Shown here: piece by piece, positions 1-64,000 of the stretch | Layout of the letters: each line of letters begins with the position of its first letter | Numbering within the stretch: position 1 is the stretch's first letter | Assembly (NCBI RefSeq): GCF_012849055.1 | Contig: NZ_CP051677.1 | Location: 4,293,001-4,357,000, forward strand | Direction of reading: 5' to 3' | DNA length: 64,000 bases | Source of the DNA: Spirosoma rhododendri | GTDB lineage: Bacteria; Bacteroidota; Bacteroidia; Cytophagales; Spirosomataceae | The notes under the pieces: model-generated | The model's database searches: none | What the model was told of the DNA's origin: nothing | The model's input: the letters and a program-made list of their open reading frames with translations, nothing else | Program-made: the position numbers and the translations under genes

Positions 1-663
1 ATACCCGCCAGTTCCTGGCAACTCCTTAGTACAACGGCTCTGCTAATCAGCCTGTCAATATTCGCAATCAGCTGCGGTCCGGGCGACGATAAACTGCCCG
101 TTCTGGGGCAGAAAGAACTCGTTACCCGCACTGTCGATGGTAAAACAGTGACGGATTCAGTCGCGCACCAGATCCCGGACTTCGCCTTCGTCGATCAATA
201 CGGCGACACAGTGACGGCTAAGACCGTAGCGGGGAAAATATACGTGGCCGATTTTTTCTTTACCAGCTGCCCCACGATCTGCCCCAAGATGAAGGTGCAG
301 CTCAAGCGCGTGTTTGAGAAGTACAAGGGTAATTCTGACGTGCTGCTGCTCTCCCACTCCATCGACCCGAAACACGACTCGGTGGCAGTGCTGAAAAAAT
401 TCGCCGATAACCTGGGTATCGCAGGCAAGCAGTGGCTGTTCCTGACCGGCGATCGCGACAAGATTTACGACATCGGTCAGAACAGCTACATGGTAACCGC
501 GCAGGAAGATTCGTCGGTGCCGGGGGGCGTGGTCCACAGCGGGGCGTTTATTCTGGTCGACAAAGACCGACACATTCGGGGCATCTACGATGGAACGACC
601 GAAGCGGGCGTCGATAAACTAATGAAGGACATGGACCGGCTGCTGGCCGAAAACAAGGCATGA
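1..663 (+). CDS. SCO1/SenC-family copper chaperone, 5' end cut by window edge
   Basis: Thioredoxin-fold protein of the SCO1/SenC family, which delivers copper to the CuA centre of cytochrome oxidase or to related copper enzymes. The copper-binding pair is visible in TSCPTICPKM (CxxxC) and the distal histidine in VVHSGAF. The frame is open from base 1, and the upstream part encodes a hydrophobic stretch ending in FAISC, a lipobox, so this is a membrane-anchored periplasmic lipoprotein whose first residues lie outside the window. An internal ATG at 148 would lose the lipobox and is not the true start. The next gene overlaps by four bases (ATGA), so the two are co-translated. Family call is sure; the target enzyme is not visible. 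Confidence 0.9.
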   Translation: MPASSWQLLSTTALLISLSIFAISCGPGDDKLPVLGQKELVTRTVDGKTVTDSVAHQIPDFAFVDQYGDTVTAKTVAGKIYVADFFFTSCPTICPKMKVQLKRVFEKYKGNSDVLLLSHSIDPKHDSVAVLKKFADNLGIAGKQWLFLTGDRDKIYDIGQNSYMVTAQEDSSVPGGVVHSGAFILVDKDRHIRGIYDGTTEAGVDKLMKDMDRLLAENKA

Positions 664-1088
664 GGCAGCTTTTGTACGGATTCGCAGGTCTATTTATCCT
701 GCTGACGGGGCTTATTTCCTGCCAGAGCGACGAGGAAATCAAGCGGCAGAAATACATTACGGAAGGGATTCTGATCTACCAGAATCAGTGCGCCAATTGC
801 CATCAGGCCAAAGGACAGGGGCTGGCGGCTCTGTACCCACCGATTGCTGGGTCTGATTACCTCAAACACAAAGATTCGGTAATCTGCCTGATTCGCTATG
901 GGATGCAGGGGCCGGTCGTTGTCAACGGTAAGACTTACAACCGGGTAATGCCCGCCCAGCCTCAACTCAGCGACCTCGAAGTAGCGGAGTTGACCACGTA
1001 TATCTACAATGAGTGGGGCAATGAAACGACGCTGACCAGTGCTAAAACCGTTGGGCCGCTCCTCGAAAAGTGCCGCCCGAAGCAGTAA
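660..1088 (+). CDS. c-type cytochrome, lipoprotein
   Basis: Small monohaem cytochrome c of 142 residues. It begins with a lipoprotein signal (hydrophobic segment, lipobox LISC, Cys near residue 21), so it is probably anchored on the periplasmic face. The haem site is CANCH near residue 45, and a Met in RVMPAQ is a plausible sixth ligand. It overlaps the SCO1-like gene by ATGA and should be its operon partner, which suggests a role in electron delivery to a copper oxidase or reductase encoded upstream of the window (inference). A short hairpin lies between this gene and the convergent lptC-like gene. Confidence 0.88.
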   Translation: MRQLLYGFAGLFILLTGLISCQSDEEIKRQKYITEGILIYQNQCANCHQAKGQGLAALYPPIAGSDYLKHKDSVICLIRYGMQGPVVVNGKTYNRVMPAQPQLSDLEVAELTTYIYNEWGNETTLTSAKTVGPLLEKCRPKQ

Positions 1089-1162
1089 CGCACCCCGAAC
1101 CGCTTGGCAAAAACTGGACAGGTGAGTTCATGTGTCTTCATAAACACAGACACGGGGGAGTA

Positions 1163-1723
1163 CTAGATTCCCCCGTTGACGTTGAAAATACCGGTCGGCT
1201 TGCGGATGGAGTACTGCGAGAAATCCTGATTGGCATCCATACCGATACCGTACAGTTTTTCGCCCGTCAGCTGGCTAATCACCGTGACGCGTTTCTCGGT
1301 ATACACCTTTTTCGTGCTGGGCTTCCAGTTGAGCGTTGGCGTCAGCAGTTTTTCCTGCTTTAGCGTGTTGACTACCACCACGTTGCCCATCACCGTGTAC
1401 AGATCTTTGGCTTTATCGTACCGGCCGGAATCGGAGCGCAGCGTCGTGGTCGGCTGGCCGGTTGCGTCGTAAAAAACGATGTTGACCTGTTTGGGGTATT
1501 TACGGTCGTCGTTGATATAGCGAAACTGCTTGGCGGTCGTCAGCTTCACCTTGAGTTTAGCGGCTTCGCTATACAGCATCTCGACGTTGTCGATAGTTTC
1601 GACAGGGCCGTTGAACGGGTCTACTTTCTTGACTGTCTTTGCTTCTTCGCAGGCCAGCAAGCTCAGCAGCAGGCCGGTATATACACCGGCTCGTGCCGTT
1701 TTTTTCAGGTGGAATAAAGACAT
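1163..1723 (-). CDS. lptC: LPS export periplasmic protein LptC-like lipoprotein
   Basis: Probable LptC, the bitopic periplasmic component of the lipopolysaccharide transport bridge. About 186 residues with a signal segment ending in the lipobox LLAC, followed by a beta-rich OstA/LptC-like body (repeated pattern around SDSGRYDKAKD and MGNVVV). The start is placed at 1723 because it puts the signal peptide at the N-terminus; a longer frame to 1759 adds 12 residues with no signal character. The order coaX, outer-membrane protein, lptC is common in Bacteroidota. The stop codon sits in the loop of a seven-base GC hairpin (1153-1175), which may help end transcription between convergent genes. Confidence 0.8.
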   Translation of the reverse strand: MSLFHLKKTARAGVYTGLLLSLLACEEAKTVKKVDPFNGPVETIDNVEMLYSEAAKLKVKLTTAKQFRYINDDRKYPKQVNIVFYDATGQPTTTLRSDSGRYDKAKDLYTVMGNVVVVNTLKQEKLLTPTLNWKPSTKKVYTEKRVTVISQLTGEKLYGIGMDANQDFSQYSIRKPTGIFNVNGGI

Positions 1724-1765
1724 GGTAAATCGTAGGCGCTGGTGGTTGTTACGTACCAAACAACA

Positions 1766-3076
1766 CTAATCGATAACCCGTTTAACAAACCAGCGATCGG
1801 CCAGCGAAAAACCGAGGGCCATGCGCAGATACTGCTCGCGCACCTGCATTCCCGCCAGTACACCCCGCTGTCCGTAGACCAGCGACAGCGTCACCTGATT
1901 GACGCGGTAGCGGCCCAGCGGCAGCGATACACCCGTACTGACGTTCATATCGTTGATCCGCGTACCGCCAATTTCGTATGGCATCTGGTTGTACTGCGCA
2001 CCCAGTCGGTACGTAATCAGATCGCGGTAGCGCGTCGAATTGGATTTAGGCGTCAGTTCAAACCCAACCGCCGTTGTAATCGCATCGAGCAGGCCAGTAC
2101 TTACGTTGTCGTTATTGCGGAACCGGCTCCACTGCTGATAGCCAACATCGACCCCGGCCGTGAACCGGTTGTTGCGCTCGATACTGATACCGGCGTGTAC
2201 CTGCTGCGGCAGGGTCGTTTTGCCCGTTACATTGTTGCGGGCGGTGTCCGGCGTCGTTATCGGGGAACTGCTCTGAGTAAGCTGATAAATATCGGTCTGC
2301 GTGCCTTTTATCCGCGTTTCCGGGTCATAGGTGGCACCCAGATTGAGCGTCCAGTTCTCGCTTAGTTTAGGCCGCCAGGCAGCACCCAGTTTAAACACGA
2401 CATCACCGTAGTTCACCCGGTTCAGCAGGTTGACCTGAGTATCGGTACCATTACCGTTGAGGGCTACATAAGCCGCCGATGAGTTGGTAATGTTGCCGAA
2501 CAAAAACGACGCTTCGCCCCCGACATACACGTTCTTTTTCTCGAACAGCCGAAACCCGGTAGCGAAGGACGCTTTGTTCAGCCCACCCGACCCTTTGTAG
2601 TCGTACACCCCAGATCGGTTCGTACCGGGCACCTGCTGAACCTGCACCGTCGAGTAGTTGACGTAGGTGAACGGGCGCAGGCTGACCGACATGCTCCAGC
2701 GCGGATTAGCCGGAAACGCTACGGCCAGGTACCCCAGATTGGCTCCGAAGTTCTGCTGGCTCTGCGTGCTGTTGCTGATGCGCTGCGTAAGCGAACGCGA
2801 CAGCCCCTGCAAGCCCACTTCGAATACCGTAACCGGTGGGCGCGTAGCCAGCAGGGCGGGATTTTGCAGGTTCAGGTAAAACGGGTTCGGATTGCTGATG
2901 CCAAGTCCGCCCATCCCGATATTGGCCGCGTTGCCCAGCGGATAGGCCTCACCCAGACCCAGCGCCGAATAAGGTGTGTTACCCAGGCCCTGTCCGTGCG
3001 CCAGCGACGATACCAGCGTAACAGCCAGTATACTACTTCCAATCAGCCGGACGACCCGTGTGTATAGTTTCAACAT
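1766..3076 (-). CDS. outer-membrane beta-barrel protein, FadL/OmpP1-like
   Basis: A 436-residue protein with a cleavable signal peptide (hydrophobic core ending at AHGQG) and a body rich in aromatic-terminated strands, typical of outer-membrane barrels. The N-terminal block with GMGGLGISNPNP and NLQNPALL resembles the start of OmpP1/FadL-type porins and PorV-like proteins of Bacteroidota. Substrate is unknown. Its start overlaps the end of coaX by 44 bases and it lies 42 bases upstream of lptC, so the three form one transcription unit; the position next to an LPS-export gene hints at an envelope role, but nothing in the sequence proves it. Confidence 0.75.
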   Translation of the reverse strand: MLKLYTRVVRLIGSSILAVTLVSSLAHGQGLGNTPYSALGLGEAYPLGNAANIGMGGLGISNPNPFYLNLQNPALLATRPPVTVFEVGLQGLSRSLTQRISNSTQSQQNFGANLGYLAVAFPANPRWSMSVSLRPFTYVNYSTVQVQQVPGTNRSGVYDYKGSGGLNKASFATGFRLFEKKNVYVGGEASFLFGNITNSSAAYVALNGNGTDTQVNLLNRVNYGDVVFKLGAAWRPKLSENWTLNLGATYDPETRIKGTQTDIYQLTQSSSPITTPDTARNNVTGKTTLPQQVHAGISIERNNRFTAGVDVGYQQWSRFRNNDNVSTGLLDAITTAVGFELTPKSNSTRYRDLITYRLGAQYNQMPYEIGGTRINDMNVSTGVSLPLGRYRVNQVTLSLVYGQRGVLAGMQVREQYLRMALGFSLADRWFVKRVID

Positions 3077-3806
3077 TATAGCGTAAAATTCGATTCAATC
3101 CCGTCAGCACCAGTTCCGGTACTGCAAATATCGGCTCTTTCAGCCGACTTCTCAAAACCGGCCCGTCGCCCCCACACAGCAGGACGGCGAGGTCGGGCCA
3201 GTTGTGCCGGTGAGCTTCGATCAGCCCGTTCAGTTCAAAACCAAGCCCGTTCAGCACCCCGCTGCGAAGGGCATCGCGCGTGTTGCGGGCAACCAGGTCG
3301 GGCCAATTGGCGTCGGCCAGCGGGTTGTCGATCATCGGCAGCCGGGCCGTGTGCTCGTGCATAGCCCGAAACCGCATGGTTAGGCCCGGCGCAATAAGTC
3401 CACCCCGAAACGTACCGTCCGGATCGACCAGATCAGCAGTCAGGCAGGTACCCAGATCCAGCACCAGACAGGCCCGGCCCGGAAACAGCCCGGCGGCTCC
3501 GGCGGCAGCTGCCAGCCGATCAGGGCCCAGCGTATGGGGAGTATCGTAGCCGTTTTTTATCGGTACCGGCGTCTGATTGTCAAACACATGTACCGGCACC
3601 GGCAACCCCGTCAATTCCTGCTGAATAACGTCGGCCGACCGGCTCGTCGACGAGACAAGAACCTGTTCCAGCGGCCGGTCAGCCGACAGGCCAATTGCCT
3701 GTACGAGGGCTGACACGGTATTGAAATGACCCGTTTCTACCAGCTCTACCCCATCGAACCAACCCGTTTTCAGGCTTGAGTTGCCCCAGTCTATCACCAG
3801 ATTCAT
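3033..3806 (-). CDS. coaX: type III pantothenate kinase
   Basis: Phosphorylates pantothenate, the first step of coenzyme A synthesis. The 257-residue product carries the family signatures: the phosphate loop DWGNSSLKTG at residues 5-14, the LGPDR motif, the nucleotide motif DLGTCLTADL, and FRGGLIAPG. The start at 3806 (MNLVIDWGN) places the phosphate loop at the extreme N-terminus as in other CoaX proteins; a longer frame to 3878 adds 24 unlikely residues. It leads the operon with the outer-membrane protein and lptC. Confidence 0.93.
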   Translation of the reverse strand: MNLVIDWGNSSLKTGWFDGVELVETGHFNTVSALVQAIGLSADRPLEQVLVSSTSRSADVIQQELTGLPVPVHVFDNQTPVPIKNGYDTPHTLGPDRLAAAAGAAGLFPGRACLVLDLGTCLTADLVDPDGTFRGGLIAPGLTMRFRAMHEHTARLPMIDNPLADANWPDLVARNTRDALRSGVLNGLGFELNGLIEAHRHNWPDLAVLLCGGDGPVLRSRLKEPIFAVPELVLTGLNRILRYNVETIHTGRPADWK

Positions 3807-4329
3807 GACAAAACAGCCGCCCGCTGGATCGATTTGTACCGGCAAATATCGGTAAGGTAACGACGGGCAGCGGTACAAACATTGTCATTTTTCGCCGTTT
3901 TAAGGTTTTTTAAGGGTGATTGCCCAATTTCGTCAGTCGTCGCCACCTGGCCTTAGTTTATAAATTAATATCACTATTGACATTTATTGCTTGATAGCCT
4001 ACCTTTGCTTTTGTCAGTATCGCAAGTGGATGGCCACGCTCCGGTCGTATCTACCGCACTGACTTCCCGATTATATCCGTCAGCGTCTGTGCCTGACTCT
4101 GCCAGTCGCTCGTATCTGGATCTAACAAACCACTTTTTTTTCACTTTGACCTGTTTCCGTTGCGTACGCACCTGACTCTCGTTAGGCCCGCAGGCTGATG
4201 ATTGCTCGACGAAGCAACTCATCCGTTCGCTTTTTTCACTTCCCCACCTACCGAAGCCGGTCCGACTTTAACTTCCTTTCCACCCCCGGTGCAACCGCGC
4301 CCCGCTACGATTTATTGCTACAGCACTGT
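3807..4329. other. divergent intergenic region and rho leader
   Basis: About 520 bases between coaX (minus) and rho (plus). It holds one clear promoter for rho near 3977-4007 and then roughly 320 bases of leader before the rho start. The rho frame stays open upstream to 4198, but the product of that extension has no family resemblance, so I treat it as untranslated leader. Long rho leaders are known from other bacteria to carry autoregulation by Rho-dependent attenuation; whether this one does is inference. Confidence 0.5.
3977..4007 (+). promoter_or_regulatory. Bacteroidota-type promoter for rho
   Basis: TTG at 3977-3979 and TACCTTTG at 4000-4007 with a 20-base spacer match the Bacteroidota consensus (TTTG, 19-21 bases, TAnnTTTG). 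It points toward rho, about 320 bases upstream of the start codon. Confidence 0.6.
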
Positions 4330-6569
4330 ATGTATACCAATGACGATTTAACGATGAAGCTTGTTTCTGAGCTTCGCGGTATTGCTAATGAAGTTGGCAT
4401 CCGCGACGCTACCAAGCTTTCCAAAAAAGATTTAGTCGACAAAATCCTTGACAATCAGAAGGCTAGTCCATCTTCTGACGTGCAATCCGTCGAACCGACA
4501 ACGGCGGCACCGGCCAAGCGAAGCCGCAAAAAAGCTACGCCAGCCGACGAAACGACAAGTACCGGGGCTGCCCCTGCACCAGAAACTGTTGCGGCACCCA
4601 CTACCACGGTAGAAACGCCAGCGGCTGCTACGGAGCCGGCTCCGGCGGTAGAAGCGGCATCAACGCCCCGCACCCGGCAACGGATCCGTCACGACGCTGA
4701 TGCTTCAGACATCCCGGCACCTACGCCCGAAGATGGCGCAACCAGTACAGCCGCGACAGAAGCCGTCGAAACAAAGCCCGGCACCTTCCCGGCCGATGCG
4801 CAACCCGCTCAGGTTGAGCCTTCTGCGGCAACGCGGCCCGACAACCGTTCCGGAAATGGAAACGCCGGTCAGCAAACCAACAACCGCAACCGCTACGAAG
4901 TCAATCGGGATCCGTCGACGCGGAATGACCCGAACCGGCAGCGAAACAACCGCTCCGACAATCAGCAGTCGACGAACGGAAATAACCGGGACAACAACCG
5001 ATTCCGGGACAATAACGGCCGCGATACCAACAATGGATCCTATTCGCGTGATCAGCGGGATACGAACAACCGCGAAAACCGGGACAATCGGGATACGAAC
5101 CAGCAGCGGGATAATTTCGCCCGGCGCGACCGCGATCAGCGCCCCCGCACCCAGCGGGTGGTTACCGACGAATCGGCCCAGCGGCTTAATAATCAACACG
5201 ACGAAGATTTTCTGACACCCACAGTTGTCAGCGCCGACACGGAGGGCAATCAGCAAACAGCTGTTAACCAGCCAGATACGAATACAACCGGCGACGCAGC
5301 ACAGGTGCAGCAGGCGGATCAGCCCGCGCAGACAGACCAGTCAGCGGAAGCAACCAGCACTCCGGCTCAGCCAGCCGCTCCGCAGCTATCGCGGGAAGCG
5401 CAGGAGTACCAGAACCGTATCCGGCGCCAGTATAATCAGCACATTCGCGAGTTCGACGGTATTATCGAGAACGAGGGCGTGCTGGAAATCATGTCCGACG
5501 GTGGCTACGGCTTCCTGCGGTCGGCTGATTACAACTACCTCGCCAGCCCCGACGATATTTACGTATCGCCCTCGCAGATCAAGCTGTTTGGCCTGAAAAC
5601 GGGCGACACCGTGCAGGGCGCGATCCGCCCCCGAAAGAGGGCGAGAAATATTTTGCCCTGCTTCGCATCACGACAGTCAACGGGAAGACGACTGAGGAAA
5701 TTCGCGACCGGATTCCGTTTGAATACCTGACGCCCTTATTTCCCGAAGAGCAGCTACACCTGAGCAATCGCCCCGAAAACTATTCGTCGCGCGTGCTCGA
5801 TCTGTTCGCGCCCATCGGTAAAGGTCAGCGGGGTATGATCGTAGCGCAGCCCAAAACGGGTAAGACGGTACTGCTCAAGGAGATTGCCAACGCCATCACG
5901 CGCAACCACCCGGAGGTATACCTGATTGTACTACTGATCGACGAACGGCCGGAGGAAGTGACCGACATGGCCCGGAGTGTGAACGCAGAGGTCATCTCGT
6001 CGACGTTTGACGAACAGGCCGACCGGCACGTGAAGGTGTCGAGCATGGTGCTGGAAAAAGCAAAACGGATGGTGGAGTGCGGTCACGACGTGGTGATCCT
6101 GCTCGACTCGATTACCCGTCTGGCGCGGGCCTACAATACCGTCGTGCCGTCGTCGGGCAAGATCCTGTCGGGGGGTGTCGATGCCAACGCCCTGCACCGG
6201 CCCAAGCGGTTCTTCGGTGCGGCCCGCAACGTCGAGAATGGTGGCTCGCTGACGATTATCGCTACGGCGCTGATCGACACGGGTTCTAAGATGGACGAAG
6301 TGATCTTTGAAGAATTCAAAGGCACCGGTAACATGGAACTGCAACTCGACCGCAAGCTGGCGAACAAGCGTATCTACCCGGCCGTCGACGTACTGGCCTC
6401 GGGCACACGTCGGGAAGACCTGCTGCTCGACAAGGAAACGTTGCAACGCGTCTGGATTCTGCGTAAGCATCTGGCCGACATGAACTCGATGGAGACGATG
6501 GATTTCCTGCTCGACCGAATGAAAGGTACCCGCACCAACGAAGAATTTCTGATATCAATGAACCGGTAA
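4330..6569 (+). CDS. rho: transcription termination factor Rho (reading frame broken by one base)
   Basis: Hexameric RNA helicase that ends transcription. The start [16 protein letters not shown] at 4330 matches the Rho N-terminal helical domain. An approximately 300-residue low-complexity region follows (Ala/Pro/Thr-rich, then strongly Asn/Arg/Asp/Gln-rich near 4860-5160), then the RNA-binding cold-shock-like domain (DGGYGFLRS), then the ATPase core with Walker A (QPKTGKT) and Walker B ([16 protein letters not shown]). The frame is interrupted at the C run 5628-5632: translation from 4330 stops at 5730, while the ATPase core is open in another frame to 6569. One extra C gives a complete protein of about 746 residues with no lost conserved block, so a sequencing or assembly error is likely. 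Large disordered inserts are known in Bacteroidota Rho. A terminator follows. Confidence 0.88.
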
Positions 6570-6589
6570 CCGGTCGTTTTGTAAGCCAC

Positions 6590-6629
6590 AAAAAAGCCGG
6601 GTCAGTTGTAAACTTTCCCGGCTTTTTTT
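6590..6629 (+). terminator. intrinsic terminator after rho
   Basis: GC-rich stem AGCCGGG / CCCGGCT flanked by A-run and T-run (AAAAAA before, TTTTTTT after), 20 bases after the rho stop. It would work best on the plus strand. Confidence 0.85.
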
Positions 6630-6795
6630 GCTATTTTTAACGACTGAATGCCAGCGCGTGTACCATTTTTTCGGCTCATGCGTTATAGGCAGAATGGCCC
6701 GGTCGTGATCGGATGCGATGTGGCTCAACCCCACTCCCTGTCCTGATTTCATTCGGTTGCCCTGCAAATTACATACTCACCGAGCTTATCCAATA

Positions 6796-7221
6796 ATGAA
6801 TGACTTACTGATCTACCTGGTCGATGATGATGAGGATGACCGGCTGCTACTTCGGCAGGCCTTTCGCCAACATCCAGCTTTATGCCAGATAAATGAGTTT
6901 ATCGACGGGATTGAGTTGATCAAACAGCTTGAGCAGGTGCCGGAAGGGCAGTATCCCAACCTGATTTTGCTCGATCTCAACATGCCCCGTATCGATGGCT
7001 TCGATGTTCTGAAAATCATCAAACAGCGCAGCGACTGGCACATGATTCCGGTTGTAATCCTGACAACGTCCGACGAACAGCGCGATCGGCAGCGGAGTAT
7101 AGAGCTGGGAGCCGACGATTACATGGTGAAGCCGCCCAGCTACTCAATGCTGAGGTCAATCATTGATCGGGGCATCGCCATCGCCCGGCAGGATGCCGCC
7201 GAGAACGAGTCGAGCTATTAG
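6796..7221 (+). CDS. single-domain response regulator
   Basis: A 141-residue CheY-like receiver with no output domain. The acidic pair is in VDDDEDD near residues 8-14, the phosphoacceptor Asp in LILLDLNMP, the conserved Thr/Ser region in VVILTTS, and the Lys in DYMVKPPS. The KPPS ending and acidic cluster resemble the Rcp1 subgroup that partners with phytochrome-type kinases. The start at 6796 places the first strand at the N-terminus; upstream in-frame codons have no receiver character. No kinase is adjacent, so it is an orphan regulator, possibly served by the hybrid kinase 3 kb downstream (inference). Confidence 0.88.
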   Translation: MNDLLIYLVDDDEDDRLLLRQAFRQHPALCQINEFIDGIELIKQLEQVPEGQYPNLILLDLNMPRIDGFDVLKIIKQRSDWHMIPVVILTTSDEQRDRQRSIELGADDYMVKPPSYSMLRSIIDRGIAIARQDAAENESSY

Positions 7222-7247
7222 TAGTTTCTGCGGTTGCCAGCACGCCA

Positions 7248-8141
7248 ATGAAAGACCTGATCCAGTATGCTATTCCCGGGTTTGTAGTGCTGCTGGTGGC
7301 GGAGGTGATCGTGACGGCCGTTCAGCAGCGTGATTATTACGACGCCCGCGACACAGCCAGCAGCTTGGCGATGGGGATCGGCAACGTGCTGATCGGGGTC
7401 GTCGGCAAAGTGGTGGTCTTCGGTACCTATTCGCTGGTGTACCGGTTTCGGCTGGCAACGGTCGACATGACTCAGTGGTGGGCATGGGTGATGCTGTTCT
7501 TCGCCGACGATTTCAGCTACTATCTTTTTCACCGGATCAGTCACAGCAGCCGCTACTTCTGGGCTTCGCACGTCATACACCATTCATCGCTGAAGTACAA
7601 CCTGGGAACTGCCCTCCGGCAAACCTGGACGGGGACGCTGACGGGCTCGTTTGTTTTCTGGATATGGTTACCGCTGGTGGGTTTTTCGCCGGTAGCCGTG
7701 ATGACCATGCAGTCGATTAGTCTGCTTTACCAGTTCTGGATACACACCGAATTGATTGGCAAACTACCCGCGCCAATCGAGTTTATCTTCAATACGCCGT
7801 CGCACCACCGCGTACACCACGGTTCTGACCTCGACTATCTCGATAGAAACCACGCGGGGGTTCTGATTATCTGGGACAGGCTGTTTGGGACGTTTACGGC
7901 CGAAAAACAGCGCCCTACTTACGGCCTGACAACAAATGTTGGTTCGCACAACCCGATCCGTATTGCCTTTCACGAATGGGACGCGATCCGGCAGGATACC
8001 GTACGCACGTATCGGCAAACCGGCTCCCTCCGCACGGCGCTGGGATATGTGTTCGGACCGCCGGGCTGGAGTCACGACGGCACCCGCAAAACGACCCGGC
8101 AACTACGCGATCAATCCGTGTCGAATCAGCCGTCGGCATAA
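7248..8141 (+). CDS. sterol desaturase / fatty acid hydroxylase family membrane protein
   Basis: A 297-residue integral membrane di-iron enzyme. Histidine clusters typical of the family are visible: HRISH, HVIHHSS, and HRVHHG in the second half, with further His in between. Four or more hydrophobic segments surround them. Family members hydroxylate or desaturate lipids such as fatty acids, sterols or carotenoids; the substrate cannot be read from sequence. It starts 26 bases after the response regulator stop on the same strand, so co-transcription is possible. A complex inverted repeat follows. Confidence 0.85.
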   Translation: MKDLIQYAIPGFVVLLVAEVIVTAVQQRDYYDARDTASSLAMGIGNVLIGVVGKVVVFGTYSLVYRFRLATVDMTQWWAWVMLFFADDFSYYLFHRISHSSRYFWASHVIHHSSLKYNLGTALRQTWTGTLTGSFVFWIWLPLVGFSPVAVMTMQSISLLYQFWIHTELIGKLPAPIEFIFNTPSHHRVHHGSDLDYLDRNHAGVLIIWDRLFGTFTAEKQRPTYGLTTNVGSHNPIRIAFHEWDAIRQDTVRTYRQTGSLRTALGYVFGPPGWSHDGTRKTTRQLRDQSVSNQPSA

Positions 8142-8184
8142 CGCGATGTAGTAAGTTGGCCTGCCCGAAGCCAGCACGTAGATA

Positions 8185-8264
8185 GCCCCGCGTCTGTATC
8201 CTCACAGACGCCCCGCCGGATGGTAGCTGACGCGCAGGTGTCTGTGAGGAACAGACACAGGGGA
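8185..8264. repeat. intergenic inverted repeat, each arm itself a hairpin
   Basis: Arms 8185-8211 and 8238-8264 are inverted copies with about five mismatches over 27 bases. Each arm also folds on itself (GCGTCTGT/ACAGACGC in the left, GTGTCTGT/ACAGACAC in the right), so the whole can form a three-way structure. The centre read on the minus strand (CTGCGCGTCAGCTACCATCC) resembles the centres of the elements at 13640 and 59901. Confidence 0.75.
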
Positions 8265-8290
8265 ACATCTATAGTGTACGTTGGAAAATA

Positions 8291-8593
8291 TTAGTCTTCG
8301 GCGAGGTCCTCAACCAGGAGCCGCTGCCAGTCGGGGTGTCGCTTGATGTACACACTCACAAACGGACAGGCCGATACGATATTCATGCCCCGACTATCGA
8401 TGTAAGCCAACGTATCCGCCACCAGTTTCGAACCGACACCTTTGCCTTCCAGCGTCGGGTCTACTTCGGTATGTGTGAGTATGAGCGTCTTATCGCCCTG
8501 CTTCTGGTAGTTGATAAAAGCGGGTTTACCATCAACGGTTACTTCAAACCGCCGGGCCGACTCGTTATTTGTCAATGGTGATGTTTCGTGCAT
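8291..8593 (-). CDS. small GNAT-like N-acetyltransferase
   Basis: A 100-residue protein of the compact GNAT subgroup that lacks the N-terminal strands of full GNAT enzymes. The acetyl-CoA loop is seen in EGKGVGSKL, followed by a helix and the motif ACPFVSVYIKRHPDW, which is typical of this subgroup. The substrate is unknown. It stands alone between a repeat element and the acyl-CoA dehydrogenase, about 108 bases upstream of the latter's 3' end. Confidence 0.82.
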   Translation of the reverse strand: MHETSPLTNNESARRFEVTVDGKPAFINYQKQGDKTLILTHTEVDPTLEGKGVGSKLVADTLAYIDSRGMNIVSACPFVSVYIKRHPDWQRLLVEDLAED

Positions 8594-8701
8594 GGGTTAG
8601 TTGCGTCATGTACTAATGAAACCGGGGCCGATCGTTTTGGTTAAGTCGGCTACCCGGCCCCGATTGCTTCGTTACTGCCTGTTCGTCCGGCGACTTTTCG
8701 G

Positions 8702-9916
8702 TTACTTGTAGGCCGGAATACCCGTGATTTCGTTGCCCAGAATCAGCAGGTGTATGTCGTGCGTACCCTCGTAGGTGCTGACCGATTCAAGGTTCATCAG
8801 GTGGCGCATGATCGGATAATCGCCCACGATTCCCATGCCACCCAGAATCTGCCGGGCTTCCCGCGCCACCCGCTGCGCGACCTCCACGTTATTACGCTTG
8901 GCCATCGAAATCTGCGCGGTGGTGGCTTTATCCTCATTTTTGAGCATGCCAAGTCGCCAGCAGAGCAGCTGGGCCTGCGTAATGTCGGTCAGCATTTCGG
9001 CCAGCTTTTTCTGGATGAGCTGAAAACTGGCAATGGGTTTGCGAAACTGAATCCGTTCGAGCGCATACCGGCGGGCCACTTCGTAGCACTCCATAGCCGC
9101 TCCCAACGCGCCCCATGCAATACCGTAACGGGCCTGGTCCAGGCATTTCAGCGCGCTTTTAAGGCCGTACGCTTCGGGCAACAGGTTTTCTTTCGGTACG
9201 CGTACATCCTGAAAATGCAGTTGCCCCGTGCTACTGGCCCGTAGCGACCATTTGTTGGGTATCTCGCTGGCCGTCAGCCCTTCCATACCACGCTCCAGAA
9301 TCAGTGCCCGCACTTTACCCTGCTCGTTGCGCGCCCAGACGATGGCAATGTCGGCGATGGGGGCGTTGGTAATCCAGAGTTTCGACCCGTTGAGCAGGTA
9401 GTAGTCGCTGCGCTCGATGAAATTGGTCTCCAAACTACCGGGGTCAGAGCCGTGGTTGGGTTCCGTCAGCCCGAAGCAGCCCAGCAGCGTACCCTTGGCC
9501 AGACCGGGCAGGTATTTTTGCTTTTGCTCCTCCGACCCAAACGCCCAGATCGGGTACATCACCAGCGAACTCTGCACCGACACGCAGGAGCGCATACCCG
9601 AGTCACCCCGCTCGATCTCCTGCGTCATAAGGCCATACGAGATCTGGTCGAGCCCGCCCCCTCCATACTCGGTTGGGATGGTGGCCCCAAAAACACCGAT
9701 CTGCCCAAACTTGGCAACGAGCTGCCGGGGGAATTCGCACCGCTGTGCGTAGTCTTCCACGATGGGCGTCATTTCGCGTTTAACGAAGTCGCGCACAGCC
9801 GACCGGACCAGCTTATGCTCGGCCGTCAGCAGGTCGTCGAGGCAGTAAAAATCGGGGGCGTCGAACAGGTCGGCTTTGCCGCGCGTCGAAGCGGGAGAGG
9901 AAGTCTGAACTTGCAT
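8702..9916 (-). CDS. acyl-CoA dehydrogenase, glutaryl-CoA dehydrogenase-like
   Basis: FAD enzyme of 404 residues oxidising acyl-CoA thioesters. The N-terminal part (ERGDSGMRSCVSVQSSL) and the substrate-binding loop GCFGLTEPNHGSDP match the glutaryl-CoA dehydrogenase branch, which acts in lysine and tryptophan breakdown. The catalytic base is the Glu near residue 383 in STYEGTHDIH. Other expected blocks (LWITNAPIADIAIVWAR, RYGIAWGALG, QILGGMGI) are intact and the length is normal. No partner electron-transfer flavoprotein gene is nearby. The exact acyl substrate is inference from subfamily resemblance. Confidence 0.9.
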   Translation of the reverse strand: MQVQTSSPASTRGKADLFDAPDFYCLDDLLTAEHKLVRSAVRDFVKREMTPIVEDYAQRCEFPRQLVAKFGQIGVFGATIPTEYGGGGLDQISYGLMTQEIERGDSGMRSCVSVQSSLVMYPIWAFGSEEQKQKYLPGLAKGTLLGCFGLTEPNHGSDPGSLETNFIERSDYYLLNGSKLWITNAPIADIAIVWARNEQGKVRALILERGMEGLTASEIPNKWSLRASSTGQLHFQDVRVPKENLLPEAYGLKSALKCLDQARYGIAWGALGAAMECYEVARRYALERIQFRKPIASFQLIQKKLAEMLTDITQAQLLCWRLGMLKNEDKATTAQISMAKRNNVEVAQRVAREARQILGGMGIVGDYPIMRHLMNLESVSTYEGTHDIHLLILGNEITGIPAYK

Positions 9917-10101
9917 AACAGGTCAACGGGTAAGGGTCACCGGATGTTAGGCGATATACGGTTTTTTCACCAATCTACCTCCACACGCTAAGTCATATCG
10001 ATCAAAATGGGGAAGTTGCATAATATTTGTACACATTTTGTAAACACATCATTGTCGTTAGCTTAGTTTAGGTAAACCACTAGTAACAAGTAAGTACATC
10101 A

Positions 10102-13100
10102 TTGATAACGACAGACGAGAGTAAGCTGGAGTTTTACACGCTGCTGAGCAGAGACGTTTCTTTGTTCGATTTTATGCAAACTGCTGGTTTGCAAGGACTC
10201 ATCTATGGAGACCCGGCTCAGCCCGCTCTTAACTACGTGAGCCCGGCTTTCTGGGCTGCGCTGGGTTATGAACGCCCTCAGCCTTTGTTTCCTGACTGGA
10301 CAACACTGCTCCGTAGCCAGCCACCGGCAGCAGATGCCAGCCAGTCACCACTGCCCTACTGCTTTACCGGAAGCGCAGGTAGTACGGTTTGGCTCTGCGG
10401 CAGGTTACGGCTCCTGACGGCCCCGGATGGGTCAGCGCGCCAGTTGCTTGTCTTTACAAATGTAGCTGACAGCGAGTTGCCCGATGCCGTGCAGGCCGAC
10501 GACGAGGCAGCGGCCTCCTCATCGCTGCTCCAGACGTTTACGGGTAATCCGTTGCTTCAGTCGATTCTGGACAGCCTGCCCATTCACGTCTATATTAAGG
10601 ATACCAAATCCAGAAAGCTGTTTGCTAACCGCGCGGAGTACACCTACATGGGGGCCGACAGCGCGGAATCCATCCTCGGCAAAAGCGACTACGAGTTATT
10701 TCCGGTCGAGTCGGCCCGCCAGTCGATTCTGGAAGACCAACACGTGATGAACACCGGTGAGCCGATGCTGGCTCAGGAAACGATTAATACGCGCCGTGAC
10801 GACGATCCCTGCTGGTTTTTATCCTCTAAAATTCCGCTCTACGATGCGCAGGGAACCGCGTCGGGGCTGCTGGGCATCAGCCTCGATATTACGTCGCGCA
10901 AACAGGCGGAACTTGAGTTACAGCGGACCAAGGAAATGCTGGAGCGGACTAACCAGGTTGCCCGCGTGGGTGGCTGGGAGGTGAATCTGGTCGAGGAAAC
11001 CATTTATTTTTCGCCCATCACCCGCGAAATTCACGAAGTGCCCGACGATTATATTCCTGTGCTCGACAAGGCGATTGCGTTCTACAAGGAAGGCGGTAGC
11101 CGTGAGGCCATTACGCAGGCAGTAGACATCTGCATTCGGGAAGGAACGCCCTACGCCCTCGACCTGCAAATCATTACCTACACGGGTCGGGAAATCTGGG
11201 TGCGGGCCATTGGGCAGGGCGAGTTTGTTGATGGGCAATGCGTAAGGCTGGTAGGAACGTTTCAGGACATCGACGAGCAAAAGCGGACGCAGCAACTGGC
11301 GCACAGTGCCGCCCTGATGCTCCGAAAACTGTCGGACCGCGTACCGGGCTGCCTGTACCAGTTTCAGTCGTTCAAAGACGGACACGTGAACTTCCCGTAT
11401 CTGTCGACCGGGGCAACTGACCTGTTTGATCTGCCCGCACCCGCCGATGAGACTGATTCATGCGCCGAACTGATCCTGGGTCGTATCCACCCCGACGACC
11501 TGCCCATGATGATGGAAACCGTCCGTAATTCGCGAACGTCGCTGGCCAACTGGAACGCCGATTTTCGGGTTATCCTGCCCCACAAAGGCGAACGCTGGCT
11601 TCATGCCGACTCGGTACCAGAATTACTACCCGACAGTACGCTCTGGCACGGGTATTTTCAGGATATTACGACCCGTAAGCAAATCGAGCAGGAGCTGATC
11701 CGGGAGCGGCAGAACGCCGAAGAAGCCAGCCGCTCGAAGTCGGAGTTTCTGGCCAATATGAGCCACGAAATTCGTACGCCCCTGAACGGCGTTATCGGGT
11801 TCACCGACCTGCTGATGCGCACCAAACTCGACGCCCTCCAGCAGGAATATATGTCGACGGTCAATCACTCGGCCAATTCACTGCTCGACGTTATCAGCGA
11901 CATCCTTGACTTTTCGAAGATTGAAGCGGGGAAACTTGACCTTGCCGTTGAAAAATCCGACATCTACGACATTGGCAGTCAGGTGGCCGATATGATTAAG
12001 TACCAGGCCCATCAGAAAGGGCTGGAGATGCTGCTCAACATTGCCCCCGACGTGCCGCGCTACATCTGGGCCGACCCGGTCCGGCTGCGGCAGATTCTGG
12101 TTAACCTGCTGGGCAACGCGGTTAAGTTTACGCAACAGGGTGAGATCGAGCTGCGCATCGAGACGATACCTACTGCGCAGCCCGATCAGATGGCGTTCCG
12201 GTTTCTGGTACACGACAGCGGTATCGGGATTGCTCCGCAGAACCAACAGAAAATTTTTAATGCCTTCTCGCAGGCCGACTCCTCTACCACCCGACGCTTC
12301 GGCGGTACCGGGCTGGGGCTGACCATCTCCAACAAACTGCTTGCCCTGATGGGCAGTCAGTTACAGCTGAAAAGCGAGGAAAACCAGGGCAGCACCTTCT
12401 TCTTCGACGTTTCGTTCCGGGCCGAACCCGGCGAACCGCTTGACTACGAAGTAATCACCGGCATCAGTCGGGTTCTGATCGTCGACGACAACGCGACCAA
12501 TCGACTGATCGTGCAGAACATGCTGACTCTGAAGCAGATCGAATCGATACAGGCCATCAACGGCCTCGACGCCCTCGACAAGCTGACGAATGGCCCCGCT
12601 TTCGATCTGGTGCTGATGGATTACCACATGCCGTACATGGACGGAATCGAAACCATCCGCAAGATTCGGCGTACGCTGAATTTCTCCCCGGAACAACTGC
12701 CCATCCTGCTGCTCGGTAGTTCGGCCGACGATGCGTACGTCGAAGCGGCCTGCAACACGCTGTCGGTGCAGCAGCACCTGATGAAGCCGATCAAGATCCA
12801 GCAGTTTTTTCAGGCGCTGGCCAAGGTTCATCAGCCGCAGTCGAAGCCCGTTGTCCTGTCCGAACCAGTTGCCCAGCCATCCCTCACCGTTACAGGGCAA
12901 ACGGTATTAATCGTTGAGGATAATCCGGTCAATATGCTGCTGGCCAGTGCCATCCTGCGTAACGTGTCGCCCAACATCAATCTACTGACAGCCAAAAACG
13001 GGCTCGAAGGTGTGAACGTGTTTGTGCAGTCGCAGCCGGACCTGATCCTGATGGACATTCAGATGCCTGAAATGAACGGCTACGAAGCCACAGCCGCCAT

Positions 13101-13641
13101 CCGGGCCCTCGACACCGGGCAGACGGTACCCATTATCGCGCTGACGGCGGGCATCATGAAGTCGGAGCGGGAGCGCTGCCTGAACGCGGGGATGAACGAC
13201 TATATCACCAAGCCGGTCGTGAAAAATACGATTGCCCGGATTCTACAACAGTGGTTACCCCAAACTGATTCCGTTGAGGAAGCCCCGGCAGTGCCAGCAC
13301 CCAGCCCGGTGCTGCTACCCATGCGCGCACACTTCGACGAAGAAGAACTCCGAATTCGGGTGGGGGGCGACAAAGAGTTTATGGACGAACTGCTGAGCGA
13401 GGTCAACGGCTATCTGAGCGGCTTCCCGGCCGAGCTACACCACTACCGCACCAGCCGCAACTGGGTTGAGGTCAAGGCGATAGCGCACAAGTTAAAGGGG
13501 AGTGCGCTGAACCTGAGTTTCGGCATACTGGCAACGCTGGCGAGTGAAGTTGAGCAACTGGCGGGGCTGGACGAAACGCGGCTGATTGAACTGGAGTCTC
13601 AGCTCAAAACCGAAATCGCCCTGATTCAGACGCTGATTTGA
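10102..13641 (+). CDS. PAS-containing hybrid sensor histidine kinase with two receivers and HPt
   Basis: An 1179-residue phosphorelay protein. Order: degenerate PAS (about 25-130), PAS (155-270), PAS (275-395), PAS (400-535), HisKA with phosphoacceptor His about residue 555 (NMSHEIRTP), HATPase (DSGIGI, GGTGLGLTI), first receiver with Asp about 840 (VLMDYHMP), second receiver with Asp about 985 (LILMDIQMP), and a C-terminal HPt with His about 1129 (IAHKLKGSA). No membrane segment is seen, so it senses a cytoplasmic signal. The first frame-compatible start is TTG at 10102; the next ATG (10174) would remove the start of the first PAS-like block. An inverted repeat overlaps its stop codon. Confidence 0.93.
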   Translation: MITTDESKLEFYTLLSRDVSLFDFMQTAGLQGLIYGDPAQPALNYVSPAFWAALGYERPQPLFPDWTTLLRSQPPAADASQSPLPYCFTGSAGSTVWLCGRLRLLTAPDGSARQLLVFTNVADSELPDAVQADDEAAASSSLLQTFTGNPLLQSILDSLPIHVYIKDTKSRKLFANRAEYTYMGADSAESILGKSDYELFPVESARQSILEDQHVMNTGEPMLAQETINTRRDDDPCWFLSSKIPLYDAQGTASGLLGISLDITSRKQAELELQRTKEMLERTNQVARVGGWEVNLVEETIYFSPITREIHEVPDDYIPVLDKAIAFYKEGGSREAITQAVDICIREGTPYALDLQIITYTGREIWVRAIGQGEFVDGQCVRLVGTFQDIDEQKRTQQLAHSAALMLRKLSDRVPGCLYQFQSFKDGHVNFPYLSTGATDLFDLPAPADETDSCAELILGRIHPDDLPMMMETVRNSRTSLANWNADFRVILPHKGERWLHADSVPELLPDSTLWHGYFQDITTRKQIEQELIRERQNAEEASRSKSEFLANMSHEIRTPLNGVIGFTDLLMRTKLDALQQEYMSTVNHSANSLLDVISDILDFSKIEAGKLDLAVEKSDIYDIGSQVADMIKYQAHQKGLEMLLNIAPDVPRYIWADPVRLRQILVNLLGNAVKFTQQGEIELRIETIPTAQPDQMAFRFLVHDSGIGIAPQNQQKIFNAFSQADSSTTRRFGGTGLGLTISNKLLALMGSQLQLKSEENQGSTFFFDVSFRAEPGEPLDYEVITGISRVLIVDDNATNRLIVQNMLTLKQIESIQAINGLDALDKLTNGPAFDLVLMDYHMPYMDGIETIRKIRRTLNFSPEQLPILLLGSSADDAYVEAACNTLSVQQHLMKPIKIQQFFQALAKVHQPQSKPVVLSEPVAQPSLTVTGQTVLIVEDNPVNMLLASAILRNVSPNINLLTAKNGLEGVNVFVQSQPDLILMDIQMPEMNGYEATAAIRALDTGQTVPIIALTAGIMKSERERCLNAGMNDYITKPVVKNTIARILQQWLPQTDSVEEAPAVPAPSPVLLPMRAHFDEEELRIRVGGDKEFMDELLSEVNGYLSGFPAELHHYRTSRNWVEVKAIAHKLKGSALNLSFGILATLASEVEQLAGLDETRLIELESQLKTEIALIQTLI

Positions 13642-13770
13642 TTAGTTAATTGGTAGTTGTCCCCGATAGCTTCTAGCTGTCGGAGCCGCGTCAGCGGCTA
13701 ACCAGGCAATCCACTCAGCTTACAGCTCGACAGCTAGAAGCTGTCGGGGACAACCAACCACCAACTAATC
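13640..13770. repeat. long inverted repeat spanning two convergent stop codons (family 1)
   Basis: Left arm 13640-13682 and right arm 13728-13770 are inverted copies of about 43 bases with a few mismatches. The element runs from inside the stop codon of the histidine kinase to inside the stop codon of the convergent gene; both stops read TGATTAGTT. The inner arm TTGTCCCCGACAGCTTCTAG plus GCTGTCG and the centre GCCGCGTCAGCGGCTAACCA have clear counterparts in the element at 59901-60007. Confidence 0.9.
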
Positions 13771-14794
13771 AGTGCACGGCGACGAGCCAGCTCAGGCTTT
13801 CTTCCAGCACTTCGCCCATCGTCTGGCAGTTGGCAAACCGGTTGCTGCGGTAGTGCTGATTCAGCTCGTGGCTAAGCTGCGCGATACGCTCGGGCGACGA
13901 TAGTGTTTCCCGACGCATCAGGTTGAGCAGGTTGGTGAGCCGGGCGTGTTCGATCCGAATGCGACCGGCAATCTGCGCCCGCTCCTCGACCTGATACTGC
14001 CGCACACTCTCCGGGGTCATGTACCGCACACCCAGCTCGATCAGTGCGTTGTTCTGCCGAAAATACTGCGGCATGTACACCGATTTTTTTCCTTCGTAGC
14101 ACTGCTGATCGAAGTCGATAGCCCGAATCCGGTAGTACATTTCCTCAAAATCAGGCGTTACATCGACCACAAAATTCGACGAGTGCATATCGCCAAGTAG
14201 TCGTACGAAGCACCGTTCGTTGAACTTGACAAACTCTTTGCACAACCGAATTGGGTTCAGGTCAGGGTCAGACAGGCGGTTTTCTAGGAACATATCCCCC
14301 GGTATACCCACGATATGCTCTTCGATCAGGGTTGGCCCGCTTGTCAGATAACTAACCTGGTTGGGCGACAGGATGTCTTCCAGTTCAAGCCCGTAAATCC
14401 GCGACGCGTCGGCGTTCTTGACGTAGAAATAATCGAAGTTATCGTTGACCATGTTGACAACCCGCACCCGGAACGGCATCGTATTCCCGTAGGTGCACAG
14501 ATCGACGCGGTCGATGGCCAGGTGGCTGGTCACGTTCAGGTCGCCGTCCGCCTTCAGATACGCGTAGATCGTGCGCAGCGACAGGTGAATGTCCGCCAGC
14601 TCGGAGGGTGGGTACAGCATCGTTTCCCAGAGCGTGTCGCGCCCGTTGCGGTCCAGCACGGCAAACGAGTTATCGGCCCGTTTCAGATCAGTGTACGAAA
14701 TATTGGTCGGCACTTCGCGGTCGTAGTCGCGCAGGTAGGTGCGCAGCCCATCGCTGATCGAAAACGGAATCTTTTTCTTTGAAATAATAGCCAT
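13769..14794 (-). CDS. conserved protein of unknown function, possible kinase-like fold
   Basis: I do not recognise a named family. The product from the start MAIISKKKIPFSI (14794) is 341 residues; the open frame reaches 15055, but the extra N-terminal part overlaps the divergent FAD gene and looks unrelated. In the second half the segments LLGDMHSSNFVVD and IRAIDFDQQCYEGK resemble the catalytic loop (GDxHxxN) and metal-binding Asp (DFD) of aminoglycoside phosphotransferase/HipA-like kinases. The C-terminus is helical and charged. A kinase-like role is inference from these two motifs; a P-loop-like N-lobe is not obvious. Confidence 0.55.
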   Translation of the reverse strand: MAIISKKKIPFSISDGLRTYLRDYDREVPTNISYTDLKRADNSFAVLDRNGRDTLWETMLYPPSELADIHLSLRTIYAYLKADGDLNVTSHLAIDRVDLCTYGNTMPFRVRVVNMVNDNFDYFYVKNADASRIYGLELEDILSPNQVSYLTSGPTLIEEHIVGIPGDMFLENRLSDPDLNPIRLCKEFVKFNERCFVRLLGDMHSSNFVVDVTPDFEEMYYRIRAIDFDQQCYEGKKSVYMPQYFRQNNALIELGVRYMTPESVRQYQVEERAQIAGRIRIEHARLTNLLNLMRRETLSSPERIAQLSHELNQHYRSNRFANCQTMGEVLEESLSWLVAVH

Positions 14795-14974
14795 ACAAAA
14801 ACGAGCCAGCCAGTCGGGGCGGCTGATTGGTAAAGATGCACATTTTCCGGCTTTGCCAGCCGCCAGCCCCATCACCAAACTACCCACCCGACTGAACCCA
14901 ACGAATCGGGTCTGCGTTGCAGCTAGAAGGCCATTTGGGCCCATATCGCTGCGGGATAACCACTCGCCAATCGT

Positions 14975-16558
14975 ATGATTCATCAGCTTACGCTCTCGTT
15001 GCCGCCCGAACTGGCCCTCGACGACGACCGGTTTCGCGACCATGTCAGTCAGCATCTGCGACTACCCACCGACGAACCAATCGTGGTTCGCAAAAAACGA
15101 CAGTCGATCGATGCCCGCAACCGGCAGGTTCGGGTACAGGTCGACACCGACGTGTTTATCGGCGAAACCCCGCCCCCACTGATTCAGTACCAGAAACCGC
15201 AAACCGACGTCAGCCGGGCTCCGCAGGCCATTGTCGTCGGGGCCGGGCCAGCCGGGTTGTTTGCCGCCCTGCGCCTGATCGAACTGGGTATCAAACCCAT
15301 CGTACTCGAACGGGGCAGCGACGTCCGCGCCCGCCGACGCGACCTGGCCGCGATCAACAAAGACCATATCGTTAACCCGGAGTCGAACTACTGCTTTGGC
15401 GAAGGTGGGGCCGGTACGTATTCCGACGGGAAGCTGTACACCCGCTCGACCAAGCGGGGCGACGTGCGCCGGATTCTGGAGATTTTCGTGGCTCACGGGG
15501 CTACGGAGCAGATTCTGGTTGACGCCCACCCGCATATCGGCACCAACAAACTGCCGAATGTGGTGGCCGACCTGCGCGAAAGCATCCGGCAGGCGGGTGG
15601 CGAAGTGCGGTTCGATACCAAAGTGACGGATTTCATTGTAGAACAGAACGAACTCAAAGGGGTGGTACTGGCCAATGGCGATGCGCTGACCGGTATCGGC
15701 GTCATTCTGGCGACGGGTCATTCGGCCCGCGACATTTTCCATCTGCTCCACGACCGCAACGTACGCATCGAAGCCAAGCCCTTCGCCATGGGTGTACGCA
15801 TCGAGCACCAGCAGCAACTCATCGACCGCTTCCAATACCACCGGCCTGACCGTGGCGACTATCTGCCCGCTGCATCGTACAGTCTGGTAACACAAACCCG
15901 CTTCAAAGGGGTAGATCGGGGCGTTTTTTCGTTTTGTATGTGTCCGGGCGGTTTCATCGTACCGGCAGCAACGGCCCCCGGCGAACTGGTCGTCAACGGG
16001 ATGTCGCCCTCGCGTCGCGATTCAAAATTCGCCAATTCAGGGCTCGTCGTTGCCATCACCGATGCGGATCTGAAACCCTACGCCGACGAAGGGCCGCTGG
16101 CCGGGCTGGCACTTCAGCAGGATCTTGAACGCTGGGCCTGCCGGATTGGTAGCGCCGGTGATCCGACACTCGATCAGGTAGCTCCGGCGCAGTGCGTCGC
16201 CGACTTTGTCGATGGCCGGGTATCGGCCAGTCTGCTGCCGACGTCTTACCAGCCGGGGCTCCGGTCGGTGGATATGTATGAGGTGCTGCCCGACCACATT
16301 GCCCAGCCACTGCAACAGGGGCTGCGCGACTTTGGCCGGAAGATGCGCGGGTACCTGAGCAACGACGGTCAGATTATCGGCGTGGAAAGCCGCACGTCGT
16401 CGCCCGTGCGTATCCCGCGCGACCGCGACACCTGCGAGCACGTTGCCGTTAGGCGGCTGTTTCCCTGTGGCGAAGGAGCCGGTTACGCGGGTGGCATCGT
16501 CTCAGCCGCCATGGACGGTGAACGTTGCGCCGAAGAATTAGTTAAGTTGTATAAATGA
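14975..16558 (+). CDS. NAD(P)/FAD-dependent dehydrogenase (COG2509-like)
   Basis: A 527-residue flavoprotein. An N-terminal ferredoxin-like region of about 85 residues precedes the Rossmann FAD motif VVGAGPAGLFAA near residues 90-101. The blocks NYCFGEGGAGTYSDGKLYTR, CPGGFIVPAA and FPCGEGAGYAGGIVSAAMDG mark the group of uncharacterised FAD-dependent dehydrogenases found widely in bacteria; a physiological substrate is not established. It is divergent from the 13769-14794 gene with about 180 bases between likely starts. Its stop lies beside an inverted repeat. Confidence 0.85.
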   Translation: MIHQLTLSLPPELALDDDRFRDHVSQHLRLPTDEPIVVRKKRQSIDARNRQVRVQVDTDVFIGETPPPLIQYQKPQTDVSRAPQAIVVGAGPAGLFAALRLIELGIKPIVLERGSDVRARRRDLAAINKDHIVNPESNYCFGEGGAGTYSDGKLYTRSTKRGDVRRILEIFVAHGATEQILVDAHPHIGTNKLPNVVADLRESIRQAGGEVRFDTKVTDFIVEQNELKGVVLANGDALTGIGVILATGHSARDIFHLLHDRNVRIEAKPFAMGVRIEHQQQLIDRFQYHRPDRGDYLPAASYSLVTQTRFKGVDRGVFSFCMCPGGFIVPAATAPGELVVNGMSPSRRDSKFANSGLVVAITDADLKPYADEGPLAGLALQQDLERWACRIGSAGDPTLDQVAPAQCVADFVDGRVSASLLPTSYQPGLRSVDMYEVLPDHIAQPLQQGLRDFGRKMRGYLSNDGQIIGVESRTSSPVRIPRDRDTCEHVAVRRLFPCGEGAGYAGGIVSAAMDGERCAEELVKLYK

Positions 16559-16637
16559 GTTTAAGGTTTGAGGTTTAACGGTTAAGGTTATCAGCTGACC
16601 CGATCAACGTTAAACCTTGGACTTCAGACCTTAAACC
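16559..16637. repeat. intergenic inverted repeat of TTTAAGGTTT type (family 3)
   Basis: Left arm 16559-16580 (begins GTTTAAGGTTTGAGGTTTA) pairs with 16608-16637 in two blocks of nine bases separated by a short asymmetric loop. The left arm matches that of the element at 57967 at 18 of 19 positions. It fills the gap between the FAD dehydrogenase and the Nudix gene. Confidence 0.8.
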
Positions 16638-16647
16638 CTACTAAACC

Positions 16648-17277
16648 ATGATCGACACCAGTTTTCAGGTTTTTAGCGAACGACTACGGGAGCGGCTGCA
16701 ACAGCCGTTGCCCGGCGAAGAAGCGCACCGAAAAATGGCGTCATCGGCCCGGACACGGCTGGGTATCAAACCCAACGAGCGCACCCGGCGGTCGGCGGTT
16801 TTGCTGTGTTTCTACCCCTACCAGCAGTCGATTTACCTGCCGCTGATCCTGCGCCCGCAGTACGACGGAGTGCATGCCGGGCAGATGGCTTTTCCGGGTG
16901 GACGCGTGGAGCGGTTCGACGAAAACCTGACCCGCACGGCCCTGCGGGAAGCGCAGGAAGAAGTCGGTATCCGGGTATCGGATGTGCAGGTGCTGGGCCT
17001 GCTGACGGAGTTGTTTATTCCGCCGAGCAATTTTTACGTGCAGCCCGTCGTCGGTGTTCTGCCCTACCGGCCAGACTTTTACCCGGACCCCCGCGAAGTC
17101 GAAGACATCGTTGAAGTCGAACTGGACACGCTGCTCGATGAAACCATCGTCGGCGACAGTAAAATCGATGTGCGGGGCATAACCGTCGACGCTCCTTTCT
17201 ACCAGATTCAGGGGCACCGTGTCTGGGGCGCTACCGCCATGATGATCAGCGAGTTGCTGATGGTGCTGGGCGGTTAG
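16648..17277 (+). CDS. Nudix hydrolase, CoA pyrophosphatase-like
   Basis: A 209-residue Nudix enzyme. The Nudix box runs from GGRVERFDENLTRTALREA through QEEVGI (about residues 87-112) with all metal-binding Glu present. The preceding block SAVLLCFYP and the LILRPQYDGVHAGQMAFPGG motif are typical of the NudL/CoA pyrophosphatase group, which splits coenzyme A or acyl-CoA into 4'-phosphopantetheine and ADP derivatives. It sits 90 bases after the FAD dehydrogenase, with an inverted repeat in between, and is followed by another. Confidence 0.88.
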   Translation: MIDTSFQVFSERLRERLQQPLPGEEAHRKMASSARTRLGIKPNERTRRSAVLLCFYPYQQSIYLPLILRPQYDGVHAGQMAFPGGRVERFDENLTRTALREAQEEVGIRVSDVQVLGLLTELFIPPSNFYVQPVVGVLPYRPDFYPDPREVEDIVEVELDTLLDETIVGDSKIDVRGITVDAPFYQIQGHRVWGATAMMISELLMVLGG

Positions 17278-17314
17278 CCATGGCTTAGTCTTTGTCACGG
17301 CTCCGGCCACCCGG

Positions 17315-17387
17315 CCCGAGCCTGCGAGGGATCTTCGACAATGACGAATCAAATCGCCTATTACCGAAGATCCCTCGCAGGCTCGGG
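17315..17387. repeat. inverted repeat with perfect 23-base arms
   Basis: CCCGAGCCTGCGAGGGATCT (17315-) and its exact complement at 17365-17387 pair without mismatch over 23 bases around a 27-base centre. An outer TTGTCA/TGACAA pair extends the symmetry. It lies between the convergent Nudix and tolC-like genes. No T-run follows either arm, so it is not a classic intrinsic terminator. Confidence 0.88.
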
Positions 17388-17415
17388 ATGACAAAAACAC
17401 TTCCCTAAATAACTT

Positions 17416-18863
17416 CTAAAGGGCTCCACCCGCTGCGTAGTACAGCTGAGCGACCGCTTTCTGATACTTGGCTTTTAGCTCCTCCCCCTTGATTCGCAGG
17501 TCGATGAGTTTGGTCTCGCGGGAATTGATAAGAAACAGGGAGCTTTCACCCAGTTCAAACTTAGCCTGCTCACCGCGCACCAGAATCGTTTGGTTCAGAA
17601 TAGTCTGCTGTTGCACAATTACCTGCCGACCCAGCACCTGTAGCTGATTATAAGCCGATTGTACACCGTTCAGCACGTCGCGACCGGTTTGTTGCCGTTC
17701 GAGCGCCGTCTGCTGATTCTTCAGTTGCACCTCCCGTAGTTTACCTCGCTCCTTTCGCAGAAACAGCGGAAACACGACGTCGAGACCTACCTTGTAGTTT
17801 TGCGGTCGGAACGAATAATAGCTGCTCCAGTCGTACCGCTCATCAACGGATGGTGTCTGACTCAACAAGCTGGCACTCACCGCAACCTGCGGCTGTACCA
17901 GTGCCTGCCGCCACCGCTCTTCGAGCGTAAGCTGCCCGATTTTGGTATCGAGTTTCAGCAGTTCGGGGTGTTGCTGAGCGGCCTGTTCGAGCAGGGGTTG
18001 CAGCAACGTATCGGCGGCCACCATCGGCGAGGTGAGCTGCGGAATCGTCTGCTCGGGCAGTTCGGTGGGTTGCCCGTCGGCATTCCACAAGTACGTGTTT
18101 ACCCGTAGCCGGGCGTTTTGTTCGTCGAGCACGGCCTGTTGCTGTTGTACCAGTCGATCCTGCACTGTGATCAAGGCTTCGGTTGTGTCGATGGTCGCGA
18201 TTTCGCCCAGCAACGCTTGCAGGCGCAGGGCCTGAAACCGGGTGTTGGCCAGCTCGAAGCCTTCGGCCAGCAGCACCCGCTGCCGGTGCGCCAAAAACCA
18301 GTCCCAATAACTTTTAGCCGCGTCGTACAGTGTCTTGTTGACCAGCGACAGCCGGTCGGCTTCAGCCAGCGTCTGCGCCAGCCGGGCCTGCCGAACTGCG
18401 TTCCGCCGGGCGTCGATGAGCATCGTTTTGCCAATGGGCAAACTTAGCCCTACGCCCGTCAGGCCGGTGGGTGGCGTCCGTTCTTCAGGGTTTATGTAGC
18501 GCCCTCGCGGGTCGTTACGGTCGTACGAAATGTTCAGGTCGATACCCCCGGCCAGATCGGTACGGCCAGTTTGTTCTGCCAGTGATCGTAATAGAGGTCA
18601 TTACCAAATTCCTTGCGGTCGTAGTGCGTTACCAGCTTGGGGTCGAACGCGCCCCGCGCCTGCATCAGCACCTGCCGGGCTTCCTCGCCGAACAACCCGG
18701 CCTGCCGGATGATCGGATGGTTTTGCCGGATGATCTCGTAGAACGTCTGCGCCGGAAAAATCGTCGTATCGATCGTGCGGGTGGGCGTTTGTGCATCGGC
18801 CCGCAGGGGCAACAGCGTGATCAGCATCGCCAGAACCCCGGCAATATGGGTAAGCCGACTCAT
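17416..18863 (-). CDS. TolC-family outer-membrane efflux protein (frame broken by one base)
   Basis: Outer-membrane channel of the TolC family, the exit duct of a type I secretion or efflux system. A signal peptide (ending RADAQ) leads into IIRQNHPIIRQAG, the usual first helix; two long coiled-coil repeats follow. Translation from 18863 stops at 18534. The next frame continues in perfect family register from 18552 down to 17416, through DLNISYDRNDPRGRY and on. The break is a run of five C on the plus strand (18545-18549); one more base restores a 482-residue protein. The separate frame beginning at 18441 uses a TTG inside the protein and is not a real start. The start overlaps the stop of the HlyD gene by ATGA. 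Confidence 0.85.
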
Positions 18864-20212
18864 GCTTTCAGCCCTTTCTCCGGCTCATCCTGTAAGCTCG
18901 GGGGAAAACCGTTCAGCAATCGCCACAGTTCGTACCAGATCGGTACGTTGTCGAGCATAACCCAGCCGTACACGCCCGACCCGATCCGCAGCTGTTTGGG
19001 CCACGGCTGATCACCAGCCTGCGTGGTCGGCGTAATCAGCATCCGGTAGGTGCCGTTGGTGCTGCTGACAGCGTCGATGACGGCTACCTTTCCGGCAAAC
19101 GTACCGACGGCAACGCTCGGCCAGCCCGAAAACTGAATGGCAGGCCAGCCGTCGAACTGAAGCCGCACGATCCGGCCGCGCTCGATCAGCGGAACGTCCA
19201 TTGCCCGAACGTACAGCTCAACGGCCAGCTGGGGCCGGTCGGGCTGGAGTGTCGCGATGGGCTCCCCTTCCTTGATCGTTTCGCCGATACCCGTTTTGGC
19301 GGGCTGCACCAGAAAACCGTTTTGCGGAGCCCGCACCACGTACCGATCCCGCCGGATGTCGACGTTCGTAATTTTGTTGCGGAGCTGCGCGATTTCGCCC
19401 TCCGTCTGTGTCCGGCTCGACACGGCCGAACTCCGGTCGGAGCGGGCTTTAGCGAGTTCTTCCCGGTACTTCGCTTCGATGGTGCCAAGGTCGAGTCGGG
19501 CGTTCAGGAGTGCCTGACGGGACGTCGACACCACGTTCTGCTCCGTCACGACGAGTGCGTTCTCCTGCTGCACCGTCCGACGACGCGTTTCCAGGTCAGT
19601 CAGCGAAATCAGACCATCCTGATACGCTTTTTCATAGCGGGCAATTCGGTCGAGGGCAATCTGATAGTTTCGCTGGGCAGCCTGTAGATCGGCAATGTCG
19701 GAGTCGAGTTTGTACTGCGCCTGCTTCACCCGGTTGCGCGCGGCTTCCAGGCTGACCTGTACACCCGCGTCGAGCGCGTTGATCTGCCCGGTCAGGGCCG
19801 TAATTTTCGCTTCGTAAGCGTCCTGCGACCCTTGTTTAGCGACTAGCTGTTCATCGAGTCGCTGGGGCAGGTTCGGATCGAAATACTCGTCTTTGATGTC
19901 GGAGATAACCAGCAGCGTATCGCCCTTCTTCACATAGTCGCCGTCTTTCACCAGCCACCGTTCGATACGCCCGGCTACGGCGTTCTGTACCGTCTGGGGG
20001 CGATCTTTGGGGGTCAGGGCCGTGAGCTTGCCCGTACCGTTGATGTTCTGCCGCCAGGGTAGAAACATGACGATGATGCCGACAATCAGAATAAACAGCA
20101 TCCAGCGACCCAGTCGGCGGGCACTATCAGGATGCGGCAGTTCACGCAGTGTGTTGAGCGGATACCGGTCGAGATCGTCCGTATCGATTCGCTCGTTGGA
20201 AATATTTAACAT
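18860..20212 (-). CDS. HlyD-family membrane fusion protein
   Basis: Periplasmic adaptor of 450 residues linking an inner-membrane exporter with TolC. One membrane segment lies near residues 35-55 (MLFILIVGIIVMFLPW). Next come a lipoyl/barrel half (AGRIERWLVKDGDYVKKGD), a long alpha hairpin (about residues 110-280, Gln/Arg/Glu-rich), the second barrel half (RAPQNGFLVQPAKTGIGETI), and a beta-barrel domain. It lies between the ABC membrane subunit and the TolC gene on the same strand: 36 bases after the former and overlapping the latter. Together they look like a type I secretion operon. Confidence 0.9.
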   Translation of the reverse strand: MLNISNERIDTDDLDRYPLNTLRELPHPDSARRLGRWMLFILIVGIIVMFLPWRQNINGTGKLTALTPKDRPQTVQNAVAGRIERWLVKDGDYVKKGDTLLVISDIKDEYFDPNLPQRLDEQLVAKQGSQDAYEAKITALTGQINALDAGVQVSLEAARNRVKQAQYKLDSDIADLQAAQRNYQIALDRIARYEKAYQDGLISLTDLETRRRTVQQENALVVTEQNVVSTSRQALLNARLDLGTIEAKYREELAKARSDRSSAVSSRTQTEGEIAQLRNKITNVDIRRDRYVVRAPQNGFLVQPAKTGIGETIKEGEPIATLQPDRPQLAVELYVRAMDVPLIERGRIVRLQFDGWPAIQFSGWPSVAVGTFAGKVAVIDAVSSTNGTYRMLITPTTQAGDQPWPKQLRIGSGVYGWVMLDNVPIWYELWRLLNGFPPSLQDEPEKGLKA

Positions 20213-20248
20213 AGTATGCGGTGGATTTTTACCAGTCTGGTGTGTGGG

Positions 20249-21256
20249 TTACTCGTGGTGTTCGGGCGCAATGGCCAGCGGCAGGTCGGTAACGTTGGCT
20301 ACTTTCTCCACGCCCGACAGTGCGTCGAAGATGGTTTCAATACCGGTCAGGAATTTGTCGACGGACCCCGTAATGATTACAATTACCAGTTCCGACGCTA
20401 CGAACTGCCCCAGCGACATCTGCCGGCTTACGACCAGCGTCGTTCCCATAATGAGCAGCCCGCCCACAACGATCACCTTAAAGGCCACGCCACTGTACAG
20501 GAATTTCTTGATCACGCTGAAATGCGCCTGCCGTTTGGCCACGTAGCCAGCCACCAGTTCATCCATGTACGCCATCGATTCGGCCTGAGTGTCGGGAATT
20601 ACCGTTTTCTCCGGTAGATCGGCCGCCATTTGCTCCAAATGAGCCACTACCTTGTACTTGTATTTCGACTCGGCCAGACTCGTTTCGATACCGCTCGGCG
20701 ACAGGATCTTGGTAATCAGCCAGACAGCGAGTACGACGAAGATGGCGAACGCAATGAAAATCGGGTGGTAGGCTACCAGCAGTAGCAGACCGAAGATGAT
20801 CTGTACACTTGCCGTCGTCAGGTCGACCAGCAGTTTGGGCATGGCCTTCTGAATCGTCAGTACATCGAAGAAGCGGTTCATCAGTTCAGGCGGGTAATAC
20901 GCCGACAGCGCTTCGGAGTCGATACGGGGCAGTCGATACGTGTACTCGAGCGCGGCCTTGGCAAAGACACGCTGCTGGAGAATTTCGACTAGTGTTTGCT
21001 GCGCGACCAGCAACAGTCCCGACACGATGATGCCGAAAATAACCAGCCCGATTAACACATAGATTGAACTGAAAACTGTACCGCTCGATACCAGTGTGAA
21101 TACAGCCTGCGTGCCAAGGGGCAGCGACAAACTGATAAGGCCAGCTACGATAGCGTACAGATAAACGTAAATGATATCCTGTTTCTCGGTGGATAATAAC
21201 CGGATGAGCCGTTCGGTGGGTGTTGGTTGTGGCTCGACTGTAGTGTTAACAGCCAT
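20249..21256 (-). CDS. ABC transporter transmembrane subunit without ATPase domain
   Basis: A 335-residue protein with about six membrane helices resembling the membrane domain of HlyB/toxin-type ABC exporters (early ATEKQ-like start, then IIYVYLYAIVAGLISLSLPL, and a final helix followed by the linker VANVTDLPLAIAPEHHE). Full-length exporters continue at this linker into the nucleotide-binding domain, but here the stop codon follows and the next gene starts 36 bases later, so no ATPase can be hidden by a frameshift. No C39 peptidase domain is present. It is first in the operon with HlyD and TolC partners. Energy must come from an ATPase encoded elsewhere, if it is active. Confidence 0.8.
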   Translation of the reverse strand: MAVNTTVEPQPTPTERLIRLLSTEKQDIIYVYLYAIVAGLISLSLPLGTQAVFTLVSSGTVFSSIYVLIGLVIFGIIVSGLLLVAQQTLVEILQQRVFAKAALEYTYRLPRIDSEALSAYYPPELMNRFFDVLTIQKAMPKLLVDLTTASVQIIFGLLLLVAYHPIFIAFAIFVVLAVWLITKILSPSGIETSLAESKYKYKVVAHLEQMAADLPEKTVIPDTQAESMAYMDELVAGYVAKRQAHFSVIKKFLYSGVAFKVIVVGGLLIMGTTLVVSRQMSLGQFVASELVIVIITGSVDKFLTGIETIFDALSGVEKVANVTDLPLAIAPEHHE

Positions 21257-21632
21257 GTGCGTATGAATGGAAACTTGTTTACGGCCGGTCGATCAACTCT
21301 GAGACCAACCAATTTTTTGTCTTTTTAACCTGTTTTTAACCCCGATTATTGTCACTTAGTTTCATTAATCCGGGTAGATAGCTGTGATTCTTCTCTTTTT
21401 GATGCCCTGATTCGTGCGGATTGTGTTTGTTTTTTGACGGTGGGGAAGACTACGCTCCTTAAACTAGTTTTTTGGGTATTCAGCTAAAAAAAACAGCAAT
21501 TCAGCCGAAAACTCGCTTATCAATACGCATCAGTGCGTTGTTATCACGGACAGGGATTCTAGCTTTGTAAATGGGCACCAAACGCCCGAAGCACTCATTC
21601 AGTGTCTGTTCCTCCCCTGCAACGTTGTTTCT
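21257..21632. other. divergent intergenic region between two export systems
   Basis: About 375 bases between the type I-like operon (minus) and the RND operon (plus). T-rich in the middle, with one good promoter for the RND operon at 21538-21567. I found no matching TAnnTTTG for the minus-strand operon and no open frame worth calling. Confidence 0.5.
21538..21567 (+). promoter_or_regulatory. Bacteroidota-type promoter for the RND operon
   Basis: TTG at 21538-21540, a 19-base spacer and TAGCTTTG at 21560-21567. It lies 65 bases upstream of the adaptor start. Confidence 0.6.
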
Positions 21633-22766
21633 GTGAAAAGATGGATTGCTATCGGCCTCGTCGTGCTAGTGCTCGGCGGAATCATTGTGTACAATAAGGT
21701 ACTGCACCCGGCCCCCGGCTCATCGCCCGGCGGAGGGGGCGGTGGCGACAAAAAAGGCGCACCCGGCAAAGAGGGGGGCGCTGGTAAAGGGCCTACGCCA
21801 GCCGTCAATGCCTACGTCGTGCGGGCGCAGGACATCAAAGAAAACGTTATCACGAGCGGCTCACTACTGGCCGCTGAACAGGTTGATATCTACCCCGAAA
21901 TTTCGGCCCGTATCACACAGCTTACCATTCAGGAGGGTCAGCCCGTCGCGAAGGGGCAGCTGCTGGTAAAACTGTTCGACGCCGATTTGCGGGCGCAGTT
22001 GCAGAAGCTACAAGCCCAGGCCGACAACGCCCGGCGGACCGAAGAGCGAAACAAGCAGCTCCTGGCGCGGGGCGGCATCAGTCAGCAGGAGTACGACATT
22101 GTCACGACCAACCTACGCTCGTCGCTGGCCGACATCGATCTGGTGAAGGCCAATCTGCAACGTACCGAGATCCGGGCACCTTTTTCGGGTATCATCGGCC
22201 TGCGCAACGTCAGTTCGGGTGCACTCGTATCGCCCAATACGCTGATCGCGCGACTGCAACAGGTGTCATCGCTGAAACTGGATTTCTCGATTCCCGAAAA
22301 ATACGGTCCGTCTGTCAGAACCGGATCGCTGATTTCGTTCCAGGTCGATGGCAGCAATACGACCAACCAGGGCACGGTATATGCCATCGAGCCGGGTGTG
22401 GAGGAGCAAACGCGCAACCTGCGGATACGGGCGCGGGTGGCCAACTCGTCGAGCCGGTTCCGGCCGGGGACGTTTGCCCGCGTAACGCTGACGGTACAGA
22501 CCGACAATGCGCTGGTAGTACCAACGCAGGCCGTAATTCCGCAGACACGCACGAACCAGGTTGTCGTCATAAAAAACGGCAAAGCCCAGTTTAAAGATGT
22601 AACGACGGGCCTACGGACGGCCGGTTCGATTCAGGTCCTGTCGGGCCTGACCGCTGGCGATACCGTCGCGACAACGGGTCTGCTGTTCCTCAAGCCCGAC
22701 GCGCCGGTGAAAGTAGGCAAAACGATTACCCTCCCCGGCGCGGGACCCAAAGTGGCAACAAAATAG
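21633..22766 (+). CDS. RND efflux periplasmic adaptor (AcrA/MexE-like)
   Basis: A 377-residue membrane-fusion subunit of an RND multidrug or metal pump. It starts at GTG (21633), with an N-terminal membrane anchor (IGLVVLVLGGIIVYN) and a Gly/Lys-rich linker. The lipoyl halves follow (VDIYPEISARITQLTIQEGQ and TEIRAPFSGIIGLRNVSSGA), with a short alpha hairpin between them, then the beta-barrel and membrane-proximal domains (VVPTQAVIPQ). The permease gene begins 21 bases after its stop. No outer-membrane partner is encoded in this operon, so a shared TolC is likely. Confidence 0.93.
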   Translation: MKRWIAIGLVVLVLGGIIVYNKVLHPAPGSSPGGGGGGDKKGAPGKEGGAGKGPTPAVNAYVVRAQDIKENVITSGSLLAAEQVDIYPEISARITQLTIQEGQPVAKGQLLVKLFDADLRAQLQKLQAQADNARRTEERNKQLLARGGISQQEYDIVTTNLRSSLADIDLVKANLQRTEIRAPFSGIIGLRNVSSGALVSPNTLIARLQQVSSLKLDFSIPEKYGPSVRTGSLISFQVDGSNTTNQGTVYAIEPGVEEQTRNLRIRARVANSSSRFRPGTFARVTLTVQTDNALVVPTQAVIPQTRTNQVVVIKNGKAQFKDVTTGLRTAGSIQVLSGLTAGDTVATTGLLFLKPDAPVKVGKTITLPGAGPKVATK

Positions 22767-22787
22767 AGTTGTAAAACTCAACGAACC

Positions 22788-25700
22788 ATGAGTCTACCCG
22801 AACTAAGTCTGAACCGCCCGGTCTTCGCGATGGTGATGTCGATCGTCATCGTGCTGTTCGGGGTCATTGGCTTTACATTTCTGGGCGTACGCGAGTACCC
22901 GGCCATCGACCCGCCGGTGATTACCGTCCGCACCAACTATACGGGTGCCAACCCCGACATTGTTGAGTCACAGATTACCGAGCCGATTGAAAAATCGCTG
23001 AACAGCGTCGAAGGGATTCGGACTATTTCATCCAACAGCGCGCTGGGTGCCAGTACGATTACGGTTGAGTTTAACCTCGACGTGGATCTGGAGCGGGCCG
23101 CCAACGACGTACGCGACAAGGTAGCGCAGGCCCAGCGGCAGTTGCCGCAGGACATCGACGCCCCCCCGGTGGTAACGAAAGCCGACGCCAACTCCGACCC
23201 TATCATTTTCATGACCGTGCAAAGCACAACCCGCAACCCGACCCAGCTGTCGGACTACGCGGAGAACGTCTTGCAGGAGCGACTACAGACCATTCCTGGC
23301 GTTAGTCAGGCTAATATCTACGGGTTGAAGCGGCAGGCGATGCGGCTCTGGATCGACCCCATCAAACTGTCGGCCTACCGCCTGACGTCGCAGGATATCC
23401 AGGCGGCCCTGAACGCGCAGAACGTCGAACTACCCAGCGGTAAGGTGTATGGCAACACGACCGAGCTGACCGTAAAAGCCGTGGGTCGACTCACAACAGA
23501 AGAAGACTTCAACAACCTGATTCTGCGGCAGACGGCCAACCAGATCGTGCGGTTTAAAGACGTAGGCTACGCGACGCTGGGGGCCGAAAACGAAGAAACC
23601 CTCTCCAAACAGAACGGAGCCGTGGGCGTGATTCTGGTGCTGATTCCGCAGCCGGGTGCCAACTATGTCAGCATCGCCGATGAGTTCTACAAACGATTCG
23701 ACGCGCTGAAAAAAGACTTACCAAGCGATATTCTGGTCAACGTCGGTATCGACCGGAGCACGTTTATCCGGCGCGCTATTGAAGAAGTGGGCGAAACGCT
23801 GATCCTGTCGTTCGTGCTGGTCGTGCTCGTCATCTACCTCTTCTTCCGGGACTGGCTTATCGCCTTCCGCCCCCTGATCGACATTCCCGTTTCGCTCATC
23901 GGCGCGTTCTTCATCATGTACGTGGCCGACTTCAGTATCAACGTACTAACCCTGCTGGGCGTCGTACTGGCGACGGGGCTCGTGGTCGACGATGGTATTG
24001 TTGTCACGGAGAATATTTACAAGAAAATCGAGCAGGGCATGGACACCCAGCAGGCGGCCAAAGAAGGCTCCAACGAGATTTTCTTTGCCGTACTGGCTAC
24101 CTCGATTACGCTGGCGGTGGTATTCCTGCCCATCATTTTCCTCGAAGGCTTCGTCGGTCGCCTGTTCCGCGAGTTCGGTATTGTCGTGGCGGGGGCTGTC
24201 CTGATTTCGGCCTTCGTTTCGCTGACGCTGACCCCGGTGCTGAGCGTGAAAATGACCGCTAAAGACCACAGCAAACGGTCGTGGTTTTACCAGAAAACAG
24301 AGCCGTTTTTTCATTGGCTCGACACCAGCTACCGCGATTCGCTCGATGGCTTCATGAAAAAACGCGGCTGGGCGTTCGTTATGATTGCCGGTTGCCTGAT
24401 TATGATCGTGGGGCTGGGCGCACTGCTCAAGTCGGAACTGGCTCCGTTGGAAGACCGGGGCCGCACCCGTATCGCCATCACATCGCCAGAGGGAACAAGC
24501 TACGAATCGCAGGCGAACGTGACCGACAAGGTGATGCAGTTTGTGCTTGACTCGATTCCCGAAACGCGGCTGGCCTTCAGCGTGGTTGCGCCTGGTTTCT
24601 CAGGGGCGGGAGCCGTCAACTCGTCTTTCGTGCTGGTCAACCTTACCGAACCCAACGAGCGGGTCCGGTCGCAGCAGGAAATCGTCGATTTTATCACGAA
24701 GAACCTGAAAAAATTCAGCGAAGCGCGGATGTTCGCCACCCAGGACCAGACGATTCAGGTGGGCCGGGGCGGTGGTCTGCCGGTGCAGTTTGTGTTGCAG
24801 AATCTGAACTTCGAGAAGCTGCGCGAAAAGCTGCCGATCTTCCTTGACGAAGTAGCGAAAGACCCGACGTTCCAGACCTCCGATGTCGACCTGAAGTTTA
24901 ACAAGCCTGAACTGAACATCAGCATCGACCGGGAAAAAGCGACCAACCTCGGCATCTCGGTGCAGGACGTGGCCCAAACCCTGCAACTGGCCCTCAGCAA
25001 CCGGCGGCTGGCGTACTTTCTGATGAACGGTAAGCAGTATCAGGTCATCGGGCAGGTCGACCGGCGAGACCGCGACGCGCCCGATAAGCTGCAATCCTTT
25101 TACGTGCGCTCGAATCAGGGCGAACTGGTTCAGCTCGACAATTTGGTGAAGTTTCAGGAGGTCAGCAGCCCCCCGCAGGTGTACCACTATAACCGGTTTA
25201 AGTCGGCGACGGTGTCGGCCAGTCTGGCACCGGGTAAAACGATTGGCGACGGTGTAAATGCTATGAACGCCATTGCCGCGCGGGTACTCGACCAAAGTTT
25301 CCAGACCGCTCTGTCGGGGCCGTCGCGCGATTACGCGGAGAGTTCATCGAACACCCTGTTTGCCTTCGGCCTGGCCCTGATTCTGGTGTACCTGATTCTG
25401 GCGGCTCAGTTCGACTCGTTCATTGACCCGCTCATCATCATGATTACCGTACCGCTGGCGTTGGCCGGGGCGGTGTTCTCGCTCTGGATGTTTAACCAGA
25501 CGCTGAACATCTTTAGCCAGATCGGTATCATTATGCTGGTCGGGCTGGTGACGAAAAACGGAATTCTGATCGTGGAATTCGCCAATGAACAGCGGCTGAC
25601 GGGTAAGAACAAATTCGACGCGGCCGTGGAATCGGCGGCCCTGCGACTCCGCCCTATTCTGATGACAACCCTTGTGGCGGCCTTCGGTGCGCTCCCGCTG

Positions 25701-25892
25701 GCCCTCGCGCTCGGGTCGGCTTCCAAGAGCCGGGTTCCGCTCGGTATCGTGATCGTGGGTGGGCTACTATTCTCGCTGGTGCTGACACTCTACGTCGTTC
25801 CGGTCATCTACACCTACATGAGCCGCAAGAAAGATATCGCCCCGGAAACGCCCGTCAGCGAGCCGACGCAACACCGCGAAGTGGTCGTTTAA
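22788..25892 (+). CDS. RND efflux permease (AcrB/MexF-like, HAE1 family)
   Basis: Proton-driven inner-membrane pump of 1034 residues with the standard twelve helices and two large periplasmic loops. The proton-relay Asp pair is in GLVVDDGIVV (about residues 399-400) and the matching Lys in LVTKNGILIVEFANE (about 922). The N-terminus (LNRPVFAMVMSIVIVLFG) and EYPAIDPP are typical of the hydrophobe/amphiphile exporters, as opposed to heavy-metal CusA types. The length is normal and the frame intact. Actual substrates are not visible. An inverted repeat starts three bases after the stop. Confidence 0.95.
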   Translation: MSLPELSLNRPVFAMVMSIVIVLFGVIGFTFLGVREYPAIDPPVITVRTNYTGANPDIVESQITEPIEKSLNSVEGIRTISSNSALGASTITVEFNLDVDLERAANDVRDKVAQAQRQLPQDIDAPPVVTKADANSDPIIFMTVQSTTRNPTQLSDYAENVLQERLQTIPGVSQANIYGLKRQAMRLWIDPIKLSAYRLTSQDIQAALNAQNVELPSGKVYGNTTELTVKAVGRLTTEEDFNNLILRQTANQIVRFKDVGYATLGAENEETLSKQNGAVGVILVLIPQPGANYVSIADEFYKRFDALKKDLPSDILVNVGIDRSTFIRRAIEEVGETLILSFVLVVLVIYLFFRDWLIAFRPLIDIPVSLIGAFFIMYVADFSINVLTLLGVVLATGLVVDDGIVVTENIYKKIEQGMDTQQAAKEGSNEIFFAVLATSITLAVVFLPIIFLEGFVGRLFREFGIVVAGAVLISAFVSLTLTPVLSVKMTAKDHSKRSWFYQKTEPFFHWLDTSYRDSLDGFMKKRGWAFVMIAGCLIMIVGLGALLKSELAPLEDRGRTRIAITSPEGTSYESQANVTDKVMQFVLDSIPETRLAFSVVAPGFSGAGAVNSSFVLVNLTEPNERVRSQQEIVDFITKNLKKFSEARMFATQDQTIQVGRGGGLPVQFVLQNLNFEKLREKLPIFLDEVAKDPTFQTSDVDLKFNKPELNISIDREKATNLGISVQDVAQTLQLALSNRRLAYFLMNGKQYQVIGQVDRRDRDAPDKLQSFYVRSNQGELVQLDNLVKFQEVSSPPQVYHYNRFKSATVSASLAPGKTIGDGVNAMNAIAARVLDQSFQTALSGPSRDYAESSSNTLFAFGLALILVYLILAAQFDSFIDPLIIMITVPLALAGAVFSLWMFNQTLNIFSQIGIIMLVGLVTKNGILIVEFANEQRLTGKNKFDAAVESAALRLRPILMTTLVAAFGALPLALALGSASKSRVPLGIVIVGGLLFSLVLTLYVVPVIYTYMSRKKDIAPETPVSEPTQHREVVV

Positions 25893-25894
25893 CG

Positions 25895-25961
25895 GTTTAC
25901 ATTGTTCAGTTTACATACTGATTAACAACAGTTTACATTATATAAACTGAACAATGTAAAC
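25895..25961. repeat. inverted repeat with perfect 19-base arms
   Basis: GTTTACATTGTTCAGTTTA (25895-25913) and its exact complement (25943-25961) flank a 29-base centre that itself repeats the word GTTTACATTA. Further outside, CGTTT before and AAACG after extend the symmetry across the stop codon of the pump gene. It lies between the convergent permease and SGNH-like genes. Confidence 0.88.
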
Positions 25962-25982
25962 AAACGATTTGTCTATTGTAAA

Positions 25983-26627
25983 TTACTCGTTTTTTCGCAC
26001 CCATCGTATAGCGACGATGGTAGGGGTGGCCTGATAAAAGTCGAACAGAGCGCGGCCGATGAGTTCGTGACTAATGGCGTTCAGGTACGCAGGGTGCCGG
26101 TCTAGGAAGTATTCATCGGTGGGGCGAACGTGCAAACTGGTGTCGAACATACTGAACCCCTGTTGATACCCTTCTCCCAGAAAAGCCCGACGCTGTTGCC
26201 GCCCCCACCACGTAAGATCCTGCGGCTGCTCAATGGGCAGCATAATCAGCACTTTGTGCCGTTGCGGCCGGAGCAGGGTAAGCATCGCCTGCCGGTAAGT
26301 CGCGGCATCATCCCGCATCGATTTACCGCTTACGACTGCTCGAATTTGCTGGCAAATCCGCTGCCAGCCCGTGGTCGGCTCAGTCGGGGTTGGCGGCTGG
26401 GATAAGGCGTCGGCACCACATTGCCAGATAATGAGGTCGTAGCGTTCCAGCGGCAACCGGACCAGTTGGGCGTGGCAGTCGGCCAGCGTTGGCGGGGAAT
26501 GCAGTTCGACGGTGACCGGCTGTCCGGCCCGGCTAATCTGCCGAACAAAGTGCCCGACGAAACCAACCTGCCCGGCCGACAGACCAAAACCCGTTACGTG
26601 TGCGTCGCCGATGACCAGTATTTTCAT
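25983..26627 (-). CDS. SGNH/GDSL-like protein lacking the catalytic serine
   Basis: A 214-residue protein with the layout of SGNH hydrolases: the first strand and block I (VIGDAHVTGFG, residues about 4-14), a block III-like QCGADAL, and a C-terminal block V-like LDRHPAYLNAISHELI. In block I the usual Gly-Asp-Ser is Gly-Asp-Ala-His, so the nucleophile is replaced, while the Asp-x-His pair near the end remains. It is therefore either a non-catalytic relative or an enzyme with a displaced residue. No signal peptide is seen. The function is unknown; the family link rests on these motifs only. Confidence 0.6.
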   Translation of the reverse strand: MKILVIGDAHVTGFGLSAGQVGFVGHFVRQISRAGQPVTVELHSPPTLADCHAQLVRLPLERYDLIIWQCGADALSQPPTPTEPTTGWQRICQQIRAVVSGKSMRDDAATYRQAMLTLLRPQRHKVLIMLPIEQPQDLTWWGRQQRRAFLGEGYQQGFSMFDTSLHVRPTDEYFLDRHPAYLNAISHELIGRALFDFYQATPTIVAIRWVRKNE

Positions 26628-26760
26628 GTCGCAATCGAAATAAACGGTGTCTGCTAGTCGTTACGTGGGCTTGTTTTCAAACGTGGCACACGACAGTAAG
26701 AAAATAGATCGTTTTATTGGCGCGATCTGATGCAACGGTTCGTTAGTTCAGCGCGTACCA

Positions 26761-26775
26761 GCATAGAGTCTATGC
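26761..26775. promoter_or_regulatory. perfect short palindrome upstream of sigma factor gene
   Basis: GCATAGA G TCTATGC, seven-base arms around one base, ends 27 bases before the sigma factor start and could be an operator. A second pair, AGATCG/CGATCT (26706-26728), lies further upstream. Binding is inference. Confidence 0.35.
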
Positions 26776-26802
26776 CACGTTCTATTTTAATCGACACCGG
26801 CC

Positions 26803-27411
26803 TTGCTGTTCAGAAAATCACCTTCATTTCAGGAAGCTGACCTCCCCAGTGTCATTCAGGCCTGCCGCTCCGGCGACGCACGCGCGCAGCGCACCCTGTT
26901 CAAACAATTTTTCGGCTACGCGAAAAGCATCTGCCTGCGCTACACATCCAGCCGGGAAGAAGCCGAAGACGTGCTGAATGAGGGGTTTTTGAAAGTGTTC
27001 CAGAACCTCGACCGATACGACGACGGGCAACCGTTCAAAGCATGGCTGCGTACGATTCTGGTCAATACGGCCATCAGTCATTACCGACGCAACCAGCGGT
27101 ACGACAATCACAGTGATCTGGAGTCGGGCGAGCAGGTCGCCTTTGACGATAACATTGTCGATCGGATGGCGGCCGACGAGATTTTGGCGCTCGTACAGCA
27201 ACTCTCCCCTACCTACCGCACCGTGTTTATGATGCACGTGGTCGACGGGTATACGCTCCACGAGATTGCGGGGCTGCTCGCGCACAACGAAGCGACAGTC
27301 CGCTCCAACTTTGCCCGCGCCCGGCAGAAATTACAGGTACTCATTAAGGAAGCCACACTACTCCACAACAATCCGAGCCCCGACGGCTCCATGCGCTATT
27401 ATGAAAACTGA
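26803..27411 (+). CDS. ECF-type RNA polymerase sigma factor
   Basis: A 202-residue sigma-70 family protein with region 2 (ACRSGDARAQRTLFKQFFGY, CLRYTSSREEAEDVLNEGFL, YDDGQPFKAWLRTILVNTAI) and region 4 (LSPTYRTVFMMHVVDGYTLHEIA). The only start compatible with region 2 is the TTG at 26803: an in-frame stop lies 13 bases upstream and no ATG occurs until region 4. The following gene overlaps by eleven bases and encodes a membrane protein that may control it. Target genes are unknown. Confidence 0.9.
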   Translation: MLFRKSPSFQEADLPSVIQACRSGDARAQRTLFKQFFGYAKSICLRYTSSREEAEDVLNEGFLKVFQNLDRYDDGQPFKAWLRTILVNTAISHYRRNQRYDNHSDLESGEQVAFDDNIVDRMAADEILALVQQLSPTYRTVFMMHVVDGYTLHEIAGLLAHNEATVRSNFARARQKLQVLIKEATLLHNNPSPDGSMRYYEN

Positions 27412-29239
27412 CCGATTTGCCGATAGTATCCGGCGAAAGCTGGACAGTATCCGCCCCGAATTTTCCGAACGAGACTGGACGAAGATGCAGGCCATGTTGA
27501 AACAGACTGGCCCGCTGCCCAACGCAACGCCCACGCGGCCTCGTATGTTTTCGGGGCAGGCTGCCCGACTTATTGCTGCCGGTGCGGCCGGCACCGCCTT
27601 GTTTTTAGGTACCACCCTTTATCAGACCTATGAATTAAACCGTTTACGTAACTCGACCCAGCCAACGGGTCACACCACTGCTCAGGTCGACTCGGCCCGG
27701 ACAATTACCACTGACACGTCGATGCTGACCCGCTCCGACCGATCTGCCACCGATACGGACGCTACCGACGCGCCCGAATCGGCACCGGCCGTGGTGCGGG
27801 ATACGGTGTACATCGACCGCTACATCCGCGTTCCGGCAACCACCACCCCAGAGCGGACCGAGCGACTGGCGCGCACACCGAACGCAGCTATCGACCGGTC
27901 CACCGAATCAGTGGCTGATCGTGAATCCACGGCTGACCGTGACGTACCACAACGACGGTATACTTCGGCAAAACCAGCCCCGACCGCCAATCGACCGGTC
28001 GACGCTGTCGAACCAGCGACGGTTGCTGGCAACCAGCGCGCAACAACCCCAGCCGACCGGCCCAGCGGCTCAACCGAGCAACCGGGTACGAGTGAGTCGG
28101 GTATTCGTGAACCGGGCCAGCCGTCCAGAAATCAGTCGTCATCCCTGGCCCGCCAGTCGGGGGCTAACCGCGCCGGTGATCGTGCGGGAGCGGCCATCGA
28201 CCGTAACACAGCCACGATCGGTCGGGACAAGCCGGTCGGTGGTAACGCAGGTGCGGGCAGCGGCTCGAACGGTACGTCTATTCCGTCCGGGAGTGAATCG
28301 GTGGCGGGCAGTAATACCCCCTCCATTTCCCGCACGGAAGTGATCGAGCGGATCGATGCACGGACAGATAAACCGGCGTCGGTAGCGGGCGAAATAGCCG
28401 GGCTGGCAGCCATCGTAGCCGAACCGATTCAGGTTCAGCCGGTTCTGGCAAGCAACATCGCCTGGGACCAGCGGTTGCTGCAACGCAGCCGACGCATGCG
28501 CCCAGCGCGGACTGTCGTCGTGGGTGGGCCGACACTGGCCAAATCCAGCGAGGAGCAGGCCGCTCCGGAGAAGCCCGCCCGCCAGTCTGCGCCGTCACTC
28601 GTAAAAGTCCGGATCGGTGCTGGCAGCGATCTGAACGGCCGGTTGTGGAGCGCCGGTGGCTACGCGGAGTTACTTGCCGGCAAACACGTTACGTTCAGTA
28701 TCGGAATCAGCCGGGCCACGTTCGACAATGGCAACTACATAACCGAAGGGATCTTTAACCAGCGGTACCAGGCCGGACTCGTAGGTGGCCCCGCGGGGTC
28801 AGATTTCCGCCGTGAGTTTGGTTTGGAAAAACGAATCGATCCCCGGCATGAGATCATCAACATCGGTCTGCAAACCGTCCGGCTTGTCATGCCACTTACC
28901 ATCGGCTATCGACTGCCGGTCAGTTCGTCGTTTGCCATTACGCCAACGCTCGGAACGATTCTTAACCTGCAAAGTCAGGAGCAGGTGTCGTACATCATCC
29001 GTCGTCCGCCCAGTATGCCTCCTTACGGCTATGGGTCGGAATACAGCTCGAATGCGGATTGCCAGTATCGCCCGGTTTCGATGCTGAACAACGTCACGCT
29101 GGGTGCTACCGTCGAATGGCAGCGGAAACACTGGGGCATACAGGCCGGCCCAATTCTGACCATTTCGTCGCAGCCTGACCCGGACTGGGTCAGCAGCCTG
29201 TCGGGCGGACTTCGGGCGCGGGCTTTCTTCCAGTTTTAA
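27401..29239 (+). CDS. membrane-anchored protein with long disordered linker and C-terminal barrel-like domain
   Basis: I do not recognise a named family. From the start MKTDRFADSI (27401) the product is 612 residues. Residues 1-45 form a charged cytoplasmic-type helix pair. A single membrane helix lies near 50-75 (IAAGAAGTALFLGTTLY). Then come about 320 residues rich in Ser, Thr, Arg, Ala and Pro with little order. The last 220 residues are Gly/aromatic-rich strands (VRIGAGSDLNGRLWSAGGYA, FSIGISRATFDNGNY) like outer-membrane barrel domains of Bacteroidota. The layout suggests one chain reaching from the inner to the outer membrane. Overlap with the sigma gene suggests a regulatory partner, possibly an anti-sigma N-terminus (inference). 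Confidence 0.65.
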   Translation: MKTDRFADSIRRKLDSIRPEFSERDWTKMQAMLKQTGPLPNATPTRPRMFSGQAARLIAAGAAGTALFLGTTLYQTYELNRLRNSTQPTGHTTAQVDSARTITTDTSMLTRSDRSATDTDATDAPESAPAVVRDTVYIDRYIRVPATTTPERTERLARTPNAAIDRSTESVADRESTADRDVPQRRYTSAKPAPTANRPVDAVEPATVAGNQRATTPADRPSGSTEQPGTSESGIREPGQPSRNQSSSLARQSGANRAGDRAGAAIDRNTATIGRDKPVGGNAGAGSGSNGTSIPSGSESVAGSNTPSISRTEVIERIDARTDKPASVAGEIAGLAAIVAEPIQVQPVLASNIAWDQRLLQRSRRMRPARTVVVGGPTLAKSSEEQAAPEKPARQSAPSLVKVRIGAGSDLNGRLWSAGGYAELLAGKHVTFSIGISRATFDNGNYITEGIFNQRYQAGLVGGPAGSDFRREFGLEKRIDPRHEIINIGLQTVRLVMPLTIGYRLPVSSSFAITPTLGTILNLQSQEQVSYIIRRPPSMPPYGYGSEYSSNADCQYRPVSMLNNVTLGATVEWQRKHWGIQAGPILTISSQPDPDWVSSLSGGLRARAFFQF

Positions 29240-29266
29240 GAAGCCTTTCTGCCAAAACAACGTTAC

Positions 29267-29319
29267 TACCAAACAGAAGCGGGGAGCCTGATAATCAGGC
29301 TCCCCGCTTCTGTTTGGTA
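29267..29319. terminator. bidirectional terminator, perfect 53-base palindrome
   Basis: Arms of 26 bases (from TACCAAACAGAAGCGGGGAG) are exact complements around a single central A. It sits between the convergent genes at 27401 and 29330 and can serve both directions. There is no long T-run, so the call as terminator rests on position and stem strength. Confidence 0.7.
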
Positions 29320-29329
29320 AGGCTACCGC

Positions 29330-30643
29330 CTAGCTCCTGGCCGATACGCGCCAGATGCGGTTCGATACGTCGTCGGTGACGAGCATCGCGCCGTCGGGCA
29401 GTACGGTTACCCCCACCGGCCGACCGTACACGTCTTTGTTGTTGCCGACGATAAAGCCCGTCAGGAAGTCTTCGGGCGTGCCGGGCTTACCATCGTTGAA
29501 CGGCACAAACACAACTTTGTAACCCGACAGTGTCGACCGGTTCCAGGATCCGTGCTGACCGATAAACGCGCCGTTCTGGTACTTAGCCGGGAAAGCCGAT
29601 TTGTTGTAAAAAGCCAGTCCGAGCGATGCCGTATGCGGCCCCAGCGGTACGTCGGGCACAACGGCTTTTTTAACCAGATCGGGGCGTTCGTCTTTCCGGC
29701 GCGGGTCAACATTCTGTCCGTAATAGGAGTACGGCCAACCGTAGAAAGCCCCTTCTTTCACGCTCGTCAGGTAATCGGGCACCAGCTCGTCGCCCAACTC
29801 ATCGCGCTCATTCACAGCCGTGTACAGTTTGTTGGTAGTCGGTTGCCAACCCATCCCGACCGGGTTCCGCAGGCCGCTGGCGTAAATGCGCTCGTCCGTA
29901 CCGTCGGGGTTGATTTCCAGAATGTTGGCCCGGCGAACTTCGTTCTCCATCCCGTTTTCACCAACGTTGCTCCCCGACCCGACCGACACGTAAATTTTCT
30001 TGTTATCGGGGCTGGCCAGCAGGTTGCGGGTCCAGTGATTGTTATACCCACCGGCGGGCAGCGACAGGATTTTTTTACCCGGCGCGGTCATTTTCGTTTG
30101 CCCTTCCTTGTATGGGTACATCATCAGGGCATCGGTGTCGGCCACGTAAAATTTATCGCCGATGACCAGCATGCCGAACGGTTGGTTGAGCCCCGTCAGG
30201 AACACTTCGCGCATGTCGGGCTTACCGTCTTTGTTGGTATCGCGAAACACGGTGATCCGGTTGGCACTCGCTCCCGACCGTTCCGATTTGTCCCGGCCCG
30301 TCACGGCGTTGATGACTTCTTTCTTGATGCCTTTCCGCTCGGTGTTGGCTTCCGCCACAAACACGTCGCCGTTGGGGGCTACGTACATCCAGCGGGGGTT
30401 CACCAGGTCCCCGGCATACTCGGTGACGGTGAAACCGGCGGGTGCCTGCGGTGTTTTTCCGGCGGGCCAATCCACTACGTTGCTGAAGTTTTTCGCTGAT
30501 TTCGTTGCGTACGGCGCTGGCAGCACAAGCGTCGTGTCAGCCGTTTCGACCCGTTCGGCCGTGCCCTCGCTTTTCTTTTTGTCGCTACAGGCGGCAAACG
30601 TGGCGACGAGCACAGCCGCCAGTAAGAGTGCTTGTTTGTTCAT
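29330..30643 (-). CDS. PQQ-dependent sugar dehydrogenase / sorbosone dehydrogenase-like lipoprotein
   Basis: A 437-residue exported beta-propeller protein. A lipoprotein signal ends in the lipobox FAAC, so it is anchored to a membrane facing the periplasm. Propeller blocks typical of soluble glucose/sorbosone dehydrogenases are present: VNPRWMYVAPNGDVFVAEA, GLNQPFGMLVIGDKFYVADT, GLRNPVGMGWQPTTNKLYTA, GSWNRSTLSGYKVVFVPF, and GRPVGVTVLPDGAMLVTDDV. The family oxidises aldoses or sorbosone with pyrroloquinoline quinone; whether this host makes PQQ is not visible here. The gene is transcribed alone. Confidence 0.85.
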   Translation of the reverse strand: MNKQALLLAAVLVATFAACSDKKKSEGTAERVETADTTLVLPAPYATKSAKNFSNVVDWPAGKTPQAPAGFTVTEYAGDLVNPRWMYVAPNGDVFVAEANTERKGIKKEVINAVTGRDKSERSGASANRITVFRDTNKDGKPDMREVFLTGLNQPFGMLVIGDKFYVADTDALMMYPYKEGQTKMTAPGKKILSLPAGGYNNHWTRNLLASPDNKKIYVSVGSGSNVGENGMENEVRRANILEINPDGTDERIYASGLRNPVGMGWQPTTNKLYTAVNERDELGDELVPDYLTSVKEGAFYGWPYSYYGQNVDPRRKDERPDLVKKAVVPDVPLGPHTASLGLAFYNKSAFPAKYQNGAFIGQHGSWNRSTLSGYKVVFVPFNDGKPGTPEDFLTGFIVGNNKDVYGRPVGVTVLPDGAMLVTDDVSNRIWRVSARS

Positions 30644-30726
30644 GTTGAGTCAATAGACCCCGGCTTTGTTTTGTTGCCGGCTATATATACTCAACCAACT
30701 AAACGGGTATACAGTTTAAGGCAATG

Positions 30727-31158
30727 TTAACCCGCATTCTCCGTCAGCGCAACCGAGTAGGCTGCGTAGGGAACGGGGCCTTTGTAAAACACGTCGCTGA
30801 CGGGCTGCATCCCGAACCGGCGATAAAAATCGGCCGCGTCGAGCCGGGCGTCGCACCAGAGCCGGGTTGCCTTCATGCGCCGGGCTTCGGTCAGTATGTG
30901 CTGCATGAGCAGCGTACCGATCCCCTGCCGCTGGTAGTCGGGGTGGGCAGCGAACTTCCGAAACCGGGCAACCGTCTGCCCGTTGTCGGGATAGACAAAC
31001 AGCGAGATTACCGCGACGAGCTTCTCATCCAGAAAAGCGCCGTAGTGGTGCCCTTCGTGATCGTTATCGACCCGCACGTATTCGTACGGCTTATCGGGCC
31101 ACAGCACCGTGTGCCGCAGCGGGTACGTCTGCTCCGGGGTAATCGACTGAATTAGCAT
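30727..31158 (-). CDS. GNAT family N-acetyltransferase
   Basis: A 143-residue acetyltransferase. Motif A, the acetyl-CoA loop, is in YQRQGIGTLLMQHIL. The strand before it (ARFRKFAAHPD) and the motif B-like LWCDARLDAADFYRRFGMQ near residues 105-125 are typical of the family. The substrate is unknown. It stands 83 bases from the dehydrogenase start, with an inverted repeat upstream of its own start. Confidence 0.87.
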   Translation of the reverse strand: MLIQSITPEQTYPLRHTVLWPDKPYEYVRVDNDHEGHHYGAFLDEKLVAVISLFVYPDNGQTVARFRKFAAHPDYQRQGIGTLLMQHILTEARRMKATRLWCDARLDAADFYRRFGMQPVSDVFYKGPVPYAAYSVALTENAG

Positions 31159-31177
31159 AGTATATACAGACAGTTCT

Positions 31178-31267
31178 TTGGACAGGATTGACAGGATTTG
31201 AATCTTCTTTTCTGTAGCCGCGAAATCCTGTCAATCCGAACGTCGGCCCGGCTGTAATCCTGTCCAA
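31178..31267. repeat. inverted repeat of ACAGGATT type with an insertion in one arm
   Basis: Left arm GGACAGGATTGACAGGATTT (31180-31199). The right arm reads AAATCCTGTCAATCC (31223-31237), then about 23 extra bases, then TCCTGTCC (31258-31265). The extra piece is flanked by AATCC on both sides. It lies between the GNAT start and the dehydratase stop. A single-arm relic of similar sequence occurs near 55005-55040. Confidence 0.75.
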
Positions 31268-31287
31268 TAAAATCCCGTCAAAAAAAA

Positions 31288-32232
31288 TTAAAACGGCAAC
31301 TTACCGAGGTCGACGTTGCCGCCGGTCAGGATGATACCGATTTTTTTGCCTCTGAACAGGTCGGGGTAGCGCAGGACCACGGCCAGTGGCACCGCGCACG
31401 ACGGTTCGATGATGATCTTCATCCGCTCCCATACCAGCCGCATGGCCGCGACGATATCGGCGTCGGGCACGGTCAGGATCTGCGATACGTGCTGCCGAAT
31501 GTAGCCCAGCGTGCGTTCGCTCAGGCGGGCCGTCAGGCCATCGGCGATCGTGTCGATGTAAGGCGCACTTTCCAGTCGGCCACTCTCAAACGATAGCACC
31601 GCGTCGGCAGCTCCGGCTGGCTCGCAGCCGATAACGCGGGTCGTGGGCGACAGGTAATGCGTTGCCAGCGCGGTACCGCTGAGCAGCCCGCCCCCACCCA
31701 CCGGCGTCAGGATCAGATCGAAGGGCGGGTTGTTATAATCGGCGATCAGTTCGACGGCCGCTGTCGCCTGCCCGGCAATAACGCGGTCGTCGTCATAGGG
31801 GTGTACAAGCACCGCCCCCGTCTGCGCCATGACCGCCTGCACACCGGCTTCGCGGGCCGCCTGCGTGGGTTCGCACTCGACCACCTCGGCTCCGTAGCCG
31901 CGCACCGCTTCTTTCTTCACCTGCGGAGCCGTGCGCGGCATCACGATATAAGCGGGCATGGCCACCTGCCGGGCGGCATACGCAACGGCCTGTGCGTGGT
32001 TGCCCGACGAATGGGTAGCAATCGCCTTTCCTTCCCGGCTGTCCGCGACCTGCAACACGGCATTCAGGCCGCCACGGGCTTTGAATGCCCCAATTTTCTG
32101 GAAGTTTTCGCACTTGAAAAACAACGATGCCCCTGTCTGCTCATCGATAGTGTGGTTGGTCAGAACGGGCGTATGGTGAATATGCGGCCGGATGCGATCG
32201 TGAGCCGCGAGAATAGTGTCGAGCGAAATCAT
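31288..32232 (-). CDS. PLP-dependent threonine/serine dehydratase or serine racemase
   Basis: Fold-type II pyridoxal-phosphate enzyme of 314 residues that deaminates threonine or serine, or racemises serine. The PLP Lys is in IGAFKARGG (about residue 54), the phosphate-side loop in SSGNHAQAVA, and the Gly-rich phosphate cup in TPVGGGGLLSG. There is no C-terminal ACT regulatory domain, so it is the short catabolic or racemase type and should not be under isoleucine feedback. The start at 32232 matches the family; a longer frame to 32253 adds seven residues. The exact reaction cannot be told from sequence. Confidence 0.88.
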   Translation of the reverse strand: MISLDTILAAHDRIRPHIHHTPVLTNHTIDEQTGASLFFKCENFQKIGAFKARGGLNAVLQVADSREGKAIATHSSGNHAQAVAYAARQVAMPAYIVMPRTAPQVKKEAVRGYGAEVVECEPTQAAREAGVQAVMAQTGAVLVHPYDDDRVIAGQATAAVELIADYNNPPFDLILTPVGGGGLLSGTALATHYLSPTTRVIGCEPAGAADAVLSFESGRLESAPYIDTIADGLTARLSERTLGYIRQHVSQILTVPDADIVAAMRLVWERMKIIIEPSCAVPLAVVLRYPDLFRGKKIGIILTGGNVDLGKLPF

Positions 32233-32381
32233 AGCTGGTAGAAAAGTGACCAAAGTACGTATAAAACTGGCGCAACCCGACCCCGGACTTTACGGGCTGT
32301 TGCCGGAGGGGCCGTTCGTTTGTTTTTTCGCGGGGGAAAGCGGTCTTTTGTAAGTAAAAGAAACCCTTTTTCCTGACCAAT

Positions 32382-33308
32382 ATGAACGCTACCCGACGTG
32401 ATTTCATCAAACAAACGGCCGGTTCGCTGGCGGCCCTGAGCCTGACGCCAACGCTCTTCGCCGAAGCTGCACCCCGCAAGCTGTTTTTCGACATTTCATT
32501 GGCCGAATGGTCGCTGCACAAAGCCCTGTTCGCCAAAAAAATCACTAACCTCGATTTCCCGGCCATTGCCCGCAAGGAGTTCGACATCAGTATCATCGAG
32601 TTTGTCAATCAGTTTTTCAAAGACAAAGCGCAGGACAAAACCTACCTCGCCGATCTGCTGACCCGCTGCAAGGATAACGGCGTAACGAATCACCTGATTA
32701 TGATCGACGGAGAAGGCAACCTGGGCTCGACCGATAAAGCCGAACTCACCAAAGCCGTTGAGAATCACTACAAATGGGTCGAGTGCGCAAAGTATCTAGG
32801 CTGTAAAACCATCCGGGTCAACGCGGCCGGTGAGGGCACGGCGGAGGAAGTCAGCAAAGGCGCTATCGAGGGACTGAGCCGGCTGGGTGAGTTTGCCGGC
32901 AAAACGGGCATCAACGTCATCGTCGAGAATCACGGCGGCTACTCGTCCAACGGACAGTGGCTGGCCAACGTGATGAAGCAGGTCAACCGCAAAAACGTGG
33001 GTACGCTGCCCGACTTCGGCAATTTCTGCATCAAACGTAACGCCGACCACAGCTGCGCCGACGAGTATGACCGCTACACTGGCACCAAAGACCTGATGCC
33101 CTACGCCAAAGGGGTGTCGGCCAAAACGTTCAACTTCGACGGCAGTGGTAACTGCGTCGAAACAGACTACCCGCGCATCATGAAGATCGTAAAAGACAGC
33201 GGCTTTAAAGGCACGGTCGGTATTGAATACGAAGGAGATACGCTGAACGAATACGACGGCATCCGCAAAACCAAAGCCCTGCTCGAACGCGTCGGGCCGA
33301 TGGTATAA
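32382..33308 (+). CDS. sugar phosphate isomerase/epimerase-like TIM-barrel protein, exported
   Basis: A 308-residue xylose-isomerase-like TIM barrel. It begins with a twin-arginine-like leader (TRRDFIKQ, then SLAALSL), as in many periplasmic sugar enzymes of Bacteroidota. Metal and substrate blocks are seen in [17 protein letters not shown] (Glu), [12 protein letters not shown] (Asp) and [10 protein letters not shown] (Glu). The exact sugar is unknown. The leader and the nearby Gfo/Idh gene with a similar leader suggest a set of exported sugar-modifying enzymes. A repeat element separates it from the aldehyde dehydrogenase on the same strand. Confidence 0.82.
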
Positions 33309-33309
33309 T

Positions 33310-33378
33310 TGGGTTTAAGGGGTAAGGTTCAATGTTTAATGTGCTGAACCTTACCCCTTAACCATTGAACTTTAAACA
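33310..33378. repeat. intergenic inverted repeat, nested arms
   Basis: GGTTTAAGGGGTAAGGTTCA (33312-33331) pairs with 33345-33363 with one bulged base. A second, weaker copy of the arm (CATTGAACTTTAAAC) follows at 33363-33378 and could pair as an alternative. It lies between two genes of the same direction, 2 bases after a stop codon. Confidence 0.82.
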
Positions 33379-33382
33379 CGCT

Positions 33383-34990
33383 ATGCTTACTCAGAATCAA
33401 CTCAACGTCAGCTTTATCGGCCAGGAAGCCGTTCAGGGCGACGGGTTGCCGTTTATGGCCTACGCACCCGCTGCGGGGGAATCGCTGCCCGACGGGTTTA
33501 CCAATGTTACGGCCACTCAGGCCAACGCAGCCGTCGAGAAAGCGGCTGCGGCTTTTGGGCCGTACAGCCAGTTGCACCCCCACAAACGGGCCGACTTTCT
33601 GGACGCTATCGCGAGTCAGATCGACGCGCTGGGTGATGAACTGATCGAGCGGGCGGTGCTCGAAAGTGGCCTGCCAACGGGCCGGATTACGGGTGAGCGC
33701 GGCCGCACGATGGGGCAGCTCCGCCTGTTTGCCAGTTTGATCCGCGAAGGCTCCTGGGTCGACGCCCGAATCAACCCCGCCCTCCCCGACCGGCAACCCC
33801 TGCCACGCCCCGACCTGCGGCAGATGCTGGTGCCGCTGGGGCCGGTAGCCGTTTTCGGTGCCAGCAACTTCCCACTGGCATTTTCCGTCGCCGGGGGCGA
33901 TACCGCGTCGGCGCTGGCGGCTGGCTGCCCGGTCGTATTCAAAGCGCACCCGGCACACCCCGGCACCTCGTCGCTGGTGGGTGAAGCTATCATTGCTGCC
34001 GCCAAACAGACCGGTATGCCCGATGGTACGTTCTCGCTTCTCCACGCTGACAATGAGGTGGCGCAGGCGCTGGTCGCCCATCCGGCCATCAAAGCGGTGG
34101 GCTTTACCGGTTCGCGCCGAGGTGGACTGGCCCTGCTGCGGGTCGCGCAAAATCGCCCCGAACCCATTCCGGTTTACGCCGAAATGAGCGCCGTTAACCC
34201 GGTTGTCATTCTGCCGGGGGCCATCGCCAATCAGGAAGGACCGTCGTCGGCCGCAACGGTCGCCGGGGGTCTGGCGGCTTCGATTACGCTGGGTGTCGGG
34301 CAGTTCTGCACCAATCCGGGGCTGGTTTTCCTGCTCGACTCACCCAACACCGATGCTTTTCTGGACACGGTATCGGAGAAGATTCGGGCATCGGCACCCG
34401 CCACGATGCTGACCGATGGCATTCGGCAGGCATTCGAGCAGGGTATCGACCACCTGGCCCTGATGCCGGGGGTTCATCGCCGGGCCGAAAGCGAAACCAA
34501 CGCTCAGCCCAACCAGAATCAGGGTCGGCCAACGTTGCTGACAACGACCTCGTCGCAGTTTATGGCGAACGCCGAGCTGGGCGAAGAAGTGTTCGGTCCC
34601 AGTTCGCTGCTCGTAGTCTGCGAATCGGAAGCCGCCCTGCGCGACTGCCTGAGTCAGCTCGAAGGTCAGCTGACCGCCACGCTCTACGCAACGACCGATG
34701 AACTCCGGCAATCAGACATGAACTGGGTCGAGCTGTTGCAGGCGAAAGCCGGGCGCGTGCTGTTCGGCGGCTTCCCGACCGGTGTGGAGGTCAGCGAAGC
34801 CATGACCCACGGCGGACCCTACCCCGCTACTACCGACGGAGGCCGCTCGACCTCGGTCGGGACGGGGGCTATCCTCCGCTTCGTACGGCCCGTCAGCTAC
34901 CAGAGTTTCCCCGACGACCTGCTGCCGCTCGCGCTGCAACAGGCCAACCCGCTCGGCATCCGGCGCATGGTCGACGGCAAGCCGGAATAG
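33383..34990 (+). CDS. aldehyde dehydrogenase, ketoglutarate semialdehyde dehydrogenase-like
   Basis: NAD(P)+-dependent enzyme of 535 residues. The nucleotide-binding region contains VFGASNFPLAFSVAG and GFTGSRRGG; the general base Glu is in VYAEMSAVNP and the nucleophile Cys in GQFCTNPGLVF. The length and the FPTGVEVSEAMTHGGPYPAT block are typical of 2,5-dioxopentanoate (alpha-ketoglutarate semialdehyde) dehydrogenases, which end several sugar-acid and hydroxyproline routes. The start is taken at 33383; an upstream codon at 33365 lies in the repeat element. A strong terminator follows. Confidence 0.88.
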   Translation: MLTQNQLNVSFIGQEAVQGDGLPFMAYAPAAGESLPDGFTNVTATQANAAVEKAAAAFGPYSQLHPHKRADFLDAIASQIDALGDELIERAVLESGLPTGRITGERGRTMGQLRLFASLIREGSWVDARINPALPDRQPLPRPDLRQMLVPLGPVAVFGASNFPLAFSVAGGDTASALAAGCPVVFKAHPAHPGTSSLVGEAIIAAAKQTGMPDGTFSLLHADNEVAQALVAHPAIKAVGFTGSRRGGLALLRVAQNRPEPIPVYAEMSAVNPVVILPGAIANQEGPSSAATVAGGLAASITLGVGQFCTNPGLVFLLDSPNTDAFLDTVSEKIRASAPATMLTDGIRQAFEQGIDHLALMPGVHRRAESETNAQPNQNQGRPTLLTTTSSQFMANAELGEEVFGPSSLLVVCESEAALRDCLSQLEGQLTATLYATTDELRQSDMNWVELLQAKAGRVLFGGFPTGVEVSEAMTHGGPYPATTDGGRSTSVGTGAILRFVRPVSYQSFPDDLLPLALQQANPLGIRRMVDGKPE

Positions 34991-35003
34991 GTTGACAAGT
35001 CAA

Positions 35004-35042
35004 CAAAAAAGGGTCAATTCGTAATGAATTGACCCTTTTTTG
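35004..35042. terminator. bidirectional intrinsic terminator
   Basis: A-run, GGGTCAATTC / GAATTGACCC stem with a four-base loop, then T-run, in the gap between the convergent aldehyde dehydrogenase and SDR genes. Both strands carry a T-run after the stem. Confidence 0.88.
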
Positions 35043-35055
35043 TTTGAGTAAAGCT

Positions 35056-35757
35056 TTATTTCAAACTTCCCATACCGCCGTCGACGCCGATAATCTGCCC
35101 CGTTATCCAGCTGGCTTTATCGTCGAGCAGGTAAGCGGCCATGCTGGCAATGTCGTCGGGTGTGCCAACCCGGCTGAGCGGATGGCGTTTGTTGGCGGCA
35201 TCGCGCCGTTCGTCGGTGCTGAGCAGGTTGGTTGCCAGCGGTGTGTCGGTGAGCGACGGTGCAACGGCGTTGACGCGAATTTTCAGCGGAGCAAACTCAG
35301 CCGCCAGCGACTTCGCTAGTCCTTCAACAGCCGATTTCGCCACCGATACCGACGAATGCAGGCCCATGCCGAGTTTGGCGGCAACGGTACTGAACAGCAC
35401 GATACCGGCTCCTTTCGCCATTTTGAGAGCCGGAAACGAGGTATGAATAGCCGCGATAGCCCCCATCACATTGATTTCCAGATCGGCCCGGTAGTCGGCG
35501 GGTTCAAGCCGCTGAAATGGTTTGAGGTTGATCGTGCCGGGGCAGTACACCAGTCCATGCAGCACGTCGGGCAGGCTGGTCAGCGCGTCGGCAGCGGGCG
35601 TCTGGCTGACGTCCCACGTCATGTGTGTCGAGTTGATGCCGTCGGGCTGTTGCCGACCGGCGGTAAACAGGGTGGCTCCGGCAGCTTGCAGTTGCTGGGC
35701 TAATGCGTGACCGATGCCCGAGCTGGCACCGATAATCAGGATATTCTTACCGTTCAT
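35056..35757 (-). CDS. short-chain dehydrogenase/reductase, atypical active site
   Basis: A 233-residue Rossmann protein of the SDR superfamily. The cofactor loop GASSGIG is near residues 10-16 and a C-terminal GQIIGVDGGMG closes the fold. The usual Tyr-x-x-x-Lys is not intact: the segment GLHSSVSVAKSAVEG keeps the Lys, but four residues before it is Val, not Tyr. Some SDR subgroups with an HSS-AK pattern share this feature, so activity may differ from classic dehydrogenases. The substrate is unknown. An inverted repeat separates it from folE, which is upstream on the same strand. Confidence 0.82.
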   Translation of the reverse strand: MNGKNILIIGASSGIGHALAQQLQAAGATLFTAGRQQPDGINSTHMTWDVSQTPAADALTSLPDVLHGLVYCPGTINLKPFQRLEPADYRADLEINVMGAIAAIHTSFPALKMAKGAGIVLFSTVAAKLGMGLHSSVSVAKSAVEGLAKSLAAEFAPLKIRVNAVAPSLTDTPLATNLLSTDERRDAANKRHPLSRVGTPDDIASMAAYLLDDKASWITGQIIGVDGGMGSLK

Positions 35758-35785
35758 GCCGACACAACGGGTTGTACGGCTGGAT

Positions 35786-35894
35786 GGTTATAAAGTTATA
35801 AAATCGTAGGATTGTAAAGCTGCTGGCGCGTCTTGGCTGACGCCGGATGGCAACTTTACAACCCTACGACTTTACAACTATTCAACTTTAAAAC
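35786..35894. repeat. long inverted repeat with conserved centre (family 2)
   Basis: Left arm 35786-35822 (contains AATCGTAGGATTGTAAAGC) pairs with 35851-35894 (contains CAACTTTACAACCCTACGAC). The centre CTGGCGCGTCTTGGCTGACG (35823-) continuing to 35850 matches, at 26 of 28 positions on the opposite strand, the centre of the element at 54100-54208. It ends one base before the stop codon of folE. Confidence 0.88.
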
Positions 35895-35895
35895 T

Positions 35896-36660
35896 CTATC
35901 CAATATACCGCAGCAGCTCCTGCCGGGTGGCTTCGTCCTCGAACTTGCCGCTGTATGAAGCTGTGATGGTCGTTGAGTTGAGGTCCTGCACCCCCCGCGT
36001 TGATACGCACAGGTGTTTAGCGTCGATGATAACGGCCACGTCGTCGGTTTGCAGCACCCGCTTCAGTTCGTCGGCAATTTGCATGGTCAGGCGCTCCTGC
36101 ACCTGCGGCCGTTTACTGTAGTATTCAACGATTCGGTTCAGCTTCGACAGCCCGATCACCTTGCCGCTGGATATGTACGCAACGTGCGCTTTACCCAGAA
36201 TCGGCACAAAGTGGTGCTCGCAGTACGACTGTACGTTGATGTCTTTCTCAACCAACATCTCGTTGTACTGAAACTTGTTGTCGAACAGCGTCGCTACTGG
36301 CTTGTTGTCGGGGTTGAGCCCTTTGAATATTTCGTTGACGTACATCTTGGCCACACGCCGGGGCGATCCTTTCAGGCTATCGTCGGTCAGGTCGAGGCCC
36401 AGTACGTTCATGATCTCCCGAAAATGTTCTTCAATCAGGTCGATTTTGGTGTCGTCGTCAAGATCAAACGCGTCGGGGCGCATCGGTGTGTCAAGAGCAG
36501 CCGCACCGTGAACGTCACCGATTTCGTCGGCCAGCAGGTGATCGACGTCATGCCCGTTGTAGCCCTGCCCGTCGCGGTGAATGCCGTCGCGGTGGACACC
36601 GTTTGCATGCCGGTTTCCGTCACTAGGCGGGGTATTCGACGAAGTTCCGTTCGGTTTCAT
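35896..36660 (-). CDS. folE: GTP cyclohydrolase I
   Basis: Converts GTP to dihydroneopterin triphosphate, the first step of folate, biopterin and queuosine synthesis. The catalytic core is complete: zinc ligands in QSYCEHHFVPI and AKHLCVSTRG, and the GTP site in SKLNRIVEYYSKRPQVQERL. An unusual N-terminal extension of about 70 residues is rich in Gly, His, Asn and Asp with repeated HRDG words; it is not part of the enzyme fold. The start overlaps the end of queD by 38 bases, so the two pterin genes are translated together. Confidence 0.94.
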   Translation of the reverse strand: MKPNGTSSNTPPSDGNRHANGVHRDGIHRDGQGYNGHDVDHLLADEIGDVHGAAALDTPMRPDAFDLDDDTKIDLIEEHFREIMNVLGLDLTDDSLKGSPRRVAKMYVNEIFKGLNPDNKPVATLFDNKFQYNEMLVEKDINVQSYCEHHFVPILGKAHVAYISSGKVIGLSKLNRIVEYYSKRPQVQERLTMQIADELKRVLQTDDVAVIIDAKHLCVSTRGVQDLNSTTITASYSGKFEDEATRQELLRYIG

Positions 36661-37102
36661 AGAGTCTTATTTTGAGGTCGAGCCCCTGAGGTAAGTGGCT
36701 TCGCAGCCGGTGGTAAATAACGATGGCGATGTTTTCGGCCGACGGATTAAGGTCAGCAAACTCGGCCGTGTCGAGGTTAAGGTTTTTGTGATCGAAGTGG
36801 TCGGTGACCCGCTCTTTAATCAGGTCGCCCAGCACCTTCATGTCCATGACATAACCCGTTTCGGGGTCAATCGGGCCGGTGACCTGCACAATCAGGTCGT
36901 AATTATGACCGTGGTAGTTGGGGTTGTTACACTTGCCATAGACCCGCGTATTTTTCTCGTCGGACCAATTGGGATTGTGCAGCCGGTGGGCCGCGTTAAA
37001 GTGTTCCTTCCGAAACACCGCCACGCGGGGCATGTCCATGCCGGGCATGTCCATGCCGGGCACATCCATGCCGGGCACATCTACAGGGAAAACATCATTC
37101 AT
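36623..37102 (-). CDS. queD: 6-carboxytetrahydropterin synthase / 6-pyruvoyltetrahydropterin synthase family
   Basis: Acts after GTP cyclohydrolase I in making queuosine precursor or a tetrahydropterin. Zinc ligands are the His in FNAAHRLH and the pair in YHGHNYDL; the catalytic Asp-His region is DHFDHKNLN and the substrate Glu is in ETERNFVEY. The N-terminus carries a tandem repeat of Pro-Gly-Met-Asp units (about residues 6-25), outside the enzyme core. The core could also begin at a later Met within the repeat. The gene is followed directly by folE with an overlap. Confidence 0.88.
   Translation of the reverse strand: MNDVFPVDVPGMDVPGMDMPGMDMPRVAVFRKEHFNAAHRLHNPNWSDEKNTRVYGKCNNPNYHGHNYDLIVQVTGPIDPETGYVMDMKVLGDLIKERVTDHFDHKNLNLDTAEFADLNPSAENIAIVIYHRLRSHLPQGLDLKIRLYETERNFVEYPA
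37028..37087. repeat. 15-base tandem repeat inside queD
   Basis: Four units of GGGCATGTCCATGCC or close variants (37028-37042, 37043-37057, 37058-37072, 37073-37087), the last one degenerate. They encode the repeated Pro-Gly-Met-Asp stretch at the QueD N-terminus. In-frame unit length allows copy-number change without a frameshift. Confidence 0.85.
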
Positions 37103-37348
37103 AGAAGCAAATCAAGTCAGGTATTCAGTCGGTCGCCCGGACAAAGGGTGTGTACTACGCGATCGACTGTCGGGCTATGTGGTCAGATATCCCCTTCGTA
37201 TTAACGCATTCCCAACAGATTGTTCATCGATTCGGTTCGATCATATCCGGCGCAGGGCCGGCCGACGAGCTGTATGAATGGGTAACGGAGCAGCCGCTTT
37301 GGTGCCGTAGCTCAGGAACCGAAGCCCACCCGAACCGGTTTGCCGGAT

Positions 37349-38455
37349 ATGTTTTCCTTCCGCCGTTTCATGGTAGCGACAATTCTCATTCTAGCCGTTC
37401 TGGCCCTTGGCGTCTTTTTATTCCTACAGTCGCAGCCGTTCGGACGCAATCCAGCCGGTGATCGGCTCGCCCGCATCCAGCGTTCCCCGCACTACCGCGA
37501 TGGCTCGTTTCAGAACATCGAACCAACCGAGGTCATGCGTCAGGAAGCATCGAAGCTGGAGATGGCCCGTGACTTTTTCGACAAACCAGCCGACAACGTT
37601 CCGCAGCATCCGCTGCCCACCGTCCGCACCGACCTGACTACCCTGCCCGACAGTACGCCCACCGTTGTCTGGTTCGGGCACTCCTCATACCTCATCAAAT
37701 CAAACGGCACGACGATTCTGGTCGACCCGGTATTCAGCGGCTATACAGCCCCCGTGTCGTTTTTCAGCAAAGCATTTCCCGGCACCAACATCTACAGTGC
37801 CGACGACATGCCGCCAATCGACATGCTGATTCTGACGCACGATCACTACGACCACCTCGATGCGGCCACGTTGCCAAAGCTGCTGCCGAAGGTAAAGAAA
37901 GTGTACACCGCACTGGGCGTAGGGGCGCACCTTGAGCGCTGGGGATACACCCCCGAGCAGATCGTGGAATTCGACTGGTGGGAAAACCACACCGTCAGCG
38001 ACAGTATCAGCCTGACGGCCACTCCCGCCCGCCACTTCTCGGGGCGCAGCCTGACGCGGGGCAAAACCCTCTGGACATCGCTTGTGCTGAACCTCAACGG
38101 CTACCGGCTGTTTATCGGGGGAGATTCGGGCTACGACAAACAGTTCAAAACTGTCGGCGAGAAGTTCGGTCCGTTTGATCTGGCAATGCTCGAATGCGGG
38201 CAATACGGCAAAGACTGGCCAAACATTCACATGTTTCCCGAGCAAACCGCGCAGGCCGCCCACGACCTCCGCACCAAGCTGCTACTGCCCGTACACTGGG
38301 GGAAGTTTGCCCTGTCGGTGCATTCGTGGAATGAGTCGATCAAACGACTGGAAGCGCAGGTACTTAAAACACCTCTGCCGCTGGTGACACCCCGGATCGG
38401 CGAGCCGTTCAGCCTGGGTGGTTCCTACCCGCGCCAGCCGTGGTGGAACGACTAG
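37349..38455 (+). CDS. MBL-fold metallo-hydrolase, membrane anchored
   Basis: A 368-residue metallo-beta-lactamase-fold protein. An N-terminal membrane helix (FMVATILILAVLALGVFLFL) anchors it, probably facing the periplasm. The metal motif HxHxDH is LTHDHYDHLDA, and later ligands are in TPARHFSG, FIGGDSGYD and LLPVHWGKF. The arrangement resembles the UlaG / N-acylphosphatidylethanolamine phospholipase D-like branch, so a phosphodiesterase or lactonase reaction is plausible but unproven. It is divergent from queD with about 245 bases in between. A terminator follows. Confidence 0.83.
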   Translation: MFSFRRFMVATILILAVLALGVFLFLQSQPFGRNPAGDRLARIQRSPHYRDGSFQNIEPTEVMRQEASKLEMARDFFDKPADNVPQHPLPTVRTDLTTLPDSTPTVVWFGHSSYLIKSNGTTILVDPVFSGYTAPVSFFSKAFPGTNIYSADDMPPIDMLILTHDHYDHLDAATLPKLLPKVKKVYTALGVGAHLERWGYTPEQIVEFDWWENHTVSDSISLTATPARHFSGRSLTRGKTLWTSLVLNLNGYRLFIGGDSGYDKQFKTVGEKFGPFDLAMLECGQYGKDWPNIHMFPEQTAQAAHDLRTKLLLPVHWGKFALSVHSWNESIKRLEAQVLKTPLPLVTPRIGEPFSLGGSYPRQPWWND

Positions 38456-38471
38456 TGCCTCAATGTCACAC

Positions 38472-38509
38472 AAAAAAGCCGTCTCAATAGAACGTTGGGA
38501 CGGCTTTTT
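38472..38509 (+). terminator. intrinsic terminator after the metallo-hydrolase
   Basis: A-run, AAGCCGTC stem, complementary GACGGCTT and a T-run, 16 bases after the stop. The downstream gene is on the same strand and starts 230 bases later. Confidence 0.85.
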
Positions 38510-38740
38510 GCTTACGTATCGAGTACCGTTACCTGGCCCGATACAGTTGCGAACTGGTGTGGATAGAATGGCAAGCCAGATCGGCGCTAGTTGGATAACC
38601 ACCTGGCTGGGTTGCTACACAAAAATATATATGTCCATACTGGGCCCGCCGTTTGGTTTCTCGTTTACCTTACAGTAAACTCTCGTTTCTATTTAGCCCG
38701 TTTTCCTGTTTGTTCCCGTTTACTTCCCGTTTCTTTCGGC

Positions 38741-39589
38741 ATGGAAATCGACAGCCACCCATCTACCGGTAACGAAACAATTGCCCTTCGCGAGGGTATA
38801 AAACGGAAGTACTATACCTTCCACGAGCGCGATCAGGACCGGTTTCCTGACTTCGATTTCAACACCAACCGCGCCAACTACGAACCACTGCGAACGGCCT
38901 TCGACGACGAGTTTTACCTCGTGCGGGGGCTGCACAGGTCCAACGCCACCATTCATATTCCAAGCACGAATACGCTGGCGCTGCTCTTCACCGACAATAG
39001 CTACGTTCCCAGCCGGAAAATCCTGAACACATGCCGCTCGTTCGCCTACGAGCGAGTGGTGCCGCCTGATGACGTACCGGCACCCGTTCCTGCTTCTCAA
39101 CCGCCCCCGCGCAGGCTGTCTGGCTGGTATGTGGCTGCCGGTTTACTTTTGTTGACTATCATTGTGGGCGGGTATGTTCTGTACCGGCGCCCATCCGCCG
39201 ATCTGCGGCCTGATAAACTGGTTATTTCGTCCCCGCTGCATGGGCAGGTCGTTCCCCGAAGGCCGTTCGTGGCCGGTAAGGTTGCCAATGCCGACACGGT
39301 CTGGATCGTGGTTCGGCCGGTTGCGCTGGGTGCTAAATGCTACGTGCAGCCGCCGATTCCGGTGCGCCCCGATGGCACGTGGCGCGGGCAGGTGTTTATC
39401 GGTGGGCTCGACGCCCTGAACATTGGTATGGCCTTCGAGATCCGGGCATTCGTCAATCCACCCAGCATGTACGAAGCCATTCTCGAAGAAGAGCGGGATA
39501 CGTTCGTTACATGGCCCGGCGATGCGGAGTTAGCCACACCGTCAACCGTCGTTATTAGAGGCCCCGAACCGGCAAAACCAGCGAAATAA
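38741..39589 (+). CDS. single-pass membrane protein of unknown function
   Basis: I do not recognise it. From the start at 38741 the product is 282 residues: about 115 residues of charged cytoplasmic-type sequence with a phosphopeptide-binding-like run (TFHERDQDRFPDFDFN), a Pro-rich stretch, one membrane helix near 130-150 (WYVAAGLLLLTIIVGGYVLY), then an extracytoplasmic beta-rich domain (ISSPLHGQVVP, WIVVRPVAL, DGTWRGQVFIGG) that could be an Ig-like or carbohydrate-associated fold. An upstream in-frame extension to 38591 has no support. It lies between two sugar-related genes but no functional link is shown. Confidence 0.6.
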   Translation: MEIDSHPSTGNETIALREGIKRKYYTFHERDQDRFPDFDFNTNRANYEPLRTAFDDEFYLVRGLHRSNATIHIPSTNTLALLFTDNSYVPSRKILNTCRSFAYERVVPPDDVPAPVPASQPPPRRLSGWYVAAGLLLLTIIVGGYVLYRRPSADLRPDKLVISSPLHGQVVPRRPFVAGKVANADTVWIVVRPVALGAKCYVQPPIPVRPDGTWRGQVFIGGLDALNIGMAFEIRAFVNPPSMYEAILEEERDTFVTWPGDAELATPSTVVIRGPEPAKPAK

Positions 39590-39661
39590 CGCGTATCTTG
39601 CTGTCTGTCGGGTCAAGTTTTTCCATCACTCATTTCTACCAACGTTAATCTACAGTTCTGT

Positions 39662-41020
39662 ATGAGCCAGCCAACTCGTCGCGACTTCATCAAAACCACC
39701 GCCCTGACCGGCGCTGCGGCCACCGTATTCCCCACCTTTCTGACCGGTGCCAAAGCGCCGAAAGCCACTGTTCGACTCGGCTTTATTGGCGTCGGCCTGC
39801 GGGGGCGAAATCACGTGCAGCAGGCGTTGTTCCGCGACGACGTAGTCATACCAGCGATCTGCGACGTTGATCAGGCCAGTATTGCCGCGACCAATGAGCT
39901 GTTCAAAAAAGCCGGTCGCCCGCTGCCGGAAGCGTACGGCAAAGGCGACAAAGCGTTCGAACAAATGCTGAAACGCGACGACCTCGACGGCGTGGTGATT
40001 GCGACACCCTGGGAATGGCACGTGCCGATGGCCGTCGCAACGATGAAAGCCGGGAAATATGCCGCCGTCGAAGTATCGGCAACGGTGACGCTTCAGGAAT
40101 CGTGGGATCTGGTCGACGCTTCGGAGAAAACGGGTATGCCCTGCATGATCCTGGAGAACGTCTGCTACCGGCGCGACGTGCTGGCGGTGCTGAATATGGT
40201 GCGGCAGGGGCTGTTCGGCGAGATGACCTACGCCCACTGCGGCTATCAGCACGACCTGCGGGGTATCAAATTCAACGACGGCAAAGGCCACGGCGCCGGG
40301 GCAGAGTTTGGTAAGAACGCCTACTCAGAAGCCCGCTGGCGCACGCAGCACTCCGTCGACCGCAACGGTGATCTATACCCGACACACGGGCTGGGACCTG
40401 TTGCGCACTGGCTCAACATCAACCGGGGCAATCAGTTCGTCCGCCTGACGAGTATGGCCACCAAAAGCCGGGGATTGCACAAGTACGTTGTCGATCACGG
40501 CGGGGCCGATCACCCCAACGCAAAAGTCAATTTCAAACTCGGCGACGTGGTGACCACCATGATCGAATGTGCCAACGGCGAAAACATCGTTATCATTCAC
40601 GATACCAACTCGCCCCGCCCCTATTCGCTGGGCTTCCGGGCGCAGGGTACGCAGGGCATCTGGATGGACGACAACGACATGATCTATCTGGAAGGCGTTA
40701 CGCCGAAGGCCCACACTTGGGAACCGTTCGCTGCCTACCAGGAGAAATACGACCACCCGCTCTGGAAGCGACACGCGCAGACGGCCGAAAGCAGCGGGCA
40801 CGGCGGCATCGACTTTTTCGTGCTGCGGGCCTTTATCGAAGCCGTCAAAGCGAAAGGCCCGGTTCCCATCGACGTCTACGATGCTGCCGTCTGGAGTGCC
40901 ATCAGCCCATTATCAGAGCAAAGCATTGCCGGGGGCAGTAAAGCCGTTGACATTCCTGACTTTACACGGGGAAAGTGGAAAACAAATAAGCCTGTTTTTG
41001 CCCTAAACGACGCATTTTAA
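39662..41020 (+). CDS. Gfo/Idh/MocA family oxidoreductase, GH109-like, exported
   Basis: A 452-residue protein with a twin-arginine-like leader (TRRDFIKT and a hydrophobic stretch to about residue 30). The Rossmann motif FIGVGLRGRNH follows, then IPAICDVD and DGVVIATPWEWH; the C-terminal half holds the substrate domain (YPTHGLGPVAHWLNINRGN). This pattern is close to family 109 glycosidases, which use a bound NAD+ to remove alpha-N-acetylgalactosamine. Assignment to GH109 in place of a plain dehydrogenase is inference. The following sugar MFS and GHMP kinase genes on the same strand fit a role in taking up the released sugar. Confidence 0.85.
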   Translation: MSQPTRRDFIKTTALTGAAATVFPTFLTGAKAPKATVRLGFIGVGLRGRNHVQQALFRDDVVIPAICDVDQASIAATNELFKKAGRPLPEAYGKGDKAFEQMLKRDDLDGVVIATPWEWHVPMAVATMKAGKYAAVEVSATVTLQESWDLVDASEKTGMPCMILENVCYRRDVLAVLNMVRQGLFGEMTYAHCGYQHDLRGIKFNDGKGHGAGAEFGKNAYSEARWRTQHSVDRNGDLYPTHGLGPVAHWLNINRGNQFVRLTSMATKSRGLHKYVVDHGGADHPNAKVNFKLGDVVTTMIECANGENIVIIHDTNSPRPYSLGFRAQGTQGIWMDDNDMIYLEGVTPKAHTWEPFAAYQEKYDHPLWKRHAQTAESSGHGGIDFFVLRAFIEAVKAKGPVPIDVYDAAVWSAISPLSEQSIAGGSKAVDIPDFTRGKWKTNKPVFALNDAF

Positions 41021-41115
41021 ACCGACCTATTGCAGAATTACGGTTGATTTCGTTTATTTTGTAAAAAAATTTAAAATATTCCTCCGTTTCGGTTTAATCG
41101 CTTCTGCATCTCGGT

Positions 41116-42339
41116 ATGACACCAACCGCCCCCCCGCCCAAAACCAGTTCATACGTCGGACCGCTGCTGATTATTGGCGCGCTGTTTTTCATTTTCGGCT
41201 TCGTCACCTGGGTCAACAGCGTACTGATTGCCTTCTTCAAGCAAGCCTTTGCCCTCAGCACCGTCGGGTCGAATCTGGTGGCCTTTGCGTTTTTCATCTC
41301 CTACACGCTGATGGCCATTCCATCATCGGCGGTGCTGAAACGGACGGGATTTAAAAACGGAATGTCGCTGGGACTAATCGTCATGGCCGTGGGTACGCTG
41401 ATTTTCGTGCCGGCTGCCAACGCCGTGTCGTACCCCCTGTTTCTGGTCGGGCTGTTCCTGATCGGTATCGGCCTGACGGTACTGCAAACAGCCTCAAACC
41501 CCTACGCAACGATTCTCGGACCGCGTGAGAGTGCCGCCCAGCGCATCAGCTTTCTGGGTATCGCCAACAAACTGGCGGGTATCATCAGCCAGCTTATTTT
41601 CGGCAACCTGCTGCTAACCAGCAGCGAATCGCTCAGCGCAGCCGACTCACTGGCGCGGGTTGTTACGCCATATCTCATCCTGACCGGCGTGCTGATCGTG
41701 CTGGCGGTGCTGATCCGCTTCTCGACGCTGCCGGAGGTTTCGGAAGAGCAGGACGACACACCGGGCGACGTGGCCACGCACGACAGCGTCTGGCAGTTCC
41801 CAAACCTCGTGCTGGGCGTGCTGGCCCTGTTCTGTTACGTCGGTGCGGAAGTCATTGCGGGCGATACGATCATCAACTACGGCAAAGCACTCGGTTTCGA
41901 CAATGCCGAAGCCAAATACTTCACGACCTACACACTTTACGGTCTGCTGGCGGGTTACGTGCTCGGCATCGTGCTGATTCCCCGCGTGATTTCGCAGCAG
42001 ACGGCCCTGCGCTTCGGCGCGGCTTACGGGCTGGTGCTGACTACGGCAACGCTGTTTACCACTGGTTTTACGTCGGTGTTGTGTGTGGCACTGCTCGGCT
42101 TCGGTCTGGCTCCGATCTGGCCTGCCCTCTGGCCACTCGCTCTAAACCGGCTGGGCCGGTTCACTAAACTGGGCTCGGCCCTGCTCATCATGGGCATATC
42201 GGGCGGTGCCATTCTGCCGCTCGTACACGGCTACCTGACCGATACGTACAGCGCGCAGTCGGCTTATGCCCTGCTGCTGCCGCTGTTCGGCTTTATCCTG
42301 TACTACGCCATATCGGGCCACAAGCGTAATAGCTGGTAG
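41116..42339 (+). CDS. sugar MFS transporter, FucP/GluP-like
   Basis: A 407-residue proton-coupled sugar porter with about twelve membrane helices. The N-terminal segment FFIFGFVTWVNSVLIAFFKQ, the second-helix FISYTLMAIPSS and the LQTASNPYATILGPRESAAQR block are typical of the fucose/glucose-galactose permease branch. The substrate is not visible. It lies 95 bases after the Gfo/Idh enzyme and 91 bases before a GHMP sugar kinase, which together suggests uptake and phosphorylation of a sugar. An inverted repeat follows the stop. Confidence 0.9.
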   Translation: MTPTAPPPKTSSYVGPLLIIGALFFIFGFVTWVNSVLIAFFKQAFALSTVGSNLVAFAFFISYTLMAIPSSAVLKRTGFKNGMSLGLIVMAVGTLIFVPAANAVSYPLFLVGLFLIGIGLTVLQTASNPYATILGPRESAAQRISFLGIANKLAGIISQLIFGNLLLTSSESLSAADSLARVVTPYLILTGVLIVLAVLIRFSTLPEVSEEQDDTPGDVATHDSVWQFPNLVLGVLALFCYVGAEVIAGDTIINYGKALGFDNAEAKYFTTYTLYGLLAGYVLGIVLIPRVISQQTALRFGAAYGLVLTTATLFTTGFTSVLCVALLGFGLAPIWPALWPLALNRLGRFTKLGSALLIMGISGGAILPLVHGYLTDTYSAQSAYALLLPLFGFILYYAISGHKRNSW

Positions 42340-42344
42340 AACTA

Positions 42345-42420
42345 GTTCGTGGTTTGTCGTTCGTGGTTCGTGGTTTTTCCGAATCGCATCACTACGAACC
42401 ACGAACAACAAACCACGAAC
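42345..42420. repeat. inverted repeat with 30-base arms of GTTCGTGGTT words
   Basis: Arms 42345-42374 and 42391-42420 pair with only two mismatches over 30 bases around a 16-base centre. Each arm is built from tandem copies of GTTCGTGGTT. It fills the gap between the MFS and GHMP kinase genes on the same strand, starting five bases after the stop. Confidence 0.9.
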
Positions 42421-42430
42421 CCAGTAATCA

Positions 42431-43552
42431 ATGCCCGAAACCTTCACTGCGTCGACGCCGGGGCGAATCTGTCTGTTTGGCGAACATCAGGATTATCTGG
42501 GCCTGCCGGTGATTGCAGCGGCTATCTCGCGCCGGATCGCCATCACCGCGCAGCCTGATGCGCAGCCCGGCTTTCGGCTTGCACTGCCCGACATCGGGAG
42601 TCAGATCGATATTCCATTCGACGGAAACGTTCTGCCATACCCCAACACCCGCGACTATTTCCGGTCGGCGGTGAATGTGCTGCTGCGGGAAGGATTTACG
42701 TTTAGCCGCGGTATTTCGGGAACAGTGCGGGGCAACATCCCGATCAACTCCGGCACGTCGAGTTCGTCGGCCCTGCTCGTTAGCTGGCTCAACCTGCTGA
42801 CGCACCTTGCCGATCAACCGGTTACGCTTTCGCAGGAACGCATAGCCGAACTGGCCTACACGGCAGAAGTGCTGGAGTTTGGCGAGCCGGGCGGCATGAT
42901 GGACCATTACTCGACGGCGGTGGGTAATCTGATTTACCTCGAATCGACCCCGGCGATTGCCCTTCAAACGCTGACGCCCCCGCTTGGCACCTTCGTGCTG
43001 GGCGACTCGCGCGAACCTAAAGACACCATCGGTATTCTGAGCCGGGTGAAGTTTGGGATGCTCGATATCGTCAGGCGGTTAGCGGCTATCGACCCAACAT
43101 TCTCGCTGCACACGACCGAACTAACGCAGGCCCCCGAATACAAAGACATTCTGATCAAAGACGAGTACAACCTGCTGAAGGGCAACCTCGCCAACCGCGA
43201 TATTCTGCGCGACGCGTTGCACCTGCTGCAACAGCCAGCCGATTCGTTTGACCACACCCGGTTTGGTCGGCTGCTCAACGATCATCAGACGAACCTCCGC
43301 GAAGCCCAGCGTATCTCGACGCCCAAAATCGACCGTATGCTCGACGTAGCGTTAAACGCCGGAGCATTGGGTGGCAAAATCAACGGTTCCGGCGGGGGTG
43401 GTTGTATGTTTGTTTACGCACCCAACCAGCCCGAACAGGTCGCCGACGCCATTGAACGCGCAGGTGGCAAAGCGTATGTGATTACGGTTGACGACGGAAC
43501 ATTTTTTTCTAAACACGGAGATACAGAGAGATTCACAGAGCACACGGAGTAA
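42431..43552 (+). CDS. GHMP-family sugar kinase, galactokinase-like
   Basis: A 373-residue kinase with the three GHMP motifs: the N-terminal substrate motif PGRICLFGEHQDYLG, the ATP loop PINSGTSSSSALL, and the C-terminal GGKINGSGGGGCMF. The first motif resembles galactokinase, but the sugar cannot be told from sequence; fucose or heptose kinases share this layout. The last 13 residues or so (KHGDTERFTEHTE) lie within the left arm of an inverted repeat and are not part of the kinase fold. It follows the sugar MFS gene and precedes an amine permease. Confidence 0.87.
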   Translation: MPETFTASTPGRICLFGEHQDYLGLPVIAAAISRRIAITAQPDAQPGFRLALPDIGSQIDIPFDGNVLPYPNTRDYFRSAVNVLLREGFTFSRGISGTVRGNIPINSGTSSSSALLVSWLNLLTHLADQPVTLSQERIAELAYTAEVLEFGEPGGMMDHYSTAVGNLIYLESTPAIALQTLTPPLGTFVLGDSREPKDTIGILSRVKFGMLDIVRRLAAIDPTFSLHTTELTQAPEYKDILIKDEYNLLKGNLANRDILRDALHLLQQPADSFDHTRFGRLLNDHQTNLREAQRISTPKIDRMLDVALNAGALGGKINGSGGGGCMFVYAPNQPEQVADAIERAGGKAYVITVDDGTFFSKHGDTERFTEHTE

Positions 43553-43597
43553 TTTTTCTCTATGTTCTCTGTGATTACCTCCCTACCTCTGTGTTTA
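43510..43597. repeat. inverted repeat that encodes the C-terminus of the GHMP kinase
   Basis: Left arm 43510-43549 and right arm 43558-43597 are imperfect inverted copies of about 40 bases with a short centre. The left arm is in the reading frame of the kinase and supplies its final residues; the stop codon TAA is in the centre. Words such as CAGAG recur in both arms. Confidence 0.82.
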
Positions 43598-43613
43598 AAA
43601 AATCACCCTGCGT

Positions 43614-44903
43614 ATGCCTGAAAAAACCAGTCTAAAAAAAGCCATCACCACCACGCAGCTTTGGGCGATTGCCGTTGGCATGGTGATTTCGGGTGAGTAT
43701 TTCGGCTGGAACTACGGCTGGGCGGTGGCCGGAACGGTTGGTTTTCTCATTGCCACGCTGCTGGTTACGGTGCTTTACCTCGCCTTTATCTTCAGCTATA
43801 CCGAGCTGACAACCGCTATTCCTGACGCGGGCGGGCCGTTTGCCTACGCCCTGCGCGCCTTCGGGCCGACGGGCGGTTTTGTAGCTGGTTTCGCGACGCT
43901 GGTTGATTTTTTGATGGCGCCCCCGGCCATTGCGGCTGCGCTCGGTGCCTACGCCCATTTTCTCAATCCGGCCCTGTCGGTGCTGTGGGTAGCCGTGGGC
44001 TCGTACGTTGTGTTTATTGGTATCAACCTGCTCGGCATCAGGGAGTCGGCCAATTTCTCGGTCATCATCACGTTTCTGTCGGTTGCCGAACTGGTGGTAT
44101 TTCTGCTGCTGGTAGCCCCCGCGTACCGAACGGAAAACGTGCTGGCCCACAACGACGAATTTGGCGTCGGCGGGGTGTTTGCCGCCATCCCCTTTGCAAT
44201 CTGGTTTTACCTGGCCATTGAAGGCGTCGCGATGGTGGCCGAAGAAGTCAAAGACCCGCAGAAAACGATTCCACGTGGCTACCTGCTGAGCATCGCTACG
44301 CTGGTTGTTCTCGCGCTGGCGACCATGCTGCTTTGCGCGGGTGTCGGCGACTGGCGGCAGCTCAGCAACATCGACTACCCGCTGCCCGAAACGCTGGCCA
44401 TGGCCCTGGGACGGCAGAATCCGTGGTCAAAACTGTTTGCCGGGCTGGGGCTCTTTGGCCTGATCGCGTCGTTTCACGCCAACACGCTCGGCTATTCGCG
44501 GCAGATTTTTGCGCTGGCGCGGGCGGGTTACTTACCCCGCTTTCTGGCCGACGTCAACGCCCGGTTTCAGACGCCCCACTGGTCGCTGATTGCGGGTGGG
44601 CTGGTCGGACTGGCGGCTTTATTTTCCGGCACGACGGGGCAGATTATTACGCTATCGGTAATCGGTGCGCTGGTTATGTACATCAGCAGTTTGCTGAGTC
44701 TGTTTCGGTTACGCAAAACGGAGCCCACCCTGTCACGCCCTTTTCAAACGCCGGGCTATCCGTTCATACCGGTACTGGCCCTTGTGCTGTCCATTGTTTG
44801 CCTGTTGGCCATTGGCTGGTACAACCCCGGCCTTAGCCTGTTATTCGTGGGGCTGATGGCTGTTGCGTGGCTTCTCTTCCGCTGGCAGCTCCGTGCAAAC
44901 TGA
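43614..44903 (+). CDS. APC-family permease, ethanolamine permease-like
   Basis: A 429-residue amine/amino-acid transporter with about twelve membrane helices. The start TTTQLWAIAVGMVISGEYFG, the block TTAIPDAGGPFAYALRAFGP, and LGLFGLIASFHANTLGYSRQ are typical of ethanolamine permeases. No ethanolamine ammonia-lyase is nearby, so the substrate is inference. It starts 61 bases after the GHMP kinase, across an inverted repeat. Confidence 0.85.
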   Translation: MPEKTSLKKAITTTQLWAIAVGMVISGEYFGWNYGWAVAGTVGFLIATLLVTVLYLAFIFSYTELTTAIPDAGGPFAYALRAFGPTGGFVAGFATLVDFLMAPPAIAAALGAYAHFLNPALSVLWVAVGSYVVFIGINLLGIRESANFSVIITFLSVAELVVFLLLVAPAYRTENVLAHNDEFGVGGVFAAIPFAIWFYLAIEGVAMVAEEVKDPQKTIPRGYLLSIATLVVLALATMLLCAGVGDWRQLSNIDYPLPETLAMALGRQNPWSKLFAGLGLFGLIASFHANTLGYSRQIFALARAGYLPRFLADVNARFQTPHWSLIAGGLVGLAALFSGTTGQIITLSVIGALVMYISSLLSLFRLRKTEPTLSRPFQTPGYPFIPVLALVLSIVCLLAIGWYNPGLSLLFVGLMAVAWLLFRWQLRAN

Positions 44904-44984
44904 CCCGTTTTCGGCAGCGAGTCGTGTGAGCAGCCCGGCTTAAATGCGTATTTTCGGCCTTTCCGCTGCCATTATCACTGTCCG

Positions 44985-46016
44985 ATGGCAACATCGGGAC
45001 TGCCTATGTCTTTTTCCGAACGTCTGCGCTCGCTTGTCCGCTCCACTCCCGCTGCCCCGCCGGCTTCGTCGCTTGCCCCCGCGGTCAAGCCACCCCTTCC
45101 CGCACCTGTGTCAGCCGTTGCTGGCGTAGCGCAGGTTCCCGCTGAACCACTACCAACCTGGCTGACCGACGAAGAAACGCTGCGCGACGAGGGTGTTTTA
45201 TACGGCCTGTCGGATGCCGACCCGGACGACAAGCTGGCCCTGATCCGGGTGTACAGCAGCCGCCAGACCGCGCCCCTCACCCAGACAATCGGCCAGCTCA
45301 CGGCACAAATTCGCGAACTGACCGCCCAGCTGACGCAGCATGAGCAACAGCAGCAGGCAATCCGGCAACGACTCGATAGTTTACGTAATCAACAGCTGAC
45401 CGCCCCCCATCCGGCCCGTTCGATCGGTAGTCTTGCACTGGGCATCGGTAGCGGTGCAGGGGCTTTTTTTCTGATCGATCAGGCTCTGCAACCGGCCTAC
45501 GGTAATCTGTTTATCAGCCTGGGGATTTGTCTGGCTGGTCTGGCCGGGCCGTTTAGCCAACCCGCCGAGCCAGACCGCCAACGGGCCATTGGCTGGTTCC
45601 TCAACACGCTGGGTTTGCCGCTGGCCGTATCTGGTTTCGTGCTGGCCACAGCCGCTGCCAATGAATCGATCGGTCAGGCTTTAATGCTGTCAGGGCTGCT
45701 GCTGGTGTTGCTGCCCACCGCCGGGCGGCTGATGGGCAGTGGACTACGGGCTATGTCGAGCCGGGCGGTTCGGGCTACGTATCCTGCCCTCATCGACGAG
45801 CTGGCAACGCAGGCAGCCGTGGTGCAGCAAGAAATCAATATCGTCGGGGCACAGAAAGCCGGGCTTACAGCGTTGCTTAACCAGAACGAAATCGAACTGA
45901 CCCGGCAACACGCCCAACGCGACGCGCTGATTCAGCTGTTTCTGAGCGAGTTCGCGCTGGCCCGCAGTCTCCGCGATCGCCTGACTGAAAATCAGCGGGA
46001 AGCGCTGTTTACTTAA
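44985..46016 (+). CDS. coiled-coil membrane protein of unknown function
   Basis: I do not recognise a family. The 343-residue product has a Pro/Ala-rich N-terminus (about 1-60), a Gln-rich coiled coil (about 95-140), four hydrophobic segments in the middle (around LALGIGSGAGAFFLIDQAL, LFISLGICLAGLAGPF, LGLPLAVSGFVLATAA and LMLSGLLLVLLPTAG), and a second coiled coil at the C-terminus. A start at 45006 (MSFSERLR) is also possible. The next gene has the same layout, which suggests the two act together. Confidence 0.6.
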   Translation: MATSGLPMSFSERLRSLVRSTPAAPPASSLAPAVKPPLPAPVSAVAGVAQVPAEPLPTWLTDEETLRDEGVLYGLSDADPDDKLALIRVYSSRQTAPLTQTIGQLTAQIRELTAQLTQHEQQQQAIRQRLDSLRNQQLTAPHPARSIGSLALGIGSGAGAFFLIDQALQPAYGNLFISLGICLAGLAGPFSQPAEPDRQRAIGWFLNTLGLPLAVSGFVLATAAANESIGQALMLSGLLLVLLPTAGRLMGSGLRAMSSRAVRATYPALIDELATQAAVVQQEINIVGAQKAGLTALLNQNEIELTRQHAQRDALIQLFLSEFALARSLRDRLTENQREALFT

Positions 46017-46139
46017 GTGCATAGTTTACGGAATACGGTGATCCGGCGTGGCAACGATCTGCCCCAGTGTGGCTTCTGTTCCTGTTGCCGTTTTGAGCAA
46101 TTCCGCTCAGACCATCGTAGACAGAAAACCGAATACGAC

Positions 46140-47510
46140 ATGGAACCAAACAATAAGCCTGATTTTCAGCACGGTTACAGCAGTGGTGTTGGCGGGGTCG
46201 ACCGCGACACCTACGAGGGTTACCTGTCGAGTCAGATCAGCACCGACTGGCTGACGGAGCGTATCGAGGAGAAACGTGCCGAGCTGACAGCGACCGAACA
46301 GCGACTGGCCGACGCGACCAATGCCCACCGCACGGCTTATGCTGAATTGCAACCGGCCGCCGGGCAAACCGATCGGCTTACGCAGCAGTTGGCCCAGCGG
46401 CAGAGCGACCGGCAGGCGGTACTGACCGAGCGCGACGCCCTACGCGAGCGACGCGCCAAAGCCGCGCCCGACTACTCGCTGCTGGCCGGGTTACTATTTC
46501 TGGTAGCGGGCATTTCATTTCTGGCTGGCGACCTGATTATCTCGCACGAGATCGTAGCCTACGCGCTCAACATCCGCAATTCCGACGAAGCATGGGCGTT
46601 TGCGGTTGGTCTGGCGATGGTATCGATTCTGCTAAAACCCGCCTACGACCGCCTGATCGAACAGCCGTACCAGGAAAATCCCGAACAGAACCGGGGCCGC
46701 TACGAACGGTTCAAAATAGCGCTTGCGGTGTTCGCCGTGTTGACGCTGGCCGTACTGGGCTGGTTTCGGTACGAAGCATACCGCACCGATCAGCTGAAAG
46801 CCGCCATCAATAAATCGGTGCGGCAGTTGCAGCTGAGTACCGACCCGCTGGCAACGACAACCACACTTCCACCGGCGGTGATGAATCAGATCGAGAAGCA
46901 GCTGGCGGAGTCGAGCGAGCTGAATCTGGCCCTCGTCAACAGTCCGTGGGCGCTGCTGTCGTTTGTGCTGAGCGGCATTCTGTTTGCGCTGGCCGGGGCC
47001 GTTTGCCTCGGCATTGCCCTGCCGGTGTTGTCGGCGTTCTGGTTTCGCTGGTTACAGGCCGACGTTCGGCTGGGTAAGTACCGCCGTCGACTGCGCCGGA
47101 TGGACAAAGAAATTGCCCCGCTGGAAAATCAGCTGGCCGAGCACCGCACCCAACAAAACGTACTGCAACACAATCTCGATCTGCTGCCCAATCTGAATGA
47201 ACTAAAAAATCGGGTCAGCACGATCATGGCAGACCTTGATCTGCTGCTGGCTGAGCTGAAACTGGCGCAGACCGACAGCCGTATCAGCAACTTCAACGAT
47301 GGGTACGGACAGGGCGAAGCCATTCGCGGCACCCTCTCCGACGACGAGCAACGGCAGCTTCAGCGCGAACGACTGTTGGCAACCACCAACCGCCCCCCTC
47401 GCCCGGCCGATTCGTCCAACGGCTCAGCCGCCGACAAGCTTACCAACGGCAAAGCCCCCGCGCAACGGCCCTACCAGACTATCCGTCAGTTTCTCTCCGA
47501 TCAACTATAG
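46140..47510 (+). CDS. coiled-coil membrane protein of unknown function, similar layout to previous gene
   Basis: Not recognised. From the start MEPNNKPDFQHG at 46140 the product is 456 residues. A coiled coil (about 30-100) is followed by membrane segments (SLLAGLLFLVAGISFLAGDL, VGLAMVSILL, IALAVFAVLTLAVLGWF), a periplasmic-type loop, two more hydrophobic segments (WALLSFVLSGILFALAGAV), and a long C-terminal coiled coil (about 310-390) with a polar tail. A longer frame to 46017 has no support. It begins 123 bases after the preceding gene on the same strand. Confidence 0.62.
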   Translation: MEPNNKPDFQHGYSSGVGGVDRDTYEGYLSSQISTDWLTERIEEKRAELTATEQRLADATNAHRTAYAELQPAAGQTDRLTQQLAQRQSDRQAVLTERDALRERRAKAAPDYSLLAGLLFLVAGISFLAGDLIISHEIVAYALNIRNSDEAWAFAVGLAMVSILLKPAYDRLIEQPYQENPEQNRGRYERFKIALAVFAVLTLAVLGWFRYEAYRTDQLKAAINKSVRQLQLSTDPLATTTTLPPAVMNQIEKQLAESSELNLALVNSPWALLSFVLSGILFALAGAVCLGIALPVLSAFWFRWLQADVRLGKYRRRLRRMDKEIAPLENQLAEHRTQQNVLQHNLDLLPNLNELKNRVSTIMADLDLLLAELKLAQTDSRISNFNDGYGQGEAIRGTLSDDEQRQLQRERLLATTNRPPRPADSSNGSAADKLTNGKAPAQRPYQTIRQFLSDQL

Positions 47511-47566
47511 CGGTTTACGGTACAGCCCCGGCCACCGTAAACCCTATATCGAAAACCGGACACTGT

Positions 47567-48756
47567 ATGAAAACGACCTGCTGCGTGGTGGGGGCGGCCC
47601 CGCCGGAATGATGCTTGGGTATCTGCTGGCGCGGGCCGGTGTCGACGTTACGGTACTGGAAAAACACGGCGACTTTCTCCGCGACTTTCGGGGCGACACC
47701 ATCCACCCGTCGACGCTGGAACTGATGCACGAACTGGGACTCGACGCCGAGTTTCTGCAACTGCCGCACCAGGAACTCCGCTCGGTCAATCTGTCGCTGA
47801 ACGCGCGGATGGTGCCCGTCGCCGATTTTTCGCGCCTGCCGGTACACAGTCGGTTTATCGCGTTCATGCCGCAGTGGGATTTTCTGAGTTTCCTGAGCGA
47901 TAAAGCCCGGCAGTACCCCAATTTTCATCTGCTGATGCAAACCGAGATGACCGACCTGATCCGGCAGAACGGGCGCGTTGTGGGGGTGCGGGCCACCTCA
48001 CCCGCTGGCGAACTGACCATCGATGCCGATTGGGTCGTTGGCACCGACGGGCGGCATTCGCGGGTGCGCAAACAGGCCGGACTCCCCGTTCAGGATTTTC
48101 AGGTGCCCATCGACGTGCTCTGGATGCGGATACCCAAAGACCCCGCCCAGACCGATCAGGCACTCGGCTACATCGACCGGGGGCAGTTTATGGTGCTCAT
48201 CGACCGGCACGACTATTTCCAGTGCGGCTACCTGATTCCCAAAGGGCAATTCGACGCGATCAAACAGCGGGGACTTGCGGCCTTGCAGGACACCATCGTT
48301 CGGATGGCCCCGTTCGTCGGTGAACACATCCGGCAACTCGATAGCTGGGATCAGATCAGCCTGCTAACCGTGAAAATCGACCGGCTCCGGCAATGGTATC
48401 AACCGGGGCTACTCTGCATCGGCGATGCGGCCCACGCCATGTCGCCGGCGGGTGGTGTCGGTATCAACATGGCGATTCAGGACGCCGTTGCGGCTGCCCA
48501 TTACCTGGCCGAACCGCTGCTGAACGGCACTGTCAGCGAAGCCGTTTGCCAGCGGATTCAGCGTCGGCGGCTGCTACCAGTCAGGCTGATTCAGTCGGCG
48601 CAGATCTTCGTGCATCGCCGGATCATCAACGGGCAGAACGCATCGGTTCCGGCGGGGTTCGTCTGGGCACTCAACCACATCCCGGCCCTCCGACGCTTCA
48701 TCGGGCACATGATCGGTATGGGGCCACGGCCGGAGCACATCGACAGGCTGCACTGA
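47567..48756 (+). CDS. FAD-dependent monooxygenase (frame broken by one base)
   Basis: Flavoprotein of the PheA/UbiH-like aromatic hydroxylase family. The start ATG at 47567 gives MKTTCCVVG, but the frame then fails at the G run 47590-47594. Translation in the next frame continues GPAGMMLGYLLARAGVDVTV, completing the Rossmann motif GxGPAG, and goes on with DWVVGTDGRHSRVR and CIGDAAHAMSPAGGVGINMA (the second FAD motif). One extra G gives 396 residues of normal length. The open frame that extends back to 47299 is an overlap with the upstream gene and not its true start. The substrate is unknown. Confidence 0.85.
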
Positions 48757-48768
48757 CGACCGCGGCAT

Positions 48769-49566
48769 TCAGGGTTTATCGAAGGTCATGGGATAAATCA
48801 GACTGCTTACTCCCCCACTGTCGACCAGCACCGCTTCCCCATTGGCCAGGGTTACTTCGCCCCGAAAAAGAGCAACCACGACCTGAGCAATGTCGGCGGG
48901 TGTAGCGAGCTGACCACTTGGATTCGACGCACCAAACGTGGCTTTGGCATCCGGCTGATCGCCCGACAGACGGTCGACCATGGGCGTATCGGTCGTCCAG
49001 GGGCAGACGGCGTAGGTTTGAATATGATCCTTGCCATAACCAGCCGCCATCGACCGGCTGATACTCAGCACGGCGGCTTTCGAGGCTCCGTAGGGCATGG
49101 CGTCGGGAAACGGAACCACCGTACCAATAAACGAAGCCGTATTAACGATGATACCGCCCCCCTGCGCCAGCATACGGGGCAGCGTGTGTTTGATCGCCAG
49201 CAACACCCCTTTCACGTTGACGGCCAGAATCTGGTCGATGTCTTGCTCCGTGGTGTCGGCAATGGGGCCGGGTGTTCCCTCAACACCGGCATTGTTAAAC
49301 AGAAAATCAAGCCTGCCAAACTCAGCTATTGTCTGCTGAACCAGCGCCTGAACCTGCTCTTCGCGGCTAACGTCGGCCTGCACGAATCGTACGCTGGCTA
49401 CGTCGCCAATGGTTATGGCGGCTTCTTCGCCCCGCTCCCTGTCGCGCCCGGCGATAACCACCCGAACGCCCAGCCCAACCAACTGCTGAGCAACTTCTTG
49501 ACCGATCCCGGTGGTCCCTCCCGTAATCAGGGCGACTTTCCCCTTCAATGACTCATTCATACGCAA
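48769..49566 (-). CDS. SDR family oxidoreductase
   Basis: A 265-residue classic short-chain dehydrogenase. The cofactor loop is TGGTTGIGQE near residues 15-24, the NNAG motif is in LFNNAGVEGT, and the catalytic Ser and Tyr-x-x-x-Lys are in NTASFIGT and PYGASKAAV. The substrate is unknown. A start two codons later (49560) is equally possible. It is convergent with the FAD monooxygenase and 104 bases from the AraC regulator gene, which is upstream on the same strand and might control it (inference from position). Confidence 0.9.
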   Translation of the reverse strand: MRMNESLKGKVALITGGTTGIGQEVAQQLVGLGVRVVIAGRDRERGEEAAITIGDVASVRFVQADVSREEQVQALVQQTIAEFGRLDFLFNNAGVEGTPGPIADTTEQDIDQILAVNVKGVLLAIKHTLPRMLAQGGGIIVNTASFIGTVVPFPDAMPYGASKAAVLSISRSMAAGYGKDHIQTYAVCPWTTDTPMVDRLSGDQPDAKATFGASNPSGQLATPADIAQVVVALFRGEVTLANGEAVLVDSGGVSSLIYPMTFDKP

Positions 49567-49670
49567 CCAGATTTAAACGCTTTCCCCGTTGACAACCACC
49601 GGGAACCACTGCAAAAGTAGCGGGTGGTCAGGGGGTGGCGTTGAGCCAATCAAACCGATACTTGGTCTGA

Positions 49671-50576
49671 TCAAACAAGCGACTGATTACGAAACGACCG
49701 GGGTGGCTGGGCGAAGGCTTTTTTGAAGAAATGAACGAACGACGACGGGTCATCGAAGCCCAGGCACCACGCGATCTCACTGATCGGTCGGGTAGTATGC
49801 GTCAGCAGGAAAGCCGCTTCGCTGGCCACCCGTTCGCTGATAACCTGCGAGGTCGTTTTGCCCATAACGGTTTTCAGGGCGCGGTTCAAATGATTGACGT
49901 GCACGGCCAGCTGCGAGGCAAAAGCCGACGGAGTCTGCAATACCATCTGCGCCGACGGCTCGAGGGGAAACTGTCTTTCCAACAATTCAACAAACAGGGC
50001 GGCAATACGTGAGTTCGCGGTGGTATCCGATGGCGTAGCGACCGTTGCCGGGGTCATTTTCAGTCCCCGGTGAATCAGCTCAAACGCCAGATTTCGCAGC
50101 CGATCCTGCTTATAAGCATAATCAGAGCGAATTTCCTGAAGCATATCCTGATAGATCGGTTCGATGGCGCGTTGCTGTGCATCATCCAGGGGGAAAACCG
50201 GGATTTGGCCCGGCTGGAAAACGGGGTACTGACTTATACCACCAAACTGCGCGAAAAACGATTGCGTGAAAATGCAGAAGAAGCCTGACTGCGCTTCTTC
50301 GAGCAACTCCCAGTTATACGGAATCAGGGGATTGGAGAAAATCAGCGCATGCTGGTCGATGGTAATAACTTTGTCTGCGTAGCTTAATTTTTTCTTACCC
50401 GTCAGTAAGCTGATCTTAAAGTAATTCTTGCGGGTGTAAAAGATGGGTTTGGCGTAGGGCCCCGAGAAATCGGCCATGTCGAATACGTTGAGATGGCCCA
50501 GCACACTAGTTACCGTATCAGGCACGTAGTTGAGTCGCTCGCGGTAAAAATCGGCTAAATGCTGCGGTGATTCCAT
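49671..50576 (-). CDS. AraC-family transcriptional regulator
   Basis: A 301-residue regulator. The N-terminal 190 residues form a cupin-like ligand domain (KPIFYTRKNYFKISLLTGK, ALIFSNPLIPYNWELL). The C-terminal part holds two helix-turn-helix units: SQLAVHVNHLNRALKTVMG and ISEIAWCLGFDDPSSFVHFF, with the typical PRSFR ending. Effector and targets are unknown; the SDR gene just downstream is the nearest candidate. Confidence 0.9.
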   Translation of the reverse strand: MESPQHLADFYRERLNYVPDTVTSVLGHLNVFDMADFSGPYAKPIFYTRKNYFKISLLTGKKKLSYADKVITIDQHALIFSNPLIPYNWELLEEAQSGFFCIFTQSFFAQFGGISQYPVFQPGQIPVFPLDDAQQRAIEPIYQDMLQEIRSDYAYKQDRLRNLAFELIHRGLKMTPATVATPSDTTANSRIAALFVELLERQFPLEPSAQMVLQTPSAFASQLAVHVNHLNRALKTVMGKTTSQVISERVASEAAFLLTHTTRPISEIAWCLGFDDPSSFVHFFKKAFAQPPRSFRNQSLV

Positions 50577-50627
50577 TCACTAACCAGGTTAGTCTGCCAG
50601 CCTGCTGACGACGTATTTAACAGAAAA

Positions 50628-51239
50628 TCAAGCAGTAATCCACCCAACTTTCCTACGCCAGCGATCGTACGCGATCCGCTCCTGCTGCCGTTCGTCGGCG
50701 GTCGGCTGTTTTCTTTGTTCGACAGACAATTGGGCTGTCAACTCAACTAACCGTTCTTCAACAGTGTTCAGCCCCACCTGCCCCCGACGTTGATTCACTT
50801 CATCGACGGGACCGTCAAGCAGATACGGAACGAGCCGACCATGCTCATCATCGACAAACTGAGTCCCGTACACTTGCGGTCGATCCTCGTACATGGCAAT
50901 CCGGTCCGACAGAAACGCCAGCGCGACGGGGTCAATCGTTCGCGTCGGTTTCTGTTCGTGCATCAGCGCAAGCGTACTTTTCATGAACTCAGGCCAACTG
51001 ATTGCGTGCTGAACAATCAACCACGCAGCCTGACTTGCTTCTTCCCCCACCTGTTCGCGCGCAGGCCAGCCAATCTGAGCGATGATCGACTGAAGTTGTC
51101 GGGCATTGTCGAGATGCACCGCTTCCATCTCCGGGCTATAGCCCCGAAACAGCGTACCTTCCTCAATAAGCCGCTGACGAACAGCAAGGTCATGCTCCCG
51201 CCGTTCAATCAGCTCGCGGGCAATGTCAGAATACAGCAT
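50628..51239 (-). CDS. conserved protein, DUF6624-like
   Basis: A 203-residue soluble protein with no signal peptide. The core WPAREQVGEEASQAAWLIVQHA and the run PVALAFLSDRIAMYEDRPQVYGTQF match a family of uncharacterised proteins seen in Bacteroidota and Actinobacteria (DUF6624), which I recall from memory. Arg/Glu-rich helices dominate. No function is established. It is flanked by the AraC regulator and a small exported protein on the same strand. Confidence 0.65.
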   Translation of the reverse strand: MLYSDIARELIERREHDLAVRQRLIEEGTLFRGYSPEMEAVHLDNARQLQSIIAQIGWPAREQVGEEASQAAWLIVQHAISWPEFMKSTLALMHEQKPTRTIDPVALAFLSDRIAMYEDRPQVYGTQFVDDEHGRLVPYLLDGPVDEVNQRRGQVGLNTVEERLVELTAQLSVEQRKQPTADERQQERIAYDRWRRKVGWITA

Positions 51240-51298
51240 TCAAGTCAGAGTGATTCAACATCACAAAACATAACTTCCACGGTGCTTCAGTCCGCAAC

Positions 51299-51778
51299 TT
51301 ATGGTCGTTTGCTGACACCTTCCCCCGATTTACTGAGGAAATAGCGCCGGGGTGTTTTGTCAATCTGGTTGATACCCACGAACAATTTAAACGCCTGTTC
51401 AGACAGATCACTTATGTCGAAAAAGCTGTTCTGGTAAATCCGACCGACTTTGAAATAATACGTTTTACCCTTTTCGAATGTGAGGAACGTTGGCTTGGGT
51501 GCGACCGGTCTACCACTTTGATAGTCATCGGCAGATGGAGAAACGTTGTATTGGCCATCGGGCAGAATACCCAGACTGTCAGCGTCGGTTTCGATAACGG
51601 TGTACGCATTATCCCTGACGACAATCGGCCTACCGGCATCTAATGTGGTATAAGACCTGACCGCTGGTGAGTATACGCTGCCGCTTTTCACCAGATATAT
51701 TTTCGTTGTTAGCACCGATTGTCCGAACGCGAACGTAACGCTCAATGTGAGCAGGCCGAAAAAAGCATATTGTTTCAT
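51299..51778 (-). CDS. small exported protein of unknown function
   Basis: A 159-residue product with a clear signal peptide (MKQYAFFGLLTLSVTFAFGQ) and a short beta-rich body including TFLTFEKGKTYYFKVGRIYQ. I do not recognise a family. The start at 51778 puts the signal at the N-terminus; the open frame reaches 51802. It is 59 bases upstream of the DUF6624-like gene on the same strand. Confidence 0.55.
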   Translation of the reverse strand: MKQYAFFGLLTLSVTFAFGQSVLTTKIYLVKSGSVYSPAVRSYTTLDAGRPIVVRDNAYTVIETDADSLGILPDGQYNVSPSADDYQSGRPVAPKPTFLTFEKGKTYYFKVGRIYQNSFFDISDLSEQAFKLFVGINQIDKTPRRYFLSKSGEGVSKRP

Positions 51779-51854
51779 GGCTATCGTGTGTTTACGATGC
51801 AATCAACTGCTTTTCAGCACGTAACGCGCTTAATTTATCATTAGAAATAGTCGG

Positions 51855-53057
51855 CTACAGCAGCACACCCGCCAGTAAGCCGCCGAGGATCAGGACGAAG
51901 GGCGGGATACGAGTATAGATCAGCAGGCCCATCGTGATCAAGACAACGGCGACGGACGGCCAATGCGGCACCATCGGCTGCAACAGCACTACGGCAGCCG
52001 CAGCGGTCAGGCCACTACTGGCTGCGTTGATGCCGTCCAGCGACGCCCGCACGACGCGGTAGCGTTTGAGCTGCTCCCAGAAGCGGTACACGAAGAAGAT
52101 CAGGAACGCGCCGGGCAGAAAAATACCGGCCGTGGCAACGAAGCTGCCCCAGATTTGACCGTGTGGCCCGGCGTCGCGCATGGACAGGGCACCGATGTAC
52201 GACGCAAACGAAAACACTGGACCCGGAACCGCCTGCACCAGCCCCAGCCCCGACAGAAATTCCTCGCGGGTCAGGTAGTGCTTGAACGCTACGAATTCGT
52301 TGTACAGGATGGGCGTCAGCACCTGCCCCCCGCCGAAGACCAGACTGCCATTGCGGTAGAAGTTTTCAAACAGTCGCACCGGTAGCGACTGCGTCAGGGC
52401 ACCGGCGACAGCGGCCACGATCAGCACACCCAGCCACAGGATGAAGTTCGACCATTCGATTTGCAGGGGTCGTTTTTCCATCCGTTCCTGCTTCTGGTAG
52501 GTCAGGCCGGTGGTTAGCCCGCCGACGATGATCACGAGGGGCGTCATGTAGGGCGATCGAAACAGGTAAGCCGTTACGGCCGCCAGAAGGGCCAGCACCA
52601 GCCCCGTACGGTTCTTGATAACTTTCTGCCCAATGCGATACCCCGCCACAATCAGGAAGCCGACGGCCATCGGCTGAATAAATCGGGCAAACCGAAGCGA
52701 CAGGTTGTGCTGCTCCAGGTAATAAATGGCCATGCCGAAAGCCGTCATGATGCTTACACCCGGCAACACCCAGATCAGCAGCGTCAGATACGCCAGATTC
52801 GGGCCGCCGATTTTGAAGCCCACCGCCGTAATTGTCTGCGTGGAGGTGGGGCCGGGCAGAATCTGGCACAGGGCGTTCAGCTCCAGCAGTTCGGCCTCGG
52901 TGATGTAGCGACGCTTCTGCACGAAGCGTTCGTAGAGCATGGCAAAATGCACCTGCGGCCCACCGAACGTAGTCAGGGCCAGGATCAAGACGTCTTTCAG
53001 GAAGATGAAATAACGAATCCGGCGGACCGGAGCAATCGTCGGTACATGGTAGGCCAT
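51855..53057 (-). CDS. chrA: chromate transporter
   Basis: A 400-residue ion transporter of the CHR family with about ten to twelve membrane helices, the fused two-domain form. Family blocks are present in both halves: FGGPQVHFAMLYERFV with LCQILPGPTSTQ in the first, and VFGGGQVLTPILYNEFV with GLVQAVPGPVFSFASYIGAL in the second. Family members export chromate or take part in sulfate movement. The gene follows the 2OG-Fe oxygenase on the same strand but a terminator lies between them. Confidence 0.9.
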   Translation of the reverse strand: MAYHVPTIAPVRRIRYFIFLKDVLILALTTFGGPQVHFAMLYERFVQKRRYITEAELLELNALCQILPGPTSTQTITAVGFKIGGPNLAYLTLLIWVLPGVSIMTAFGMAIYYLEQHNLSLRFARFIQPMAVGFLIVAGYRIGQKVIKNRTGLVLALLAAVTAYLFRSPYMTPLVIIVGGLTTGLTYQKQERMEKRPLQIEWSNFILWLGVLIVAAVAGALTQSLPVRLFENFYRNGSLVFGGGQVLTPILYNEFVAFKHYLTREEFLSGLGLVQAVPGPVFSFASYIGALSMRDAGPHGQIWGSFVATAGIFLPGAFLIFFVYRFWEQLKRYRVVRASLDGINAASSGLTAAAAVVLLQPMVPHWPSVAVVLITMGLLIYTRIPPFVLILGGLLAGVLL

Positions 53058-53066
53058 AGACCAGCC

Positions 53067-53102
53067 AAAAAAAGAGCGCCGAAGTCGTGCAGGCTCCGGC
53101 GC
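53067..53102 (-). terminator. intrinsic terminator after the 2OG-Fe oxygenase
   Basis: Read on the minus strand: GCGCCGGAG, a loop, CTTCGGCGC, then a run of seven T. It lies twelve bases beyond the oxygenase stop and just upstream of the chrA start. Confidence 0.75.
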
Positions 53103-53113
53103 AGGCTATATAA

Positions 53114-54073
53114 TCAGGCTTTTTTCAGGCCCAGTTCCATCAGGCGTTCATTCAGGAAGTCGCCCGCCGTCATGTCGACGTATAGTTTGGGGTGCTGCGC
53201 ATCAACGCAACTGGGCAGGCTGCTCAGGTTCATGTCGGCGCGGGGGTGCATGAAGAATGGAATCGAGTAACGCGACTGATTCATTCGTTCACGCGGGGGG
53301 TTGACGACCTGGTGGATGGTCGATTTCAGCTTGTGGTTCGTCAGCCGGTCGAGCATATCGCCAACGTTGACGATGATCTGATCGGGCAACGCCGTGATAC
53401 TAATCCACTTACCATCGCGACGCAGTACTTCCAGTCCATCGGCCGACGCACCCATCAGCAGCGTAATCAGGTTGATATCGCCGTGGGCAGCAGCCCGGAC
53501 GGCTCCGTCGGGCGTGGTGTCGGGGTTGAGCGGGAAATAGTGCAGAGCACGTAAAATGCTATCGCCGTTCTGCACCTTGTCGTCGAAGTAGTTTTCGGGC
53601 AGTTCGAGGTAAAGCGCAATGGCCCGCAGGAGTTCACGTCCCGCTTGTTCGAGCGTCCGATACGTCGTCAGCGTCGCATCGGTGAAGGCGGGGTACTCGT
53701 CGGGAAACACGTTGTCCGGCATATCACCTATCGGCTCGGGTTGCCCAACGTGGTAAAACTCTTTCAGATCGGCCACTTTAAACCCCTTGGCCGTTTCCTT
53801 ACCCTTGCCGATATAGCCGCGCTGCCCGTTGAGGTCGGGCCGCTCGTATTTCTGCTTTACGTCGTCGGGGGCCTGGAAGAACTCCTTCGCCGACGCGTAG
53901 AGTTTTCCGGTCAGCTCATCGGTAAGGCCGTGGTTCTTGATTGCTACGAAGCCGATCTGGTTGAAGGCGCGTCCCAGATCCTGCACAAAGCGGGCTTTGC
54001 GGTCAGGGTCGCCCGACGTAAAATCGGCAAGATCCAACGACGGGATCTCGTCATATAATTCTTCGCTTGACAT
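53114..54073 (-). CDS. isopenicillin N synthase-like 2-oxoglutarate/Fe(II) oxygenase
   Basis: A 319-residue non-haem iron oxygenase. An N-terminal DIOX_N domain (IPSLDLADF, FVQDLGRAFNQIGFVAIKNH) precedes the jelly-roll. The iron ligands are the His and Asp of AAHGDINLIT and the His of KSTIHQVVNPP; the 2-oxoglutarate-binding Arg is in RYSIPFF. The length is normal for the family. The substrate is unknown; a role in antibiotic synthesis should not be assumed. An inverted repeat separates it from the superoxide dismutase gene on the same strand. Confidence 0.9.
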   Translation of the reverse strand: MSSEELYDEIPSLDLADFTSGDPDRKARFVQDLGRAFNQIGFVAIKNHGLTDELTGKLYASAKEFFQAPDDVKQKYERPDLNGQRGYIGKGKETAKGFKVADLKEFYHVGQPEPIGDMPDNVFPDEYPAFTDATLTTYRTLEQAGRELLRAIALYLELPENYFDDKVQNGDSILRALHYFPLNPDTTPDGAVRAAAHGDINLITLLMGASADGLEVLRRDGKWISITALPDQIIVNVGDMLDRLTNHKLKSTIHQVVNPPRERMNQSRYSIPFFMHPRADMNLSSLPSCVDAQHPKLYVDMTAGDFLNERLMELGLKKA

Positions 54074-54099
54074 AGACTAATCTAATTTCTACAAATATA

Positions 54100-54208
54100 A
54101 AAAGTTCTAAAGTTATAAAGTCGTAGCGTAGTAAAGTTGCCACCCGGCGTCAGCCCAGACGCGCCAGCAACTCTACTACGCTACGACTTTAGAACTTTAG
54201 AACTTTAC
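54100..54208. repeat. long inverted repeat with conserved centre (family 2, opposite orientation)
   Basis: Left arm 54100-54139 (AAAGTTCTAAAGTTATAAAG...) and right arm 54168-54207 pair with few mismatches over about 40 bases. The 28-base centre is the reverse complement of that of the element at 35786, with two differences. It reaches to one base before the stop codon of the superoxide dismutase gene, just as the other copy does for folE. Confidence 0.9.
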
Positions 54209-54904
54209 CTACGCCCCGTAGTTCTTGGCGATTTTGTCCCAGTCGAACACGTTCCAGGCGGCCGTGACGTATTCGGGGCGTTTGTTCTGGTACTTGAGGT
54301 AGTAGGCGTGTTCCCACACGTCGAGACCCATCACGGGCGTGCCTTTTTTCTCGGCCAGCGCCATCAGCGGGTTGTCCTGATTGGGCGTCGTGACGATTTC
54401 TACGCCGTCGCCCGACTTAATCAGCCACACCCAGCCCGATCCGAAGCGCGACCCGGCGGCTTTTGCCCACTCGGCCTTGAAATTATCAAACGACGTATAC
54501 TTCTTGTTGATCGCGTCGGCCAGTGCGCCCTTCGGTGCCCCGCCCCCTTTCGGACTCATGATCGTCCAGAAAAACGAGTGATTCCAGTGCCCACCGGCGT
54601 TGTTACGCACGGCCGCCGGGGTGCTGCTGCTGATGCTCTTCACCAGCGCGTCGATGTCCATCTTCGCCATGTCGGTACCGGCCACGGCTTTGTTGAGGTT
54701 GTCGACGTAGGCCTTGTGGTGCTTGTCGTGGTGAATCTCCATCGTCATTTTGTCGATGTGGGGTTCGAGCGCGGCAAAATCGTAGGGCAGCGGGGGCAGC
54801 TTGAACGGGCCTTCGGTCTGCGTCGGCGTGATGCCAAACGAGCGGAATGCCATCAGTCCGGCCGAAGCACCGAACGCCAGTTTCAAAAATTCAGAGCGAT
54901 TCAT
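54209..54904 (-). CDS. Fe/Mn superoxide dismutase, exported
   Basis: Converts superoxide to oxygen and hydrogen peroxide. A 231-residue protein with a leader (RSEFLKLAFGASAGLMAF) that suggests a periplasmic location, then the dismutase body. Metal ligands: His in TMEIHHDKHH, His in GGHWNHSFFW, and Asp and His in LDVWEHAYYLKYQ. The GGGAPKG loop is closer to the manganese type, but metal choice cannot be fixed from sequence. Confidence 0.92.
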   Translation of the reverse strand: MNRSEFLKLAFGASAGLMAFRSFGITPTQTEGPFKLPPLPYDFAALEPHIDKMTMEIHHDKHHKAYVDNLNKAVAGTDMAKMDIDALVKSISSSTPAAVRNNAGGHWNHSFFWTIMSPKGGGAPKGALADAINKKYTSFDNFKAEWAKAAGSRFGSGWVWLIKSGDGVEIVTTPNQDNPLMALAEKKGTPVMGLDVWEHAYYLKYQNKRPEYVTAAWNVFDWDKIAKNYGA

Positions 54905-55092
54905 GCGAATGTTGGTTTGTAGGCAACTAACTAACGTTATGTATCAGCAACGGGCAGGGATGCGGGTTACCGTCTACAAAGAAACGCCTTTTTGGTTCGG
55001 AATTGTTTTGACAGGATTGCCCGATGAACAGGATTTTGATTTTCACCCTGGAAACGCAACGGTTTCACAACCGGCATGGGGGCGTACGATTA

Positions 55093-55180
55093 CCCCCCGT
55101 CCCCCTGAAGGGGGTGAGGACTTGCAAACTTTAAACCGCATTTTAGGCCGTGTCCTCACCCCCTTCAGGGGGACGGGGGG
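55093..55180. repeat. inverted repeat with perfect 29-base arms
   Basis: Arms 55093-55121 and 55152-55180 are exact complements around a 30-base centre. Each arm contains its own small palindrome CCCCCTGAAGGGGG, so a four-hairpin structure is possible. Confidence 0.9.
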
Positions 55181-55215
55181 CATACACACGCGTCAGCAAC
55201 GCGCTTCGCCCGGAA

Positions 55216-55261
55216 CCGTGTCGGGCTGGGCCGGGCTGGCGTTCCAGACCCGACACCACGG
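55216..55261. repeat. hairpin element with GGGCTGGCGTT centre
   Basis: TGTCGGGCTGG (55219-55229) pairs with CCAGACCCGACA (55244-55255), with flanking CCG/CGG. A related hairpin (GGTGTCGGGG ... CTCTGACACC with the same GGCTGGCGTT word) is at 60010-60041. Confidence 0.65.
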
Positions 55262-55324
55262 CATTACAACAAAAACGCCGGGCATCAACCCGGCGCAGTG
55301 AATAAAATCCTGTACAAGAAAACC

Positions 55325-55936
<612 letters not shown>

Positions 55937-55939
55937 TTA

Positions 55940-56105
55940 TAAAGAGCGAAAGAGTGAAAGAGTGAAAGAGCGGTTGCCAACAACAGCAATTAAGTGCTCA
56001 TATCACCATTGCTCCGACTGGGAGTCAGCCCGGAGACGAGCGAAAGAGTGCCGGAGTGGGTGGTGCGTCTGTCGCTCTTTCACTCTTTCACTCTTTCGCT
56101 CTTTA
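55940..56105. repeat. inverted repeat with perfect 33-base arms made of GAAAGAGT words
   Basis: Left arm 55940-55972 starts four bases from the recR start codon; right arm 56073-56105 ends with the stop codon of clpS. The arms are exact complements over 33 bases, and each is tandem copies of the seven- or eight-base word GAAAGAGT. The centre is about 100 bases and holds a third partial copy of the word (56041-56049). Confidence 0.92.
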
Positions 56106-56387
56106 ATTTAACACCTCCGCGCTGATGCCGCGTCGGCAGATTTCGTTGCGCATGGGTACCAGTTCGTCCCACGACCCGTTTTTGACGGTGCATTTGCCTT
56201 TGTAATGAATCAGGAGCGTGCATTGCTCAGCTTGCTCAGACGTATGTTCGCACACATCCATCAGCGTGTCGATGACGTGATCGAATGTATTGACCTCGTC
56301 GTTGAAAACGACCAGATTGTGCACGTCGGTTTCGACTACGTCTTCCAGCAGGGCTACTTCGCTTTCTTCAAAAGGTTGCATGGGCAA
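56103..56387 (-). CDS. clpS: ATP-dependent Clp protease adaptor ClpS
   Basis: A 94-residue adaptor that hands N-degron substrates to ClpAP. The acidic pocket and core are clear: LVVFNDEVNTFDHVIDTLM, HTSEQAEQCTLLIHYKGKC, and the C-terminal ICRRGISAEV. Length and layout are normal. A good promoter lies 20 bases upstream of the start. Its stop codon is part of the inverted repeat shared with recR, so recR and clpS may be read as one unit across a strong hairpin. Confidence 0.94.
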   Translation of the reverse strand: MPMQPFEESEVALLEDVVETDVHNLVVFNDEVNTFDHVIDTLMDVCEHTSEQAEQCTLLIHYKGKCTVKNGSWDELVPMRNEICRRGISAEVLN

Positions 56388-56406
56388 TAAAAACGTGTTT
56401 ATTTAG

Positions 56407-56438
56407 CAAATTTACGCCAAATCAGGCAGTTTACGAAA
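56407..56438 (-). promoter_or_regulatory. Bacteroidota-type promoter for clpS
   Basis: Read on the minus strand: TTTC (56438-56435), a 20-base spacer, TAAATTTG (56414-56407). It fits the Bacteroidota consensus with one mismatch in the upstream box. Confidence 0.6.
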
Positions 56439-56495
56439 CGGGTAATAATCTGTTAAACTAACCGTTATTTGCCCCATAAAGTTGCTTTTTTGCCC

Positions 56496-57962
56496 ATGAA
56501 TCCCACCCTCGCACTGCTCATTCTGATCGCTTATTTTGGGCTGCTGGTTGCCGTTTCGTTCTACACCGCCCGTGGGGCCGATACCACCACGTTTTTCACC
56601 GCCAACCGGCAGTCGCCGTGGTGGTTAGTGGCCTTCGGGATGATCGGCACGTCGCTGTCGGGCGTCACGTTTATTTCGGTGCCGGGGGCGGTGGGCAAGA
56701 TCGGCTTTTCCTATTTTCAGGTCGTGCTGGGCTACATCATCGGCTACCTCGTCATCGGCACGGTGCTGATGCCGCTATACTACCGGCTCAACCTGATTTC
56801 GATTTACGGCTACCTCGAAAAGCGCTTCGGCTACTGGTCGTACAAAACGGGCGCAGGCTTCTTTCTGCTGGCCCGTACGGTAGGATCGGCGGTGCGGCTT
56901 TACGTCGCGGCCAACGTGCTCCAACTGGCGATTTTCAACGCGCTGGGCATTCCGTTCGAAGTGTCGGTGCTGATTACGATTGCCCTGATCTGGGTGTACA
57001 CGTTCAAGGGGGGCGTCAAAACGATTATCCTGACCGATTCGCTGCAAACGATATTTCTGGTGTCGGCCGTCGTGCTGACGATCGTGCTAATTTCGCAGGA
57101 ACTCGGTTTTTCATTCGGTGAACTCGTCAGCTCGATCAAAGCCAGCCCGAACTCGAAAATTTTCTTTTGGGACGCCAACGACCCCAAGAATTTCTACAAG
57201 CAGTTTATCTCGGGCATATTCATCGCCATTGTGATGACGGGTCTCGATCAGGATCTGATGCAGAAAAACCTGACCTGCAAAAACATCGGCGAAGCGCAGA
57301 AAAATATGTTCTGGTTCACGATTACGATGGTCATTGTCACGTTCCTGTTCATGTGTCTGGGCGTGCTGCTCTACATCTACGCCGGCCGCGACGGTATCGC
57401 CATCCCCGAACGCACCGACGATCTGTACCCGCTGCTGGCTCTGAATCACCTCGGCCCGCTGGTCGGTATCACATTTTTGCTGGGCATCACGGCGGCAACC
57501 TACGCCAGTGCTGACTCCGCCCTGACGGCCCTGACGACTTCGTTCTGCGTCGATTTTATGAACGTTGAGCAACGGCCCGAAGCCGAGCGGTCGCGCATCA
57601 AGCATATCGTTCACATCGGCTTCTCGCTGCTGTTCTATGTGGTCATCATCCTGTTCCGGCAGTTGAACAGCAAGGAAGTCATTACGGCGGTGTTCGACAT
57701 TGCGGGCTATACCTACGGACCGTTGCTGGGGCTGTACGCCTTTGGCATTTTCAGCCACCGCCCCGTCGTCGACCGCTTCGTGCCGTGGATTTGCCTGGCC
57801 TCGCCCGTGCTGACATACATCATCAATCAGAATTCAGCCGCCTGGTTTGGCGGTTACCAGTTCGGCTTCGAGCGGCTGCTGCTCAACGGCCTGATTACCA
57901 CGCTCGGCCTCTGGGCCGTCTCGCGCCCCGTTAAACACCCGGAGCCGGTGGTAGTTTCTTAG
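56496..57962 (+). CDS. sodium:solute symporter (SSS family)
   Basis: A 488-residue transporter with about thirteen membrane helices. Typical blocks include FFTANRQSPWWLVAFGMIGT with SLSGVTFISVPG near the start, YLEKRFGYWSYKTG, GGVKTIILTDSLQTIFL, and GLDQDLMQKNLTCKN. These are the marks of the sodium/glucose-proline-pantothenate symporters. The substrate is not visible. The start is taken at 56496 because the upstream extension to 56469 adds nine residues before the first helix. It is divergent from clpS. Confidence 0.92.
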   Translation: MNPTLALLILIAYFGLLVAVSFYTARGADTTTFFTANRQSPWWLVAFGMIGTSLSGVTFISVPGAVGKIGFSYFQVVLGYIIGYLVIGTVLMPLYYRLNLISIYGYLEKRFGYWSYKTGAGFFLLARTVGSAVRLYVAANVLQLAIFNALGIPFEVSVLITIALIWVYTFKGGVKTIILTDSLQTIFLVSAVVLTIVLISQELGFSFGELVSSIKASPNSKIFFWDANDPKNFYKQFISGIFIAIVMTGLDQDLMQKNLTCKNIGEAQKNMFWFTITMVIVTFLFMCLGVLLYIYAGRDGIAIPERTDDLYPLLALNHLGPLVGITFLLGITAATYASADSALTALTTSFCVDFMNVEQRPEAERSRIKHIVHIGFSLLFYVVIILFRQLNSKEVITAVFDIAGYTYGPLLGLYAFGIFSHRPVVDRFVPWICLASPVLTYIINQNSAAWFGGYQFGFERLLLNGLITTLGLWAVSRPVKHPEPVVVS

Positions 57963-57966
57963 AGTA

Positions 57967-58046
57967 GTTTAAGGTTTGTGGTTTAAGGTTTAAAGTTCCT
58001 CCGGGGTAAGCAAACAATGTTAAACCTTGAACCACAAACCTTAAAC
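57967..58046. repeat. inverted repeat of TTTAAGGTTT type (family 3)
   Basis: Arms 57967-57992 and 58021-58046 pair with one mismatch over 26 bases around a 28-base centre. Its left arm is nearly identical to that of the element at 16559. It lies between the symporter and treZ on the same strand, four bases after a stop codon. Confidence 0.88.
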
Positions 58047-58062
58047 CCAACGTACCAACGTT

Positions 58063-59909
58063 ATGACTGAAGTACCCATCGCCCGGCGGACACTGGGCGT
58101 AACGTTTGCGCCCGACGCGACCGCTACCGTGCAGGTCTGGGCACCCAATGCAACCACCGTTCAACTCGTGCTGGAAACAACCGGCGAAACACTACCGCTG
58201 ACACCCGGCGACGGGGGTTGCTGGCGCACAACGACCGATCAGCTACGGCCCGGCGACCTGTACCGGTTTTCGCTCGACGGGCAACGCCTACCCGACCCGG
58301 CCTCACTGGCGCAGCCGCAGGGCGTACACGGTCCTTCTCTGGCGTACGACCCGACAGTTTTCAACTGGACCGATGAGAAGTGGCAAAATCCCGCCCTCGA
58401 CAACTACCTGTTTTATGAATTGCACACCGGCACATTTACGCCCGAAGGCACTTTCGCCGGGGTTGCCGCCCGGCTCGATCACTTCGTTGAGTTGGGCATC
58501 AACGCCGTCGAGCTGATGCCGATTGCGCAGTTCCCCGGCGACCGCAACTGGGGTTACGACGGCGTGTGTCCGTTTGCGGCCCAGCACTCGTACGGCGGAG
58601 CGCGGGGGTTGCAGCAACTGGTCGACGCCTGCCATGCGCGGGGGCTAGCCGTGGTACTCGACGTCGTGTACAACCATATGGGGCCGGAGGGCAATTACTT
58701 TTCCAGCTACGGCCCTTACTTTACCAGCCGCCACCGCACGCCCTGGGGCGATGCTATCAACTTCGACGGTTCCGGCAGCGAGGGTGTTCGGCAGTACGTG
58801 CTTGAAAACGTGCTGATGTGGTTCCGCGACTTCCATATCGACGCGCTCCGGCTCGACGCCGTCCACGCCATTCGCGACGACAGCGAATCACACATTCTCC
58901 GCGACATCCGCCTGCACGTCGATCAGCTGGTGGCGCAGACCGGGCGGCAGCATTACCTGATTATCGAATCCGACCAGAACGAAACGCGTTACATCAAATC
59001 CGTTACCGACGGTGGCTACGGCATGGATGCGCAGTGGAACGATGAGTTTCACCACGCCCTGCGCGTCACGGCGGGGGTGAACAGCAGGGCTACTACGCCG
59101 ACTACGACGGTATCAAACACCTCGCGAAAGCCTACCGCGATGCCTACGTGTACGACGGTACGTTTATGCCCCGCCGGGCAAAAATCGTCGGCACACCCAC
59201 TACCGACCTGCCCGGCCGACAGTTTGTTGTGTTCTCGCAGAACCACGATCAGATCGGTAACCGGATGCTGGGCGAACGACCTGGCCAGCTCGTCAGCGAC
59301 GCCATGCAGCGGCTGATGGCCGGGGCTGTGCTGACGAGTTCGTACCTACCGATGCTGTTTATGGGTGAAGAGTGGAGCGAACAGCACCCGTTTCTTTACT
59401 TCGTCAGCCACTCCGACCCCGATCTGATCGAAGCCGTCCGGCAGGGGCGTCAGCGCGAATTTGCCGCGTTTCAGACGGCCGTTCCCGCGCCCGATCCGCA
59501 GTCGGAAGCCACGTTTCAGCAATCGAAACTACAATGGTCACTGCTTGGCGAACCGCACCATCAGGGCATGTTCCGGTACTATCAGGCGCTGATTAAGCTA
59601 CGCAAGACATCGGTGCTGCGGTTTCCGAACCGGAAAAACGTGTACGTCACCTTCAGCGACGATACACAGACGCTGGTGCTGCAACGCTGGCACGAACACC
59701 GCCGGGTAGCTTGTCTAATGAATTTTTCGCGGGTCGCGCAGCCGGTTTGCCTGCCCGACAGCGATCAGCCGTGGACCCGCCGGTTCGATTCGGCCGACCC
59801 CATCTGGGGTGGACCGGCCGCCGGTCCCGATCAGTCGCCGGGCGATGTTGAGGTACTGGTGCAACCCGAATCATTATTGCTCTACACCAACCACGCCGAC
59901 GATCTATGA
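58063..59909 (+). CDS. treZ: malto-oligosyltrehalose trehalohydrolase (frame broken by one base)
   Basis: Releases trehalose from maltooligosyl trehalose, the second step of the TreY-TreZ route. An N-terminal carbohydrate-binding fold (VQVWAPNATTVQLVL) precedes the GH13 barrel. Barrel motifs are all present: DVVYNHMGPEGN, the nucleophile Asp in IDALRLDAVHAI, the acid Glu in YLIIESDQNE, and FSQNHDQIGNR. The frame breaks at the G run 59073-59077: translation from 58063 runs on to a stop at 59316, while the true continuation is in the next frame to 59909. One extra G gives 615 residues of normal length. The stop codon lies inside an inverted repeat, and treY follows. Confidence 0.9.
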
Positions 59910-60007
59910 TGTGTCTCAGACAGCATCCTGCTGTCGAAGCTGCGATAGCGGCTAATCAAGTCATCCGCTACGACAGCAAGGATGCTGTCTGAGACAAATC
60001 ATAGACC
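59901..60007. repeat. long inverted repeat over the treZ stop codon (family 1)
   Basis: Arms 59901-59936 and 59971-60007 pair with two small differences over about 36 bases. The arm word TTGTCTCAGACAGCATCCT, the inner GCTGTCG, and the centre GCTGCGATAGCGGCTAATCA are clear relatives of the element at 13640-13770. It begins eight bases before the end of treZ. Confidence 0.9.
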
Positions 60008-60009
60008 AT

Positions 60010-60041
60010 GGTGTCGGGGCTGGCGTTTCTGCTCTGACACC
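60010..60041. repeat. hairpin element with GGCTGGCGTT centre
   Basis: GGTGTCGGGG (60010-60019) pairs with CTCTGACACC (60032-60041) with two mismatches. It follows directly on the family 1 element and shares the word GGCTGGCGTT with 55216-55261. Confidence 0.55.
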
Positions 60042-60106
60042 CGGGCTCAAATCCTCATAAACCATCGAAATACTCAACAATGACCCTTTCGCAGGGTTGC
60101 TTTGGT

Positions 60107-62824
60107 ATGCATAATCTGATTAATACGTACCGAATACAACTCCACGCTGACTTCACTTTTGCCCATCTCGAAGCTATCCTACCCTATCTCAGGGCGTTAG
60201 GCGTCAAAACCATTTACGCGTCGCCCATTACCGAAGCGACGCCCGGTAGTGAGCACGGCTATGATGGTATCGACCCGGTGCGGATCGCGCCCGACCTCGG
60301 CACGCGGGCTGATCTGGAGCGCATCTGTCAGTGGCTGCACGACAATGATATGCAGTGGTTGCAGGACATTGTGCCCAACCACATGGCGTTTCACCCCGGC
60401 AACGCCTGGCTGACCGATGTGCTTGAAAAAGGTCCGCTGTCGCGCTACGCCCCTTATTTCGACACCGCGCTGGCGAGCGATCTGTTTGCGGGCCGTATTC
60501 GGGTGCCATTTCTGACCGAAACGCCCGAGCAGTTAATCGATCAGCACAAACTGACGCTGATTAGCTGTGATGGCCGGTTCGCGATCAGCGTCAATGACAC
60601 CACCTACCCGTTGACGCCCCGCTCCTACGCGACTGTACTGGCAGGTAGCGATGCGCCGGATGCGATTCAGCAGCTACTCAGTCAGCTAACCGATCTGCAC
60701 CGAACCGAAGACGCTGTCGCGTATGCGATTGCCTGGGATGAGTGGCGCGAACAACTGGCGGGTCTGACAAGCAATGCTGTGACCAATGCGTATATAGAGC
60801 AGCGTTTGCACCAGACAAACGCTGCTCCGGAGCAGTTACGCTCGATTCTTGACGGGCAGCAATACCAGCTCTGCCTGGCCAACGATGCGAATCAACACAT
60901 CAACTACCGCCGATTTTTCACGGTTAGTGATTTGATCTGTCTGATGATGCAGAACGATACCGTCTTCGACGACTACCATCGACTGATTTTCGATCTGCTA
61001 AAAACGGGGGTAATCGATGGGCTGCGCGTCGACCACGTCGACGGCTTGTTTGCGCCGACCGCCTACCTGAACAAACTCCGGCAGGCCGTGGGCGAGGATA
61101 CGTATATCGTCGTCGAGAAGATATTGCAGGCCGACGAAAGCCTTCCCGACGAATGGCCTGTGGCCGGTACGACGGGTTACGAATTTCTGGCCGCTACCAA
61201 CAACCTGCTGACCGACGAACGGCAGGAATCCGCTTTTCAGCAGTTTTACGCCGAACAGACCGGTGACACAACGTCACTGACCGATCAGACATACGGGCGC
61301 AAGGCGTACCTGCTGTATCAGCAAATGGGGGGCGAACTGGAAAACCTCACCAACTACTACCATACGCTCGGCCTGATGAGCGAAGCCGAATCGGCGGAGT
61401 TGCCCGCGGGTTCCCTGAAACTGACCATTGGCGAGTGGCTGATTCGTTTTCCCGTATATCGCTATTTCGGCACTCAGTTTCCGTTGAAAGACGCCGAAGC
61501 GGACGCTCACCAAACAATCTTCGCTCAGATTCACGACGCACGCCCCGGCCTAAGCCGTACTGTCGACCAACTGGCAGAAACACTGCTCGGTCATTCCGGC
61601 GCGGCTGATACCGAACGGCGGCAACGGATCGCGCTGTTTTACCAACGGTGTATGCAGTATGCGGGGCCGCTGATGGCGAAGGGCGTTGAAGACACGTTGT
61701 TTTACACGAATAGTTGCTTTATCGGCCATAACGAAGTTGGCGATTCCGTTGAACGCTTTGGCCTGTCGGCGGATGGGTTTCACCGGTTCATTCAACAGCG
61801 GCAGCAGCATTGGCCCCTGACAATGAGCACCACAGCGACGCACGACACCAAACGGGGCGAAGATGTCCGGGCCCGGCTGGCCGTGCTGCCGGATGTCGCC
61901 GACGAGTGGTTTGCCGCCGTCCGCAGCTGGCAGGAACTTAACGCAACGGCCAAAACGGATGACGCCCCTAACTTCATCGATGAATACCTGATTTACCAGT
62001 CACTGCTCGGCTCCTATCCCATGCCCGGCACGGAAGACGACTTTGCCGACCGGATGCAGGCGTTCATGGAGAAAGCCCTGTCGGAAGCCAAGCGCCACAC
62101 CGACGATGCTTACCAGCAGGTAACGACGTCGTTTACAGAGCAGCTACTCGACAAGAACCGGCCATTCTGGTCATCGTTCGAGTCGTTTTACCATAGCATA
62201 ATCGATTTCGGCATTGTCAACTCGCTGGTGCAGAGTACGTTGAAATACACGACACCCGGCGTTCCCGACCTCTATCAGGGTAACGAAGGCTGGGATTTGA
62301 GTATGGTCGACCCCGACAATCGGCGTCCGGTACCCTACGAAAAACTTCAGCGTGATTTACAGACGCTGCTGGACCGGCCTGACAACACATCCGATACCTG
62401 CTGGCGCGACCTATGGGCAGATCGGTACAGCGGACGCGTCAAGCAGTGGCTAACCCATCAGCTACTCCAACATCGGCAGCAGCACCCGGCCCTGTTTTCG
62501 ACTGGCGCGTACACCCCCGTAGTCGTGCAGGGGCGGTACGCAGCCAATGTACTGGCTTTTTTGCGAACCCAGGGAAACACGCGACTACTCGTCGTTGTCC
62601 CATTGAATGTGGCCCGGCTTTGTCGCGAGCAACAGGTCTACCTACCCGCCCTCGACTGGGCAGACACGACCGTGTTGCTACCGGAAACGTTATCCGTTCA
62701 GTGGACTAGCTGCCTGACAGACGCCGTTTTTAGTGCAGCCGATCGGTACACTGCGGGATCGCTGTTCGCTGCCTTCCCAATCGCCTGTCTGCTCAATTCT
62801 TCAGATCGGCAAACTGAGTCATAA
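60107..62824 (+). CDS. treY: malto-oligosyltrehalose synthase
   Basis: Turns the reducing end of maltodextrins into a trehalose unit, the step before TreZ. A 905-residue GH13 enzyme: the start MHNLINTYRIQLHADFTF is typical, followed by ITEATPGSEHGYDG, DIVPNHMA, the nucleophile Asp in IDGLRVDHVDGLF, the acid Glu in YIVVEKIL, and STTATHDTKRGEDVRARL. The C-terminal half includes VPDLYQGNEGWDLSMVDPDN. An earlier ATG at 60080 would add nine residues and cannot be excluded. It follows treZ on the same strand after about 200 bases of repeats. Confidence 0.93.
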   Translation: MHNLINTYRIQLHADFTFAHLEAILPYLRALGVKTIYASPITEATPGSEHGYDGIDPVRIAPDLGTRADLERICQWLHDNDMQWLQDIVPNHMAFHPGNAWLTDVLEKGPLSRYAPYFDTALASDLFAGRIRVPFLTETPEQLIDQHKLTLISCDGRFAISVNDTTYPLTPRSYATVLAGSDAPDAIQQLLSQLTDLHRTEDAVAYAIAWDEWREQLAGLTSNAVTNAYIEQRLHQTNAAPEQLRSILDGQQYQLCLANDANQHINYRRFFTVSDLICLMMQNDTVFDDYHRLIFDLLKTGVIDGLRVDHVDGLFAPTAYLNKLRQAVGEDTYIVVEKILQADESLPDEWPVAGTTGYEFLAATNNLLTDERQESAFQQFYAEQTGDTTSLTDQTYGRKAYLLYQQMGGELENLTNYYHTLGLMSEAESAELPAGSLKLTIGEWLIRFPVYRYFGTQFPLKDAEADAHQTIFAQIHDARPGLSRTVDQLAETLLGHSGAADTERRQRIALFYQRCMQYAGPLMAKGVEDTLFYTNSCFIGHNEVGDSVERFGLSADGFHRFIQQRQQHWPLTMSTTATHDTKRGEDVRARLAVLPDVADEWFAAVRSWQELNATAKTDDAPNFIDEYLIYQSLLGSYPMPGTEDDFADRMQAFMEKALSEAKRHTDDAYQQVTTSFTEQLLDKNRPFWSSFESFYHSIIDFGIVNSLVQSTLKYTTPGVPDLYQGNEGWDLSMVDPDNRRPVPYEKLQRDLQTLLDRPDNTSDTCWRDLWADRYSGRVKQWLTHQLLQHRQQHPALFSTGAYTPVVVQGRYAANVLAFLRTQGNTRLLVVVPLNVARLCREQQVYLPALDWADTTVLLPETLSVQWTSCLTDAVFSAADRYTAGSLFAAFPIACLLNSSDRQTES

Positions 62825-64000
62825 GCTCATTAAAATACCTCTGAAAATTTTAATTTTCACCCCTGACCTCAGTCGGTTAATTGATCATATTCAGAGGTTT
62901 AAATAATATTATTTGAGCATTGGTGAAGAAAAATCGGCAAGCAATACTGTGCCGCTTTTCTTCACCAAAACAGCTCATCCGATCAATATTGACTGCGCTT
63001 TTGTTAATATCGGCTAATTCTAGATTTTCTATCATTCTTTGTGTAACTACCAATGTATCGAAGACTGATCATTTGCCAGGTATAATCATCGGTAGACCGG
63101 CAGATAAAAACAAGCAAGTGTTATAATTTGAACGGCACCACTTCTATCTAAATCTTATATCAGAGCCTGGTTTTATGTACAATTGTATTAACTAGTTTCA
63201 TCTAATTAGTCAATTATCAATTCTGTTAATCATATAATAGAAAGGATGTCTAAGGAATGACTTAGTTCTATAAAAATAACAGCGTTGATTGATTCACATA
63301 AAAAATAATAGGAATTGTACCTTACAACATACAATTGATGTTGACTTTTATGCACTTATGTATTAATCATACTAAAAATAGTGCTACTCTCAGTTAAGTA
63401 CTTTTTAATAACTACCAGACCTAATTGCAGTATTGGAATGCGCAACTAGTAAGCATTAATAGCTCTAGCAAATAAGTGACAATGACTGAACGGGCGACAT
63501 ATCATAAGCTGGCGACCTACCTAAGGCTACCGCTGGCATACCAGATCGTTCAGCAAAAGAAATTAGACAATAACTAGTTGATAGTCAAATCAATACTAAT
63601 AGAAATTTCAGCATTGTTGATCGATTTATGGCATTTGGAGACTGCGTTATTTCTCAGTAAACGATCTTACCTGACACATATGCTAATTCACGCATTGTGC
63701 TCGTGTTGTCTCTATAATTTATCATATGCCACATCGATGTAAAATGTATCAGGAACGAAGTTCAACCACATGAGTCCATCCATTGTATACTGAGCGGATT
63801 ATAACTTTACCTCTACGACTGGTTTTTTTCCGGTTCTGTGTTGGATTTGCGATACACAGTAGATCAGTCGGGGCGGTGCTTAAAGTCAAGCTATACGGTG
63901 ACAGCCTTATCTCTTTCGTAAAAACGCATAGTAAAATTCATAAGTAACTAATTATCAGCAACCTGACTCTACGCAGAGTTTTATCGATAGATGAAGCACA
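62825..64000. other. AT-rich region without a convincing gene
   Basis: The last 1.18 kb is visibly AT-rich, in sharp contrast to the rest of the window. It has no frame longer than about 70 codons with a recognisable product. Two patches are less AT-rich: 63482-63577, a 31-codon frame beginning MTERATYHKLATYL, and about 63810-63910. Either could be a worn-out gene fragment. A clear hairpin is at 62922-62966. This could be an island edge or eroded mobile DNA. Confidence 0.5.
62922..62966. repeat. hairpin in the AT-rich region
   Basis: GGTGAAGAAAA (62922-62932) is an exact complement of TTTTCTTCACC (62956-62966); CGGCA/TGCCG extends the stem inward, leaving a ten-base loop. It could act as a terminator about 100 bases after treY. 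Confidence 0.65.

Follow-up and report, generated by a model that had tools for sequence, protein, structure and literature searches.

What are the long inverted repeats that fill so many of the gaps between genes in this 64,000-nucleotide stretch of Spirosoma rhododendri DNA (the window), and how do their two arms come to match? The preliminary description saw in them a single system, for which it offered several alternative explanations, among them template switching, spread by a transposase and a role at RNA 3′ ends. The single system was not borne out: the set is mixed, and the intergenic palindromes comprise three populations that share the gene 3′ ends of the genome, namely short-loop stems (class 1), nested palindromes (class 2) and tandem-word palindromes (class 3). 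The alternatives are partly supported, each fitting part of the mixed set.

Abundance and location of the inverted repeats

Inverted repeats are present at all 15 sites originally described, with gapped scores of 14–35 against best shuffles of 8.5–13.5. At none of these sites, nor at two further window repeats absent from the first list (29267 and 35002), was the observed score reached by any of 100 dinucleotide shuffles. Four of the repeats, those at 8185, 16559, 31178 and 43510, have imperfect arms and score under the ungapped limit of the genome counts. Enrichment over shuffled DNA is clear: 79 ungapped repeats (score of at least 17) occur in 464 kb and none in each of five block shuffles. 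In 1.264 Mb there are 211, two of them called genic by our home-made gene caller. Among gaps of at least 40 nt a repeat is found in 74 of 136 convergent, 110 of 500 tandem and 11 of 161 divergent gaps. With class limits that are ad hoc, the 15 sites include four nested palindromes and ten tandem-word palindromes by eye, or five of the latter by script. Window elements are given below without strand.

Nested palindromes and the RAYT-type gene

Class 2 palindromes are REPIN-like, and the genome contains a RAYT-type Y1 gene to which one of their families belongs. The gene (minus strand, L006:11494-12126) is the sole Y1 match detected in the genome and has on either side (at about 11392-11476 and 12143-12231) REPINs of the same make as two window elements, 13639..13771 (GTCCCCGATAGCTTCTAGCTGTCG) and 59903..60005 (TGTCTCAGACAGCATCCTGCTGTC). 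In the former, the two convergent neighbouring genes have their stop codons inside the arms. The suggestion that a search be made for such a transposase was therefore fruitful in so far as the gene was found; the tandem-word majority is not simply explained by it.

Two other window elements are of nested construction: 8192..8256, with GTCTGT..ACAGAC inside each arm, a loop containing GCTGACGC and an inner score of 8 in both arms, and 55093..55180, a member of the CCCCCTGAAGGGGG family whose reported perfect arms of 29 nt were verified. In all four elements each arm is itself palindromic (inner score 6–8, both arms). The palindrome at 17315..17387 (CGAGCCTGCGAGG..ATCTTCG), in a convergent gap, also belongs to a repeated family, with kin at L007:2993, L013:10893 and L006:12762, and its inner palindrome is weak (4.5–5). 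The genome yielded no RAYT for the 8192, 17315 and 55093 families. Inner scores in the ten word-type elements of the window are only 3–6, except at 25895, whose right arm reaches 9, an artefact because the scored stretch overlaps the other arm.

As in described REPIN/RAYT systems (PMC3733652, PMC6006769), elements of the nested class are made of two small palindromes in inverted order, and members of one family border a single Y1 gene (motifs SNHVH and YVLHNP) on either side; such inner palindromes are missing from the tandem-word arms. The gene itself combines FWE with YVLHNP, which does not fit the WQ and YIH[QN]NP of Bacteroidetes subclass 2.6. Of the expected tags (GTAG or CGTC), the RAYT-flanking family begins with GTCTC, and another family begins with GTAGCC (L002:7439).

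Short-loop stems

Class 1 elements are short-loop bidirectional terminators that change by compensated pairs. The two window repeats missing from the first list both lie in convergent gaps: 29267..29319 has perfect arms of 26 nt around a 1-nt loop, and 35002..35044 is a terminator-like stem with A/T tracts. In tandem gaps, the 10 nt that follow the 3′ arm of short-loop elements contain 3.8 T, and the final 6 nt of that arm a further 3.0. Nine stems compared between the sister genomes G042 and G035 gave 182 unchanged pairs, 14 single-sided changes and 20 double Watson–Crick changes. That symmetry is kept while sequence drifts, as had been proposed for all the repeats, is hence true of short-loop stems in this one sister pair; in the tandem-word class of the pair, three of seven elements were unchanged, two changed mostly on one side and two were replaced. 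Selection for RNA pairing would produce compensated swaps of this kind, and the stems carry 45 GU against 25 AC mismatches (p 0.022, uncorrected for four classes). Compensatory change of terminator stems has been published for Bacillus cereus (PMC5381666); A/T tracts, convergent gaps and compensated pairs are common to class 1 and the bidirectional intrinsic terminators in the available portion of that paper. The excess of doubles over singles in our data differs from that account, and comes from the direct comparison of one sister pair.

Tandem-word palindromes

Class 3 is the commonest kind of long palindrome between genes here. It is distinguished by its anatomy, its place, a G-rich arm that comes first, an arm pair and loop unique to each element, and the exchange of whole words under a kept hairpin. 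Two arms of ∼31 nt, each of about four words of 7–8 nt, enclose a short unique loop, and the whole, as a rule only a few nt past a stop codon, often fills the gap. In the genome itself the median arm length is 31 nt where the words are of 7 nt (4.43 units, n = 54) and 33 nt where they are of 8 nt (4.12 units, n = 46); unit medians in relatives are 4.14 (7 nt, n = 40), 3.50 (8 nt, n = 13) and 3.61 (9 nt, n = 22). The tandem short words noted earlier are evident from the finding that adjacent words differ at 25.7% of positions against 4.8% between the two arms (medians, 66 tandem-word elements).

In the window, words of 7 nt (GTTTAAG) form the elements at 16559..16636, which adjoins the stop at 16558 and has decayed arms (77%), and at 57967..58046, 4 nt past the stop; GTTCGTG words, also of 7 nt, form that at 42345..42420, 5 nt past the stop. 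Words of 8 nt build 35794..35879 (AGTTGTAA, with loop TGGCGCGTCTTGGCTGACGCCGGATG) and 54101..54206 (AAAGTTNT), the latter with 40-nt arms and 2 nt past the stop of a superoxide dismutase gene. The element at 55940..56105 (8-nt AAAGAGYG words), whose perfect 33-nt arms were verified, lies between recR and a gene at 56103-56381, which we take to be clpS, and includes the stop codon of the latter. Of word type are also 25895..25961 (GTTTACATTGTTCAGTTTACAT; convergent gap, 2 nt past the stop), 31178..31266 (imperfect, GACAGGATT words), 33315..33361 (GTTTAAGGGGTAAGGTTCAATG) and 43510..43597 (ACACGGAG/ACAGAG words), whose left arm lies within the last codons of a GHMP-kinase gene ending at 43552.

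The 5′ arm contains more G than C in 182 of 191 elements from seven genomes (including two pairs of close kin) and in 70 of 75 of the strict set from the genome itself. In convergent gaps (n = 18) the median fill is 0.94 and the stops are 4 and 2.5 nt away; because these gaps are so full, closeness to stops is about as expected there (15 against 14.1). In tandem gaps 33 of 43 elements lie within 8 nt of the stop, where 19.9 are expected. An arm overlaps the stop codon of a neighbour in 18 of 61 class 3 elements, compared with none of 21 nested, 3 of 27 other and 5 of 29 short-loop elements. As the preliminary description had it, a T-run is mostly lacking: in tandem gaps the 10 nt after the 3′ arm hold 2.7 T, against 3.1 before the 5′ arm.

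Arms do agree better within than between elements. In 66 tandem-word elements (loops up to 60 nt) median identity is 0.952 to the own arm and 0.812 to the best other arm, with the own arm better in 61; in short-loop elements it is better in 53 of 53, a result favoured by the use of matching arms as the criterion for picking elements. Among ten elements having an arm that matches one in another element at 0.9 or more, none shares the loop. One sequence, GCGTCAGC, is common to loops of different word families (13 of 75, 0.51 expected; 5 of 84 in nested and other elements), and one of the REPINs next to the RAYT gene has it in its loop as well.

Orthologous gaps and word swaps

In the same gaps of relatives the hairpin recurs above expectation, but only moderately so. 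A hairpin is present in both orthologous gaps in 70 tandem pairs (53.2 expected), 3 divergent pairs (0.1) and 7 convergent pairs (4.5), the pairs being dependent. For tandem-word elements in tandem gaps, 185 ortholog comparisons comprise 65 with a hairpin in both, 118 in which a gap of at least 40 nt lacks a repeat of score 15 or more, and two short gaps. Six class 3 elements in two sister pairs yielded 107 unchanged pairs, 10 single changes, one double Watson–Crick change and one double mismatch. Elsewhere the words were swapped whole. At G042:17513 there are GAATGATA words where the sister G035 has GAAAGAGC words, with four differences in 117 flank positions; at a second swap, at 84934, the flanks differ at 14 of 120. 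In the recR–clpS gap the gene tree calls for 14 changes of word family, where the minimum is 6 and shuffling gives a mean of 17.9. Such swaps in one gap of sister species, in a genus of which many species have been sequenced, allow the origin and upkeep of long perfect hairpins to be tested directly.

Template switching is a plausible source of arm symmetry. The one suggestive case (G042:174205) is a stem with six compensated changes and an inverted 5-nt loop (TTAAT/ATTAA, nearly self-complementary), exact loop inversion being seen in one of 46 loops. This stem is of class 1; in class 3 the pair counts of the six elements above, with 10 single changes beside one double Watson–Crick change, tell against the process. 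The case resembles template-switch hairpin mutation (PMC8794818) in that several bases changed together, with compensation, and the loop was inverted, and the preference for G-C over C-G is as that model predicts; its U-A over A-U is absent in class 3, where A slightly exceeds T.

Explanations for class 3

We judge it on balance probable that there are three populations and that the symmetry of class 3 is made and renewed at the DNA level. The most likely route would be template switching in replication, in which the strand folds back and one arm is copied from the other; the words may be drawn from a genome-wide vocabulary, and selection would mainly clear the elements from promoters and coding sequence. 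A doubtful but possible alternative is that class 3 is a MITE- or REPIN-like mobile element that a transposase copies into sites behind stop codons, with the word types as subfamilies. The discrete size of ∼80 nt speaks for this, as does the presence of GCGTCAGC in loops of different word families. Of 68 repeat-free convergent gaps 30 measure 33 nt or less, 18 of them 0–15 nt, so that ‘gap minus element’ fits insertion, and one gap of 6 nt (G000) has counterparts of 120 and 92 nt with the element (G014 and G016; flanks diverged). Strict tandem-word density rises with the number of Y1 transposases (rho 0.58, p 0.015, 17 loci, without genome-size control), which favours a link to a transposase; under a laxer limit rho is 0.38 (p 0.13). 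The lack of any shared loop among the ten elements with matching arms argues against mobility, and so do the word hairpins in genomes without a Y1 match. Such a match is absent from 7 of 36 same-genus genomes, five of which (G003, G015, G032, G041 and G045) have recR–clpS word hairpins, weak ones with scores of 10–13; among these five, an element scoring at least 17 occurs in the DNA examined only in G003. The same hairpins, together with the low inner scores of the window's tandem-word arms (25895 artefact aside) beside the 6–8 of the four nested elements, make it improbable that everything is REPIN–RAYT, despite the REPINs flanking the RAYT gene and the correlation with Y1 number.

It is also conceivable, but we think rather unlikely, that all the repeats are hairpins at RNA 3′ ends, acting as terminators or as barriers to exonucleases, and that their arms co-vary under selection for a paired RNA stem. 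The preference for convergent and tandem gaps, the avoidance of divergent ones, the nearby stops and the compensated changes are in keeping with this, as is a report, in the part of the source at hand, that assembled Xanthomonas transcripts begin or end more often at quadruplex-capable repeats (PMC4692102). GU exceeds AC in the short-loop stems, in ‘other’ stems (64 against 40, p 0.024) and over all classes (282 against 226, p 0.015). The excess is missing from nested elements (28 against 24), from the convergent control (17 against 18) and from the sense strand of class 3 (145 against 137), so RNA selection is not evident in class 3, where a first count had leaned the opposite way (35 against 21). 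The missing T-tract behind class 3, the whole word swaps and a G-rich 5′ arm that RNA pairing does not predict also count against this reading. The location of the repeats is in keeping with a role at RNA 3′ ends, and class 3 elements, if transcribed as hairpins, may shield the 3′ ends of mRNAs or insulate them. Made at the DNA level or otherwise, class 3 is now separated from two look-alike kinds of raw-sequence palindrome, each kind with a test of its own.

Relation to heptamer repeats

The nearest known kind to class 3 is the G-rich heptamer array of Xanthomonas and Nostoc. According to the available text of PMC4692102, these GGGAATC and GGGGA(C/T)T repeats are degenerate 7-nt units, mostly four per intergenic array, generally without association with mobile elements. 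They are under-represented between divergent genes and lie on the coding strand, for the most part no more than 50 bp from the stop, which some overlap. Inverted neighbouring arrays number 70 cases among 186 arrays in Xcc and 75 among 183 in Xac. Class 3 shares the degenerate unit of ∼7 nt, the unit number, proximity to the stop, the G-rich leading arm, inverted pairing and depletion in divergent gaps. It differs from the arrays in that account in its words of 7, 8 or 9 nt, its several vocabularies per genome, its phylum and the almost perfect pairing of whole arms.

That class 3 consists of quadruplex-forming heptamers of this sort is, for all the likeness in unit size, number, place and inverted pairs, very improbable: none of 181 arms has four runs of at least three G, and any GGG occurs in only 28 of 175. 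Heptamer-repeat anatomy without quadruplex-capable words implies that quadruplex formation need not be the common cause. We tentatively propose, while thinking it less than probable, a class of hairpins anchored at stop codons and built of four words, which would occur in several phyla with differing vocabularies and be neither transposon, terminator nor quadruplex, and in which each locus would have its own matched arm pair, G-rich arm first, made and occasionally overwritten whole by DNA copying bordered by the end of the upstream gene. It counts against the DNA-level reading of class 3 that, around the Xanthomonas repeats, stability is described in the same portion of PMC4692102 as raised, not lowered.

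Abundance of the inverted repeats

All 15 inverted repeats singled out in the preliminary description are real: when the stretch holding each was shuffled 100 times with dinucleotides preserved, no shuffle scored as high, and the same is true of two more that had been missed, at 29267 and 35002. The enrichment over shuffled sequence that it anticipated was also found. In 464 kb, comprising the window (GC 57%) and 20 stretches spread across the chromosome of this 6.05 Mb genome, an ungapped finder returned 79 repeats with a score of at least 17, and none in five shuffles. A total of 211 repeats was collected from 1.264 Mb, two of which were called genic. Among gaps of at least 40 nt, an element is held by 74 of 136 convergent, 110 of 500 tandem and 11 of 161 divergent gaps, with genes called by a home-made caller, arms ungapped and class limits set ad hoc. 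Pooled statistics here and below rest on dependent pairs.

Repeats were also found in the same genus (44, of which 16 are of the tandem-word type; 17 loci, 294 kb), in Bacteroidota outside it (17, six tandem-word; 16 loci, 259 kb) and in other phyla (17, two tandem-word; 61 loci, 889 kb). RecR of the present strain is 89% identical to that of Spirosoma terrae and 95% identical to those of two genomes of the same genus. The window itself contains no Rfam match and no tRNA gene, and no plasmid record resembling positions 53900–54300 was found. A consensus terminator scan of 41000–60500 gave 32 hits against 20.7 expected and has little discriminating value. Among the open-licence PMC papers listed by the literature searches, none describes such elements in Spirosoma or its relatives.

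Three classes of palindrome

The idea of one single system was abandoned once the repeats had been sorted by inner palindrome, period and loop. By script, the 211 repeats comprise 75 tandem-word, 41 nested, 52 short-loop and 43 other elements; the inner-palindrome cut-off for the nested class was 7 at the first sorting and 6 afterwards, and all class statistics use these script classes rather than assignments by eye. Four of the 15 sites (8185, 13640, 55093 and 59901) are nested, with inner palindromes scoring 6–8 in both arms. Ten are of the word type by eye: the script assigned five of these (35786, 42345, 54100, 55940 and 57967) to the tandem-word class and two (25895 and 33310) to 'other', while 16559, 31178 and 43510 lie below its score limit. 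The remaining site, 17315, belongs to a repeated family and is not counted as nested, its inner palindrome being weak.

Nested palindromes and the RAYT gene

The sole Y1_Tnp match detected in the genome lies in a RAYT-type gene on the minus strand of another stretch (L006:11494-12126; 210 aa, motifs SNHVHVVF and YVLHNP). REPINs flank it on both sides (TGTCTCAGACAGCATCTTGCTGTCTG.. and TTTGTCTCAAACAGCATCCTGCTGTTTG..), and the window elements at 59903–60005 and 13639–13771 are of the same make. The number of Y1 matches per same-genus genome ranges from 0 to 14, with at least one in 29 of 36. At a further locus (L016:999-1189) a REPIN-like palindrome sits inside the loop of a GTTTAAG-worded palindrome, an element within an element.

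Short-loop palindromes and compensated change

Short-loop palindromes have loops of 0–9 nt and A/T tracts, and 30 of the 52 lie in convergent gaps. Their 5′ arms follow no G-rich rule (G exceeds C in 16 of 52 and is exceeded in 25). In tandem gaps, read on the sense strand, wobble pairs outnumber A-C mismatches (45 versus 25, p 0.022); in convergent gaps there is no excess (17 versus 18).

Sister genomes were compared for changes in paired positions. Across nine alignable short-loop stems (one was unalignable) of the pair G042/G035, which share 90.4% nucleotide identity over 156 kb, 182 pairs are the same, 14 changed on a single side and 20 are double Watson-Crick changes; noncoding flanks differ at 87 of 648 positions. 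The pair G007/G010 (93.1%) gave 195, 18 and 7, respectively, in 12 stems. When all 26 alignable non-replaced elements of G042/G035 are pooled, 476 pairs are unchanged, 44 differ on one side, 23 are double Watson-Crick changes and two are mismatched double changes, where about six doubles would be expected if arms changed independently at the flank rate.

One stem (G042:174205) carries six double changes and no single change, and its loop, TTAAT, is the reverse complement of that of the sister. According to PMC8794818, no evidence could support template switching more strongly than compensation combined with loop inversion. Exact inversion was seen in one of 46 loops, this one being short and nearly self-complementary; two further loops flagged by a loose rule are unconvincing, and loop inversion was set aside as a general mark.

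Anatomy and place of the tandem-word palindromes

Tandem-word arms have a median length of 31 nt in this genome for 7-nt words (4.43 units, n = 54) and of 33 nt for 8-nt words (4.12 units, n = 46); relatives have 4.14, 3.50 and 3.61 units per arm for words of 7, 8 and 9 nt (n = 40, 13 and 22). These figures and those on arm identity cover elements with loops of up to 60 nt. An arm resembles its own partner (0.952) more than the best other element (0.812), and the loops are unrelated, with GCGTCAGC nevertheless common to loops of different word families in 13 of 75 elements against 0.51 expected. The 5′ arm is richer in G than in C in 182 of 191 cases from seven genomes (five fewer, four equal), in 14 of 16 from further loci of the genus, 5 of 6 from other Bacteroidota and 2 of 2 from other phyla; the rule applies to either strand, since reverse-complementing an element leaves it almost unchanged.

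The 43 elements in tandem gaps start a median of 4 nt behind the stop codon, and 33 of them within 8 nt, against 19.9 expected. Convergent gaps (n = 18) are filled to a median of 0.94, with 4 and 2.5 nt remaining; closeness to the stop (15 versus 14.1 expected) is here about what so full a gap forces. Of 61 elements, 18 have an arm that overlaps the stop codon of a neighbour, and 10 have one that reaches at least 6 nt into the coding end. At 43510–43552 the left arm of an ACACGGAG-worded palindrome supplies the final codons of a GHMP-kinase gene, and word arms also form gene ends at L005:8407, L015:8370 and L020:11210. That the words are there because they provide stop codons does not hold in general, GTTCGTG and GGTTTTCGG words containing none on inspection.

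Among published elements, the heptamer arrays of Xanthomonas and Nostoc (PMC4692102) come nearest. They usually comprise four units of 7 nt with degenerate sequence and lie on the coding strand shortly after the stop; 70 of 186 arrays in one set and 75 of 183 in another have inverted neighbours. The anatomy is shared. Unlike those arrays, tandem-word palindromes are without G-runs, and none of 181 arms fits the usual quadruplex pattern; we file them as working like heptamer arrays, not as members of a quadruplex group. They differ from classical terminators in having no T-tract and from REPINs in having no inner palindrome. A strong inverted partner accompanies 51 of 143 intergenic arrays of period 7–9 (none in the control), rising to 91 at a looser cut (four in the control), so that the palindromic form is not universal among present-day arrays.

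Turnover of words

Between recR and its neighbour at 56103–56381, which we take to be clpS, a repeat scoring at least 9 (ungapped) is present in 29 of 34 genus rows, and one scoring at least 17 in 11. The words of 27 of the 29 are AAAGAGYG, ATGAATTATG, AATGTATAATG, GATTGAATG or GAAGAGTG. In two genomes (G001 and G031) the position occupied by word hairpins elsewhere is taken by a hairpin, ATGAGTACAGCCTGATGA, that has no tandem words. On the gene tree, word family changes 14 times, where the least possible is 6 and shuffled labels give 17.9 (0 of 200 as low); labels were assigned manually, Larkinella received none, and S. terrae, whose recR is the same as that of G045, was omitted. Word family is thus inherited for a time and then switched. 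It differs between G041 and G037, a clade with support 100/100.

Switching was also seen in G042/G035, the sole sister pair rich enough in these elements. Before a gene starting MATKRDYY, presumably dnaJ, one genome has GAATGATA words and the other GAAAGAGC words; the loop is swapped too, and the flanks show four differences in 117 positions. A second whole swap lies at 84934. Of five other tandem-word elements, three are unchanged and two show mostly one-sided changes. Two wider results speak against the favoured account: the orthologous gap has no clear repeat in 118 of 185 comparisons for elements in tandem gaps, and co-occurrence of hairpins in orthologous gaps exceeds expectation modestly (70 versus 53.2). 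Convergent gaps without an element measure at most 33 nt in 30 of 68 cases.

Origin of the tandem-word palindromes

A first wobble count over all classes gave 62 G-U against 33 A-C pairs. Selection on RNA was favoured for the tandem-word class at 35 against 21 and dropped at 145 against 137 (with 215 other mismatches), the larger count drawing on more genomes and laxer arms. The whole swaps, the inheritance followed by switching and the absence of a wobble excess speak for symmetry that is made or renewed at the DNA level and then decays, rather than for stepwise covariation kept by RNA. Fold-back copying of one arm from the other would account for matched arms and unique loops, and exchange between loci would also be required, given words common across the genome. 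Insertion as a unit could account for a gap of 6 nt in the present genome that measures 120 and 92 nt, with an element, in G014 and G016, and for the many very short convergent gaps without an element; pure copy-and-paste was rejected, no full copies being detected.

A link to a transposase is possible. Across 17 recR loci, the more Y1 matches a genome has, the more strict tandem-word elements are counted (rho 0.58, p 0.015; genome size not controlled), a trend that is less clear at a laxer limit (rho 0.38, p 0.13), yet weak word hairpins are present in five genomes without a Y1 match. Because of this correlation, transposase explanations gained weight at the expense of two others. The account in three classes, with renewal of the tandem-word class at the DNA level, is still the best explanation, and we hold it at slightly better than even confidence. 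That the class represents stop-anchored hairpins of several phyla, neither transposon, terminator nor quadruplex, with arms overwritten whole, we consider rather doubtful.

Vocabularies beyond the genus

Spread of one word through the phylum was rejected: the AAAGAGYGAAAGAGYGAAAG pattern occurs in just three of 395 genomes, the present one, another of this genus (G011) and G349. The GTTCGTRGTTCGTRGTTCGT pattern occurs in one of the 395 and is a poor probe, since it is absent even from the present genome. Some other genomes contain repeats of TGCTTGRTGCTTGRTGCTTG, the reversed pattern that served as control (13+3 in G211, 6+2 in G164), a sign that other lineages may have heptamer vocabularies of their own. 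Palindromes of 7-nt words with other vocabularies, for example CGTAATGCGTGATGCGTAATG and GGAATGCGGAATGC, were seen outside the genus at loci from Anaerolineae (L093), Saprospiraceae (L035) and Chitinophagales (L037) and at L028 and L029.

A neighbouring gene

The window gene treZ (malto-oligosyltrehalose trehalohydrolase) is split over two frames, 58063–59316 and 59148–59909, which match profile positions 4–316 and 343–539 of 545; it is either a broken gene or a sequencing error.
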